From positions 744,001 through 808,000 of the forward strand of contig NEEC01000011.1 of NCBI GenBank assembly GCA_002189035.1: a DNA stretch of 64,000 nt. Reading direction: 5' to 3'. Origin of the DNA: Utricularia gibba (lineage: Eukaryota; Streptophyta; Magnoliopsida; Lamiales; Lentibulariaceae). A program made the position numbers and the translations under genes. Each line of letters begins with the position of its first letter. Positions within the stretch are counted from its first letter, which is position 1. The notes under the pieces were generated by a model. It had not been told where the DNA came from, did not search any database, and saw only the letters and a list, made by a program, of their open reading frames with translations. Positions 1 to 64,000 of the stretch are shown one piece after another.

Positions 1-2205
1 TGTCAGAACAAGCTAGAGAGCCATCAAGTAATCACATGCATGTACTGTAGTATTCTAAATCAATGTGCATCAAAAGGCATATTGTTTTTCTTGTGTTGTT
101 GTAGGTACAGAGGTCTCGTAAAAGCATGCATGATAACACACATTTTTTAGTAATTGAGTATAGAGAAATGACCCATATTATGCAACATATCATAAGTTTT
201 ATTGCCTATTTCTACGTTTTGGTGTATAGTATCATAGTTGTACTTTTTATTTCTAGTTGGCACTAAATCTACAATTTAGTCCCAACCTTAGTTCTAATAG
301 TTTTCTTTAAGCAATGCAGCACATGTCAAGAACCCAAATTCCAAGAAGCCATATATGAATAATAAAGTGATAGAGGATGAGACAAAAGGCGGAAAAAGGC
401 TGAAATGAAGGACACAAAATCCAAGAAGAGGAAAAAGGAGGATTTTGGACATGAGAAAAGATGGAGAGAGAAAAGGGGGAAGACTAACCAGGAACGAAGC
501 TGATATTTGAAGACCATCTTTTGTTTACAAAGAATATAACTCTCAACTAAGAGTAGCTAGTGAAAGTTTTAGTTTTCTATTGAACTTTTTAAATTCCTTG
601 CTTGTTTAATGTCTTGTTGATAGCACACAAATTTTCATGTTTTTAGAATATGAAAATCATGAGTTTTTAATTATGTTTAGTTGTTTAGGTTCTAGTTTTA
701 AGTATTTTTATATATAATTTCGGAAAATGTGATTTTTGGTGTTTTAGTGGGCTAAATCACTTGATTTAGCCCACCCATGTGCTAACCGATAATTGGAGAA
801 TTTCTTCACAAAATATTTCAATGGTAAGTATATTTTTAAATAGAATACATTTGTTATTGGTGAAGTGCATTTTAATACTTTCAATTTCCATTAATGGAAA
901 AAAACCCAAAATATTGAAGTGATTTTATTGATGAGTACATATTATATGATTCTGTCGTAAAGTCTACTATCCAATAGAGTATTACAATATGGATTCTATA
1001 ATGGAGAGATCATCAACAATGTCCTTCTAGAAAAATTTTCACTATGGATGTATTTTATTTTATATTGCTTATTAGAATTTTATGTTTGAATCATTGGATG
1101 GATTTTTTTAATAATTGAAATCTAAGCATTAATACAATTGGCTTAGTACAATAGTACTACATGTACTTATATTTTAGGGACTCGTAATGCTCTGAATGCT
1201 CATCTCCTTTTGCAATTGGAGATTTCCCATGTCGAAATGTTTCCACATAGCTACATACATCATCCACTTCATATAACCCTTCCAAGAATAATCAAAGGTA
1301 TCTATCACTCGGTAGTGCATTTTCGTCCCTTGGCATAATGCTGTAAGTTAAGGAAAATATTGCATTGTTTACCTATGAAAGAGTTAGCACACATAGATTC
1401 TATAGTAGCTACGTGCAATGATAAACACATTGCCAAATTTAGAAGTGACTTTTATCGTGAATCATCGATCAACAATGTATTACTAGTGTTATAACAATAG
1501 TTGAAGGTTGTATCATCATCCCAAATATATCACAAATCCTTAAATTTAAAAGTGTTAAAGCTCATACCAATGGATATTCCTATGTCAGTACACTTACTTA
1601 TACCCCAACAAAGTGCTATCTCTACAATGGCAACCCGCAAGGATGAAGTTGACTATTTTATTTATAAGTCCACTATAAATCAAAATAGTGATTAGTAGTT
1701 AAAATACACCAATGAATTGTTATTCGGTAAACTTATTCTTTTATCGTGAGGATCAAATGGCCATGTCAAACATTTCCATGTGCAAAGTTATAAATTCACT
1801 ACAATTTGATCTCCTCCTTGTAAACATCATGATCTACTGTATGTTGTCCTTCTACCTGATGTTCTGCAAGATGATTCTGCACTATTCTTATTCTAAGGGG
1901 AGTGCCACATGAAATGCGTACTGCATCTCGGACATTCGAAGTTGGTGGTTAAATATCTCTCCATCTCATGACTTTTGCTATTAGTAATACCCCAAGACAT
2001 TGTTTGCCATCTTCATCTAACGGTTGGATACCATAAAATATAAAAAACTCTTAGTTGGAAACTTAAGAAATGTTAAGAAAATCAAAAGAATCTTACAAAG
2101 AAAACATTTTCTACCCATTGGTTTTCTAACACTGGATGAAGTCAAAAGTTGTCAAGGCATTCTTATCTTTACATCTTCTAGTAGAGTAACCCATATGAAA
2201 CTAGT
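1..2205. other. Unassigned AT-rich DNA
   Basis: No gene, RNA or element end could be recognised here. The short open frames lack family motifs and differ in strand and frame, as expected of chance ORFs in AT-rich DNA. The plus-strand text from about 1190 to 2200 looks like decayed coding DNA by its base composition, but no protein family could be assigned. Confidence 0.5.
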
Positions 2206-2583
2206 CTACGAATTTCCATAGGAGTCTCTTAAACTTGTTACCATTTTAATTCCCGCTTTTGATAATATTATGAAATGATTTGTGTGAGCAATCCTGGAGC
2301 ACTTTGCAATGCTAAACAATGTACCAACACTAAACGGATATCCATAATCTTCACATAACCTCATAAACACAACGATACTTCCAATGGAAGATGGTGTTAA
2401 ATGATATAATGGAAGATGTACTAAACAAAGCATGAACTCGACAAATGGTTGGATAGGTAATCTTAACCCACATCTAAAATGCTGAATGCTAACTACAAAA
2501 GCACGGGTGCCTACCCGTTGTGGTGGTTGATCTGAAATTTGTTCATCATCTTCTTTGTCTGATATTACAAAATTTTTGGACAC
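2206..2583 (-). pseudogene. Gypsy-type 'putative plant transposon' protein fragment
   Basis: An open stretch of about 125 codons on the minus strand. Its middle, with CGLRLPIQPFVEFML, then HLTPSSIGSIVVFMRLCEDY and a GTLFSI tail, has the layout of the plant 'putative gypsy type transposon' domain (PF04195 in my recollection): an RLPxxPFV start, an L-x-P-x-S/N-W/I middle and a leucine-rich helix. The conserved tryptophan of the middle motif is replaced. Only the N-terminal part of that domain family is present and no pol region follows on either side, so this is a solitary remnant. The N-terminal 40 residues are acidic and not recognised. Family assignment rests on motif recall, not a search. 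Confidence 0.55.
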
Positions 2584-3101
2584 TACGTATCTTTGTCTGA
2601 TCTTTTCACTAAAAGTCAGGAATCATTGTGAATGCTAGTGAAATTAGGAAAATACAACATGTAGAGAATATATAAAATAAAGAGATGTCACATACCTTGA
2701 ATGAATTGATTCGATTTGAAATGTTGTACAGGAAGAAGATTTTTCTAAAAAAAACAATTTATCTTTAGAAAAATTCACATACATAGAGAAGAAGAAGTTG
2801 GATTTTTGAAGGTGAAGGTTGAAGAAGCGGTGGAATTGGAGAAGAAGGCGTAGGGTTTGAGGAGGGAGTTGGTATCTGTTTAATTAAGATAGGTATGCAT
2901 TTAATTTTTTATGTATTTTAAATTTTTCCAAAAATATATGAAAAAATTAACTACAATGTAGATTTATCAATGTCATAAGTATACTTTTTAATAAAAAAAT
3001 AGAATATTATGACTACAAATTGCAAGGAATTAAATAGTTAAGACTCTATTATTACAAAATTTTCACCGTCTAAGCACCGGACATTGTTTGATGTACTAAG
3101 G
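2584..3101. other. Unassigned, AT-rich spacer
   Basis: There are no convincing open frames. A purine-rich patch at about 2780-2870 (GAAGAAG and GGAG runs) could be the leader of the transposon remnant on the other strand or simple low-complexity DNA. Confidence 0.4.
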
Positions 3102-3280
3102 GGTGCCTAGAAATGCTTTGGGCATTGCTTATGGATATAAGTGGTGTCTAGGAATATTATGGGTGTTGCTTATGGTCGTACACGGTGCCTAGAAATGCTT
3201 TGGAAGTTGATTCAAAATGTCACAGGCATTGCTTTTGAGTACAAAAGGTGCCCAACATCAACTCTAGGTGCTGCTTCTTT
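3102..3280 (+). repeat. 41-bp tandem repeat (GGTGCCTAGAAATGC units)
   Basis: Units start at 3102, 3143 and 3184, a period of exactly 41 bp, each opening with GGTG(C/T)CTAG(A/G)AAT and most containing GGGCATTGCTTATGG or a variant. A fourth, degenerate start lies at 3247. GGGCAT or its complement recurs down to about 3355 and again near 3530. Such arrays are common in subterminal regions of plant CACTA or Mutator-like elements, but no terminal inverted repeat was found, so the parent element is unknown. Confidence 0.7.
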
Positions 3281-3612
3281 ATTTCAACAATGCCCATCAA
3301 GGCCGTGTGCTGCCAAGAAGTATATGCAAATGCTAATAGTGCCATGGGCATCATACCTGTGTCATGCTTAAGATACGGTAAATTATTTTATATGATATTG
3401 TTTTTAGCACAATGATAGATGTAATGATATGCTAATTTATTTTTTTCACTTATAGAGATAAAACCCATAACTCTTTCAAATTCAGATTTTTACCAAGAAT
3501 GCTTGGTGTAGTAGAGGTATCAGTCTCATGGGCATCATACCTCTGTTGTGTTGCAAAATAATGTATCAATAATCTAGGTAACACATTGATGAGGTATTGG
3601 TACAGATGGCAT

Positions 3613-4250
3613 TCATGATGATTTTGCAAGTGCACAGAAACTGTCGAAGAAATAAAATAAGTTTGTATCTACGGAGAATTGTTATTGGAATTTCTTTTCA
3701 AAAAAGACTCAAAAAGACTAAAAACAAAAAAAAGATTTCGTTTTAAAAACAATAAGAAAAGTGGCCTTGAATCGAACATCCACCTTACTCAAAACTCGTC
3801 CCTTGCATGTGTGCAAACCTTGATCACATACCTGGTTGCACAAGCTCTGGGGGTGTTATTCTAAAGTAGTGCTACTTGATGATCGTTATAGCACCGTCCC
3901 TTGTTTTGTGGGATTATTGAATCAACCACGCCACCAGAGCCATACGCGTAGGTAAAGAAAACGTTGCAAAAAACAGAATCAAACCTCAATTTAAATGTCG
4001 AAAAACATAGTAAAACAGTCACACGCGTAGGACTTGCGCAAGCAATACTTCACCGCAGATCCTCAGCCGCAAGCGCCTACACGCACAGACTTGACTCCAA
4101 CATGAAAATAGATATGAAAATAGGAAAAGTACAAAGGAAAAGTGGTCAAAGACATTTCTAATGGTTGAGAGGGGTGGGGTATTTATAGGAGAGTTGATCC
4201 AAGTCCTCGTATTGAGCTTATTCGATGAGCTATGATAAGATCTTCATAAT
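3613..4250 (-). repeat. 3' LTR of the LARD-like element (truncated)
   Basis: Matches 6861 to about 7660 of the partner LTR through long near-identical stretches, including the segments around GTAAAGAAAACGTTGCAAAA and GACTTGACTCCAACATG. It lacks about 180 bp present in the partner (roughly 7195-7380), and after about 4250 the two copies no longer align, so the U3 part is lost. Its outer end reads TC instead of the expected TG. Confidence 0.8.
4180..4189 (-). promoter_or_regulatory. TATA box of the truncated LTR
   Basis: The minus strand reads CCTATAAATA, the same decamer as in the partner LTR at 7611-7620. Conservation in both copies and the G+C-richer downstream flank fit an LTR core promoter reading leftwards. 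Confidence 0.55.
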
Positions 4251-5518
4251 TTTTTGAGATAGAGCTTGATCACTCAGTTGAAAATTGCTCTCAACTTTTC
4301 TTCTTTTGTACTAGAGCTACTGGTTCTACAGCTTGCACAACCAAACGAACAAAACTGTTCTCCAGATGCTCCTTCCTTGGGTCACGAGAAATCGCAGTGG
4401 GCTATAGTCGTAAAAACGGAGTTGGCTTCTGTTGTGGTGATTCAAATAAAAGGGTTTCAAGCCAAGCGGGGCTCACTAAGCGGATTAGAGGTGGGATATT
4501 AGAGATTAAAAAAAGGGAAAATCCTAATGCCTCAATCCCTTTGCGCAAGACTTGTAGAATAACTCAGCAATATACACAAGAACAAGCCCATGATCGTGCT
4601 ACATTCAGGTCACTTATAAAGAAAAGAGAATAAAACTGGTCTCCTCACCAAGAAGGTAGGGCTATGTAGCTTGCACAAGGAGTAGAAAATGAACAGCATG
4701 CAAAAGAATATCTTAGCAAGAAGCATGTCAAAATTCTAATACACAGCAACTATCTTGAAGAAGTAATACCAAAAACAAAAGCTTAAGTTCCAACAAAACA
4801 CCAAATGAGAGGTTGTGATAAGTCAGTAAATAAAATTACATTCCATTTGAAGAAAAATGAAAATGATCCTTCTCCCCCACACTTGAATAAGAACTTATTT
4901 GCAAATATTGAAAAAAAAACTGACCTAGATCATGTATTCTAAAAAGTGGAATTTTCTTCATTTGGACAACCCATATAAGTTGCATGATATGTGCATTTTC
5001 GTAGTCATTCATATCAGCCTGTTCGCAACCTTTAAATGCAGAAACCTCATTGCGCAAGTTGCAATTCTACTTGCATAAGCATACTCGGCATATATCAAAA
5101 CTCATACTTTCAGATCTTATCTCTATAAAATCATCTCTCAACAAATTTATTAGAAAACAGAAAACACTCTAAAACATAAAGATTTATCCTACTCAATAAA
5201 ATTAAACGAATCAAACAAACCAACTTGTTTTTGAATGGCAACAAGTAAACCATGCCTTGGTAAAAGCTTAACGTGGTTGATATGGAAATATGTGAAAGCA
5301 AAGAGCAAACCTCTTGAATTTTCCATGAAGCTTCTTCCATTTTCTATTGCTCCATAATTTATTTTGAAAGAGCCTCTTGATTGCACAAATCACATTCCAT
5401 CTTGATTTAAAATTTCTAAAAAAAATTCATGGTTTCAAAACAAGACTAAAAATTTATCACCTTTTATGCATCTCATCTTGAGCAAGTGCCCATCATGCTA
5501 TTTTTTGGTTTGCTCTTT

Positions 5519-5896
5519 TTATGACTCAAATGGAAAGCTCCAGTGCATGGAATCAATGCATGGACTTGAAATCGAAGCTTCCTTGAGTTGCTGCATTCTA
5601 CAAAAGAAATCTTTGTCAAAAACAAAAACATATTTTTCAAAAAAATCCTTACTTGTGATGATAAGTTCTTCTTCCTTCAAATCTTTTTCTATGAAGCTTA
5701 GGGACCGTTGAACCTCCTCTTGATGTGTTTCCTGATCACATAATTCTTGGGTGTGGTCCTCAAAAAGATCTGCTCCTTGCAAATGTTCATATGTAACACA
5801 ATCTATTTCTATAGCTTGCGCAAGGTCAGGGACACACATTGTTGGAACTCCATCTTCAGTTTTAATATCCTCACATCTAGTGGGGTTCTTTTCCAA
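5519..5896 (-). pseudogene. Unrecognised acidic ORF inside the LARD-like element
   Basis: A frame of 125 codons, rich in Glu, Asp, Lys and Gln (EDHTQELCDQETHQEEV is typical), lying on the coding strand of the element downstream of the primer-binding site. No zinc knuckle or enzyme motif is visible. Its position allows a degenerate gag-like product, but composition alone cannot show that. Two decamer palindromes of the element fall in or near this frame and read as Leu-Ala-Gln (LAQ). Confidence 0.35.
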
Positions 5897-6240
5897 TTAA
5901 CATGAATACTCTAGTGTGTAGATGGCTTCCAAATCATTCAATTGAGCTTCTAGCATTTGATTTTTAGTTATGAGTTGCTACAACTTGTCACACATGTTAT
6001 GCACTCTCTTGATTTGATCTGAAAATTCTTCCTTTATTTGCTTGATTTGTTCAAAAAAATCTCTTCATTTGCTCTTGCCTCTCAATGATTTGACTCAACA
6101 TATCTCTCAAAGATGGACATTCAGGTTGTCTATCCGATTTGCATGACTTTCTCCTTGCGCAAGTCTGCTGTGAGACCTCGTGAATTTCTCCTCTAACTCT
6201 TCATCTTCAGAATCCCTTCCAAAATCATTGTCCTCTTAAT

Positions 6241-6855
6241 CTAATGATGAATGAGATTGATAACTGGTGTATTGCTTTTTAAACTCCAATCTTTCTCGTA
6301 GCCAACACCATTATAATAAGTATGAGATTCATTGACAATCCTTTCTCTGGTGTAGTAACAATTTGTTGCTGGAAGTCTGCTTTGTTTTTTTGGCCATGCT
6401 TGTGCAAGCATCAATTGATCCCTGTTGTACCTGCGTGAAGGTGTCAATTCTGAATATGAAATCAAATGATTTACTTGATGGTCATGTGATTTGTGCACAT
6501 GAATGCATCTTTCAACATGTGATTCTTTAGGATAAAACACGTCATCCATCTTGTGAGACCACATCCTAGAATCTACCACCCAAGCAAAATATTGTTGTGC
6601 AAACCGGTATTTTGATCCAATTCGCCCATCAATTTTCTCGAATTCGAGATTAAAGGTTACATCTCGATCTGGTCTCCTCATATCTACACAAGCAAATGAT
6701 GAACGAAAATCGAAAACAAAATATTTTCTTCTTTTTTTTACCTCTTTTTTTATATGCAAGTGCGCGAATAGAGAAAAACTATGCAAATAACAGAAAAATA
6801 AGAAATAGCCTAAAACAAAATCCAAAGCGACACATATCCCCAGCAACGGCGCCAA
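6241..6855 (-). pseudogene. Unrecognised 5'-most ORF of the LARD-like element
   Basis: A 204-codon open frame that begins inside the primer-binding site, so its first 50 or so residues are probably leader rather than protein. The later part (a DMRRPDRDVTF-like start, then basic and histidine-rich residues) has the position of gag but no motif I recognise. It is the longest open frame in the element and is not interrupted by a stop. Confidence 0.35.
6837..6854 (-). promoter_or_regulatory. Primer-binding site, tRNA-Asp type
   Basis: The minus strand reads TGGCGCCGTTGCTGGGGA, starting 6 nt inside the 5' LTR end at 6861. It matches the common plant gypsy primer-binding sequence complementary to the 3' end of tRNA-Asp, with one difference (T for C at position 13). 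This fixes the orientation of the element and its 5' LTR border. Confidence 0.85.
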
Positions 6856-6860
6856 AAACT

Positions 6861-8010
6861 TGATGGTGATTTTGCAAGTGCACAGAAATCGTCGATTAAT
6901 AAAATAAGATCATATCCACTGGGAATTGTTATTGGAATTTTCTTTTCAAACAAAGACTCAAAAAGACTGAAAAAAAAAAGAAAGATTTGGTTTTAAAAAC
7001 AATAAGAAAATGGCCTTGGATCGAAAATCCACCTTACTCAAAACTCATCCCTTGCGTGTGTCTAAACCTTGAAGACTGATCTAGTTGTGAAAGCTCTAGG
7101 AGTGTTATTCTAAAGTAGTACTACTTGAGGATCGTTATAGCACCTTCCCTTGTTCTGTGGGATTATTGAATCAACCACGCCACTAGAGCCATTTCGCCTC
7201 TTGTGATAACCCATGTTTTCTCCATATCCAAATCTAACCCTCACACCTCACAGCTCACAGACAGATTAAACAGAATGTGCCTTACCAATGATTTTTAATT
7301 GAGCCCTTTTCCTTAGGTGCTTGAGTCCAACCTTTGATTCTCTCGCACTACTTTCAGGTTATGTGATACTAAAGTGCACATTGGTAAAGAAAACGTTGCA
7401 AAAAACAGAATCAAACCTCAATTTAAATGTCAAAAAACATAGTAGAATAGTCACACGCGCAGAACTTGCGCAAGTAAGGCTTCATCGCAGATCCTCAGTC
7501 GCAAGCACCTACATCCACAGACTTGACTCCAACATGAAAATAGACACGAAAATAGGAAAAGTACAAAGGAAAAGTGGTCAAAGACGTCTCTAATGATTAA
7601 GAGGGTAGAGTATTTATAGGAGAGTAGATCCAAGTCTTTGTATTGAGCTTATTCGACGGGTTTGGATAAGATCTTCTATCCAAATCTTTTATCCAAATCT
7701 TTGAAGATCTTTTTTGTATCTCTATCTTATCTACGAATCTTAGACCAAATCTTTATCCTTTGACCAAGTCTTGGGCTGAGATTCGTTGCCCATCAAGTCC
7801 ATAATTTGGTGGATCCTGATTTCTCCTCAAATTAATCCAAAAGTACCCTAGAAATCCACAAAATACACTTTCTCTCCAAAAAGATCAAAGTAGTGTGAAA
7901 GATGCAAAATCAATTGAGAAATAATGAGAACGTGGAGTCTAAGATAAGTAAAAACAACACTCAAGAGTATTGGAAGAACATGTTTTGGAACAACATAAAA
8001 TCACTTATCA
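6861..8010 (-). repeat. 5' LTR of the LARD-like element, 1150 bp
   Basis: On the minus strand it begins TGATAAGTGATTTTATG and ends CTTGCAAAATCACCATCA, with canonical TG/CA termini and an imperfect inverted repeat. It holds a TATA box at 7611-7620 and a thrice-repeated TATCCAAATCTTT-like motif near 7670-7715 that may be enhancer-like. Confidence 0.85.
7611..7620 (-). promoter_or_regulatory. TATA box of the 5' LTR
   Basis: The minus strand reads CCTATAAATA, about 750 bp before the end of the LTR, and is repeated in the truncated partner LTR. Confidence 0.55.
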
Positions 8011-8015
8011 GGCAT

Positions 8016-9242
8016 GATGTCTAAAATGATGCATGATGTCTTTATGACTGATTTTCTTGTGTGAACTCTATTTCAAGTGACTCATCCAGTCTTGTCATAT
8101 ATCGTCTCGAATTTCTACCTTGCTAATCCATTGGCATTGTAAACCTCATTGACTGAGATCTCTCATGGCAGATATTCTTCTTACGAGTAGAGTCATGGAT
8201 CAACAAAAATGGTGCCAGTAGCCATGTATCCTCATATTGCAATGGTTGAATTTGATTCTTATATATTTTTGATTTACTATGCTAGATGTAACATGGAATT
8301 GATGACATCCTTAGGATCAATGTTTAGCATTTGGCATGCCTTCACATGAAAATTACAAGTATAATAGAAAGGCTCAAATACATAATCAACAGAGTGGGTC
8401 ATGTACCTATTGTCATGAAAGCATGGGATACCAAAATTCTCCACTTCCTACACGTGCACATGGCTTGACGAACCCTCACTATGAGCTTCTTTTGTTTATC
8501 ATTTTTTTTTGCAACTGGTAATCAAAACCTTTGTCTGATAAGATAATAGGACCTTACATTCCTTCTTTGTGAACATGGCATCAAGACTTAACTTCATAAA
8601 GTGTGAATTTGGGCTTTGAAAAGTAGTGCAGTCTATGATGGTTTCATAAGCCTCTCTAATTACCACTGTGTCTAATACTACACAATGTAGGGTTTATACT
8701 TATCAGCATCTATGCTTGGTGGTGCATTTTGCGTGAATTCATCCTCCATCTTATTGTTTGTGAACAGTTTTGCATTTTCTTTTGCTAGGTGTTTAACTCT
8801 TTGGCATCTTTTTCATCAAAGGTGGGAAGATATGGGTGGTGTTCAATATTGCAGACATTAGAAGGATTGGGTTTGTGTGTGTGTGTGTTAAGTTTTGGTT
8901 TTGGGGAGTTGTAGCAAATGAAGGAGGCTTGTATTTCTTTGCTTCATGTTGGGTTCACAATGAAGAGAGTACTTTGCTTGAATCTTGACCCTAAAGTAGA
9001 GAGATTTTGTGAAGTAAACAGAATTGTGAAAATGTTATTTGGGTTATCACTAGTTACTATATTTACATGGATGTGTTCCTTTTATAGAGCAAGATTTTAA
9101 TGATCATTGGCTAGACTTATACTTGTTCTGTAGGCAACCATTACAATGCATCAGTCACAAATAAAATACTACCTTTTTTTAAAATTATTGGAGAAAACTA
9201 GCTTGAGCATAGAGTTTTTTGAACCAAGTCTATCTTGTCACC
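8016..9242. other. Unassigned spacer
   Basis: No supported gene was found. The segment directly continues the sequence left of the LARD-like element (target duplicate GGCAT). A short GT microsatellite lies at about 8873-8888. The last 50 bp may be the plastid spacer upstream of ndhD. Confidence 0.45.
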
Positions 9243-9812
9243 ACGAATAATTTCCTTGCTTAACAATAATTGTGGTTTTACCAATAATTATGCATTCGTT
9301 AATTTTCTTTCTTCTAAAGAGAGTAATATGTTTTTATACTATATCTATGAATTGCTTCTAACGATTTATCATTTTCTTATCAATTGTAATCGGATTATCC
9401 ATTACTCCAGCTAGTTGACGATTATATGTTTTTCGGATTTCCATTGGAGATTGGGAATAGATGGGCTATATGTAGGACCCATTTTAATGACAGGATTCAT
9501 CACTCATTCACTGCTTTAGTTGCATTGCTTATTACTCCGGGTTCTCCTTTTTTTTGTTTTCTTGTTCATAGAATTATGCTCAACCACTATCAAATATTGG
9601 CTAGTCTGTCCTATGGTGTGGCATTGGAAATTATATTCCATATTGGATTTTCTTTTATTGCTTTTGTGGAATAATTACTAATAATATCCGAAGGTTACCA
9701 GAAATGGAGAATCATATTAAAAGTGGGAGCTTAGGGATTAATTTCCATTAATATGAAATTATTATCTTATGATCATTCTATATTTTCGTTGTTGATAATA
9801 GGCATTCTTCCG
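9243..9812 (+). pseudogene. ndhD: Plastid ndhD remnant (NUPT)
   Basis: This is a nuclear copy of the plastid gene for NAD(P)H dehydrogenase subunit 4. It starts with ACG at 9243, the unedited initiator that many angiosperm plastomes carry, followed by AATAATTTCCTTGCTTAACA, as in genuine ndhD. In shifting frames it encodes [18 protein letters not shown] (about 9457-9510), SYGVALEIIFHIGF (about 9600-9645) and, near 9705-9790, the DNA equivalent of the GILLKMGAYGL...NMELLPHAHSIFSPW region. Two internal segments are missing and stops are frequent. The genuine gene encodes about 500 residues, so about a third survives. The match ends near a possible MITE at about 9830. Confidence 0.85.
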
Positions 9813-9827
9813 TATCACACATAGGTT

Positions 9828-10010
9828 TTAGGGGTCATTTGGTACCAAAGTATTAGTATGTTTAAGTGTAATATAATTAAGTATATATATACTCAATCGT
9901 CGATAATGTTTGATATGCGAAAAAAAATTAAGTATATAAGTGGTATATATATATAACCAGTAAAAACGTTATAATTACAAGTTTTCAATAATTTCAATGA
10001 TAACAAGCTA
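9828..10010. mobile_element. Possible MITE end
   Basis: GGGGTCATTTGGTACCAAAG at about 9833 resembles the GGGTCGTTTGATA end of the MITE at 50854, and both share AATGTTTGATATGCG-like and AAGTGGTATATAT motifs. No second terminal repeat or target duplication could be fixed, so the right border is a guess. Confidence 0.3.
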
Positions 10011-11900
10011 TTTAACTGAATAATTCTATTATTTTATACTAGATATATCATACAAAAAGAGTACGCAAAAGAAATCAAAATTTAATCTAATTTATTTTTA
10101 AATTCAAATTGATTCTAATATGTTCCTTAGAAAGCGATTACTAACCATTATTGATATATATTGGTTATGAAAATTATAAATATGATTCGTATATTTTTCT
10201 TTTCTACTTATAATATAAAAATTTGGCGTAATGAGTCTCAAATATTTTAAAACATTAATAAAATTTATCCTCATTCTCTATAAAATTAGATTCCATAAAT
10301 TTAGTTCACAAATAATTGAACTAAGTGGTATTAGCAAATATTAAATATTCAAAAATTTGATAAAGTTAATTTTCTTATTAATCTTGGCGAATTTTTAGAA
10401 TAATGAGAATTAATTATCCCTAGTATTCTAACAGTGATAAATAAAAATTATTTTTATTTGAAAATTGTGTCTTTAAAAAATGGAAGTTATGTGAAAATTA
10501 TGCTTTCAAGAAATTACTATTGATTTCATGCATATAGAAAATTGATTGTGGATTTGTTGAAATTAAATATTTTAATAAAATAAAATTATCTGCAAGCATT
10601 TTGTAAGAATTGTAGTTGGTATAGAAAAATTTTGTATTTAGAAAATTTGAAATTGTTTATAAATTATTAAAACGGTTAAATTCACTCATTAATTCATCAG
10701 TTGAATTATGAATTATAATTTTCAAAATAATTATACGTATGTTTGATTTTAGTTATAATATATTTAAATACATAATTCTTGTACCATGAATTACAATATG
10801 TATAATATTTAAAATTATATAGACTATATTTTGAAGTATTATTTTAATGTTTAAAATACATATTACCTCTCAATTGCTAAAAGTACTAAAAAGACCACTG
10901 GATTGCAAATATAATTACTCTCTTAATACTCTATTTAACCAATTTCGCCCCCTTTTTACATGTCAACAACAATGAATTGTATAATAATAGAATTTGTTTA
11001 TTTTTTAAATTGTGACTCCCAAAATATTTATCCTACTCTCTATTTTTCAATTAATTTATTTCATATTATTTTTAGGATATTTTGCGAAACAGAGATAGTC
11101 AAAATGATTTTTCTCTTCTCTCATGTGATAGAGAATAGAGTAAAAAATCCTGATTTAAATGATTCGTAATCAATAGCTTCATGGAAAAAGTGATTGTTTT
11201 TAAGATCAAAGAAATTAAGGGATCTGAGAAAAAGATTGTAAAATTTTCTTTCCCTTTAAATGGGGCAGAGGATTGGAAATCCTGATGTTACCATTCCTTT
11301 CCAGAACGGTTTAACTTTGGATAAAGCATTATTTTTTTGGACTTATAAACTACATCTTCATAGATTTATCTATGTTGGCAATCTAGACTTCATCTACTTT
11401 ATAAATTATTAAAAAATGTTTATAAAACGAAACTCTATTTTATTTCTTTTTATCCATTAAAAAAAATGTTAATTCTTTATACATGTTTGAAAGGTTCCTC
11501 GGTTGGTTGCAACCTCCGGTTGAAATAAACAAGATTTGGTTCAAATAAGATACAAATAAAGCAAAATTTACCCCATTTAATTTCTTTGTACAAGTATCTT
11601 CCAAATAGGAAAAATTGCATCAAACAATCCAATTGCTTTAATTAATGATAAAAATGATTCCTATAATTTGATGTAAATTGCACGCTTCATTCCCGTTGGC
11701 TAAATTGATCCCGAACAATTTACTTATCAAATGCAATTGATCCCCAAACTTTAAGATTTCTTATCAAATAAAATCAATCCCCAAAATTTCATTCCTAGGT
11801 ATTTTTAGTTTCCATCATCAAACACATTAGGTCTATGCTGTCAATAAAATAATAACATATGATAATAAAATCAAAATATTAAAAAATTAAAAAATAAAGT
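10011..11900. other. Very AT-rich unassigned DNA
   Basis: Long A/T runs and no credible coding frame. At 11935-11970 the local G+C rises sharply (GGTCCCCTTGGGTCCGCCCC), just beyond the end of the copia fragment, suggesting an element junction. Confidence 0.45.
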
Positions 11901-11903
11901 AAC

Positions 11904-12455
11904 CTACAAACTTTTTTTTAGAAAACTGAGGGGGTAATGGTCCCCTTGGGTCCGCCCCTGGCTCCGTGGATTCAAAGAAAATTTGTTGTTGCATTGCATA
12001 GGAGTAGTGACCTCTCTGATCACATAAGGATTAAAACTAGATAAAATATCAGCTAGATATCTCTTCTGCAAGTGAACTAAACCATCTAGAGATGATCTTA
12101 ATTCGATGCTCAATAAGTAATGAGCAGTGTGAAGATCCTTGATGGTAAATCTAGAATGGAGTGTGGCCTTTAATTTGGTAACAGCTTGTAACAAGAAATC
12201 AACAATAAGGATGTCATCTTCATAAATCAGGAGAGCCAAAAATGAATTTGATACCCAGTAGACAAAGAGGCATGCACCAGGAGTAGGTTGAGTGAACTAA
12301 AGAGCTAACATAAAATGTGGGATTCCCATGTTCCATTGCCGGGAAGCTTGTTTGAGCTCATAGAGTGATTTCTTTAATAGACATACATCCCCTGGTGGGC
12401 AGCATGGTCGCTCATTGGGCACCATGTAGATTTCTTCATTTAGTTTACTAAAACA
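11904..12455 (-). pseudogene. Ty1/copia reverse transcriptase fragment (copia-1, 3' part)
   Basis: The minus strand encodes, with breaks, LNEEIYMV, then VCLLKKSLYELKQASRQW, a stop, and LLIYEDDILIV followed by LKATLHSRFTIKDLHTAHYL. These are the copia RT blocks around LKKSLYGLKQA and the YVDD catalytic box, here YEDD at 12213-12224. It aligns directly downstream of the integrase part at 15067-16565. The two halves are separated by about 2.6 kb of LTR insertions, and the N-terminal part of RT is missing. The RNase H region and 3' LTR are absent. Confidence 0.8.
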
Positions 12456-12499
12456 ATCACGTATATGAAATTAAAACAGTCAAGTAAATAAGAAATTAA

Positions 12500-12625
12500 A
12501 TATCACTAGTAATCGATTGTGTCTAATCTTTTCTAATATGATTCATGTTTTTTATATACTTTGGTTTCATGCATGCTTGTCCGATCCATCGGATTCTAAA
12601 TTTCAGCATGGTATCAAAGTGTTTG
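12500..12625 (+). repeat. Copia LTR end with iMet primer-binding site
   Basis: The stretch ending GGATTCTAAATTTCAGCA is followed at 12609-12619 by TGGTATCAAAG, close to the plant copia primer-binding site TGGTATCAGAG for initiator tRNA-Met. A related stretch lies at 35845-35955 (shared CTAATCTTTT, TTTCATG and TCGGAT(T/C)CT blocks). It is a fragment of a plus-strand copia element; no gag follows because LTR A2 begins at once. Confidence 0.6.
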
Positions 12626-12635
12626 CCTCTCACCA

Positions 12636-14048
12636 TGGCTTGGGTGGCCAAGATGTCACAAAAGCAATAGAATTTTAAAAATTTTGAGAATCCCAAACGT
12701 AGATCTTGGAATACGGTATACATCAGACAAAGGGATACTGAAAATACCTTTCAGATGACTCTATTGTTCACCAACCACCAATAGCGACCTCTATGGTATC
12801 CACACGTGGAGCACTCCGTCGACAACCTTCTTCAGGCTGTAGAATGCTGGTCGATCTACTGAGGTGCTAGTAGAGAAAATCGCTCCCTTGGATCAATCTC
12901 AGAGAGCACAAGGATGTTGGAAGCAGATCTATAGATCTAAATCTTTTGATAGATATATGGTAACATATCAAATCATATCTCCATAAAGATCCTATCTTGT
13001 GGAAATATGTATATGTTCCAAATCTTATTTATATCAAATCTTTTATTTTCAGTTTAATTAACATTAATCTCAAAATAACTCTCTATTTAATTTATCCACT
13101 TTATCAATTATATCTCATGTAATTGTGTCATTCTATTTTATATCGATGAGTGACTCCCCTATTGTGTGTGACCCAATAGGCTTCTTCAATCAAGGTCGTA
13201 ATAAAAGATTTATTAAGTAACTCTTAATTAATCAAATCCATCATTATCGATCATGAGTGATGCCTAGCAACATATCATGATTCCCAAGATTAAAAGAATA
13301 ATCAGGTGAACTGATTGAGCCTTTCCATGACCAGCCACCATGCAATGAGCAACTTTCATCACACTTATATGTCATTCGATATCAGAACATGGGTGTGTGT
13401 CATTACCCTAAGCCTAGAACCTATTGTTAGGCTTTGATGCAATCACTTGAGATATGATCTTATCGCTAACATGGGTGATGAATCCTTTATTGATCAATCA
13501 ACTATCTCCAACCATAAGGAGTCACATCCCTACTCATCCATACTAAGCAAGCCATGGTTAGACTCCCATTAGTAATGAGCGAAATTGTATGTTTAAGATT
13601 AAGATAACTTTGTTGACCTCAAGTCTAAGCTTACTTGTATGACTATCATATTTGAGATCTTCCTACTGACACTTGGTTAGCTTCCCATAGTAGCATCTCG
13701 AAGATGAGTCATCTAGCGAATCGATTCTCTAATCGACACCCACACATAGGTTCTAATAATCTTATTACATCAATTATGAAAACCATTGCCTAAACAATTT
13801 AGGGAACTCAATGTGTGCCAGCCTATCCGTTGTGATATCCTCATTTCACAAATACTTTAGCTAGAGAGTTTTTAACTTGAACATAAATGCTTGAAGAATC
13901 TCACATTATGATCTCATGATAATTTCTATAGCACATAGATCAAATAGATGATTTTATCAATGATGTAAACTTGATCACAATTTAAAGTAAACATCAAAAG
14001 ATAAGATCTACAAATGAGTTGATTGTCTATAGAACACATACACTAACA
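12636..14048 (-). mobile_element. LTR family A, copy A2 (about 1.41 kb)
   Basis: Reverse-complementary over its length to the solo LTR at 30466-31917. Shared blocks include TCCACACGTGGAGCACTCCG, the AGATCTTGGAATACGGTATA segment and the terminal CACTAACA. The right end (14048) is sharp. The left end is degraded, with the match becoming firm only from about 12655. No target duplication was seen. Confidence 0.75.
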
Positions 14049-15066
14049 CTTTTCATGTGATTATCAATGCATGCAATCAGTGTCACATTAATAGATTTGG
14101 TCTTAACTAGGATTAAGTCAGAATTATGATGGAATATAGTAAAGAAAAATAATAAACTTTTGTATTTGGTTGTTCCTAGAATGAAATGGGTGATACCTTA
14201 GGATGTGATGCACATAGCGGGATGTCTAGGAAATGTATGCTTATCACTAAACATGCTCACACAAACCATAAATAAAACAACTAACAAAGAAAGTCTAGGT
14301 CTATCCGGACTCTTGTTTTCCCCCTAATCTTTGGTCGACCTCTAATTAGGATTGTTAAGATGAGTTTCCCCCTAATCATGACTTATGGTTAATAAAATTT
14401 AAAGATTGATTAGCACATTTCTCTCATTTTCACTCAAGTCACCCCTCTAAGTCATTAGCCACTCATAACGAAGGAAAAGAAAACACTTTCATAACCTAGA
14501 AACCAGAACATGTTTATGTCGTTGTGCAACAATAAGAAAGAAACGTAAATAGAAATAGAAGATGATAAACAGTTCACGCTTAAAGCTAAAGTTATTCCTA
14601 ATTAGGAATAGTATTCCTCATAAACAAAAAGTTCAAGTGTAGTTGAAATCTTCTTCTTCGACCTCCATGGTTCTTCTGTTACTTCCCCACCAGATCTCCC
14701 TTGCCAGAGTTGTTTTCGTGTTCTTCAATGGGAGAGATAGTTTTCTCTTTCTTCATTATTCCAAAAATCTACTTTTCTTCTTCACATTGAGATTTGGTGT
14801 ACTTCTTTCAGCTTTTTGTTCATATCATGTTCATTGTACTCTTTTTAGCTCCTAGGGAACTGAATTGGCCGACAATTGCTGCATTGCTCAAGAAAGTGAT
14901 TAGAACAAAGGTTGGGAATAAATCAAGACTTAGTCTCAATTAGGAATAAAAGACGCATACTATGTCTATAATCAGGAAAATGCAGAAACACACAATATAA
15001 TACGAGTTTTATAATAAAATATAAATCATTTTTCTACCTTAAAACACTCAAAAATATGTGTTATTA
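14049..15066. mobile_element. LTR family B, copy B3 (partial)
   Basis: Collinear with 31923-32900 of copy B2: shared CAATCAGTGTCAC, the ATGAAATGGGTGAT segment, CGGACTCTTGTTTTCCCC and the ending TGTGTTAT(C/T)A. The part of family B that should lie left of LTR A is missing here. The right edge abuts copia-1 coding sequence at 15067, so B3 interrupts that element. Plus-strand open frames inside are LTR noise. Confidence 0.75.
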
Positions 15067-16565
15067 GGATGCAATGCACATGAAGACCTTACACTGTCCG
15101 TGATATAAGTTACATTAGGACTGAAGGACATTCCACAAGGTATATTGCCACTAGGGATATCATCATGTAATTCACGAATTACAAGGTCATGCTGGTTCAC
15201 GCTAGATGATGGACCAACATGTTCTATAGCAATCACCATTGGTCTTAGATTATTAGAGCTCTCAAGAGACTGAAATATGGGCAATAGAACATCTAGGAAA
15301 TCAATATCAACTAAGACATTTTTCAATAGATACACATGCTCATTGAATTTAACATTCCTTAAAATGAAGATGTCCCTAGTATATATATCATAAAGTTTAT
15401 ACCCTCGTGATCCATAAGGTATCCTAAGAATATGCATTTATGAGTGCAACGTGCCAACTTATCAAAATTAGCAATAGAGATAGAAACATCTGTGAGACAA
15501 CCAAAGACTCTCATGTGATCTAGTCTAGAAGTAGTGTTCATGAGAACTTCGAAAGACATTTTCCATTCAAAAACAGAAGAGGGTTGACAATTGATAATAT
15601 AAGTCATTGTGAGAATTGCCTCCCTCCAAAACTTGAGGGGTAAGCATACTTGAAATATCAGGGCCCTCGTTACTTCACGTAGATGCTTATATTTACGTTC
15701 CACCCTTGTATTTTGCTATGGGTGCATAGTGCAAGAGAACTAATGATGAATCCCTTTATTAGCACACAAACTCTACAGCTCATTTGTTTAAAAACTCTCC
15801 TCCTTTATCAGAGTCAAGACGCTTTGTAGTATAGCCAAAATGATTTTTTGCATAATTGAGGATAGTATGGAGATACTGATCAACCACATCTTTAGATCAA
15901 ATCAAGAAGGTCCAAGTTGCTCTTGAGAAATCATCTACAATGGTGATGAAATAGTGACTACCATTGCACATTTATACGGAGCCCACATGTCACAATGAAG
16001 AAAATAGAGTGTATAAGGTGCTCGAGGTGTATTTAGCTGGTAGGGAAGTCTATAAAATTTAGCAAATTAGCATATGTCGCGATGAGCTCCATTTAAACCA
16101 TAGAGAAGAGACATGTTTTTAGCTTTAGAGTCTAAGATATGACCAAGCCGACAATGGCATAACAAGTTTTCATGTGTGGTATTAGAGGAATTAGCAAAGA
16201 GACACATTTTAGGTACTAAAATATTCACCAATCTATTTTTCAACATCTTTGCCCCTCTTGGGTTAGCAAAAAAACAACACAAGCAGCGACATTGAAAAGG
16301 ATCATTGCCAAGCAGATATAAGCCATCCTTCTTCTGTCCAACAACACTGATCTTATTTGAACCCTGGTCTTGCAACAAACAATAGTGGTTGGAGAATATG
16401 ACCTTGATGTGAGCATCCTCTACTAATCTCTTGACAGAGAGGAGGTTATATTTGAAGTGAGGGACTAAAAGAGTATTTTGTCGTGTCAAAGCATCTGCCA
16501 ACATTATATTCTCAACACTTGCAATAGGAATGGACTAATCATTTGGTAGATTAACACGGATTAGC
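15067..16565 (-). pseudogene. Ty1/copia protease-end, GAG-pre-integrase and integrase (copia-1, 5' part)
   Basis: From high to low coordinates the minus strand gives a protease tail and GAG-pre-integrase domain (SIPIASVENIMLADALT, PHFKYNLLSVKRLVEDA, KKDGLYLL, CHCRLGH), then an integrase core around 15880-15960 (HYFITIVDDFSRATWTFL), then the C-terminal integrase part (LPLKFWREAILTMTYIIN, DHMRVFGCL, CIFLGY). Several frameshifts and stops interrupt it. The frame enters the family-B LTR at 15066 and resumes at 12455 in RT. Nothing of gag proper or a 5' LTR was recognised upstream of about 16565. Confidence 0.85.
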
Positions 16566-16683
16566 AACAGGTTTTAAGAAATCAAAGCATACACCTAAAT
16601 ATCCAATGTGTGTGATGACTCTCAAGCTGACTATCCAGTCACATGAATTGCACACAAAGTCCCTCATGAACGTTGTAACTTGA

Positions 16684-17036
16684 TGCTAAATGTTGCTGTC
16701 TAGCATGTTCAACGCATTAAAAGAAATTTATAAACTTCGCTATTTTACTACAAAAATTATAGAAATTAATATAGTATGGCAAATAAGGGTCGAATCCACA
16801 AGAAATGGTTGCAATTTCTTGAAGTTCTTTACATTTATTGAAAACAAGAGGGTTTCTCAGTTCACGTTGGGTTTACCATGAAGAGTTGAAACTCTCCAAG
16901 TATAGGTATGGATATGTCAAAAGAGATGACAACTTTGAGAATGTATGTTATTTGGGTTAATTTCCCATAGTTCGTGACTGTAGGATGACACCTATTTATA
17001 CTAGATAAGCTAATTGTTGTCTAGCACTAAATAGCA
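16684..17036. repeat. LTR fragment C1, relative of C2
   Basis: Starts TGCTAAATGTTGC and shares GCATTAAAAGAAATTTATAAA, AGGGTCGAATCCACA and the ATGGTTGCAATTTC segment with the start of C2 at 36981. Only about the first 200 bp match. The end near 17036 (AAATAGCA) mirrors the start as an imperfect inverted repeat. No target duplication was found. Confidence 0.55.
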
Positions 17037-17063
17037 ACAATTGCCAAGCGGTGAGGTAATCAT

Positions 17064-17262
17064 TGTTGAAGTATGTTGTGTGTAGTGTAGTATCAGAATT
17101 TGGTTGGGCTTATATAGGTTTAATTTTCATGAGGCCCAAGTGTCTTTGTCTTGTCACACAGTATTTTCCTTTTGCCTTGTTCGTTCGAGAGACTCTTTTT
17201 CATTCCTTTGCTCCTCCTTTTCATGAGTATGAGCTCCATCATAAGTTGTAATCAGTTCAACA
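17064..17262 (-). repeat. 3' LTR of copia-2, 199 bp
   Basis: On the minus strand it begins TGTTGAACTGATTACAAC directly after a purine-rich tract (CCACGGGGAGGA, 17263-17274, a likely polypurine tract) and ends CATACTTCAACA: TG/CA termini with inverted repeat TGTTGAA. A TATA box (CCTATATAAGCCC on the minus strand) lies at 17106-17118. About 75 bp recur, diverged, at 22085-22155 beside the gag start, the probable remnant of the 5' LTR. Confidence 0.75.
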
Positions 17263-17323
17263 TCCTCCCCGTGGTGGAGTGAATCAAAGAATCTGAGCAA
17301 CCAAAGTTAGTTTTGTGATCTAT

Positions 17324-17760
17324 TCAGATTTTGGGCAGATCGGGTATCTCTTTTGCACCTTTCTTTGATTGGTCTTCTAACATCAAATTCTTTTGGGCAT
17401 TTTTCTCAAATAAAGGGTATAATGGAGGATCTGTATCTAAGAATCCTAGCTTCTCTCTTAATTGTGTGAATTGCTTGGAGCATAGAAGTTTTGTCAATAT
17501 ATCGGATAGTTGTCTCTCTATGGGATTGTATCTAAGCTTGATCATCTTCCATTTCATATATTTTCTCACCACATGGTATTTTATTTGAATATGTTTGCTT
17601 CTCCCAAAGAATGTAGGGTTATTTCCCATCATGATGGCTGACTTATTTCCATGAATATCATCACTGAATGAATTTGAATATCTATATCCTTGAGCTGCTT
17701 TAATATCCATATGGTATGATTAGAGGCTTTTGCAACTTCCATATATTCAGCCTCTAATGA
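17324..17760 (-). pseudogene. copia-2 RNase H domain
   Basis: One 128-codon frame holds the C-terminal RNase H block: HGNKSAIMMGNNPTFFGRSK, HIQIKYHVVR, then QLSDILTKLL and FTQLREKLG, matching the copia pattern [21 protein letters not shown] with ADIFTKPL. The preceding SSLEAEYMEVAKAS part lies just upstream (17700-17765) in another frame. The domain would remove RNA from the RNA/DNA hybrid during reverse transcription. Confidence 0.85.
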
Positions 17761-17989
17761 TGATTAAGCAACTACAGCTTGCTTCTTACTATTCCAAGCA
17801 AGCACACATCTGTTCAACATAAAGAGGTACCCACTCATCGAGTTCATACCAGTTTGGTCACCTGCATAATCACTATCACAATAGACTTGTAGACACTATG
17901 CCATGCCTTTTGCATAAGTCAGTTTGAAAGTTTTTGTGCTGCTCAAGTATCTAAGTATTTATTTTCCAGCATCTAGATGTGTAGTTTGT

Positions 17990-18960
17990 GGGTTGATCAT
18001 GAATTGAGAGAGTAGATTTATGCAAAGGTGATGTTTAGTTTGGTGGCTGTTAGATACATCAAAAAACCAATGAGTTGGCTATATATGGTGCCTTCTATCC
18101 CCTGCTCTGGATTATAAAAACTTTTCCTAGCATTTGACGTAATAGGTACAGATGATGTTTTGGAAGATTCCATACCATACCGTCTTACAAGGTCACAAGT
18201 ATATCTATGCTAAGAGATGGTGATATTTAAAGCTATCTATTTAACATGTAGACCTAGAAAGTAGGTCATGAGTCCTAAGTCGGTAAGCTAAAATGTTTGC
18301 TTCAGCTTTTCTTTTCCCTATGAACCAACTCTATGCCATTCCCTATTATAAGCATATCATCTATGTATAGATAGATAATCACTTGAATTTTGTTGTGTTT
18401 GTCTCTTAATGTATATAGAGTGGTATCACTTTCACTTATGTTATATTCTTGATTTGAGAAATATTCATAAATTCTATTGTACCACCCTCAAGGGGCTTGT
18501 TATAGACCATACAGTGCTTTATGCAACCTATGAACTTTGTACCGTTGTATAATGAATCCTAGAGGTTGCTCAACATATATTTCCTCTATTAGAGTCTCAT
18601 TGAGGAATGCCGATTTGATATATAAATGGAAGATAGATCAATTTTTGCAAGTTACAACTGCAATTAGGAGTTTTATAGTGTCAAGTGTAGTCACTAGAGA
18701 AAATGTGTTCATAAATTCCTTCACATTGTGTGAACCCTTTATGCTTCCATCTGAATTTGGCTTAGTTCTAAGGACTCATTTTACTCCAATGCCTTTCCTC
18801 CCTTTAATCTTGTCCATTAGCATCCACGTTTTGTATTCTGATATAGTCTTCAGCTCATATTCCATGGCTTTCCTCCAATCAGAGTTAGTCAATGCCTAGC
18901 TTAGATTGGTAGGTTTTGAGTGGGTGAGCATACATCTATCTTGATAGAATGAGTTAATAG
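17990..18960 (-). pseudogene. copia-2 reverse transcriptase domain
   Basis: Identified by the catalytic box YIDDM on the minus strand at 18353-18367 (YLYIDDMLIIG context) and by its place between integrase and RNase H. Many frameshifts prevent a single reading. The plus-strand open frame at 18537-18899 is an antisense shadow. Confidence 0.75.
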
Positions 18961-19765
18961 GTCTGAATCCTGGAACTCATGTGTCATCGTAGGTCTTGGA
19001 AAAATCTAGAGCAGGGTTTTGATTTTCATCAATCATTCTATCCTAATAAATTGCTTCATCTAGCTCAGAATTTTGAGTGCAATGCTAAGTTTTGTTTGAG
19101 CATGCTGTCTAGACAGTTGGACTCATATTACCTTTGTTCTTAAGATCATTTCTTAATTTAGAATATTCATCGTTACTTGAGTTCTGATTTTCATCTTCAT
19201 TTAAAATGTGTCCTTGAGCTTGGTTGAGGTGCCCCTCACAATTTATTGATTCCTTATCTATTTCTTCTCTATGCTCCATAGGGATTTTCTCGGTGATCAA
19301 AGGTTGAGGTAGCTTTAGACTCTTCCCTTGTCATGTTTTCATGATCCTTGGCGGAGACATCATTTTTGCAATTTTTGTATGCTTTTGATTTGTTCATTCG
19401 TTTTTCTGAGTTGTTGTTTTGAGATGTATTGTGGTAGTCATCATTTTGTCGACATTGAATGCTGAATCTTTCTTCAATTAATGAATTTTCTTCATTACGG
19501 CGTTTCTCACTTTCTGAATTCAGCATTGAGTCATCAGCTTCAAGATTGAATATGTCATACCAAGAGATTTCACCAGGATTAACATTTGAGTTAGAGACAA
19601 CTTCTAGAGAGGCAAAGATATTAGAGGTGGAATCTTTTGTTAGTATAGGATCAGCATGTAGAGGCATAGTTCCAAGGGAGGGACGAATATATATAGGTGA
19701 AGACTGAGAGACTTTCGAGATCAGCACATTGCTTTTCCAGTTCCAGGTATGCTCTTTATCGAATG

Positions 19766-20560
19766 CTATTGTCTGCTTCGTACTATTTTCCCTTCCAAAA
19801 GTTCCCGAATTCTATGTGCCTTTATAGTTATGCTGTAACCCATGAATACCCTTATTTGACCTTTTTTATCCAATTTTTTTCTCGGTTCCTTTGAGACAGC
19901 ATGGTAGCACACACACCCAAATACTTGTAGATGGTCTATGTAGGAACTCTGCCATTTCACAATTCGTATGAGGTCTTGAACAAGGTAGTTGCTCGACTAG
20001 GAAGCTGTTCAAAGGTAAACCACGCAATCTACAACTTCATCCCAGAATTCTTTTGGTACATTCTTCTCTAGTAACATGCATTTGGTCATGTTGAATATTG
20101 TTTGGTACCTTCGTTCACAAAACCTATTCTACTAAGGTGTGTACAATGTAGTGAATTAGTGGGTAATTCCCTTCTTTTCGCACATCTTCTTCAGTTTATG
20201 AGGTATGTATTCTTGGCCATTGTCTAATTATATGTATTGGATTTTCAACCCACTCTGATTTTCTACAATAGCCATGAAAATTCGAAATTTAGAGATCACT
20301 TCCACTCTTGACTTCATGAAATAGTCTCAGGTAAATTTGGAGTAATCATTTATAAATAGGATGCATAGAGCCACAGACATCAGGGTGGATAATCTCAAGA
20401 GGTGTGGAGGTGACCCAGCTGCTTCTTTCAAATAGTAAATAGCTCATTTTTTTGATATTTCAGACGTCATAGCACTCATTTACTTGTGTCACCTCATCCA
20501 TACCATCCATTAGTTTTGAGGTGTAGGATTTCTTCAGAGATGTTTGATGGTGATGCCCAT
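19766..20560 (-). pseudogene. copia-2 integrase region
   Basis: IHPDVCG (about 20375-20400) matches the first catalytic aspartate block of copia integrases. DHLQVFGCVCYHAV, followed by KKGQIRVFMGYS near 19766-19930, is the conserved C-terminal block. Stops and frameshifts interrupt the core. The stretch 19100-19760 corresponds to the variable linker between integrase and RT and is acidic and serine/asparagine-rich. Confidence 0.8.
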
Positions 20561-20990
20561 ATCTTCAGTAACATAATCGCATTCATTCTTTTGTTTGAGC
20601 ACTTAGACATACATACTGAACTTTAGGAATATCTCGCAAGAAGTTTATAGGGAATATTTTGTTTACCATGGGTATTGACATTAGTTCTTTACCTACATTG
20701 TCTACAATAGTACATATATGATTATCAAAAGTGATTTTGAAAATTTTGCTTACCAATTGGCCCAAACTGATCAGGTTGTGGGAAGCCACAATCAAATAGA
20801 ATACAACTTTGATATGGATAGTTCTTGATGAGTTTCCATCTTTATTGTTCCTTGACCTAGCACAGATATAGATGTTCCATTTGCTATCTCCATATTTCTG
20901 GCAATCAAGGGTTTGCACTAAGTGAATGTTGACAATATGTTTGTAATATGGTTAGTGCATCCACTGTCCAGCAACCATGTTCATTTTCTC
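20561..20990 (-). pseudogene. copia-2 protease active site and GAG-pre-integrase
   Basis: The minus strand reads WLLDSGCTNHI, with the aspartic protease triad DSG encoded at 20957-20968, intact at residue level. A frameshift then leads into the 111-codon frame 20583-20918 (VASHNLISLGQLVSK), the region between protease and the HxxxGH zinc site of GAG-pre-integrase. Confidence 0.8.
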
Positions 20991-21427
20991 TAAATAACAG
21001 TGAGTGTTGTGAATATTGTAGGTTTTCTTATTGTTAGTATATCAAACTAGTATTAGATAGCATCTGCTTCCTTTTCTTTAGTGGTTTCAAAGGATGCATT
21101 CCTAGAGCCCTTGAAAAAGCTTCTTGCGAAAGATTGACACTAAGTTTTCCGCTTTGTACAGATAGTTGTTTATGCACTTGTACCACAACTTCTTTCTTCA
21201 AGCTTCACACTCTTTCCACATGTCCATTTTGATTGCTAAATGCATAGGCAGTCGTGGGGTTCCACAAGAAATTTTCAGGCATGTGTGAGTTTGCAATTTT
21301 GCAGTAGCAGCATGGTGGTATTTCTGCATGAGTGTTGAAGATTGTTGGAGTCATTAGCAGAGCTGGAGGTTTGTATGCATTTTTTATTTTTGGTTTGTAG
21401 CAACAAATGCCTTTTCTTTAGGGCTTT

Positions 21428-22000
21428 CTAGTTTTGTATGTAGTTCGATTTGTTGCAGGTTTTCTTGGAGCTCCATGTGAGAAACTCTTCGGATGCAGCT
21501 GGTGGCCACCTAGGTAGTGTCAAGTTGCAGGAAGTGGGAAGTGCATTTAGAATGATGTCCTTCATGCGTTCTTCATCAGGAATGGCTCCCAACAGCTCAA
21601 AGTTCATGTCTGCAGCTTTAATACTATTAGTGAGACAATCAAACGACTCACCGGGGTTCAATATCAATGATCCCAAAGCCCTCCATTGGTAGGCTGTTTG
21701 AGTGACCTTGGTTTCAGCATTTCCCAAGTACATTTTTTCAAGTTGTTCCCATGTTTCTTCAGGATTGTTGCACTCAAGTATGGATTCATATGCTTCCCCT
21801 ATTAGTGCTGAGTCTAGTGCAGGACATACCTTTTTCTCCAGCACCTTGTAGGACTTGTATTAGTCCATTGTTGGAGGTGCTCTCTCGATGAAGTACTACT
21901 CTAAGTCATTATTTGCGAAGTAGTTGTGCATTTTCTTCTACCAGGTATGAAACTCCTTGGAGTCGCCATCAAAGGTGGGGAGAGCTAGAGGAGTGCTCAT
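21428..22000 (-). pseudogene. copia-2 Gag
   Basis: Starts with ATG at 22000 (MSTPLALPTFDGDSKEFHTW, the usual copia gag opening with the F-D-G-x-x-x-x-x-W motif), shifts frame, then runs as ETWEQLEKMYLGNAETKVTQ, ESFDCLTNSIKAADMN and the MKDIILNALPTSC block, the capsid-like UBN2-type domain. A degenerate zinc knuckle (CYCKIANSH... and NQNGHVERV) lies downstream at about 21180-21310. Gag would coat the RNA in cytoplasmic particles. Confidence 0.85.
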
Positions 22001-22160
22001 TGTATTGTGAAAAGTGATCGTGATGTTGTATGAAAGAGGGATGTGGTGAACGGAGAATGAAGCTTGTTTCTTTCTTGGTTCTTCGTGTGGGAGACTCTCT
22101 TTCATTCCTTTGCTCCTCCTTTTCACGAATATGAGCTTCATCAAAAGTTGTAAACCGTAA

Positions 22161-22567
22161 TAGGATGTTCTAAGACCTCAAACACTAAATGGAACTATTA
22201 TTCTAGGAAAAATGAATTTTCATATTATCAACAAAACAATGAGTTACATCTACATACTCACCAAAGAAGGAAAAAAGTAAACTAAAAACTAAATGCCGCA
22301 TAAGCAAATTAGTAGGTGTGAAAAGTGTTTCCTACGCATGTACCGCACTAGAAACCCATCGATATAACCTCACCGTCGTGCATAGGCCTCCTGCATCACC
22401 TATTGTGCCCATCAATGCCAGAAGATCAGACAGCATATCATGCCCCAATAGTGTCTGATACTACCCACAATGTTACCATTGTAACAGTGGTCAGGTGTCG
22501 TTGAAACAAATAGGTTTGATACCCAGTGTCACACAATATAACAAGACTAATACTTAGATTCATGCAA
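22161..22567. other. Unassigned spacer beside copia-2
   Basis: No coding frame. It contains CACC and CATC-rich, relatively G+C-rich text (about 22370-22500) that probably belongs to the same dispersed repeat as 29350-29500. Confidence 0.4.
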
Positions 22568-22722
22568 CAAGCGTTAAAAGTGACTTCAAGTGTGCATTGC
22601 ACATGGTGACCGAGCGTGAGCTAGGATATGTCTTGGGTAGGGCTTTTTGAATGTGAGGATAGAGGCTTTCTTATTATCCTTATAACTGAGTATCTTTCTA
22701 AATGTGAATGTGAGTTTTTCTT
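22568..22722 (+). repeat. Dispersed repeat D, copy 1
   Basis: About 155 bp related to 29510-29666 in the same orientation: shared GTTAAAAGTGA, GCATT(G/C)CACATGGTGA, GGTAGGGCT and TGAGTATCTTTCT-like blocks. The parent element is unknown. Confidence 0.65.
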
Positions 22723-23811
22723 TTTGAGTGTGTACAAAGTGTTTGTTTTAAGTGTGAAATCGAATGCTCCTTTATAAGCATGATTCTGAGTGTCACTCCA
22801 AGTCTTTTCTAGTGTCTATTGTGAGTCTTACTGAGTGTTTGGTTTAAAATGTGCAGTTTGTGCATAAAATGACAAGCATGTGAAACAGATCCCATATATA
22901 TATATATAACTCATTCGAGATTAATTTTTCAAAATAGTAAATAATTTGATATTATTTAAACTGTTGATTTTCTCAAATAATAGAGATTATTTATATAAAC
23001 TTATATGAATAAATAGTGAAGACTAAAAATGTCAAGTTGCAAACAATGGGACCTTATTTTGTCCAGGTTTCAAATAATAGAGATCAAATGTATGTGGATT
23101 TTCAATAGTGGTGTTTGATTATCTAAACATGGGATCCAATTTTATAATTAAATCAAAATTCAGGGACTATTCACACCAACTGCTCCTTTAACATAAATGA
23201 AAGAAATTCAATTTTAGTAGACTATACATAGATTATGTAAAGGCCATCCAATCCAATTTTCAAGGATTAACATACTTGAATGCATACCTCTTTGGGTTGA
23301 TGATCTACAGCATAATCTATTCTGGTAAGTGATAAACTGCGAATCCCCGATGTGTGCTTTGTGCTTCTAACTTATTGGGTAGGTACCTGATAGATGGGTA
23401 CACAGGTGCGTTCGGATACCCTGATATTATTACAAAAATTTTAAAAAATATTAAATGGTTTTTATTATTTTGTAACTCTACTGACCACAATTCATCATTT
23501 GTTTTGCCTCCCTCTGGTGATTCTATTACTATTCTAATAAATTTTGTAATAGACTATCTAATTTCTGAATTAGTTACTCATTTTATTCAGAGTTTTATTT
23601 TAGTGTTTCTAGGGAATGCATAGATTTGCTTCTTGATCGTATCTGTTGTTTTTTCAGAAATCTTCACCATATGACTCAAGAGATTACACTCCTATTTCAT
23701 AAACTTAGAAGAAATCGCAGTTGAATCTAGAAATAATAATGATGATGATGATGATCATAACTGAACTTTATGAGCATATATCGAAAGAGAAAAAAAAAAG
23801 CAAGGGGATCA
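22723..23811. other. Unassigned, with microsatellites
   Basis: A TA repeat sits near 22894-22908 and a GAT repeat at about 23737-23752. The 89-codon frame at 23354 has no recognisable motif. Confidence 0.4.
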
Positions 23812-25357
23812 AAGGTGGAAATTCAACCATAAAGAGTTATTTGTGCTCTAAGGTTTTTAGACGATAAAAAAAGGGTTTTTATTTGCAAAAAAATTATGGG
23901 GCCGCAAATTGAAGAACTATAAAAGATAGAGGAAAAAACTATAAAAAAGAGGCAAATACCAAGAACTAATATAATGGAAGTTGATGGTACATCACCTACA
24001 ATTCAAGCCTCTTTTAATTTGCATTTATCACTATCTAGCTCCTTGGGAAAACTCAAAACAAAGACATCCACACAATTGAAGATAGATGATTTTTTCAATG
24101 CAGTGATATGAAATACAGAGCAATTCGATGACATTATTGCTATAATGTTTTGCTCAATACATCTTCCATTTCATCTTGCAATGAATCCATACTATGTTGA
24201 GGGTTTTTTTATTTTGGTATCAAGAACAATTTCATGTGAATTATATCTTTCTTAAAACACTATCATTTTATTTTACATGTTTTTTTAGTAAATTAATCTC
24301 TTGAATTGTAGGTTACAAGTCACCTGAATATAATAAGTTGAGGACTGCCTTTGTAAAAAGTGAAAGAGAGCATCTATTGAGAAAGTATTTACCACTACAC
24401 AAAGTACTTGGGACTCTTTAGGAGCAACATTGACGTGTGATGGATGGACCGATCCATAAAGAAGGCATTTGATAAATTTCATAGCTTTGAATGAGGATGG
24501 AGCAATGTTCATTAAAGCTATGAATTCTGAATCAAAATTCAATAATAGTGAGTATGTTGCTTCGTTAATTGAAGATACTATTAAAAAACTTGGTCCATCA
24601 AGGATAATACAAGTTCTTTAAGACATTGCAAAGTTGTGATGGGCTGCTAATCCAATTAATGAGAGAAAATATCCGAAGGTTTTGTTTATTTTATTGATTA
24701 TTATTTGATTTGATGATTTGTTATAATATTTTTTGCTTTTTTTTTGTAAATCAGTTATATTGTCTTTTTTTTTTTTTTTGCACATCTTTTGGACTCTTGT
24801 ATGTTGCACACTTTAAGCATTGTTCTGAAGGATGTTTGTGAACTAAAACAAAAGGATTAAATCAGGTATGATGCAAGCAAATGGATTTCTGAAGTCACAA
24901 GTAGAATGATGATGATTAATTATTTTATTACTAATCACGCATGAGGTTTTTCTTGTTCAAGAAATATTCAAAGTTTAAACTTTTGAATGTTGGTGAAACA
25001 AAGTTTGCCTCAGTTGTAATTATAATTAGAATATTTGTTTTGCTTAAAAAAGGGCTGAGGGTTTTGGTGATTATTGAGGATTGGTGTGAGTATCGAAATG
25101 ATAATGTTGTGAAAGCTAGAGAAGTGGAAGAAGTTTTGTTGAGTTATTCTTTTTGGGATTCTATTGAGTATACACTCTATTTCCCAAATCCAATCTATTA
25201 CATGTTGAGATTATGTGATACAAATAAATCAAGTTTACATTTGCTTATTGGGATGCGGGACACTGTTTATATGAAGGTTAAAAAAGCTATGTACACTTAT
25301 GAGCAAAAGAAATATGAAGTCTCTATTCCTTATCAATCAAATCCTGAAGATCTATGA
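23812..25357 (+). pseudogene. hAT transposase, DUF659 type
   Basis: The plus strand, across several frames, gives a BED-finger-like start (DQRWKFNHKE, about 23812), FDDIIAIMFCSIHLPFHLAM (about 24125-24180), then the DUF659 core GYKSPEYNKLRTAFV (24311 onwards), NEDGAMFIKAMNSESKF and LIEDTIKKLGPSRIIQV. A downstream block near 24780 matches HIFWTPCVVHTLNLVLKD. The open frame 24941-25357 (KFKLLNVGETKFAS, VKAREVEEVLLSYSFWDSIE, VYMKVKKAMYTYEQKK) is the following catalytic-domain part. The C-terminal dimerisation region is missing. The match ends at the border with plastid DNA. Confidence 0.85.
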
Positions 25358-25376
25358 ATTATTCCATGCTTGACTC

Positions 25377-25673
25377 ACCAAGCATAAAAACGATTTGCTT
25401 GTTGTGACATCATTTTAGCTGCACACATTTCTTTCTAATTTTGGTTATAGCGTCTGTAACTGCTTTAAATTTGTGGGGACAACACACCAAATAGGCATTC
25501 ACAAACAGCTATAAGAACGGGTAATGATATTCCTCCCGTAATTGTGGAGGCTCCCACAGCTATGCCATAATCCAGTGGCTGTAAACTAGAAGAAATAAAG
25601 AACCTTTATGGACTTCATCACCTGTTTAATTTTAATCTTTTTTATTGTCTAAATATTCAAAAGCTAAGACTAT
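25377..25673 (-). pseudogene. ndhK: Plastid ndhK remnant (NUPT)
   Basis: Directly downstream of ndhC on the minus strand and overlapping its end by about 10 bp, as the genuine plastid genes do. The start reads ATAGTCTTAGCTTTTGAATA (ATG changed to ATA), then ATTTAGACAATAAAAAA. After an internal deletion come the equivalents of MGACTITGGMFS (near 25555-25590) and AVIDAITKLRKK (near 25430-25460), then a CAACAAGCAAATCGTT block near 25395. ndhK encodes the NADH dehydrogenase-like complex subunit K; about half of its length is missing here. Confidence 0.8.
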
Positions 25674-25992
25674 TCCAATTCCGATGCTCTATTTCACTAT
25701 ACATAAACTGATCCCAAAATATAAATAATTGTAAAAATGAAAGCTTCTAAAAATTGGGAAACCCCCAATATATCGAAATTTACTGCCCATGGATAAAGAA
25801 AAACTGCTTCAATATAAAAAACTAGAGCAACCACATATAATGCCACCAAATTTGAAATTGGAACCAACGATGCCCCTCCCCTTGGTTCTAGAACTGATTC
25901 ATAACTAAAATCCAAAATGCCAAAATAGGAATACATCTGGATGGTATTATTAGAGATGCCTAGAAAGTGTTGTATTGATAAATCAAAAACAT
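25664..25992 (-). pseudogene. ndhC: Plastid ndhC remnant (NUPT)
   Basis: Runs from ATG at 25992 to the TAG at 25664-25666, about 330 bp against about 363 bp in plastomes. It reads MFLIYQYNTF, a stop, ASLII, then IPILAFW, a deletion, SYESVLEPRGGASL, and a long intact C-terminal half with VALVFYIEAVFLYPWAVNFD and LGVSQFLEAFIFTIIYILGS. ndhC is the small membrane subunit 3 of the plastid NDH complex. The 180 bp upstream may be the plastid ndhC-trnV spacer. Confidence 0.9.
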
Positions 25993-26172
25993 AGACAAAG
26001 TCCTTTGAACTTCAAAAATAGAATATGCAGGATTGGACTAGTTGAATTCAAGTAGTAAACTCATTCAAAATAATTGAGTTAAAAAAAGAATCATTTATGA
26101 TTATATTATGAATGCATTAGTTTCAGAATTCATGTTATTCTATATAATTTTTTAAATTTGTTATTGTACATA

Positions 26173-26417
26173 GGCCATGTTTGGTTGACTAGTTTGGATA
26201 GGTTTGAATGGGTATCAAATATATTTGTGTGTTTCAAGTGTTTGGGACAACGGTTTATTAAACCCATAGAAAAACAAAAACCTGAGATTTGCTTTGCACA
26301 ACGGAAAAATAGAACCTAAAGGGAAGGTGGGTAAAAATATTTCTTTTCAACTAAATCCATACATAACCCTTAATAAACAAAACCTCTTCATTTCTTTCCT
26401 TTTAACCAAACAGGGCC
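26173..26417. mobile_element. MITE with GGCC(A/C)TGTTTGGTT termini, 245 bp
   Basis: Left end GGCCATGTTTGGTTG and right end AACCAAACAGGGCC form an inverted repeat. The flanks are ATA and TTA, compatible with a mutated 3-bp duplication as made by PIF/Harbinger Tourist-type elements. No coding capacity. It sits in or beside the plastid spacer upstream of ndhC. Confidence 0.75.
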
Positions 26418-26689
26418 TTAAGGTTACTTCTTGCAATTGTTGGGAAATGCTCATTATTGGGTGTTAAAATCTTATGTATTGGTAGTGTGCGTACATTAAC
26501 TCATTTCCCGATTAAGTTTGCCATAGATTTTATTGCTTGAGAATTGATTATTGTAGTTGGTGGTGTGATTGTTGAAAGATGGAGGTATGTAATTTTTTTA
26601 CTTTTCTTTACTTTTTACATAAGTTTGTGATATATTTGCTATTCATAAAATTTTATCTTATCCACATGATGTATTTTCAGAAAAAATAG

Positions 26690-27410
26690 ATATTGCCAGT
26701 TGATGGTGACGTTGCCATTAATTTGGATTTACATCTAGATGACCCTCAATATCATGAAAGGGATGATGATATCCCTCAATTGAAACAATGCTTATCTCAA
26801 GATGCATCACCTTCCAACATGGTGGAATCAATCTAATGTAATTTGAAAAAATCAGGTTTGGTTGATGTTAAGGACATTTGCACTATTTACTGTAATGAAA
26901 ACTAAGGTTGTACTAAACATGTTTTGTTGTGAGTAGTTTAACTTGAGATTTTATGAAGTTATGTTGATTACTAAAAAACATATATATTGCTTTTAGATTT
27001 TGTGGTGAAGCTTTGCATTTCTTGGACAAAGTACAAGCAAAAAGAGCTATGAAAGATTATGCTGTACAACATTGTTTTAGTCTGTTGTGGATAAAAAGTG
27101 AAAATTATCGTCTTGTGTGAAAAGACGAAGATGAGAAGAAAAAGTGCAAGTTTTATGTATATATTGCAAAGAGGAAAAAATTGTTCCATAGAATGTAAAA
27201 ACTTTTGTTGACCATGATAATCATTGCTTTTCTATTGTAAACGATAGTGTCATACGAGTGACTACATACTATAAGGATTTAGAATCCATTTTGTTGATGA
27301 TCCTTGTTGATCGTTACTAAAGATGGTATCCTATGTTTCTGAAAAAAATGTGAGTCCAAGGTGTCGGTACATAAGCTACGTAGAGCACACATCAAGGTAT
27401 ATGAACATAC
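26690..27410 (+). pseudogene. Mutator-like (MULE) transposase N-terminal remnant
   Basis: An acidic stretch (VAINLDLHLDDPQYHE...) at about 26700-26830 is followed at 26985-27260 by frames matching the MuDR N-terminal domain: AVRDYAVQHCFSL-like text, then a charged Lys-rich stretch, then VKTFVDHDNHC. Text at 27255-27400 fits the following VTxxW...DP and VSxxKxxRA blocks of MULE proteins. The DDE catalytic domain and SWIM finger were not seen, so only the N-terminal third survives. Confidence 0.65.
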
Positions 27411-29509
27411 TGCATATTCACACTTTGTGAATACTTGTTTTTAATTTATATCTAATTATTACTTTTGATTTCATTTACAATGTGTTAAAATTGTATCATA
27501 CTTATAGATGATTGAAGACTTGTTTAAAAAGGATGATGTGGTGCAATTTGTTAAACAGCTGGATATTCCATCAGCCAAATGCAAAGGACACACTTACATG
27601 GCATGGGCACGCATGACCAAGAACTTTGAAGGATATAAATGAACTCATCCAAAATAAAAATGATTGTGAAAAGATACTTGTTAGATTAACCTTCCTCATG
27701 GATTTATTTTTGTATCATCATAAGATTATTAAAAATGCAAAAGGATTGAAAAGGTCATTAAAAATGAATGTGAGTTCTGTATTTTAAAATATCTCTTGTT
27801 ATTACATCATACATTATTAATGAGCTTTCATATGTCAATGAATAAGATATAAAAAATTAATGTAGTCTTATCATACTCATAAGTTACTCAAATTTAATTC
27901 ACTAATACATGTATTTAATGTATATCAATTTTTTTTACATGTGTCATCATTGAAAATCAAATATTAGAATTTATAGCAAATCATGGTAAAATAGGAAAAA
28001 AAAAAAACAAATCGAGGGCTAGTATGTAACAATTTTAAAAAATTAGCAATATTAACAATGACCTTTGTTATGTTTTAAAATTTTTGTGGTTTAATTTGAA
28101 TGATATTGTGAATGAGATGTAAGTTTTATAACTTTACAAACTCATTTCTATATTTTTCAAAGTTTTGAGGTTTGTTTTAAGAGTTTACTAAATTACTAAA
28201 TGTTATTTGCAAGTTTTTAAAAACGGGATCTAAAATATTATCAACTTTTAAAGTTGAAGTTTTTTTTAATGAGATATTTTTATATATAAAAATAGATTAA
28301 ATCAATGATTTAGTTCATCCTAATTTTTAATGACAATTTTTCTTAATATTAATAGCAATAATTCCAGAATCGCCAAGTAATTCTCACAAGAATCGTGGTA
28401 TGCAATCTATGTGGAAAAGTTAGACTAAAATTGTAGAAAAAAAAAGAACACATGATAGATTTTTAGACACTATCAAAGCAATCAGTCAAGAATGATAAGA
28501 CTTTGGGAGAAGAGATAGAAACACATAAAAAAACAAAAAATGATTACCAAGTATAATAAATGTCAAAAGATGAAGACAAATAAAAAAAAAGGGGAATATA
28601 TTTTTAAATAATCCCCAAAAATATTATCAAAGAGTAAGGAATTTCTGGAGTTTTAAACTATACACACTAGACCATTCACATACTAGAGGAGGAGAAACCG
28701 AGAGGAAGAAGAGGAAGCGATTTCAACTCAGAGGAAGATTTAGGAAATAGTTTTTAGGCAATACTGATCCTTGTTAAAAATAATATCCTTAAAGCATAAC
28801 TTGATATACCTTAATCTATGAGATTTGAATATTTTATTTTATATTGGATATTTTAATTTCTTGAATATTACTATGAACTTATTTTTATTTTTATTCCATG
28901 AAGTGATCTTGTTTCATTTAGGTATGAATAGCTAAGCATCATATATGGCACCTTTGAAAAGAAGTTGAAATTTATAAAACGCTAGTTAAGTTTCGAAGTT
29001 GTGTGTGTTTTTTTACTTAATATTATAGGATAGTTCTAGAAGCAAAAGAAGGAAAAAATACCCAACTTAAAGGTAGAGTTGGAAGAAGGAAAAAGTAAAA
29101 ATAATACACCGGAGAGTGATGGATCATCTATATTCAAGTTAGTTCACTTTGAATTAATAACATAGTTTTTATTGCTTTGTTGATTGATCTATAATTCCTT
29201 AAAAAATTCTTATTCTTTCCTTAAAAGTAAAATATCTCTTGTCTTCATTCTTGGCATTCATGATCTCATCATCCTAGGTCTCCACTGTTTTGATTTTTCG
29301 CAAAATTGGTCCCTATTAGGGTTTATATTCATTTTTTTCACAACGGTAATCTCTTGGAAAAATCATCACTGTCCATCTGTTCACCATCGCCACCGCACAT
29401 CAACGTTTGCCATCGCTTGCTATTGTGCTGCATCCATCACCGGTCGAATGTCATCAAGCCCACCTATTGCGTTGTGGGTGTCATGGCCGTCGTGCATACA
29501 TACATGTGG
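27411..29509. other. Unassigned, AT-rich with long A/T runs
   Basis: A possible coding patch at 27510-27640 (IEDLFKKDDVVQFVKQLD) has no recognised family. The stretch at 29340-29480 is C-rich and resembles the flank of repeat D copy 1. Nothing else could be assigned. Confidence 0.4.
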
Positions 29510-29666
29510 CAAGTGTTAAAAGTGATCCAAAGTATGCATTCCACATGGTGATTGAGCATGACCGAGGATGTGTTAGGTAGGGCTAATTTGGATGTGAGGG
29601 TATAGGCTTTCCCAGTATCCATATAATTGAGTGTCTTTCTGAGCATGAATACAAGCTTTTCTTTTC
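29510..29666 (+). repeat. Dispersed repeat D, copy 2
   Basis: Partner of 22568-22722, same orientation, about three quarters identical by eye. Neither copy shows terminal repeats. Confidence 0.65.
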
Positions 29667-30333
29667 TATGGAGGGCATTTTCATTTAGTACTCGACTTGG
29701 AATTAGTTGAGTTGTGCACAACGAAAATGTATTCTGTTAAGTATCATATTTTAAGTCATTTTCTATGTTTAAATATAATTAAAATGATTTAATTAAGAAT
29801 ATATAATATAAATTTAAGCTTTTATTTAAATTAAGATAATTATCTTAATTAATGTGTTTTATCTATTAATTTAGTTTTTTTTTAAGTTTTTTAGAGATGA
29901 ACACGTGATAGGAAGAGAAGAAGGAAGGATCATAAAGCGATAAAATAGACTTCTGAATGATATTCTCATTAATTTTCAGAAGAATTCAAATACCAAACGA
30001 TGAACCTTGATGTGCAGAAGATATCATTAATATGGCAATATCATTGTAGGAGGTCTCCTGCAAGTCATTCAACATTACAACAGAATTAGAAGGACATGAA
30101 ATTCTGATAGGAGATACTTTCATTCTTATTTTATGTTATACTTTGTTTATCTCTTTAGAGTATTTTCCTCTACATCGTCTCTATAACTTTGATTTCATTT
30201 CCTTGTTTTGCATGATTGTTCACAACTAAAAACTCTAACTTATGGGTTGGGAGACTCCCAATGCTTTGTTAATTAACCTTCACTTGATCTTTGAATTTGA
30301 TTAGGGTTCGTATGTCTCCGGCGATTACATTAC
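29667..30333. other. Unassigned spacer
   Basis: No features recognised. The last five bases (ATTAC) are one half of the target duplication of LTR B2. Confidence 0.4.
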
Positions 30334-32900
30334 TGATAAATGAGAAATTAGCAATGTCGTTAAATTACAAATTTCTCCTATCAAATAAATTTATAACCTA
30401 ACACACATTCAAACATAATACAATTATGAACATAGTGATTAGGGTCGAACACGAAGAGTAGGTACTGTTAGTGTATGTGTTCTAGAGATAATCAACTCAT
30501 TGGCAAATCTTATCTTTTGATATTTACTTTGAATTGTGATCAAATTTATATCATTGATAAAATCCTCTACTTGATCTATGTGCTATAGAAATTATAATGA
30601 GATCATAATGTGAGATTCTTCAAGCACTCATGATCAAGTTAAAAACTCCCTGGCTAGAGTGTTTGTGAAATGAGGATATCACAAATACGGATAAGCTGGC
30701 ACACATTGAGTTCCCTAAACTGTTTAGGCAATGGTTCTCACAATTGACGTAATGAGATTACTAGAATCTATGTGTGGGTGTCGATTAGGGAATCGATTCA
30801 CTGGATGACTCATCTTCGAGATGCTACTATAGGAAGCTAACCAAGTATCAGTAGCAAGATCTCGAATATGACAGCCGTGCAAGTAAGCTTAGACTTGAGG
30901 TCAACAAAGTTATCTTGATCTTAAGCTCACATTTTCGCTCATTACTAATGGGAGCTTAACCATGGATTGCCTAGTATGGATGAGTAGGGATGTGACTCCT
31001 TAAGGTTGGAGATAGTTGATTGATCAATAAAGGATTCATCACTCATGTTAGCGATAAGATCATATCTCAAGTGATTGCATCAAAGACTAACAGTAAGTCC
31101 TGGGCCCAGGGTAATGACACTCGACTTGTTTGAGTAGGTCATTGAGTGTTAGTGATTGAATGCAATTATAAGTTCGATACATCAGAAAGACACACACCCA
31201 TGTTCTGGTATCGAATGAGATATAAGTATGATGAAAACTGTTCATTGCATAGTGGCTGGTCATGGAAAGGCTCAATCAGTTCACCTGATTATTCTTTAAT
31301 CTTGGGGATCATGATATGTTGCTAGACATCACTCATGATCGATAATGATGGATTTGATTAATTAAGAGTTAATTAATAAATCCATTATTACGGCCTTGAT
31401 TGAGAAAACCTATAGGGTCACACACAATAGTGGAGTCAGTCATCGATATAAAATAGAATGACACAATTACATGAGATGTAATTGGTAAAGTGGATAAATT
31501 AAATAGAGAATTATTTTGAGATTAATATTGATTAAATTCAAAATAAAAGATCTCATATAGATATGATTTGGTATGTCACAAAATATCTATAAAAAAGATT
31601 TAGATCTTGAGATCTGCTCCAAGGTCTTCGTGCTCTCTGAGACTAATCCACAAGGAGGCGTTTTTCTCTATTAGCACCTAAGAAATTCGACCAGCATTCA
31701 AGAGCCTTGAGAAGGTTATCGACGGAGTGCTCCACGTGTGGATACCATAGAGGCCGTCTGCTATTGGCGGTGGGTGAACAACGGAGTCATCTGAAAAGTA
31801 CTTTGAACATCCATATGTCTGATGTATACCGTATTCCAAGATCTGCGTTGGGGGTTTCTCAAAATTTTTAAAATTCCGCTGCTTTTGAGACATACGATAT
31901 CTACGAGAAACCCAACAGGTACTTGCCATATGATTAGTCAATACATACAATCAGTGTCACGTTGGTAAATTTGGTCTTCACTAGGACTAAGACAGATCTA
32001 CGATGGGATGCGGTAAAGAAAAGTAATAAACTTTGGAATTAGGTTGTTTCTAAGATGAAATGGGTGATGCCTTGAAACTTCTAGGAGATGTATGCTTATC
32101 ACTAAACAAGTTCTCATAAACCATAAATCAAACAACTAATATATAAGGTCTTGGTCTACCCGGACTCTTGTTTTCCCCTTAATCTTTGGTCTATCTCTAA
32201 TTAGCGGTGTTAAGTTGGGTTTCATTTCTTCTCCCTCTTGGATCTATCCTAGCTTGTTAAGAAAGTGATGTTACTTATGGTTGATTAGGTTTAAAGATTG
32301 ATTAGCATATTTCTCCCCTTTAACCCTAAGGCACCCCTAAGTACTTAGCCATTCATGCTTAAAATAAACGAAAATAGAAAAGAAAACATCATCAACATTG
32401 TACTCATCTCACACTCTACTATTATAAAATAAATAAACATGGAATTTAAAAGTTCAACAGAAAGCTAGAAATGTCGTTAATTACTCTTAGCTAAGAGTAA
32501 TATTCTTTGGAAAATAAAAAATAATCTTAAAACATCAACTTTGTTCCTGTTTGTCTTCCTCCTTCTTCCCCCTCCCAGAAAGCTATGTCGTGTGTCTCCA
32601 ATGGGGGAAATATTTTTCTCTCTCCATCTTGTCCCTTTTTTGTCCAAAATCTCACTTTTCATCTCCTTCGATTTTGTGTGTACTCTTTTTCAGACTTCTG
32701 CCTCATCCTCTGCCCCTATACTATTCATATCCGGTTCCTTGGGATTTGTGTTGTGACATATGCTACATTGCCCAACTAAGACTAAAATAACACAACTATG
32801 ATACTATATGCAAAAATATAGAACTGAGCAGTAAAACTTAATTTTTGTACCACAATATGAGTCATTTCCTTATAGTCAATCACTCAAAAATGTGTTATCA
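30334..32900. mobile_element. Solo LTR family B, copy B2, split by LTR A1
   Basis: Begins TGATAAATGAGAAATT at 30334 and ends AAATGTGTTATCA at 32900, with TGATAA/TTATCA inverted ends. It is flanked by ATTAC (30329-30333) and ATTAT (32901-32905), a 5-bp duplication with one change. Removing the A1 insertion leaves about 1.1 kb. B1 (41671-43035) shares the ATCAAATAAATTTATAA block near its start and the ending. No internal coding region or second LTR is present, so this is a solo LTR left by recombination. Confidence 0.85.
30466..31917. mobile_element. Solo LTR family A, copy A1, 1452 bp
   Basis: Starts TGTTAGTGTATGTGTTC and ends GAGAAACCCAACA, with TG/CA termini. It is flanked on both sides by GGTAC (30461-30465 and 31918-31922), a perfect 5-bp target duplication inside LTR B2. 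It is reverse-complementary to A2 at 12636-14048. Which strand is the LTR sense strand is not settled, since both ends fit TG/CA. Confidence 0.9.
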
Positions 32901-33779
32901 ATTATAGTCTTTCTATAACAATCTCATATTCAAGATTCATGGTTAGCTGGTTACTGCTTACAAGTTTTGAAAATGAGTAAGTTGGAAAGCACAACTCACA
33001 CCCTTTTGGTTTGAGAGAGATAAAGTTTTATTTACAACTGTATTTCAGAATCAATAGATAGATAGTGATCTCATATCTGTACTCATTAGGTCATTGGTAA
33101 CACTTGGGCATAATGATGGCTGGAGCTGTTATCTTCACAATCATCCAAGAGGGAGCATCATCAAACAATTCTCATACCTCCTTGCAAGATAGTGTAAGAG
33201 AAGGAAGATAATTACTTATTCACGTAACCGAGTATTCGCGTGGAGTTGATAAGAGTGGAGACTTAACAAACATCGCTGGACAAAATTTCAATCCCATTAG
33301 CATCTCTCCATTTAAAGTTTATTATTTAAGTTCATTTCTATTATTGTCCTATGGTTTTCTTACTAAAGTTTCATTATATATGTTTCTACTACCTCTAACT
33401 TTTACCAAACCATTTATTAATTATGATAGTTGTAATCAATGTAAGCTTCACCATTGCATAGAAAATTAACTCCATGTGATCAACACATGTACTACGCATT
33501 TTATGTTTTACGGGTTAAAAATCTTTTAAAATTTGTTGTGTAACCACATGCATCATATTTGATTTCTAATATTTATGGTTCATAACTCTGAGATTTTTAT
33601 ATTTGCATTGCAATTGAAAGACAGAGACTGTAGTACAAAGAATAATATACAATTATTCTTATCACATTGTTCTGTGTATATTTTATAAAACACAGAATAA
33701 TTGTTCTTATTACATTGTATAATTTTACTAATCAATTTATGTTTTGTATTCAGAATATGAAAAAAAACGAGAATTGATT
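32901..33779. other. Unassigned spacer
   Basis: Held between LTR B2 and the TTF-hAT remnant. The stretch at about 33050-33250 has faint resemblance to the 3' part of plastid rbcL, too weak to annotate. The AATAATTGTTCTTAT text near 33650-33720 is locally repeated. Confidence 0.4.
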
Positions 33780-35400
33780 CTTATTTCAAAAGAATAAACG
33801 ATGAAGTAGTAAATGCACAACAAAATACAGGTGCTGAAGTATGAAGAGCTTATTTAAAATTGGGCCCTATGCAATCAAATTTGAATGAGTATAAGCGAGA
33901 CGGTTCTGATGTTTTTACTGTGAGTGGATCTGATGTTAACAGTGATAAGAATTGCTACTTCTTGGCACACATAGGCTCTCATGGGTGGTTCTGCTAGAGT
34001 TAACAATATTGTGATAATATTTGGAGAATATTATTCATGTATACAGCAATGAAGAAAGAGAAAGAAATTATCTGGGTTTGAAAGTCTCAATTGCTGTAGT
34101 GAGATGTCTTACATTTCATGGTTATGTTTTACAAGGAAATAGTGAAACAGATGCATCTAGAATTCTAGAAAACTTTCTAGCCAAATTTAATTTTGAAGTT
34201 GAAATGGTAGTTTTCGAAAATGCTCTTTATGCTTCAAAATATACATCTTCTGATATTTAGAAAGAAATTATAAGGATTTTATGCATCAATGGTACGAAAG
34301 CATAATCGTGATGAGATTGGTGATTCTAAATTTGTCATTATTGTTGCTGAAACTTGTGATGATATAAAAAGAAAACATATGTCTTGCAGGAACGGTTTTT
34401 TGACTTGGTGCATGGTGAAAATACTAGAGATTCTACATTGGAAAAATAATTATGTTCTGTTCCTAAGAGACATTCTTTTGATATTCAGAATTTACGTGAT
34501 CAATGATATGATGGAGATAGTAATATAAAAGGAGAGTTGAATGAGTTGCAAGCAATGATCTCAGAAAATATCATTATGCATATTATGTTCATTGATATGC
34601 TCATCGTTTACAGTCTGCTATACTTGCAGCTTCAAAAAAGGTACGGCCTATGTCTCAATTTTTTCAAAAGCTCAGTTTTATCATAATATTACAGGCAGGC
34701 TCTTCTGCAAAAAGATGTGATGGACTATGGAATGCTCAAGTTCTTGAGTTGGCTCACTTAATAAGTATGACCTTTCAACATTTGAGGAGCAAACCAAATT
34801 AAATCGTTGCAACAATCCGATGATACTAGGTGGGTTTCTAACTTCAATTCTATTTCTAGCCTTATGCAAATGTTTAATGCAACTGCTTCGATTTTAAAGA
34901 ACATATGTGCTGATGCATCTTTTAATGAAATTCGAAGTGATGGAGAAAATATATATGGTTATTTATTTTCTTTTGACTTCGTATTCATTTGTTTGATAGC
35001 GAAGTATTAGCAACTTTGTGAGACTCACCATGTTAGTATTCTAAAAATGGATGATATTTACATTCTTTGAAGAGGACATGCACGTCGTCATTTAATAGAT
35101 TTACCAATGCACATTATTATCGACTAGAGATCTTTTAGATTACAATTGACACACAACTATAAGAGTTGCATTGTAAGTTCAATAAAAATGTTATTGATCT
35201 TATGTCTTTTATGGTTACTTTAGTTCCAAGAAATGGTTTCAAGAATTTAATGCTAGTGAGATATCTCATCAACTGAATTATTTACTTACTTTCAATCAGT
35301 CACTTCAATCAAGCTATTTTGAAAGTTTCAAGTGGATGAAAGGATTTTAAGAAAATATTCCATTATAGACAATCTGATCTATCTTATCAAAAATATTGTA
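33780..35400 (+). pseudogene. hAT transposase, TTF zinc-finger / ZMYM1-like type (copy 1)
   Basis: In shifting frames on the plus strand: RAYLKLGPMQ (TTF start, about 33860), then RNYLGLKVSIAVVRCLTFHG (34075 onwards), ILENFLAKFNFEVEMVVFEN, SKYTSSDI, VRKHNRDEIGDSKFVIIVAE, YAYYVHCFAHRLQ-like text at about 34565-34615, ASKKVRPMSQFF, and DDTRWVSNFNSISSLMQMFN followed by YLFSFDFVFICL. This is the order of plant TTF-type zinc-finger proteins with a HAT dimerisation region. The core between 35110 and 35260 (ITIDTQL..LH..FNKNVIDLMS) also fits. The final dimerisation block is absent. Confidence 0.85.
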
Positions 35401-35844
35401 TAGAATACTTTAGCACATCAGGTGTGCCTTTACTCATCACTAAGAGGACTAATATACCCTTCTCTTGAGAAGTGTAGTCGTCGTGGTTTTCCACATCATG
35501 TCACGAGAGATCGCAATTATTCAAGTGACTAGAAGTTGGGCAGTGAAGGTCCGCTCTGTTGCCACTGTAGGAACCTTCTCCCAGAGGCCTTTGCACTGTC
35601 TCTTTACCTCTATATGGCATTCCACAAACCATTCCCCACTCGAGGAATGATCTTGGGCTAGACTCTTGCTAGTTAGAGCCTTTTTCCATACTTGCCAACA
35701 AGCTAGGATCGTGCCAGAATAGACAATAACGAGAAGTAACCTTACCTTTCTCTTGTTGGGCTCTTTACTTCCATTGGACAATGATTTCGTAGAAGCATTC
35801 AAACCCTGGATCATAACCTTCATCTTGGAAGATCAAATATATAA
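35401..35844. other. Unassigned, relatively G+C-rich segment
   Basis: Holds a 100-codon minus frame (35521-35823) of unknown family. It lies between the hAT remnant and a copia LTR end, so it may be retroelement leader or LTR sequence. Confidence 0.35.
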
Positions 35845-35955
35845 GAAATTGTAGATTATAAGTAATCAGTTGGACCTAATCTTTTTTATTGTGATTCACG
35901 TTTCTTGTGTATTTAGATTTCATGTATACACTCGCCTGACTTATCGGATCCTGAA
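35845..35955 (+). repeat. Copia LTR-end fragment, partner of 12500-12612
   Basis: Shares CCTAATCTTTTTTATTGTGA-like text and CTTATCGGATCCTGAATTTC with the 12.5-kb copy. After it the primer-binding site is degenerate (GAAGTACCATG). Confidence 0.5.
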
Positions 35956-36084
35956 TTTCAGAAGTACCATGCAACTTCTCACACACATTTATGCATGTCA
36001 GCCGTAGCATTTGTTCTTACTTTGCAAATTTTACAGTTCACGCTTCTCTTTTCGTTTCTATTCCATTCGGCCAATTTTCAACAC

Positions 36085-36305
36085 TGGCAGCATAGTTGTT
36101 CAACATTATATCATTATTTCCAAACCCAAATCCTACATTGCATTTGAAAGTAAAAGAATAATTGAACAAACATTAAATAAAAACAGTACATGATGACTTA
36201 CGAGCATCTGAATATTTAATCCATAATTGTTCAAAGATTTACCATTTTTTAAGTGAGTTATTTATACTTCACAACTTCTTTCCTTTGAAATCCAATACAA
36301 TGAAA
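36085..36305 (+). pseudogene. accD: Plastid accD 3' remnant (NUPT)
   Basis: Encodes KSYIAFESKRIIEQTLNKNS, corresponding to the conserved [20 protein letters not shown] block of plastid acetyl-CoA carboxylase beta subunit. DNA equivalents of AAEYLFHKGLFD, LSELFQLH and FFPLNQN follow to about 36300, with frameshifts. The weaker upstream match (ISSALYDYQ...GMLGDIIIAEP) reaches back to about 36020. It lies on the plus strand between ndhC and psaI, its expected place in the plastid order. Confidence 0.85.
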
Positions 36306-36647
36306 TAAATTGCATTAAGGCTAAATCTAGCAAACTAAGAGTAGTTCGCTTATTAGAAATCTATGAATAAAATTAAATAACAAATTAGAAGATAACTCTT
36401 TCTTTATTAAATTAGAAAACAAGAACAAATCATATAGAAATGGATAAAAAAAGCTCAAGTTTATTATCTTTCATGCAGAGAGATTGATAAAGCTATTTCT
36501 AAGATTCGATATTATCCTACTTACACTACATACTTATTTCAAAACGAAAGTTGTAGATATTCAAATATCCAATATGTAACAATATTAATTTTAATTAGTA
36601 TAATTATAAAACAAAATATGGAAATAACAAATCAGGGTACTAATTTT
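36306..36647. other. Probable plastid accD-psaI spacer
   Basis: Non-coding and AT-rich, held between accD and psaI remnants; its length is in the range expected of that spacer. Assignment is by position only. Confidence 0.45.
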
Positions 36648-36735
36648 ATGACAACTTTCAACCTTTCCCCCATTTCATCTAGCAATGGTGATAGATTTTT
36701 TTATTTCTTTATGTTAAAGAAAAAAACTTATTCAG
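36648..36735 (+). pseudogene. psaI: Plastid psaI remnant (NUPT)
   Basis: Begins ATGACAACTTTCAACCT (MTTFNL), as in plastid psaI, the 36-residue photosystem I subunit VIII. The middle transmembrane segment has lost about 25 bp, and the end still resembles SLFLHVQKNK (TTTATTTCTTTATGTTAAAG). Confidence 0.8.
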
Positions 36736-36980
36736 AGTGGGAAAGCTACAACCTAAGCTGTGTTTTTAAACTTAGACCGGTAGCCTAACACATATATTGA
36801 TTTTCTTTTCAGTAAATATGATTTCGCTTAATATAAAAGAAAAAGAGTTTGGACACACAAAAAATGATCCATTTGCAAATGAATTCTAATTAGCTTCAAT
36901 AAGGGGATGGTGAGAATAGGTCTAAAACTAGTGGATATATCCATATAGATATTGGGAGCTGATGAACATTGGAATGAGTT

Positions 36981-38136
36981 TGCTAAATGTCGCGGTTTAG
37001 CACATTCAACGCATCAAAAGAAATTTATAAACCAAGCTAATCTACTACATAAATCACAAGAATTAATGTAGTGTGGCAAGCAAAGGTCGAATCCACAGAG
37101 AATGGTTGTAATTTCCTAAAATTTAACACATTTACTAGAAATAGAGGGGTTTTCTGGAGTTTAGTTCTAACGCAGGTAAAATCTAAAATAACAGTAACTA
37201 GAATAAACAAGTTGCAGGGATGAAAAGGGATTTAAATTGACATGAAGGTGCAGAAAACATAAAATAAAAATAATTTGGTTGGGTTTTACATCAGGGTCTA
37301 GCTCTTGTGTCACTCAAGAGAGCCCATAGACTTAAACCTAGCTTTGGAATGCTTAAAAACAGAGTATTGGTTTGCAGAAAAAGAGCATGGTTCGCAGGAA
37401 CAGTAAATCGCGTTAAACTTAAGGCAAAGCACGAAAAGGGTAAACAACAACATGGTCATAAGCTAAAATAAGGTCTCCAACTAGTTTCTCGTTCACAACA
37501 GGGTATCGAAACACAACAGGAAGCATAAAAACGATGACAATAATAGTAGCAAGTTCACGCAGAAAAGGGTGTGCAGAAATCTGTAAATAAAAGTTGCAGG
37601 ATGCTTTTGTGGGCTGGAGATATGCGGGAAATCGAAGTTCTGGCTAGAACGGTGGTGTGGACACGCAGATCTGGAGGTCGTTGGAGACTTTCACTGGAGA
37701 AACGACGTTCTCCTTGCTCCCCTCACTCCTGTTTACTGTCTATGCGTGCACAGTGTACTCTCTTCTTTCTCTCCTTCCTTTTTCCTTTTGCAGCTCAAAA
37801 TTGAGGGTAGCATTGTCCTTTCCTCAGTATTCTAGAAGGGAGATCTCTACTCCAAATCTTATCTTTTGTACAGCTTTTCTGTCTCTTTTGACTTGTTAAT
37901 GCGGAAAGTGCACTACTATAGTACTAGCTCTTACCCTGGTAAGACTTAAAATATAGACTAGACGAAATATTAGAGTTTTCGGCTCAATTGTTGCCAATTG
38001 AGCCTGTTTTGACAATAAACATATTTCAACAATCTAAATATGCAAAAGAAGACATTTTAGCACCCTAAGCAACATTTAACCCTATAAAAACACACTTAAA
38101 AACATATATAAAAACAAAATAAAAACGGTGTTATCA
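36981..38136. mobile_element. Solo LTR C2, relative of family B
   Basis: Starts TGCTAAATGTCGCGG and ends near AAAACGGTGTTATCA, like family B. It shares ATCAAAAGAAATTTATAA with B1 and B2 near its start, and more extensively matches C1 at 16684. It splits the plastid psaI-ycf4 spacer. The right border is uncertain: GAGTT precedes 36981 and recurs only at 38215-38219, which would place the end at 38214. Confidence 0.65.
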
Positions 38137-38342
38137 AGAGCATATAAAGGGTACAACATTTTTTTTATATCTAAGCAATTTAATGAATTATTCTTATAGG
38201 CTCACATCAGGCTAGAGTTAGTTAATATTAAACTAGTAATGGTTGATCAGAGTTCAACAAGGAACTGAAACATTAACAAAATAAAAATGATTTATCATTT
38301 ATGTTTGTCTATAAATTCCAATAAAATGCAATCGAATCAAGT

Positions 38343-38746
38343 ATGATTTATGGACCAGAACATATATGAATAGAACATATAATGGGTTCTCAAAAGCTAA
38401 GCAAATTTTTTTCGGGTCATGTGAATTGTTTAGGTTCATTAAGATTTTTATTAATTGTTATTTCAATTATCTTGTAAGATATTTGATATCCTTTATTCCA
38501 TCTCCAGACCTTTTTTTAATATAATGATCCAGTAATGTCTTTCTATGGTGTCATGAATATCTTTATTAATTAATATTCTGTGGTGCACAAATAGGAATTA
38601 CATAGAACGGAATGTTTTTCTATGAGTTATTAGTGATGTTATTAATTCCATAAAAAGGATGTGCTAGTGTGTATTTTTTTGTTGGGGATTGCCTAGAAGA
38701 AATCATAGTATACTCCTATCATTCATCTAATATATCAAATTAGAAA
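38343..38746 (+). pseudogene. ycf4: Plastid ycf4 remnant (NUPT)
   Basis: ATG at 38343, then GGACCAGAACATATATGAAT and CGGGTTCTC-like text in the order of ycf4 (SEHIWIELITGSRKIS). TTTAGGTTCATTAAGATTTT, GATGTCTTTCTATGG-like and TGGTGCACAA blocks follow, then TGTTGGGGATTGCCTAGAA (FRWGFPGK). The 3' third is truncated. ycf4 assists photosystem I assembly. Several frameshifts make it non-coding. Confidence 0.85.
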
Positions 38747-38844
38747 TGGAAAAAAAATTGGTTTTTTATAGGTTTGATACCTTGTTTAGAACTCTTTTTA
38801 AAATAACTATTCAATCATATAGAGTCCATGACAAAAACATAGAA

Positions 38845-39473
38845 ATGATAAAAAAAAAAGCATTTAATACTCTTTTCTATCTTGCATCTATAGTATTTTT
38901 CTCTTGATAGTTATCTCTTTCCTCTACTAAAAGTATTTGGTTACTAATTGGTCCAATATAGAGAAATATAAAATATTCAAGAATTATATTCATGAAAACA
39001 TTATTCTAAGAAAGTGCATAAACTCAGAACAAATCTTGTAATTGGATCAAATGATTAAGGAATCCTCCGAGGCACATCAATGAGGATCTTATCCATCTGA
39101 TTTTGCACTTCTTAAACAATCTATTTGTTTCATTATTCTAATTAATTATTATATTTTATGTAATAGCAAAATTCATATTATTAATTCTTGGGTTTTGGAA
39201 TTCCAATATAACTTAAGTGATATAATAAAAGCTATTTTGATTCTTTTGGTAACTAATTTATATGTTAGATTTCATTCACCCCAATGGTGGTAACTGATAA
39301 TTGGTTATTTCTAAAAAGATTTAAGATTTCACAATAATGATCAAACAGTATGCGGTTTTATTTCCATCTTTCTATTCATCCTCGATACTTTTTCAAAATA
39401 ATGGATTTTCTTAATATTAAATCATATATTTCCATCACTTGTGGTTATTGCAAGGAGTGATATATAATGCTAA
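38845..39473 (+). pseudogene. cemA: Plastid cemA remnant (NUPT)
   Basis: ATG at 38845, then an A-run and TCTTTTCTATCTTGCATCTA (the LLYLASIVF start), GGTTACTAATTGGT (WVTNWW), GATCAAATGATTAAGGAAT (DEMxKEY), ATTTTGCACTTCT (TILHF), AACTTAAGTGATATAATAAA (NLSDTIK) and CATTCACCCCA (FHSPHG). It ends with ATCCTCGATAC and CCATCACTTGTGG blocks and TAA near 39471. The whole gene length is represented (about 630 of about 690 bp) with many stops. Confidence 0.9.
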
Positions 39474-39676
39474 ATTGTTTACCATTATTAATCTAGTCAA
39501 TTATCATGTTTTTTTAGTATCTTGTTCTGTATTATATAAGTATTACAAAGTTTCTATATATAGAGATTTTTTCTTATACTAGTCCAATAGAAGGATTCCA
39601 TTAAATAGTAGAATTTCGGAATATGAGCTATACCAACATCTACTCAAGTAGAAATCTTAGAATCATTGGCTCTAGC

Positions 39677-40460
39677 ATGTAGACTAGAAATACTTTTCCG
39701 TGGATAAAGGAAGAGATGATCTATTTCTATATCATTCATGATATGTATTCTAACATAGACATGCACTGCAAGCAGATATCTCATTTTTGCCTGGCAGAAT
39801 TTTGAAAATCCACAAAGCAATTGGGTGTAATGTTTGTGCCAACTTCCATTTAGGTGATACGCCTGTGGATACTGAGGTTCCATAGTCAGTACTTATGACT
39901 TTTATATACTAAGTGGTTGTTTGAATTAGCCCACTATAGTTGTATTTTTGTGGAGATGAAGTAAAACAAAAAAAGATAATTTATCTGTTCAGGTATGGTC
40001 CTACTTAAAAAAATATTCATGTGAAAGGTCCTAGGCTTTATCTCCATTAAAAAGTATAGTAAAATAACCTTTCTTCATTTCCCCCGATGCCATGAATAAC
40101 AAAGATGGTTACAATTTAATATATTTGATATATGTAGGGGAAATAGGAGAAAGGGTCAGATTATCCCTACCGAAGCAAGAGTAACAATATGGTTTACAAT
40201 GCTGAAGGAATGAGTAAAGTAAAAGTTCATGAAAAGAAAAGTAACGATACAAAATATCCATAACACATCCATTGAATGGACATTAAGTACTTGATATTAT
40301 AGGTCGTGGACCAAAACTTGTTGTTTCAGAAGGCAAGTCGATGAAATTTGATCAGCCATTAGTGAGTAATCCTAATGTGAGTGGATTTGGTCATTGAGAG
40401 AGAAATAATACTTCAAGATCCATTAAGTGTCCAAGATCTTTTGTTCTTCTTTCATAAACT
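39677..40460 (+). pseudogene. petA: Plastid petA remnant (NUPT)
   Basis: Cytochrome f gene. ATG at 39677 opens the equivalent of MQTRNTFSWIKEEI. The region around 39790-39880 matches the haem-binding part, [20 protein letters not shown], where the CANCH signature is altered to CANFH in the best frame. After a deletion of about 115 bp come [20 protein letters not shown]-like text (40080-40140) and [44 protein letters not shown] (40310-40455). The last 25 codons (membrane anchor) are missing. It lies 200 bp after cemA, as in plastomes. Confidence 0.92.
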
Positions 40461-40645
40461 GAAAAATCTGAGTCATTGCAAAATTAGATCTAAAATTAGA
40501 TCTTTTATATTAAATAAATTTATAAAACTAAATAAAAAGAAATTGTACAATGGAGTTAAGATCAATCACAAGGAGCTAAATATTTGTTACATGAAGATTA
40601 ATGCATTTTATCTCTCAGATAAGATATTTTTAGTCTAACCTAAGA
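40461..40645. other. Short unassigned spacer
   Basis: Lies between petA and the 3' end of the gypsy element. It may contain the degraded 3' end of that element; no LTR could be recognised. Confidence 0.35.
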
Positions 40646-40659
40646 TGAGAGAGGGAGGT

Positions 40660-41670
40660 TTGAGGGCCGAGAGGCAGGTGGGAAGGAGGGTATCCATAGA
40701 GGGTTTCAAAAGGAGATATTTTGAGACTAGAATGGTATGGACGATCAAAGCATGCCATGGAGCTAAGTTTCCAAGCATTGATTTACTCTTTCAGTTTGAT
40801 CATTGGTCTGCGGGTGATAGGCTGTGGAGAGGTGAAGTTGGATATCGATGGAAGTAAATAGCTCATACCAAAAATCACTAGTAAAAATGGAATCCCGATC
40901 GGAAATATAACTGGAAGGGAGTCCATGGAGATTGTAGATGTTGGATATGAAGACATGGGCAATAGTGGTGGCTGAGTAGGGGTGAGTGAGTGGAAAAAAA
41001 TGAGTATATTTTGTAAATCTGTCCACAACAACTAGAATGGAGTTTTTGGTGGAGGAGAGAGGGAGACCATCAATAAAATCCATACCAATACTGTCCCATT
41101 GATGTGTAGGGATCGGGAGGGGCAGGGAAAGACCAGGTGATGCGGTATGATAAAAATGGTTTTTATTGCAAATATAACAAGAGGCGATCCACGTACAAAT
41201 ATTTGACTTCATCTTGGGCGAATAGAATATGCTGGTAGGTGGCTGTAATTCTAGAATGGCCACCTTATGGGGAGGCATGGTGTTGGAGGAAGAGAGTTCC
41301 TTGTATATCTTTGGAAGAACGAATGCAAAGGCAATTTTTATAATGGAGAGCGTTGATTGAGTCTGAAATGCGGGTAAGAGTTTGGAGTTATAGACTTTTC
41401 TTGGAGTATTGGGGAGAAAAAAGGGCATGATGCCTAACTAGAAATGATGTTGGTCATCCATGTAGGGGTGATGGTAGTGAAGGCGTGACAAGTGGCTGCG
41501 GGACAGGAGTGGCTAGACAACTGAGAGAGGGAGTCAGCTAACAATATTGAATCTCAAAAGGATAACCCATGACTTTTGACATTCATTTTTGTTGAAATAG
41601 GGTGCCGAGATGCTGCTGCTTCAGAAATTTGAAGCTATGGTGATCTATTCAGATGATAAAGAAGTGTTCA
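40660..41670 (-). pseudogene. Ty3/gypsy integrase and RNase H tail
   Basis: The minus frame 41428-40763 holds the zinc-finger end (CYICNKN), the first catalytic Asp in SIGMDFIDGLP, VVDRFTKYTHFFPL, the second Asp in SDRDSIFTSDFW, and the Glu in QTNDQTERVNQCLE: a complete DDE triad at residue level. Downstream to about 40660 comes the SPFETLYG block. Upstream, 41670-41600 continues RNase H (DHHSFKFL, the equivalent of DHQSLKFL) across the B1 insertion. The enzyme would insert element cDNA into the genome. Confidence 0.9.
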
Positions 41671-43035
41671 TGATAAACGAAAATTTCCTAATGTCATTGT
41701 AAAAATAGAAATTTCGTATCAAATAAATTTATAAGCCCTAATCTACAAAAAATACAAATTTATTGTATAGTGGATTTCGAGATCGATCACAAAAAGCTTG
41801 TGCTTGTTTTGTGTCTCAGCAGATGCAGAATTTGGAATAATAATGGGTCTTAATCTAAGCTCAAACTAACAGTAGTAAACAAATTCAGTAAACAAGATCA
41901 AGTATCGATGCTAAAGATAACAAATAATGGTTCTAACAAAGAGTAATACTAAGATGTCTCAATGGTGTGCAGGTGATATGGTACTAAAGTCTTTAATTTA
42001 ATCTATCATGTTCTTATACTCACAACTTCAAACAACCTAAGTCTATCCAGGTCATTCATCATATTTTTGGCTAAGATAGTCCTCAATATCATCACCAACA
42101 TTGCAATTAGGTCTACTCATATGCAAAGTATATAGAACTAGGTCTACTCGGTTTCATTGGTTCTACTCTACACTAATGCCTACTACTCCCGCCTTAATTT
42201 ATTGGTCTACCTCTAAATCAAGCATCTTAGTTGTGAAGTTACTTGTTCCCCTCCTTAGGTCTACCCATGGAATGATTGAAACAAGAACTAAGAAACAAAC
42301 ATAAATTTCATTATTAACCCTAGATCCACATCACCATGCTTTACCTTAAGACATTCCTAAGGTTTTAACTACTCATATATGAAAGATAAAACATGATATC
42401 ATTAAGATAAATTGAAGAGAATAGAAAAAACATTGTAAAACAACAATCAAAGTAACGAAATATCGAGCAAACTAAAGATAAAGTTAAGTGTTTTGTTCAC
42501 GATCTGCTACTGTTCACTGCCCGGAACAGTAGCACTAAATTGGGTCTTTGATGCTGTTCTTCAAGTGTTTGATCTTCCTTCTGGAGAAATCGACTTCATC
42601 TTCCTTATTTCGTGTTCTCCCTCCCCCCTCTTGGGGTCTGGTCATGTTCTCCTCCTTCTCCCCTCTCCAAAAATATCTTCCTCTCTTTTCTTTTCAATTT
42701 CCAATGTCGGTACACTGTTCTTGACATCTGTACTATTCCTGGCCTGAACCTACAAATTGTAGGCAGCTGAATATTAATCATGTCTCCTCCTTGTGTTTTG
42801 TGCCCTTTCGAATTGTGCTAATAAACTAGCTAAATGTAATCCATAATGCTGCTACTAACACTTGAAAGAATATTAGAAATCATAATATAGACATTTATTT
42901 AGTCTATATTATGTATAAAAATACAAATAACACTACAATTAACAAAATATTAAAAATCATAATTAAAATACATAATTTTATCATTAAAAATATCAATTTT
43001 ATAACATAAAAACACTGATGGAATGTGTGTTATCA
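41671..43035. mobile_element. Solo LTR family B, copy B1, 1365 bp
   Basis: Begins TGATAAACGAAAATTT and ends AATGTGTGTTATCA, with TGATAA/TTATCA inverted ends. It is flanked by GTTCA (41666-41670) and GTTTA (43036-43040), a 5-bp duplication with one difference. It interrupts the gypsy RNase H frame between EKELIAIVHAVQKWSRY and the equivalent of HFIIRTDHQSLKFL, an independent proof of both borders. Plus-strand frames inside are not genes. Confidence 0.9.
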
Positions 43036-43040
43036 GTTTA

Positions 43041-44120
43041 ATACAGTAACGAGACCACTTTTGAACTGCATGGACTATGGCTATCAATTCTTTTTCATAG
43101 ACGGATGATCTAGAATATTTTTTTCCCAAGGGGCTAAGGGAAGTAGGCAATTAGATGATTATTCTGGGAGATTACAGTGCCTACACCGTGATCACCATCA
43201 TCGGTTTCCAAGGTGAACTCTTCAAAATTGGGCATGGTGAGGACTGGAGGAGAGGGATAGCAAACTTCGAGGCTTGGAAGGAGGCAATTGTAGCATCCGT
43301 CCAGTAAAAATTATCTTTTCTTAGGAGTTGGGTGAGAGCAATGCTAAGAAGACCATAACATTTGATAAAACGGCAACAATACCTGGTGAGGACAAGAAAA
43401 CCATGAAGAGAATTGAGGTTGGTGGGAGTTGGCCAATTTGTAATGGCAAGTAACTTAGTAGGATCTGTAGAAACTCCATTGGCATGTACAATATAACCGA
43501 GATATTCAATAGATTTCCTATCAAAAGAACATTTGGAGAGCTTGGCAAAACATTTGTGAATATGCAGCAATGATAATGTGAGAGTAAGGTGTGTAATATG
43601 CTCATCCCATGTCTTACTATATATGAGTATATCATCAATCAATAAGAACGTGAGTATATAGGGTGCAAAAACAGAATTCATAAGAGATTGAAAAGTGGAA
43701 GAGGCATTCGTGAGTTCAAATGGCATGACTAAAAATTCATAAGGACCAAGGTGTGTGGAAAGCCTTGTTTTTAATACATCATCATGGTGCATGTGAATTT
43801 GGAAAAACTTGAACGTATATCAAGTTTAGAAAAACAATTGGCACCATATTATTCATCAAGTGGATCGTCGACCAAGGGAATCAAAAAGCGATTTTTTACC
43901 GATATGGAATTCGTGAATCGATAGTCGACACACATGTGCCAACCGACGTCTATTTTAGGTACTAGTAAGATCAGGGCAGAAAAGGGGCTTTGGCTCGGGC
44001 GGATGAAACCATAAGTGAGTAACTAAACTAAAATAGATTCCAACTTGGATTTCAAATGGTGTAGGAAACAATATGGGGAAAGCTTGTTTGGTGTGATATT
44101 AGGGAGGAGGGGAATGGAAT
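43041..44120 (-). pseudogene. Ty3/gypsy reverse transcriptase and RNase H start
   Basis: YNDVFRVPSQLPHARSIQHS with a SPY block (44190-44060) is the N-terminal RT entry. The frame 43792-43181 carries YEFLVMPFELTNASSTFQSL, the catalytic FLLIDDILIYS (active aspartates in the codons at 43631-43639, usually F/YVDD), CSFDRKSIEYLGYIV, DPTKLLAITNWPTP and the start of RNase H. The stretch 43150-43041 has YEKELIAIVHAVQKW. Frameshifts lie near 43800 and 43160. The 4-nt plus frame at 44306 is a shadow. Confidence 0.9.
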
Positions 44121-44949
44121 GTTGGATGGATCGTGCATGGGGAAGTTGGGAAGGAACTCGGAAGACATCATTGTATGTGGAGAGGAGGGATTGGATAGAG
44201 GGATGAAGAAATGTGAGTGCTGAATTGACCGGCGGGTCGGTTGAAATGGACCAGATTTGGGCCACCCAATACAAAGGAGTTCTATGGATATAGGAAACAA
44301 CTACGTTGGCTGAAATGAGTAATAGAGAAGCAGAGGGTAAAAAACATTGGAGATGCAAAGGGTTTGGAATCTTGATGGATAGTGAATACCATCTTAGAAT
44401 AATCCTCTCCAATGGTGCTGTGTTGGCGAAGCCAATTGCTGCCGAGCACCATGTCGTTCTCCCATTGAAATTATATGGCCAGAAAGAGAAACAAAAAGGT
44501 AATGTTGCATTGTCCAATGGAAATTAGGGAATAGATCCTGGTTAGGAGATAAGCCCAAGAGATTTGGTGGAGGAAGAATCTAGGAAACTGCTGATGCTGC
44601 TGCTATCGATGAGGATCAGAAAATCCCTATTGTTGAAATGCCCGTATATACAAAAGTGATTATCAGTGTTTTTCATCAGTGATGACATGCATTGAGATGG
44701 TTTCCTCTAGCTGGGAGGTATCAATTTTTGGAGGTGGGAGTAAATTCTCTTCTTCTTGTAAGATGGTTTCCTCATTGGCATAGAGAAGATAGATTTGTTG
44801 AGAGGAACAACAGTGGTCTCTAGAGAAAGGGGCACCCCACTTGATGTAGAGGTGTTTCTCAAGGCATTCACGAACCACCTCATCGAGGATATGAGTTCTT
44901 GGCAATCTAGGTATAAGACAGGGTTTTGAGGATTGAGGGGGTTGTAAAT

Positions 44950-45760
44950 CTACTAACTTTTTAGTATGATGGTCTCTATGAGAGCGACTGAATCAATCTC
45001 CATCTCCTTAGCCTTCACAATGTGAAGAATCTCTTATTCAGTGTTCAATTGAATAAAGTGGGGTAAAGGCTAGTGAGTTGGGAGCAAAGGATTTCATAAT
45101 GCTCAATGTAATTTGCTAGGAAACTAGTTTGAGCAATTTTCATGAATTCACCTAGGATCTGAAGGGGATCAGAATCGTCAAAAAGTTTCAAAAAATCATT
45201 CAAAAATTCTTGTCAGCTGGCCAAGGGATTTAATGACTTATGACCATCTAACCATGCATCGGCAGAGCCAGAGAAGGGAAGGCTTGCATATGCCAACCAC
45301 GAAGAGCAAGGGATCTAGGTCATGAGTTGGAAATACTGATTGATTTTACAAGCCAAGATCTGGGGTTAGAGCCATTAAAAGAAGGGAGGTCCAGTTTGGG
45401 ACCATGATAGTGGGATGAAGGGGTGAAATTTGCAGGAGAGTTGGAGGGCAGGGGTTCTGGAATAGATGTAGAGGAGAGGCCCATCAGGTAAGGGGTCTCA
45501 AGAGGGGGTTTGTTGAATGAAGAGAACTCCAGGTGAATGGTTTCCTTTAATGAGAGAGTGACTGCTTGGATCGAGTCGGTCATGTATTGCTCATGTTGTT
45601 TATGAGAAGCCTCCAATGGTTGAATCAAACAATGAAATTGTTGTGCTTGTGATTGATGACAAGCTTCCAACTCCTTAAGGGAATCACTAAGGATTTTCTG
45701 GTTTGCTTTCAAAACTGCTAGGTGGGTTTGGTGTGCTTCAAGGGAGTTACGCAGATCCAA
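44950..45760 (-). pseudogene. Ty3/gypsy Gag
   Basis: Starts with a coiled-coil-like Gln/Leu-rich part (MDLRNSLEAHQTHLAVLKAN), then a proline/serine linker and KLDLPSFNGSNPRSWL, the typical gypsy gag opening of the capsid domain. After a frameshift: LAYASLPFSGSADAWLDGHK, WQEFLNDFLKLFDDSDPLQI and TSFLANYIEHYEILCSQL, matching the retrotransposon gag layout. No zinc knuckle was seen. The likely protease region follows at about 44900-44560 but has no intact DSG or DTG motif. Confidence 0.85.
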
Positions 45761-45933
45761 CTAAGAGGTAAGGAGTTACACTTGGAGGGTAACCCCATCA
45801 CAACCTGGGTGAGGGATTAAATCAGCATAATCTGATACATCATCTCAAGGGTGGGATCCTTCCATAATGATATTGATGGGAGAGAATTTGTTTCGTCCCC
45901 TACCACGGCCACTCCTTCGAGGACCCAATGTGT

Positions 45934-45945
45934 GCTATGATACCA
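45934..45945 (-). promoter_or_regulatory. Primer-binding site of the gypsy element (tRNA-iMet type)
   Basis: The minus strand reads TGGTATCATAGC, one change from the canonical TGGTATCAGAGC complementary to initiator tRNA-Met. It begins 2 nt after the presumed LTR end at 45948. Confidence 0.8.
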
Positions 45946-45947
45946 AA

Positions 45948-46250
45948 TGTGAAGAATTGGGATCACTGGAGGAGAGAAAGAGAAGGAAAAGCGAAAATAG
46001 TACTTGATGTCATTAGTCTCATAGAAGGGGGTATAAATATACCCCATTACAAAGGATATTCCCTAAAAAATAGCTTAGTCCCAAACTAGTTAAGCAAAAG
46101 ATGGGATAGCAAAGGTTCTACAGATAACTGTCATCTTGCCTTAAGATGTCGGGTTATCCTCTTTTTGGGCTTCATCTTCTTGAGACTCGTCCGTCTTTGG
46201 GTTTCATCTTGAATAGAACTTGATTGGGTCTGTTGGATTACTAGAAGGCA
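45948..46250 (-). repeat. 5' LTR (U3/R/U5 part) of the gypsy element
   Basis: The minus strand ends CAATTCTTCACA just before the primer-binding site. A TATA-like TATATTTATACCCC lies at about 46031-46046. The outer border is not fixed, because no partner LTR or target duplication was seen; it may extend past 46400. Confidence 0.6.
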
Positions 46251-48292
46251 AGGGGTGAACCAAGGGTTATGATAGAACGAAAGGAAAGTTTACATGTTGG
46301 AAAGTTATGGAAATATAGATGTTGGTGTAGTGGGAGTTCAGTGGTGAGGTTTGGCACCTTCTCTATTGGGTTGCTTGGGTAGAGACCGATACAACCTCTT
46401 TTCCCTAATTTCCAAGGTTGTCAACCTGAGGTTAATTGAGTGGAAGAGGATGTTACCATGTGCAAAAATGGTCATATAGTTAAAAACTCTTCAATGCTGT
46501 TTTATTATTGTGTTCATGTTCTTGGATCTTATAGAAGTTGTGGCTTGCTTTACTTATTGGATCTTGATTATGTGATGTCTTATTTGCTTGGTTTTACTAT
46601 CATGACTGCTTAAGCACATTTCAGTCCTGCATGAGCATTAAGAGGGTTCGAAGAGCATGGATCTTATGTAGCCATGTGCTGCTTTGTATGTAGTGTAGCT
46701 TTCTCAACTTTTATATGTTTTGGTCAGTATGGAAGTACTACATAGTTTGGTCTGTATATAGCTTATATAATATTTGGTACCTGTAAGCCCACCTAAATTA
46801 CTAAATGTAGATGACCCACAAATGGTTATATGTTACTTGTTTTCATTATAAGTACGGCATTTCTCTTCTTGTGCTATGATTTTATCATCTTATCATGGGT
46901 TAGCTTTCCATCGAAACATATCATCTAAAAATGATGGAAATGTAGAAGGTGCATTAAATAGCATGATTGAGAATAGCCTTATGTGTCTAGTGCTCTAGGG
47001 GCATGGTATCACGTTGTGGAAGCCATACGAGTAGGTGGTCATTGGGTCATGACACTATTCTTTGTTCATTTCATTATCTTATCTATATACCCTCCAAATT
47101 CACTAACGTAAGTTCAAGATTTTCCATTTCTTTCTTATTGAATCCATGCTATGAAGAATTAATGGAATTGCTTCATGATAATAATCAAATATTTTTTTAA
47201 AAAATAATTTCCTTTTTATGAGTTTCCACTCTCTAATCCTTGCTAACATTTAACTAAGTTGAAACAAAAATAAGCTTATTGTCTTCAACCTTTTTGAAAT
47301 GTTAATCCTGTGGTAACCATTTTCGACAAAAAATTGTAATAAGAATTGATGATACAAGGTTAACATTTTAATGTTTCAATCTGAAAATAGAACAATAGAT
47401 GTATGAAATTGAGCGAAAAACTAAAATGATAATAGCATGTGAACATCATAAAACAAATAAAGTCCAGAAAAAGTGAATTTGCAGCGCAATATAAAATAAA
47501 ATCCAAAAGATTTATGTTAAAGAATCTTGAGAAACCTTGGACTGAAAAAAAAATGAAAAGAAAGAAGAAACGTTGGCAAAGAAAGCTCCTCACCAGTTGT
47601 ATGTACCTTCCAAGTAGCAAAACTGAAATATAAAGAAATGAAAAAAAGCAAGTTTGCTTTGATTTTATTGAGTTTTTGGAAGTGAACTCTAGTTTTTCAA
47701 ATGGATTTTTGAAAATACACAAATATGATTTTATTCATGTTAGAACTGCTAATAAACACAAATATGTAACAAATCACTGTATATGAAAATGGATAAAGAT
47801 GCCCTTATAAGTAGTACACTATTTGATGGAAACAATGCAAAATAGAGTAAGATTGGTTTGTATGATGAATTTTGAGTTTGATTTTAATTTAAATCATGAT
47901 ATAACTACAAGAATAAAACATCATTTATATATTAAACATTTAAATTTTATAAATAAATGAAATAATTTAATTTAAATAAAGTTAAAAAATTTTATTTGAC
48001 AATACATTTCAAAGAACTTCATTTTGTATTGACAATTACACGAACCCAATTCCTATTGGTACGTTAGACTTAATGCCTACGTTGATCGGAATCACAGTAT
48101 GTCTAGATGCTCAAAACGAAGATTAGGTTTCGGTTTTTATGTGCTTTATGTTTGTTTTTGACATCTATGTCTATACAGTAGTGATTCATGATTCAAAACT
48201 TTTCAATTGGCGTATTGTGTTTAAATTTTCAAAATAGCAACTTAGATAATGATTTTTTTAAAAAGCATGATCATATTTTATTTAGTCCCTTC
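46251..48292. other. Unassigned spacer
   Basis: Expected on plastid order to hold psbJ-psbL-psbF-psbE, but none of these could be recognised. The 46440-47200 part is plain non-coding DNA and 47360-48000 is extremely AT-rich. Confidence 0.4.
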
Positions 48293-48390
48293 ATGTTAAC
48301 TATAATTAGTTATTTTAGTTTTTTGAATTAACTTTAGCTATAACTTCGGGTCTCTTTGTTAAAAAGTGAATTAATTTTGGTTATTTTAAT
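48293..48390 (+). pseudogene. petL: Plastid petL remnant (NUPT)
   Basis: ATGTTAACTATAATTAGTTA at 48293 corresponds to the petL start (MxTLTSYFGFLLAALTITS). CTTTAGCTATAACTTC gives the following block. petL encodes the roughly 31-residue subunit VI of cytochrome b6f. It lies 110 bp before petG, as in plastomes. Stops are present. Confidence 0.75.
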
Positions 48391-48498
48391 TATTGCTTAC
48401 CATGTCTACAAGTTTTGCTCATTGAGATTTATGTCTATTCGTATTACTATATTCGGCATAGATATTATTGACTTTTTTCTCCTTTTCAAAAAGTGAAG

Positions 48499-48606
48499 AT
48501 GAACAAAGCTTTCCTATTTGGAATTGTGTTGGGTCTAATTCCTTTGGTTTGATTATTATAATAGCATATTTAAAATTCAAGATGGGGTGATCAGTTGGAC
48601 TTTTGA
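48499..48606 (+). pseudogene. petG: Plastid petG remnant (NUPT)
   Basis: ATG at 48499, then [16 protein letters not shown] before a stop, against [20 protein letters not shown]. The end, GGTGATCAGTTGGACTTTTGA, gives the terminal GDQLD. The length is 108 bp against 114 bp. petG is a small cytochrome b6f subunit. Confidence 0.9.
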
Positions 48607-48699
48607 TTCCCAGGAGTCAAATTTCTAATTGTAGTACTAGTGACTAAATACATTTCAATCTCATTGGATCCATGACCAAAGGATCATCCCTTGTGGGTG

Positions 48700-49010
48700 T
48701 TTTTGGATAATGAATTCAAATATAATGAAAAATATTTTAATAAGGATATTAGATAAGATAGAATATGTGAATGAGATAGAATATGATTGATTTTTGAAAG
48801 ATGAAAAATGTTTTATTTATACGAGAAAACAAATATGTTCTGATCATTTTTAAATATAAATAAATATATAATAAATTAAGGATAAATATGTAAAATTAAT
48901 ATAAAATAAGAAGTTTACTATCTAAATCCAATATCCCATAATTGAAAGTTATCAAATTCTAATTCTAATTGATTATAAATTTTATCCAACTTAGTAAATG
49001 TGGGATCTTG
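48700..49010. mobile_element. Possible insertion in the petG-trnW spacer
   Basis: The spacer here is about 445 bp, much longer than usual in plastomes. GTGTTTTTGGATAATGAATT near 48707 and a reverse-complementary TTGGATAA at about 48981 could be the ends of an AT-rich MITE of about 280 bp. No clear target duplication. Confidence 0.35.
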
Positions 49011-49050
49011 ATATGTCCATTAACATTTTCCATCTAATAATCTTTATAAA

Positions 49051-49137
49051 CACCGGATGTAGGATTTTAAACTACCACATTGGGTTTTGGAGATCCACAT
49101 TCTACCTAAGTGATTACAATAAAAAAAAAAAGAGCGT
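49051..49137 (-). pseudogene. trnW-CCA: Plastid trnW-CCA remnant (NUPT)
   Basis: The minus strand contains GGTAGAATGTGGATCTCCAA, with anticodon CCA, then AACCCAATGTGGTAG and TTTAAAATCCTACATCC, matching plastid tRNA-Trp. The acceptor start ACGCTCT is at 49131-49137 but is separated from the D arm by a run of eleven or more T (A on the plus strand, 49120-49131), and the T-loop is changed. It cannot fold as a tRNA. Confidence 0.88.
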
Positions 49138-49288
49138 TTTTGTTTTATTAAAATACTGAAAACTATAAAGACAAAAAGAAAAGTATTCTGCTTCCAAAGA
49201 GAATCCCTGTATCCAATGGTTTAACGAGTTCATGCAATTTGAATCGATCGTACTGTTCAGCTTACGTGTTGCCCAATTACAGTAATAG

Positions 49289-49362
49289 ATTGGATGACAG
49301 GATTTGAACCCGTGACATTTTGTACCCAAAACAACTATGCTACCAAGCTGCGCCACATCCCT
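49289..49362 (-). pseudogene. trnP-UGG: Plastid trnP-UGG remnant (NUPT)
   Basis: The minus strand starts AGGGATGTGGCGCAGCTTGG and contains the anticodon stem-loop with TGG (GTTTTGGGTACAAAATG) and GGGTTCAAATCCTGTCATCC, as in plastid tRNA-Pro. The 3' acceptor strand ends CATCCAA instead of CATCCCT, so the acceptor stem is broken. It lies 150 bp from trnW on the same strand, as in plastomes. Confidence 0.92.
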
Positions 49363-49549
49363 TTATTTGGTCTAGGCTACCAGGGTCTTCATTTTTCACA
49401 TTTCTATTTACTCGATTGAGAAAGGATTGATAGAGAAAATTTATTTTCCTTTTAATCTTTTCGGTTTTATTTATTTAAATATACTAACAAGAAAAATAAT
49501 TATGGATCACTGTATATTTCATTTTGTATTCTGCGTCTAACTCTAAGTG

Positions 49550-49900
49550 GCCCTTAAGTACATATTGTTGGAAATATTGGATATTAGAGAACAAGTTGGT
49601 ATCCTACATTGCTAGTTAAAGTCATTTTCAACCAATTTATATATGATATCAACATATTAGCTTTGATGTACTTGAGAATGAGCTGGGTCTCACATATACG
49701 TAGAATTCTAATTTACTAGATTAAATTGGATTTCTAGAGGAATCTAAAACCCAAAAGGCTACACATGTAGGAGGATGTGAAAAACTGACCCTGAAACCCT
49801 ATTGCATGTGTGCAGGCTGAGTTAGACATATATATATATTATTCGATTGATTCTTAAAACTGAGATAATCTTATTGAAAATCCTTTTTAATCTTCGAGAA
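49550..49900. other. Probable insertion in the trnP-psaJ spacer
   Basis: The spacer is about 680 bp, longer than typical. The middle (GGTATCCTACATTGCTAG, a polypyrimidine-poor flank and an AT repeat at 49831-49841) resembles nuclear repeat DNA rather than plastid spacer. Ends not determined. Confidence 0.3.
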
Positions 49901-50041
49901 TTGAGAAATCCTTTAGAAGATCATGTTATGTAACAGAGGTTTTGATCCTTTCTTATTCTTGGTGTTCAATTTACATTACATATGTCATCATATATATGTT
50001 TTCTTTATGTATTACATTAAGTAAAAAAAGGAGGTTTTCTT

Positions 50042-50173
50042 ATTTGAAACCTAAAAGCATATCTCCGTGGACCCAGTACTAAGTACGCTATGGTTAGGGT
50101 TGTTAGAGGGGCTATTGAAGGAGATTAATCATTTTTCTCTCAGATTCATTGACATTCCTCTTTTTCATTCTAA
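50042..50173 (+). pseudogene. psaJ: Plastid psaJ remnant (NUPT)
   Basis: Corresponds to the 44-codon psaJ, photosystem I subunit IX. The start ATG is now ATT. CCAGTACTAAGTACGCTATG (PVLSTLW), then GGGGCTATTGAAGGAGAT (GLLxEI) and a CATTCCTCTTTTTCATTC end (TFPFFSF) with TAA at 50171. One base is lost near 50065. The length is 132 bp against 135 bp. Confidence 0.93.
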
Positions 50174-50301
50174 TTATAATATCGAAAGGAATGAAAAACA
50201 TTAGAGATGCAATAAAAATGAATATCCGTCAAGGAGAAGATCTTTAGTTTTTTTTTCTTCGAATAAGATGGATTGAGGAAATAAAAATTAAACGGTTTTT
50301 C

Positions 50302-50480
50302 AAGGCTAAACAAACCAGATGTCCGAGTAACAGTAATTTTAATGTAAGTTGCATCTGAAATGATCCAAAGATGGTATTTCCATATATATTAATCAAAAGA
50401 ACCAACATAAGTTGCTGATTAGAATTCAGAAATTCTGTCCCTATTGTTTCAAACATATGATTCATGAGTAAATATCGGCT
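50302..50480 (+). pseudogene. rpl33: Plastid rpl33 remnant (NUPT)
   Basis: GATGTCCGAGTAACAGTAAT matches the KGKDVRVTVILE start of ribosomal protein L33. AGTTGCATCTGAAATG gives SCxRN. GTATTTCCATATATATTA gives GISRYIT. AAATTCTGTCCCTATTGTTT gives KFCPYC, half of the zinc-binding CxxC pair, and the end GATTCAT follows. The ATG is lost and frameshifts are present. Confidence 0.92.
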
Positions 50481-50774
50481 TTCATTCTCTGGGAACTCCA
50501 TTTAATTGAATTCGGAATATACTTTATAATCTGCTTTTGTTTTTTTTATATCGATAGAAATTATATAATGATAATTTCTATTTGATATAACTATTTGGGA
50601 TAGTATTTTATGATTAAGAAGCAATTTAATTTTGTATAGACCATGTAGTAATTTGGGATAATTATAATCTGGACCACACTATTTATAATCCCCATGTTGA
50701 AAAATGATAGGGCCGATTGGCGCTGTTTAAATGCATAAGGAATGGATATATTGTCATGACCTAGATTTAGGGCC
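50481..50774. other. Unassigned, possibly plastid rpl33-rps18 spacer
   Basis: No rps18 remnant was recognised. AT-rich with TATATAATGATAATTTC-like repeats. Confidence 0.35.
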
Positions 50775-52712
50775 CAAAATACGAGTCGAGACCACTGAAT
50801 TCTAGTTGAATTCTAGTCATAGAAGCTAAAACTCAAGATTTTTAACATACTAATGGGTCGTTTGATAAGAGAGTATAAAAGATCTATACCTAAGTTTGCA
50901 AATATACCATTGTTTGATTGATTAATATACGTATATCAATCTTGTATGGTTATACCACTGACGTATTCATTTTTGGAGTATATGAGTGGTATATACAAAT
51001 AGGGGAGCTATAAGATACCACTCACATACTCAAACTTCTATCCTCGCATTTCAAACATTGTATACCAAACATTCTATTAAGGGTATAAGATACTAGGTAA
51101 TCTCAAACTCAAACCCATTTTTAGAAAAAAAAAAAAGGAAGCATGATATTTCAACCTTTAACTTAAGCTACCGTTACATCGATTGATATCTAGGAAAAGC
51201 AAACTAACGATGCGAAACAAAATTAGAAATAACATTGCTCTACCACTGCTACCATAAAAACTGCGATTTCAAAAGAAACTAGCTTAAGGTACAAGTGGTT
51301 CAACATTTCACTAAGTCATACAGAACATAGACCAGACCATTTGTTACTACAACAAAATGGTACATGAGACTTGACTGTCACTTATATGGATTGAATACTA
51401 ACTAGGTTTTAGGAGACTTGGTTGATGACAAACTTTACTTCTCTCCTGCTTCACATGGAACACATAAAATAAGTAGTCATGCTACTATGAAATTGAAAGG
51501 CAAATCATGTAAAAAATAATTTGGATTGTTGATAAGAATACAAGCAAAGCTAACAACTATGGTATGTAAAAAAACAAGCATATAGTAAGTCCCTTAAATC
51601 TAACTTTGCTCATCTCCTAACTGTTCAAACTTAGGCATCATCCTTACTGTAAAAGCATAATTAAAACTATCTTTGCTCTCACTTTTACCAATTGAACCAA
51701 AAGAGCATCCCATACGCCAAACCACCATAAGCTTCAACCTATATCACTCTTTAGTGATCTCTTTGACCTTGTTGCTAGCTCATCTTTCTGGCCATCCAAA
51801 TCTACTGAAATGGTACCTTAGACATGTCTAAAACCTTATCATGAATCTCTTGGCAAAGCCAGGTTTCCAGGATTTTGCATCTGCACTACCTCACTTCTTA
51901 TATGTAAACAAAACAACATATAAAGCATTTCATCCACATAGTGAAAACAAACGTACAACTTTCGGGAAACTTGTCAAAAATCATGAATCATGCATCATTT
52001 TAAGCCAACACAATAGGCTTTTATTTAAAAGCAAAAACACATAAAACGGAGTTCTAGGTAAAAAGATATGAATTTTTTATTGGGATTCAAAAAACAGTTT
52101 CATAAAATAGGTCATAATCTAGAACAACTCTACTTGTAAAACTCAGAACTTTTACATCAGTTGAAATTATTGAGCAAACTTAAAAACTTCAGAAACTACT
52201 TTCAAGAAAAAAACTTTTTGAATCATGTAATTAAATTTGAAGCTATTTGAAACAGAAAAATCAAAACATTACAAATTAAAAAGTTGTTCCAGAATTGCCT
52301 CTAATAGGAAAATTCAATCTAAATAATACCAATCCTCCTACTTACTCTATCTTTGATCGAGTTCCCAAATCAATTCTAAATCAAAAGCCACCAAAAAACA
52401 ATTACTTGAAAATTAAGATTTTCTAACACATTATACCCATCTAAATTGAATTTTCCCCCTAATATTGCCTAAATGATCACCTAAAATTCATGTTGTAATC
52501 TTTTGCTTACAAGAGCTTCCATCATTTTCTTTCCTTCGTCTAAGAAAAATGCACTACTTCACAGAATTCCCCCTTTTACACTCCATCAGCTGAATTATTA
52601 TAATAATTTCACTTCAAAACACTAGTGCAACATCTTCTTGTGACAAACGTGAGTCACATTGGCGAACCTTACACATCATCCTTAAAATCCCACTAACTCT
52701 AACTTATCTTAA
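50775..52712. repeat. Tandem duplication, unit 1
   Basis: Aligns with unit 2 (52713-55335) from GAATTCTAG...AAGCTAAAACTCAA through AAGTGGTTCAACATTT, CTTGTTGCTAGCTCATCTTT and the final GACAAACGTGAG...CTAACTTAT blocks. It carries a MITE at 50854-51077 that unit 2 lacks, and about 360 bp (roughly 51790-52150) deleted from unit 2. No coding motif is seen on either strand, and the nature of the repeated DNA is unknown. Confidence 0.8.
50854..51077. mobile_element. MITE, 224 bp
   Basis: Defined by comparison with unit 2, where it is absent. Ends TGGGTCGTTTGATAAG and TACCAAACATTCTAT form an imperfect inverted repeat around GTTTG(A/G)TA. It is flanked by TAA on both sides (50851-50853, 51078-51080), as for PIF/Harbinger-related Tourist elements. 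Confidence 0.75.
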
Positions 52713-55335
52713 AATATGATGCAAGACCACAAAGTTCTAGCCATATAAGCTAAAACTCAAAGTTCTTAACATACCAAAGACATAGGATACTACGAAATCC
52801 AAAGCTCAAATCCTTTTTAGAAAAAAAAAATAGTATTTCAACCATTAACTTAAGCTACTTTTACATTGACTGATATGTAAGAAAGGCAAACTAGCAATGC
52901 AAAATAAAATTAGGCAATGCAAAATAAAATTAGGGGCAACATTGCTCTACCACTACTACCTACCATAACAACCACAACCTTGAAAGAATCTAACTTCAGG
53001 TACAAGTGGTTCAACATTTTCCTAAGTTATACAGAATATAGACAAGACCATTCGTTACCACAGAAAAATGGCACATGAGCTAGGTATAGTCAACCAAAAC
53101 AGAATAAGAGACTTGACTACCAATTGTGTGGCTTGGATACTAACTTGGCCTTAGGAGACTTGTTTGATCACAAGCTTTACTCCTCACCCCCTTCACTTGG
53201 AACAGCTAAAATACGTGATCATGCTACTATAAAATTTTAAAGTAAACCATGTAAAAAATATTTTGAATTATTGATGACAAGCCAAACAAAACCAATAACA
53301 ATAGTGAGTCTCTTAAATCTAACTTCACTCATGCCCTACCAGCTTGACCTTTGTTGCGTGTTGTTTCACTAACAAATTTTAAATATATAAAACGTAAGAT
53401 ACAAAAGAGTGTAGTACAAGTATCGATCTCGGGAAGTTGAGTTTTGCGAAAATTGTTTTGTAAGAAACTTTTACAAAATGTCACAGTTTTGTAAAATGGA
53501 GTTTTTGAAGTACAGAAATAAAAGTTACAACCTAAGTAATGAACCTTGACTAAGGGTTGTAGTTCCTGGAAAATGGACTCCATTTCCTCCTTTTCTCTAT
53601 CCTTGCCTCGACTTTCATTGATTCCTTCCGAATAGTTGGTTATAGGAGCAAGGAATAGCCTATTTTCCCTTACACTCTAATTGACAAGAAGGCACGAGAA
53701 TAACCTCATGTGATTCCCTCTTGGACGATTGAGAAGACAAGAGAATTGCTGTCGATTGCCTTTTAAACTGAATTGTGCGCGTGTGCCCAACTATTGCTAA
53801 TGAACAGTGGCTGCTACAAGATTACTACCTGTCCACTGTCGCGGTACCTCAATCATAAACAATTCACTACTTCCCTCGAACCGGTAGGGTTGGAGTTGGT
53901 ACTTTTCATCTTGCTCTTCATCAAAATCCACGAGAAGTGGCGTGCTACTCATGTACTATGACTAGGAGTCGTTACAGAAAAACTGCAACAAAACGCATGG
54001 AAGTATGCAAAATCCAAAATGAATTTAACGAAGAACCGAGTTTATTGCTCAAGACTTGAAAGGAAACTTCATCTACTCTCAGAAACTAAAAGAGTTTAGC
54101 CACAAAGAGCCATGGAAACAAAAACGAAAATGAAAGCTAAGGTGTTCTTTTTCCTTGGAGGAGAGAAAGAACCTAAAAGTTCTAAATCTCAAAAGAAAAT
54201 GTCAAAAGTCCGAAAATAAGTATTCCAAGTTGGTTTTATCTCACTCCCCATGTACATTAACTCCTTTTGATCCCTTCCCATCATTCCTTCTATCTTGTAT
54301 ACGTCATCAGCTTTCCTTTGTGTGCAAGTTAGTGCTCAATCATTGCTGCAGACTATGACATGCCGTAAGTCAAGGGCCTTGACTAAGGTAAAGCCTTCCA
54401 CCCACAATTTTTCCAAGTCACGTGCAAGGCACGAAATGTCAGTTTTTGACCTCTTGCAATACTCCTGCAACACTCCACGACTGTCTCTTGATATGTTTCG
54501 GTCAAAATGCACGAAAAAAACAAAGAAAATATATATAAAATAGAAAATAAGATTTTTCTAAGAAAATAAAATATTTATCAATATAAATCCTAAATTGAGC
54601 GACTTAACATTAGATTAGCATATAATAATATCTAATAAACAACTAAAAAATGACACTTAATAACCTTAGACATCATCCTTATTGTAGGAGCATGACTAAA
54701 ACTATCGTTGCTCTCACTCATAGAATTAACCCAAAGGAGCCACCGACAGGCCAAACCACCATAAGCTTAAGCCTATGTCACACTTGAGTGATATCTTTGA
54801 CCTTGTTGCTAGCTCATCTTTAACCAGTTGGAGTTTTTGAGCAAACTTAAAAACTTCAGAAACTACATTCAAAAACCTACCAAATTCAAATCCATTTGAA
54901 ACAGAAAAATGAAAAAATTACAAATTGAAAACTTATTTCAGTAATTGACTCTAATAGACAAATCAATCTAAATAATAGTAATCCTCCGACTTACTCTATC
55001 TTTGATCGAGTTCCCAAAGCAATTCTGAATCAGAAGCCATCAATGAAGAACTACCTGAAAATAAAGATTTTCTAAGACATTATATCCATCTAAATTGAAT
55101 TTCCCCCGTTCACCTAAAATTCATGTTGTAATATTCCGCTTACAAGAGCTTCTGTCATTTTCTTTCTTCTGTCTAAGAAAAATACACCGCTTTGCAACAT
55201 TTCTACTTTTATACCCCAGCAGCTGAATTATTATAATAAATCCACTTCAAACACTAGTGGCAACATCCCCTTGTGACAAACGTGAGCCATTCATTGGCAA
55301 ACCTTACATACCACCCTTAAAATTCCACTAACCCT
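52713..55335. repeat. Tandem duplication, unit 2
   Basis: Second copy of 50775-52712. Removing the LTR F insertion leaves about 1.3 kb, matching unit 1 without its MITE and its extra 360 bp. It also has a private 21-bp direct repeat (GGCAATGCAAAATAAAATTA) at about 52894-52935. Confidence 0.8.
53352..54662. mobile_element. Solo LTR F, 1311 bp
   Basis: Inserted in unit 2 and absent from unit 1. Begins TGTTGCGTGTTGTTTCAC and ends GACACTTAATA, an imperfect inverted repeat in which the final CA has become TA. The flanks are ACCTT at 53347-53351 and 54663-54667, a perfect 5-bp target duplication. The internal CAAGTATCGATCTC(G) resembles the CA(A/G)GTCGAATCCAC block of LTRs C1 and C2. The open frames inside (53329-54543) are not genes. 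Confidence 0.85.
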
Positions 55336-55534
55336 AACTTATTTCCTTGCTGCCATCTCAAATGTTTACTAAATATATCCCATTTTACTTAGCCTAGTAA
55401 TAATATAACATTTAAACCAAGATATACTAAACTATTGGTAACCAAAGTAAATTCTATAGTAAATTAATATTAATCCTCACATGTATTGGACTGTAGTATT
55501 TGACTCAAATACATATCCAAACAATGCGGTCCAG
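55336..55534. other. Unassigned spacer
   Basis: AT-rich, no features seen. Confidence 0.4.
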
Positions 55535-55660
55535 TTGCTCACTTGATAATTTATTGTCACATAATGTTCGTCTTCTTGCTTACTTTATTTTTACTCGGCC
55601 ATTTGATAATTTATTGTCATATGATGATTGTCTTGTTGCTCACTTGATTATTTACCACTT
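55535..55660 (+). repeat. 60-bp tandem repeat, about two units
   Basis: A(C/T)TTGATAATTTATTGTCA recurs at 55541 and 55601 (period 60), with shared downstream TCTT(C/G)TTGCT text and a partial third start near 55640. Confidence 0.65.
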
Positions 55661-58600
55661 CATTACTTGTAATCATCACTTAAAACATGTTGTTAGTTGA
55701 CACTCATGGCACCAAGAATTACTTGCACTTGAGATTTTATATTTGTAAGCACTTGACAATTATTTACTTGATAAACATATCATTCAACTCATTGCATTTA
55801 CATATAGAGGTACTGGTATTGGATCTTTGATTTTATAGGGATTAACTCTTCTCTATAACGACTGTCTTGCCATTTGTTTTCGAGGTCTAGTCTAGTCTTT
55901 TTTTTTTTGTTGAATTGGCATGTTTCAAGCTATTTTGTATTATTGTTGTTACACACTACTAGGATTCTATCCATATGCTCTTCATTGTGAGTGTTGAGAA
56001 ATTAAATAATTGATTGTGAAATTTATGGGTAAGCATTTGTATAAGGTTATCATATGAAATTTGAATTATGTCTCAATTTAGTGGAATGAATTATAAAACT
56101 TAACCTTTTTTTAATCTTCGTGTCTTTCTGATTTATTCAGTCGTTCAGTAAAGTAAGTTTGCTATCTTGTGAAAAATCGGATTTTAGTAAAAAATTATGT
56201 ATTTTATGAGGCATTAATGTAATTTTCATTTTTACTCAACATTTAAATTGGTTGGATCATATCGTTCTAAGTAAAGCAGCGCATAACTTTCTATACAACA
56301 AGTATACATGAAGCATGTTATCTATTTTTGCATTATATACATTTTTTTTTTGCAACAAGCACCTAAATATTATCACGTCGCAGATCACCCATTTTTTGTA
56401 AGATTTTGTTTACTTAAGCACTAATATGCTATATCCTACGTGGACACATCACATGGCTAACAATGCATTTGTTGTTTGTTGTAGATAATTGAAGATTGGT
56501 GTATAGAAGAGGGCGTATGTGAATTTTAAGAAATTGTTGGTGTATATCCAAAGGGATAGGACGCTAAAACTAACCATAAAGCGCGATTCAATTGGCATGC
56601 AGATGAACATGAACTTGTTTTGTTTAACTTGGTATATAATTTGTTCGAATTATTTATTTAGATGGCTACCCTTGCTTAACATTTCTATCTCAATGATGTT
56701 TCATCTGTAATTTTTTTTTATTATTATGTACACATGATGACCAACTCGGTGGGTATGGGGGGGCATTATGATTTGGTATCAAATTAAGCATTGTAGCTTA
56801 AAAATTCTTATTAAAAATATTTTGTTAACATATACATGTCGTGTTTTAAAATTACAAGTAAAATATGAGTTATCCAACTTCAACTATACCCAACTTAATG
56901 TTATGAGATTTTATCAAATAAAAATACTCTATGCTAGTGGTTAATGTACTAAATTAACTCATTGTAACCTTGTTCCATTTTTATAAATAATGAAAAAAAA
57001 TATTAAATTTTGGAACGCGCATTTGAAGCCCAAATTCACTAGTTAGTAATGAATCATATTTCTAATAAATTAAACAAGTTTATTACATATAAAAATAAGA
57101 ATTAAAAATATTGGAAAGAAAGTATTCTACCAGATTTTAGCAACTGATATTCCAATTATGCTTTTTGAGATTTATTTGAAATTGATATACAATAAAAATT
57201 GTTCTATTAAAAATCCTATGGAACTGTCAAAACATATGGGTCAAATTTTTCAAATCTGCAAATACTGTGCTCAAAATGAACTTCAACCCTTTTCATAACA
57301 TTAAATGCCTTCAGTTAAGATTTTAGAAAGCTGGTAAAGAGGAAACGAAATGATGACTCTGTAAATAAGAAAATTGGAGGTGCTCCCACATTATAGAAGT
57401 CTCCACTATTAACTTGAAAATCCTAAAAACAAGATGACCGAAAAAACTCTAAGAACAATGGAGATTTTTCTTTTTTATATGTACAATTTCTGCCAAACTT
57501 TTTTATCCATATCTCTGCTATGGAAATATATTATGTTGAAAATCTGGAAGGAATGCCTGCCTACACCGGTTTGGTGTGTATACGATTATCTATTGTTTTG
57601 TGTGCAAAAGGAATTTCCACGTAAATACCCACCAGGGTAAGACCTCGTGTTAGGCTCGAGGATTCACTATGATTCGGGACACGGTACAATCAACGAAACA
57701 ACACAAAAACATTACACATGCTCATGCTGCTGCTTGATGAGTACTTCAGCAATCCGCACAGATAGAATCCTTATCTCTCATTCTGCGACCTTCTTTCTCC
57801 CACCATGGCTGTCTCTTGAAGCCACCACTCGATGCATAACTGCTATGCAACGTGAGAGTAACTGATTCACTTCTAGCCTACACATATTATTCTGGAGAAG
57901 AGCTAGACTTTTGATGTGTAGGTCATAGGTAGTAATTGATATCTATTATGTATCATAGGTACCTCGGGCATTCCCTTGGGATTCTCTTGAACTATCCTAA
58001 TCTTTTATGAGGTGTGACGGCACCCTCTTGAGGGTTCTTCAACCAAAGGTCTTGTTATGCCTTGCCTATTAGGTCCTATCCTCCCTAGGAATCTAGGGCC
58101 ATTCCCCTCAAGTAATACAAAGTTATTTCCTTCCCCATAACATGGATAGTAATTTTAGATTTGGATATTGATATCTAATTGTGGACAATCCTAGCTGAAC
58201 GTAGAGCAATGTAATCTTTCTTAATATAGTTTCTAGGCTTCGTGTGTGCCTTGTTGGTTTTTTTAAAATTAAGATTCGAAAAGACCAATTCAATACATTA
58301 CTCTTTAGTATCTGGATCTAAAAAATAATTCAATATTCAGATACAATATTTTTATAAAAGATAGATAGGATATCTAATTTATGTCTATTTGATAAATCTT
58401 TTGATTACTTTTCTTTTTTGTTTTTCTAGAGTAAAGATGTGTTTGTGCAAGTCCCTGCATCTTTTGTTATTGTACTATATTCTTTTAATATTCAATCTGA
58501 GGTATGATTTTATTTAAGGGAATATGTTCCTGGTAAATGTGCTGTTGATTAGCACCAAACCTAAGGCATATGGAAGAATCCAAGATTTGCCTCAAATACT

Positions 58601-58771
58601 TATAGAAAAAGGTTCAATCAAATATCATTATTCATGTATTTGTGACCGAACCTCTCAATGAGGTTATGAATGCTAAGGTTAGCGATCAAATATAGGGAAA
58701 AATGGGTTATCAGCGAAGTCAAAATACTTCTACTAGTATGGTTTATTTTATAATTCCATGAAATAAGACAC
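55661..58771. other. Unassigned spacer
   Basis: No supported gene. The 57640-58270 part is less AT-rich and contains short frames without motifs. AT-rich elsewhere. Confidence 0.4.
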
Positions 58772-58842
58772 AGTATAATAATAGTTATTGAATATTACTA
58801 CTTTAAAATAGCATCTCATAACTTACACAAGTGAATCAAATC
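58772..58842 (+). repeat. Direct repeat E, copy 1
   Basis: About 71 bp resembling 60978-61049: ATAATAGTTA(T/C)T(G/A)A, TATTACTA, TTTAAAATA and AGTCAAATC or AATCAAATC blocks in the same order. The 2.2-kb interval could be a decayed element. Confidence 0.55.
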
Positions 58843-59249
58843 TTTAGGTTTGAAGAATTACTATCAAATGTTTTAGCATTTTTGTTGGAAGAATTGTTTA
58901 ACATTTTGAACTTTGTTATTTTTTTCTTTGATTCTCGTTTGTTTTTAAACAAAAAAAAAATGTATCTCTTCATCCTATTTTCTACTTTTTTTTCTTCACA
59001 ATTTGTTTATACATAGATCTCAAGAATTGATCAAGATATAACCTTTAATCTTACAATTGCAAGGATTGATGAGCAAATAAGATAAAAAATCAGTATGCGC
59101 AACAATGTTACAAAAAACGGAGTGTGTTTCAACAAAGCAGTCATTGAGAGGAACTTTCTGAAATGTAATTTTCAAATGTGTTAGGAACATGAGCATCAGG
59201 TATATCATTTGATATTCAACTCAAAATTGATACTTTAATGCATGTATAA

Positions 59250-59915
59250 CTGGGAGAATCGAGTTGACACACGACGGGGTGAATGGAGACGTAATTGAGC
59301 AAATTCAGAAGTTGAAGGAGGGAGTTGTTGAGTCAATCAAGCAGGTAAGAGAAGATTTGATGATCAAATGAAGTGAATGACCGGTTGAAGCAACTTACAA
59401 AATTCAAATGCTGAAAGTCAATTAGATGATTTGGAAGGCATCTAGACATTTGGGTTTCTATGCCAAATGGAAGAAAAACGCATCAGCATAAATGTTGTAA
59501 CCATTGAAGCTGGATGTAGAGTTCCAATAATGCAGGTTGTCGATCTTACACAAGGTACAGAGGAGGAGTTTGTTGGAAAGGCGTATTCACGAGCAGTCGA
59601 TCCTTATGAGGTAAAAGGCCACGGATACAAATTAGATGATCAAAATATAGAACAAGAGGAAGTCCCAAGGATCATAAACTTAATGGAAAAAGACATAGAA
59701 GGAAGACTCATTAAGTTTGGAAATCTATGGATACGATTATTGTGAATGCAGGTTTTGATGATCACCAGACTCAAGCGCTCATTTCAACCATGAAGAACAT
59801 GAGGAGATCAGTGATTGTGGTTCTAATAATTCAAGAAGTCTTGTGGATTTGCCGAATTAGTATCCAGCATAGTTCATACGCTCTCCATTTAGTGAACCAT
59901 GCTGGAATTTAAACC
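59250..59915 (+). pseudogene. Unrecognised coding remnant
   Basis: Plus-strand text reads THDGVNGDVIEQIQKLKEG (about 59265-59330), then an open frame 59467-59745 (MEEKRISINVVTIEAGCRVP, GTEEEFVGKAYSRAVDPYEV) and a second overlapping frame to 59912. The composition is protein-like, lying inside the interval bounded by repeat E, so it may be element-encoded. No family could be assigned. Confidence 0.4.
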
Positions 59916-60977
59916 TTTTTTTTATTTGTTTCACACATCAGAACCCTAATACCATTTTACTCAAAAACTCGAATCCCTTTGACCTGGATTTGAGTATTTT
60001 GAAGTTATTTTTGGAATGATTATTATTATTTTCAATATAAGTTAAGAAAGTAAGCCTAGGAATGAAGTAAATCCATTCAAGTCTCTAGAAAAACAATAGG
60101 CCACAAGAAGTACATTGACTCGCTTGTAATTAGATATTGAATGATTTCCCTTCAGTTTAACCTCCTCTTACGTATATCTATTTTGAGTGGATGAGTGAAA
60201 TTTATGAAGAGTGGACATGACCAAAGGGGTTAGTCTTTGAACATGAAACTTTTTTCAAAATGACTTTTTTCATATCGAAGCACTTGAAACATTGCTTAGA
60301 TTAGAGACAAACAACATCTAACTATGAAGAGTTGATAGGCAGTTTTGTCTTGCTTCAAAATAACGTTTTTCATCATTCTTTTGAATTTTTTTGGTGTACT
60401 TTATGTTTCACTTTACCATTAATTTCTATTCATCTTGAATCTTTTACATTAATTGGATATTTTTTATAGAGAATTTTTGTAAACTTTTAGAATATATTTC
60501 AATTAATTTGATGAAAAATGAATATCCAATAATTAGTAATTTGAGAGTGCAGGAAATTAAGTTCAAGAAGAGTTTGAAAATGAAGATTTGATCTAAAATT
60601 CGAATTATAAATAAACATTTGAAGATAATCTTATAAGATTTGAATCAAATATTTTAATAGAAGATATATAAAATATTTGATCCAAATTCATCAATCAAAC
60701 TTAATAAGAGATTTAAATCCTATATTCTATAAATATTCTTTCTCAATCATTAGAGATGTTTTTTCATCATGTGTTTCTTTTACTTTTTGTATTTTCATGC
60801 TTTTTAGTTATATAGTCAAACATGCATACATAAGAACTTATGCTGATGATTTTTAGTAAAGTCATGCTTGTCCAAGTTCCCGTATATTGTTGTTTTATTA
60901 TACTATTTGATATTTAATTTTATTTTACGTAATATTTTCCTTGCCAATGTATTTTTAATTATTACTAAACGAGAGAT
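59916..60977. other. Unassigned spacer
   Basis: AT-rich, nothing recognised. Confidence 0.4.
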
Positions 60978-61049
60978 AGTGATATAATAGTTACTAAGTA
61001 TTACTATTTTAAAATAACAACTCTACAACTTATATAAATGAGTCAAATC
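60978..61049 (+). repeat. Direct repeat E, copy 2
   Basis: Partner of 58772-58842, same orientation; weaker similarity extends upstream of both copies (GTAAAG...TTGT(G/C)CAAGT). Confidence 0.55.
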
Positions 61050-62529
61050 ATGAGTTTTACACAGACACCCGCAAGCAAGCTTTTACATGGGTAAAACCAT
61101 GTTAAAAGCTACTATTTTCCATTGTTTTATATTAATGCTTTTGTTTTATTTTTATTTACTTTAGAAAATCCAAAAATAATCATTTTTCTTTGAATATTTT
61201 ATGTTAAATAATATGTTGAATAAATCTTAAATGAGCTCTTCGAAAAATGTGGAAATAACTAATCCTCGGTAAACAATCAACCGCTTTCCAAATGTATAAA
61301 GTTTAAATTCTAATGACTTTGAGTTCTATAACCTTCCCAATAAATTACGTTGAAGTAATCATTTCTATGGTTACTTCATAAAGTTGAGGTCTTTTGTATA
61401 CACGGGAGCCTTTCCTTCATTTAATCAATGTTACTGGTAACTTGTACAGTTCACATGACCAATAAGGTATTTAATTATGAAAATTACCTGGACAGCTGAC
61501 TCTATTCTTGTCCTAGTCTACTCAAAATGTAATTTTCATGTGTTTTAATAAACTTTGGTCCGCTTATTGGATGGTATCAATGGAGATTTGCTTATTATCA
61601 TAAATTCAACTGACCCTCGCAGCCATTTTGGTGACATCAATTAAACAGTATCCATGCTTTTGAACACTACTTACTTAGTAGAGCCCATACTTTTATAAGT
61701 TGTTTTCTTAGTTAGTATCGTTCATAATTTTCAAATAAAAATAATACAATAAATGTAATAAATGTTAAAAAATAGAGAATAGATGAATAAAATAATAATT
61801 TCATATTTTTTATGACAAACTAACACCATCCAAATACATAAAAAAATAATAATGTAAATAAAATGAAATGTTGAATTCGAATATTTATGTAAATATTATT
61901 TAAAAATATTATGTAAACATTATATTATGTTTTCTGAATGTTATTTCATGATTAAAAGAATAAGCTAATATTTAATAGTGTTATTTTGCTATCATTTTTC
62001 TAGAGTATGTGCTATTTTGCATAACCGAAATATAGATGTGGTACTTTGCTAATATCTTTCGATTATTAGTGTTGGTCATTCAAGGAACAAAAAATCATGC
62101 AGCAGAATTGTGGGTATTTTTGTATTCTTTTATTGATTCTCAAACATCAATAATTATTTGATTTAATTTATTATAATAAATTTAAAAGTAAGAATACAAT
62201 TGGCATTGCGAGATCGTAAGTTTTGACTTTTTAAAAGTATTGAAGTTATGTGAATTTCATTTTGAATAATTAATTTTAAGCTAAGATTCGATTTCATATT
62301 CTTGTTGTTTTAGTTAAGCGTGGATAGGTATAAATTTGTGCATAATTTGAGAAACTCATTTAGGTTCAATCCTAATATTTCATCACAAATTGGAATGGAT
62401 CTATGTTTTCAGGTTTTTTTATTATAACACTTTTGTTGTAATGACAATACAAAAAAAGATTATCCTTTACTCATAGTATAATAGAGAAAGAGAAGAGGAT
62501 AAAGAAAATGAGAGGTTACCACTTCTGTG
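61050..62529. other. Unassigned AT-rich spacer
   Basis: No genes or element ends recognised. GAAAATTAC at about 61478 and GTAATTTTC at about 61530 form a short inverted pair without further support. Confidence 0.4.
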
Positions 62530-63340
62530 ACTCAAGACACAAAGTATTTGTTGAGAGTATTTAAGGAATAGAATCTTTGATACGAGATCCAGGACTACCT
62601 CCTCAAATATGGAAATATCCAAGTAATAAAAGAGATGATATTGGAAGAGTATATTTAAAATTGGATCCTATACAACCTTTATTGGGTCATTATCAACCAT
62701 CTGGTTTAAAAAATCATCAAAAGCATTTTGAGTATTCATGGTTTAATAAGTTTCCTTCTTGGATGGAATATTCAGAGATCAAACATTGTACCTATTATTT
62801 TTGTTTGCTAAAGAAAATAATCAAGTTGGTAATGATGACTTCACAATTCATAGTTTTTAAAATTGGAAAAAGGCGAACAATGGAAAACGTTGGATGGAAT
62901 ACTTGCTGACAGTATAATGATCACTTCATAACTGGTAATGATGTCTTCACAAAATTCTGTCGTGCATTGTTCGATCAAGCTAGTCATTTAGATAATATTT
63001 TTCAGGTTCACAGTAATGAAGAAAAGGCAAATGAATTAATTGTGATTTAAAGTTTCTATTGTAGTAGTAAAGTGCTTTAATTCTTATGGTTGTATGTTTG
63101 AGGGTCATGATGAGACGTCACCTTGAGATAATTGAGGTAACTTTTTTGAGCTATTTCAAGTTTTAGTGGAATTTAATCCCGAGATTGAGAAAGTAGTTCT
63201 TCAAAATTCCGATTAATCATAGATATGCTTCACTTCTTATTCATAAGAAATTGAGTAATTATGCTATTTGATTCAACGTTATATTTGTAAAGAAATTGTT
63301 GATTCGAAATTTGCTAAAGTGTTAATGAAACTTGCAATAT
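62530..63340 (+). pseudogene. hAT transposase, TTF zinc-finger / ZMYM1-like type (copy 2)
   Basis: The frame 62577-62909 gives MIRDPGLPPQIWKYPSNKRD, then the RAYLKLGPxQP-like VYLKLDPIQPLLGHYQPSGL, and SWFNKFPSWMEYSEIKHCTY, the TTF finger with the FxxxWFxxxPxWLEYS signature. Later frames to about 63210 match AFRGHDES (GGTCATGATGAGACG), GNFFELF-like and FNPEIEKVVLQN-like blocks. The protein is cut before the catalytic core. It is a different copy from 33780-35400 and keeps the finger that copy 1 has mostly lost. Confidence 0.85.
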
Positions 63341-64000
63341 TGCAAAACGAGAGCAAAGATCATTGGTGTTAAGATTTGTTGATAAGGATGGAACGCTAAA
63401 GAACCTTTTTTTTATTTGATACATGCGTCAAATAAAAAATTATGACTCTTAAGAAATTTTGAGTTCTAATTACATTTTATAATATTTTTATGCTATGAAT
63501 CTCTAATTTTTAGTAGTGGTAATTGTAGTATCATTTCTATTTTAAAGTATAAATATGAATTAAATAAATGATTTAGACCACATCATGTTTTCTAATATTT
63601 TTCTAAAAGTTAATGACAATATTATAGAACAAATCATGTCTAACTTATGTGCACTAAACCGATGACATATAATATAAGATAACCGTAGAATGCAAAAAAT
63701 GGACAAATAAGGAGATAATTTACTCTTAGATAGAAGTAGCAGCAATAGAAAAAAAAAAAAGAGTGATGTATAGAAGATGTTGAATGAATGGAAAGAAATG
63801 GCAAAAAAGTTAAAAAAATAGGAAATAGGATATACAAAATTGCGAAAGAAGAAATAGAAGGACAGTCAAATAGTTTGCACACAATGCAAAAGAATTTAAA
63901 AAAAAAAGACTAACAAGGAAAATTTCTCATCCTCCATCCCAAGAGTTCTAAGGGGGGAAATCCAAATAGACACCCTAGTAAGGAGGAAGACGAACCAAAA
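63341..64000. other. Unassigned AT-rich end of window
   Basis: No recognised coding content; the open frames on the minus strand are low-complexity (Leu/Ser/Phe-rich) and probably chance. Confidence 0.4.

Follow-up and report, generated by a model that had tools for sequence, protein, structure and literature searches.

Large collinear insertions of plastid DNA in the nucleus (NUPTs) that were later broken by transposons are known from Asparagus officinalis and rice, and their later proliferation has also been reviewed (PMC7037861). For numts, duplication after insertion is an established process (PMC2820518). In a 2025 survey that covered 30 angiosperms, every BLASTN hit was taken as a separate NUPT and age peaks were modelled as episodic formation; hotspot statistics led its authors to suggest that post-insertion duplication accounts for most NUPTs (PMC12572781). 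Arabidopsis chromosome 2 carries a 641-kb mitochondrial insertion (PMC9071559), and the earlier estimate of 620 kb was described as partially duplicated (PMC2820518).

The Utricularia gibba locus described here resembles the Asparagus officinalis and rice NUPTs: tightly linked plastid pieces lie in plastome order, with transposons and other non-plastid DNA between them. It differs in that its breaks can be dated relative to each other, since sister copies supply empty sites and common inserts. With post-insertion duplicated numts and NUPTs (PMC2820518, PMC7037861, PMC12572781) it shares a nuclear duplication that took flanking DNA along. Unlike those, the duplication here is old (11-15% between copies) and of mixed orientation, and it is shown by common breakpoints and inserts, not by distribution statistics. 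The Arabidopsis insertion (PMC9071559) is likewise a very large organelle-derived nuclear region; unlike in that mitochondrial insertion, the plastid pieces here form a small part of 400 kb and are strongly decayed. Both processes, fragmentation of a collinear NUPT and duplication after insertion, are already in the literature, and the locus adds direct base-level evidence.

The window, the whole analysed stretch of 64,000 nucleotides, lies at 744001-808000 of a 3.42 Mb contig (C255) in an assembly of about 100 Mb. As plastome reference we used a 172,489 bp contig of the same assembly (C516), of which 62,501-90,000 was read. In this part ndhJ, ndhK, ndhC, atpE, atpB, accD, ycf4, cemA, petA and psbE, named by profile, are intact and in standard order. 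Small open reading frames that read as petG, psaJ and rpl33 lie at the expected places, and trnW and trnP are also there. Since the plastid genes are intact and in standard order in the part read, we took C516 as the plastome.

As assembled, C255 carries no fewer than six partial copies of this plastid DNA along about 400 kb, the window included, and two of them are inverted. The copies are groupings of linked pieces, obtained from genome searches and from the stretches of C255 that were read:

C255 704-739 kb, plus strand, copy A
C255 755-806 kb, plus strand, copy w (the window)
C255 844-857 kb, plus strand, copy Bp
C255 896-921 kb, inverted, copy n1
C255 957-975 kb, plus strand, copy D
C255 1,079-1,080 kb, inverted, copy n2

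An additional 42-base plastid match lies at C255 681 kb. When the window was compared with C516:50001-90000 by blastn (E<1e-3), we found 22 plastid-like blocks, all on the plus strand and in plastome order, so that window 23,233-61,613 corresponds to plastome 62,650-82,772. The reversed plastome gave no matches to the window at the same threshold; the similarity is thus above chance. The pieces are as follows (window coordinates):

11013..11591, plus strand, trnF-ndhJ region remnant; matches C515, which has trnF, trnT and trnS in plastid order
23233..23337, plus strand, ndhJ fragments (gene on minus strand); plastome 62650-62879
25317..26096, plus strand, end of ndhJ (25,317-25,393), ndhK and ndhC remnants (genes on minus strand); plastome 62996-64390
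35270..35406, plus strand, atpB-rbcL spacer remnant; plastome 68486-68637; right junction common to copy A (C255:712596)
36108..36955, plus strand, accD remnant; plastome 72568-73580; left breakpoint common to n1
38141..40451, plus strand, psaI (by position), ycf4, cemA and petA remnants; plastome 73584-76483
47806..48686, plus strand, psbE-petL spacer, petL (by position) and petG; plastome 78696-79720
49058..49565, plus strand, trnW and trnP (genes on minus strand) and start of the trnP-psaJ spacer; plastome 79726-80234
49977..50474, plus strand, psaJ and rpl33; plastome 80228-81070
50481..50666, plus strand, part of rpl20; plastome 81739-81924; 81924 junction common to w, n1 and n2
61195..61613, plus strand, rpl20 (61,195-61,246) and rpl20-rps12 remnants; plastome 82030-82772; co-duplicated with non-plastid flanks 60,668-63,413

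The sequence-only reading had proposed a single collinear insertion in the order of the large single-copy region (LSC), and one chain of 22 blocks without a break in strand or order is what we observed. Eleven of its thirteen gene remnants (ndhK, ndhC, accD, ycf4, cemA, petA, petG, trnW, trnP, psaJ and rpl33) are covered by blocks, while psaI and petL are placed by position and were not identified as open reading frames. The extent it had given, 25,377-50,480, is the dense middle of a wider remnant, outside which lie the blocks of ndhJ, rpl20 and rpl20-rps12 and the trnF-ndhJ region. It had also placed the missing trnV, trnM, atpE, atpB, rbcL and psbJ-L-F-E in the gaps. None of these genes was detected in the window, and the suggested search of the gaps for atpB, rbcL and psbE gave a piece of the atpB-rbcL spacer at 35,270-35,406. 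The gaps are partly due to deletions or nuclear rearrangement, besides transposon insertions.

At its left side the chain reaches further than the blastn blocks, because window 11,013-11,591, the leftmost plastid piece found, matches a plastid-like stretch of another contig (C515) around trnF (69-75%). This contig, probably the mitogenome, served as proxy for plastome 50001-62500, which reads as N, so that the left end of the insertion is uncertain, and the match probably runs through a mitochondrial copy. In a search of window 1-11,000 for further plastid DNA, the matches were dominated by repeats. In C515:58378-71800 itself, plastid LSC DNA spans 7.5 kb or more (94% identity) and continues through trnF, trnT and trnS. 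Window 785-10765 is duplicated at C255:608351-613057, about 135 kb off, at 85-93% identity and interrupted by repeats; this duplication is apparently separate and younger.

The setting is nuclear. Besides the length of the contig, LTR, hAT and MuDR-like elements and genome-wide repeats lie between the blocks:

26175..26420, MITE-like repeat, more than 20 copies genome-wide
30466..31921, young repeat, present in about 40 or more copies (93-96% identity) for its part at 31,000-31,918
33980..35250, plus strand, decayed hAT-type transposase remnant (Pfam DUF4371, E=4e-11)
36956..38140, 1.2 kb insertion private to w; n1 is contiguous across plastome 73580/73584
40645..46047, minus strand, gypsy-type LTR element with approximate outer limits; integrase and reverse transcriptase at 40.8-43.8 kb; plastome 76483-78696 (psbJ-L-F-E) is lost here
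46275..47644, non-plastid insert older than the duplication, also present in n1 (C255:900088-898539) at this plastid position
48687..49057, insert at plastome 79720/79726; its 48,687-48,932 part is common to n1 and predates the duplication
49566..49976, 0.41 kb repeated element with TACATAT (7 bp) on either side; the site is empty in both n2 and the plastome

The element at 31,000-31,918 was recently active, judging from the number and identity of its genome copies. DUF4371 is a domain of hAT-type elements. Besides it and the gypsy-type domains, there is a weak MuDR match at about 27 kb, below the cutoff. When the window was compared with itself to find the two LTRs of one element, no pair clean enough for dating emerged.

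Divergence of the window from the plastome was 15.9% over 6,449 aligned sites. It was uniform across blocks of at least 100 sites (chi-square 19.1, 14 d.f., p = 0.16), as one event predicts and as the check proposed beforehand had asked. Order, strand and divergence thus all fit a single collinear transfer, and the amount of decay supports the earlier view that it is old. First, second and third codon positions carry differences from the plastome at 17.1%, 18.7% and 16.3% of their sites, respectively (p = 0.36). Therefore, nearly all change occurred after the loss of constraint. C-to-T or G-to-A change was found at 34% of CG, 21% of CHG and 14% of CHH sites. This ranking fits the expectation for methylated nuclear DNA, and methylation is the presumable cause of the bias. 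Decay without coding constraint and with this bias is what a NUPT would show. We found no full-length intact plastid frame among the open reading frames of the window, and together with the equally mutated codon positions this speaks against a functional plastid-to-nucleus transfer; the sequence gives no indication of a function.

The trnP-UGG remnant (window 49288-49362, minus strand) keeps its tRNA fold, with 4 of 71 bases changed against about 11 expected. Selection on trnP was considered and dropped: the copies in n1 and n2 have lost the fold, the deficit is modest and this is one among many features seen.

The evidence for duplication comes from the ends and surroundings of the pieces. 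Between pairs of C255 copies, 17 block ends coincide within 2 bp, while 2,000 draws with jittered ends averaged 0.9 and never exceeded 5. Between C255 and other clusters we found only 2 coinciding breakpoints, both at one site. The junction at plastome 81,924 is present in w, n1 and n2 and is followed by nearly identical non-plastid sequence (ATAATCTGGACCACACTAT in w and n1). Breakpoints 72,568 and 78,696 are common to w and n1, and 68,637, 82,030 and 82,772 to w and A. Copies w and n1 also have non-plastid inserts at matching plastid positions (w 46,275-47,644 and 48,687-48,932). The non-plastid flanks of the 61-kb block (60,668-63,413) recur at C255 724-727 and 844-846 kb, with more matches at C255 956 kb and on contig C460. 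At C460:798560-815002 we observed a non-plastid match to window 58.8-63.8 kb together with plastid pieces (plastome 85.7-86.8 kb), so that the duplicated region probably has a further copy outside C255.

Distances between C255 copies were mostly 0.11-0.15, and those between copies and plastome, in blocks of useful length, 0.13-0.17. Against the old plastid clusters on contigs C321 and C317 the C255 copies showed 0.19-0.27 (w: 0.23-0.27). Independent insertions are expected to be at least as far apart as each is from the slowly changing plastome, which is true of C255 against C321/C317 and untrue among the C255 copies. In trees of three plastome regions the C255 copies form clades with 100% bootstrap. 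Their tips are 0.06-0.11 and their stems about 0.08-0.10, the stem mixing nuclear change with any plastome change that preceded the young reference copies. The order of duplication is weakly resolved (bootstrap 39-74). Since the C255 copies differ less among themselves than from the plastome, group in 100% clades and have 17 breakpoints in common, and since some of them also have inserts and flanks in common, we conclude that one transfer was amplified in the nucleus by segmental duplication, after partial decay. The sequence-only reading was right about a single transfer event; it took the locus as stand-alone and missed that it is one copy of an amplified array.

A concatemer of plastid fragments inserted in one event, with copies as old as the insertion, would account for both orientations on one contig. 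It predicts copies at least as far apart as they are from the slowly evolving plastome, whereas they are nearer, and common non-plastid inserts at equal plastid positions require that the DNA spent time in the nucleus before it was copied. Gene conversion could have drawn the copies closer together, but would not alone create matching non-plastid junctions; the concatemer survives only if conversion homogenised inserts and plastid parts alike, and we give it very little probability. Arrival through the mitochondrion, from the plastid-like stretch of C515 (267.5 kb), draws on the at least 7.5 kb of this region present there at 94% identity and running on to trnF, trnT and trnS. The earlier reading had suggested comparing plastome and mitochondrial copy, and the ndhC region, a small region, is nearer to the plastome (72%) than to C515 (69%), so that this route is very improbable too. 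Separate insertions close together at an integration hotspot would match the clustered plastid DNA elsewhere in the genome, but are highly unlikely given the order, strand and single divergence of the window blocks and, among the C255 copies, 17 common breakpoints, common non-plastid inserts and mutual nearness relative to the plastome.

We therefore consider it very probable that one LSC insertion decayed and was broken up, and that segmental duplication in the nucleus followed. This explanation is carried by the observed collinearity, uniform divergence, lost constraint, common breakpoints and inserts, and tree topology. An LSC fragment, at least from the trnF region to beyond rpl20, would have entered a nuclear chromosome once, by double-strand-break repair as we infer from general knowledge. 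With coding constraint gone, ordinary mutation and C-to-T change at presumably methylated cytosines would have acted on it, and transposons and deletions would have fragmented it. After partial decay, with some inserts and deletions present, the region and its surrounding nuclear DNA would have been duplicated segmentally in both orientations, by a mechanism that we likewise infer. The outcome would be the six or more partial copies found along about 400 kb of C255, probably with one on C460, each of which would decay further and acquire private inserts.

The sister copies put these events in order. The transfer, the loss of the rbcL segment (plastome 68,637-72,568, absent from every C255 copy examined), the two common inserts and the 81,924 junction predate the duplication. 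Inverted n1 retains atpE/atpB and psbE-region pieces. Therefore, their absence in w reflects later losses, and the loss of psbJ-L-F-E in w postdates the duplication. Private to w and postdating the duplication are the 1.2 kb insert (36,956-38,140), across which n1 is contiguous, and the 0.41 kb element (49,566-49,976), the latter because n2 and the plastome have an empty site. At a neutral rate of 5-10e-9 per site per year, assumed here, the tree tips suggest duplication about 8-17 and transfer about 16-33 million years ago; C-to-T hypermutation would make both ages overestimates.

Old plastid clusters are also present on C321 (32-208 kb), C317 (1,628-1,912 kb) and C3 (4,749-4,863 kb), mostly at 70-86% identity. 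On C321 and C317 the copies fall into a 100% clade of their own, and breakpoints 72725/72864 are common to two from C321, which suggests a second transfer, separately amplified. A younger plastid insertion lies at C2:3009891-3013200 (94-95% identity) and lacks plastome 71282-72474, the 5' part of accD.

As an example of a known process, the locus is well preserved. It shows the order of events at one place, from early inserts common to the copies through duplication to private inserts whose sites are empty in the sister copies, and a case-by-case route by which common breakpoints, inserts and trees tell one amplified transfer from many. It is conceivable, if somewhat doubtful, that the old plastid DNA of this genome comes mostly from very few transfers, one on C255 and another on C321/C317, multiplied by nuclear duplication. 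If this is true, age peaks or 'bursts' obtained by counting each BLAST hit as one insertion would largely reflect amplification.
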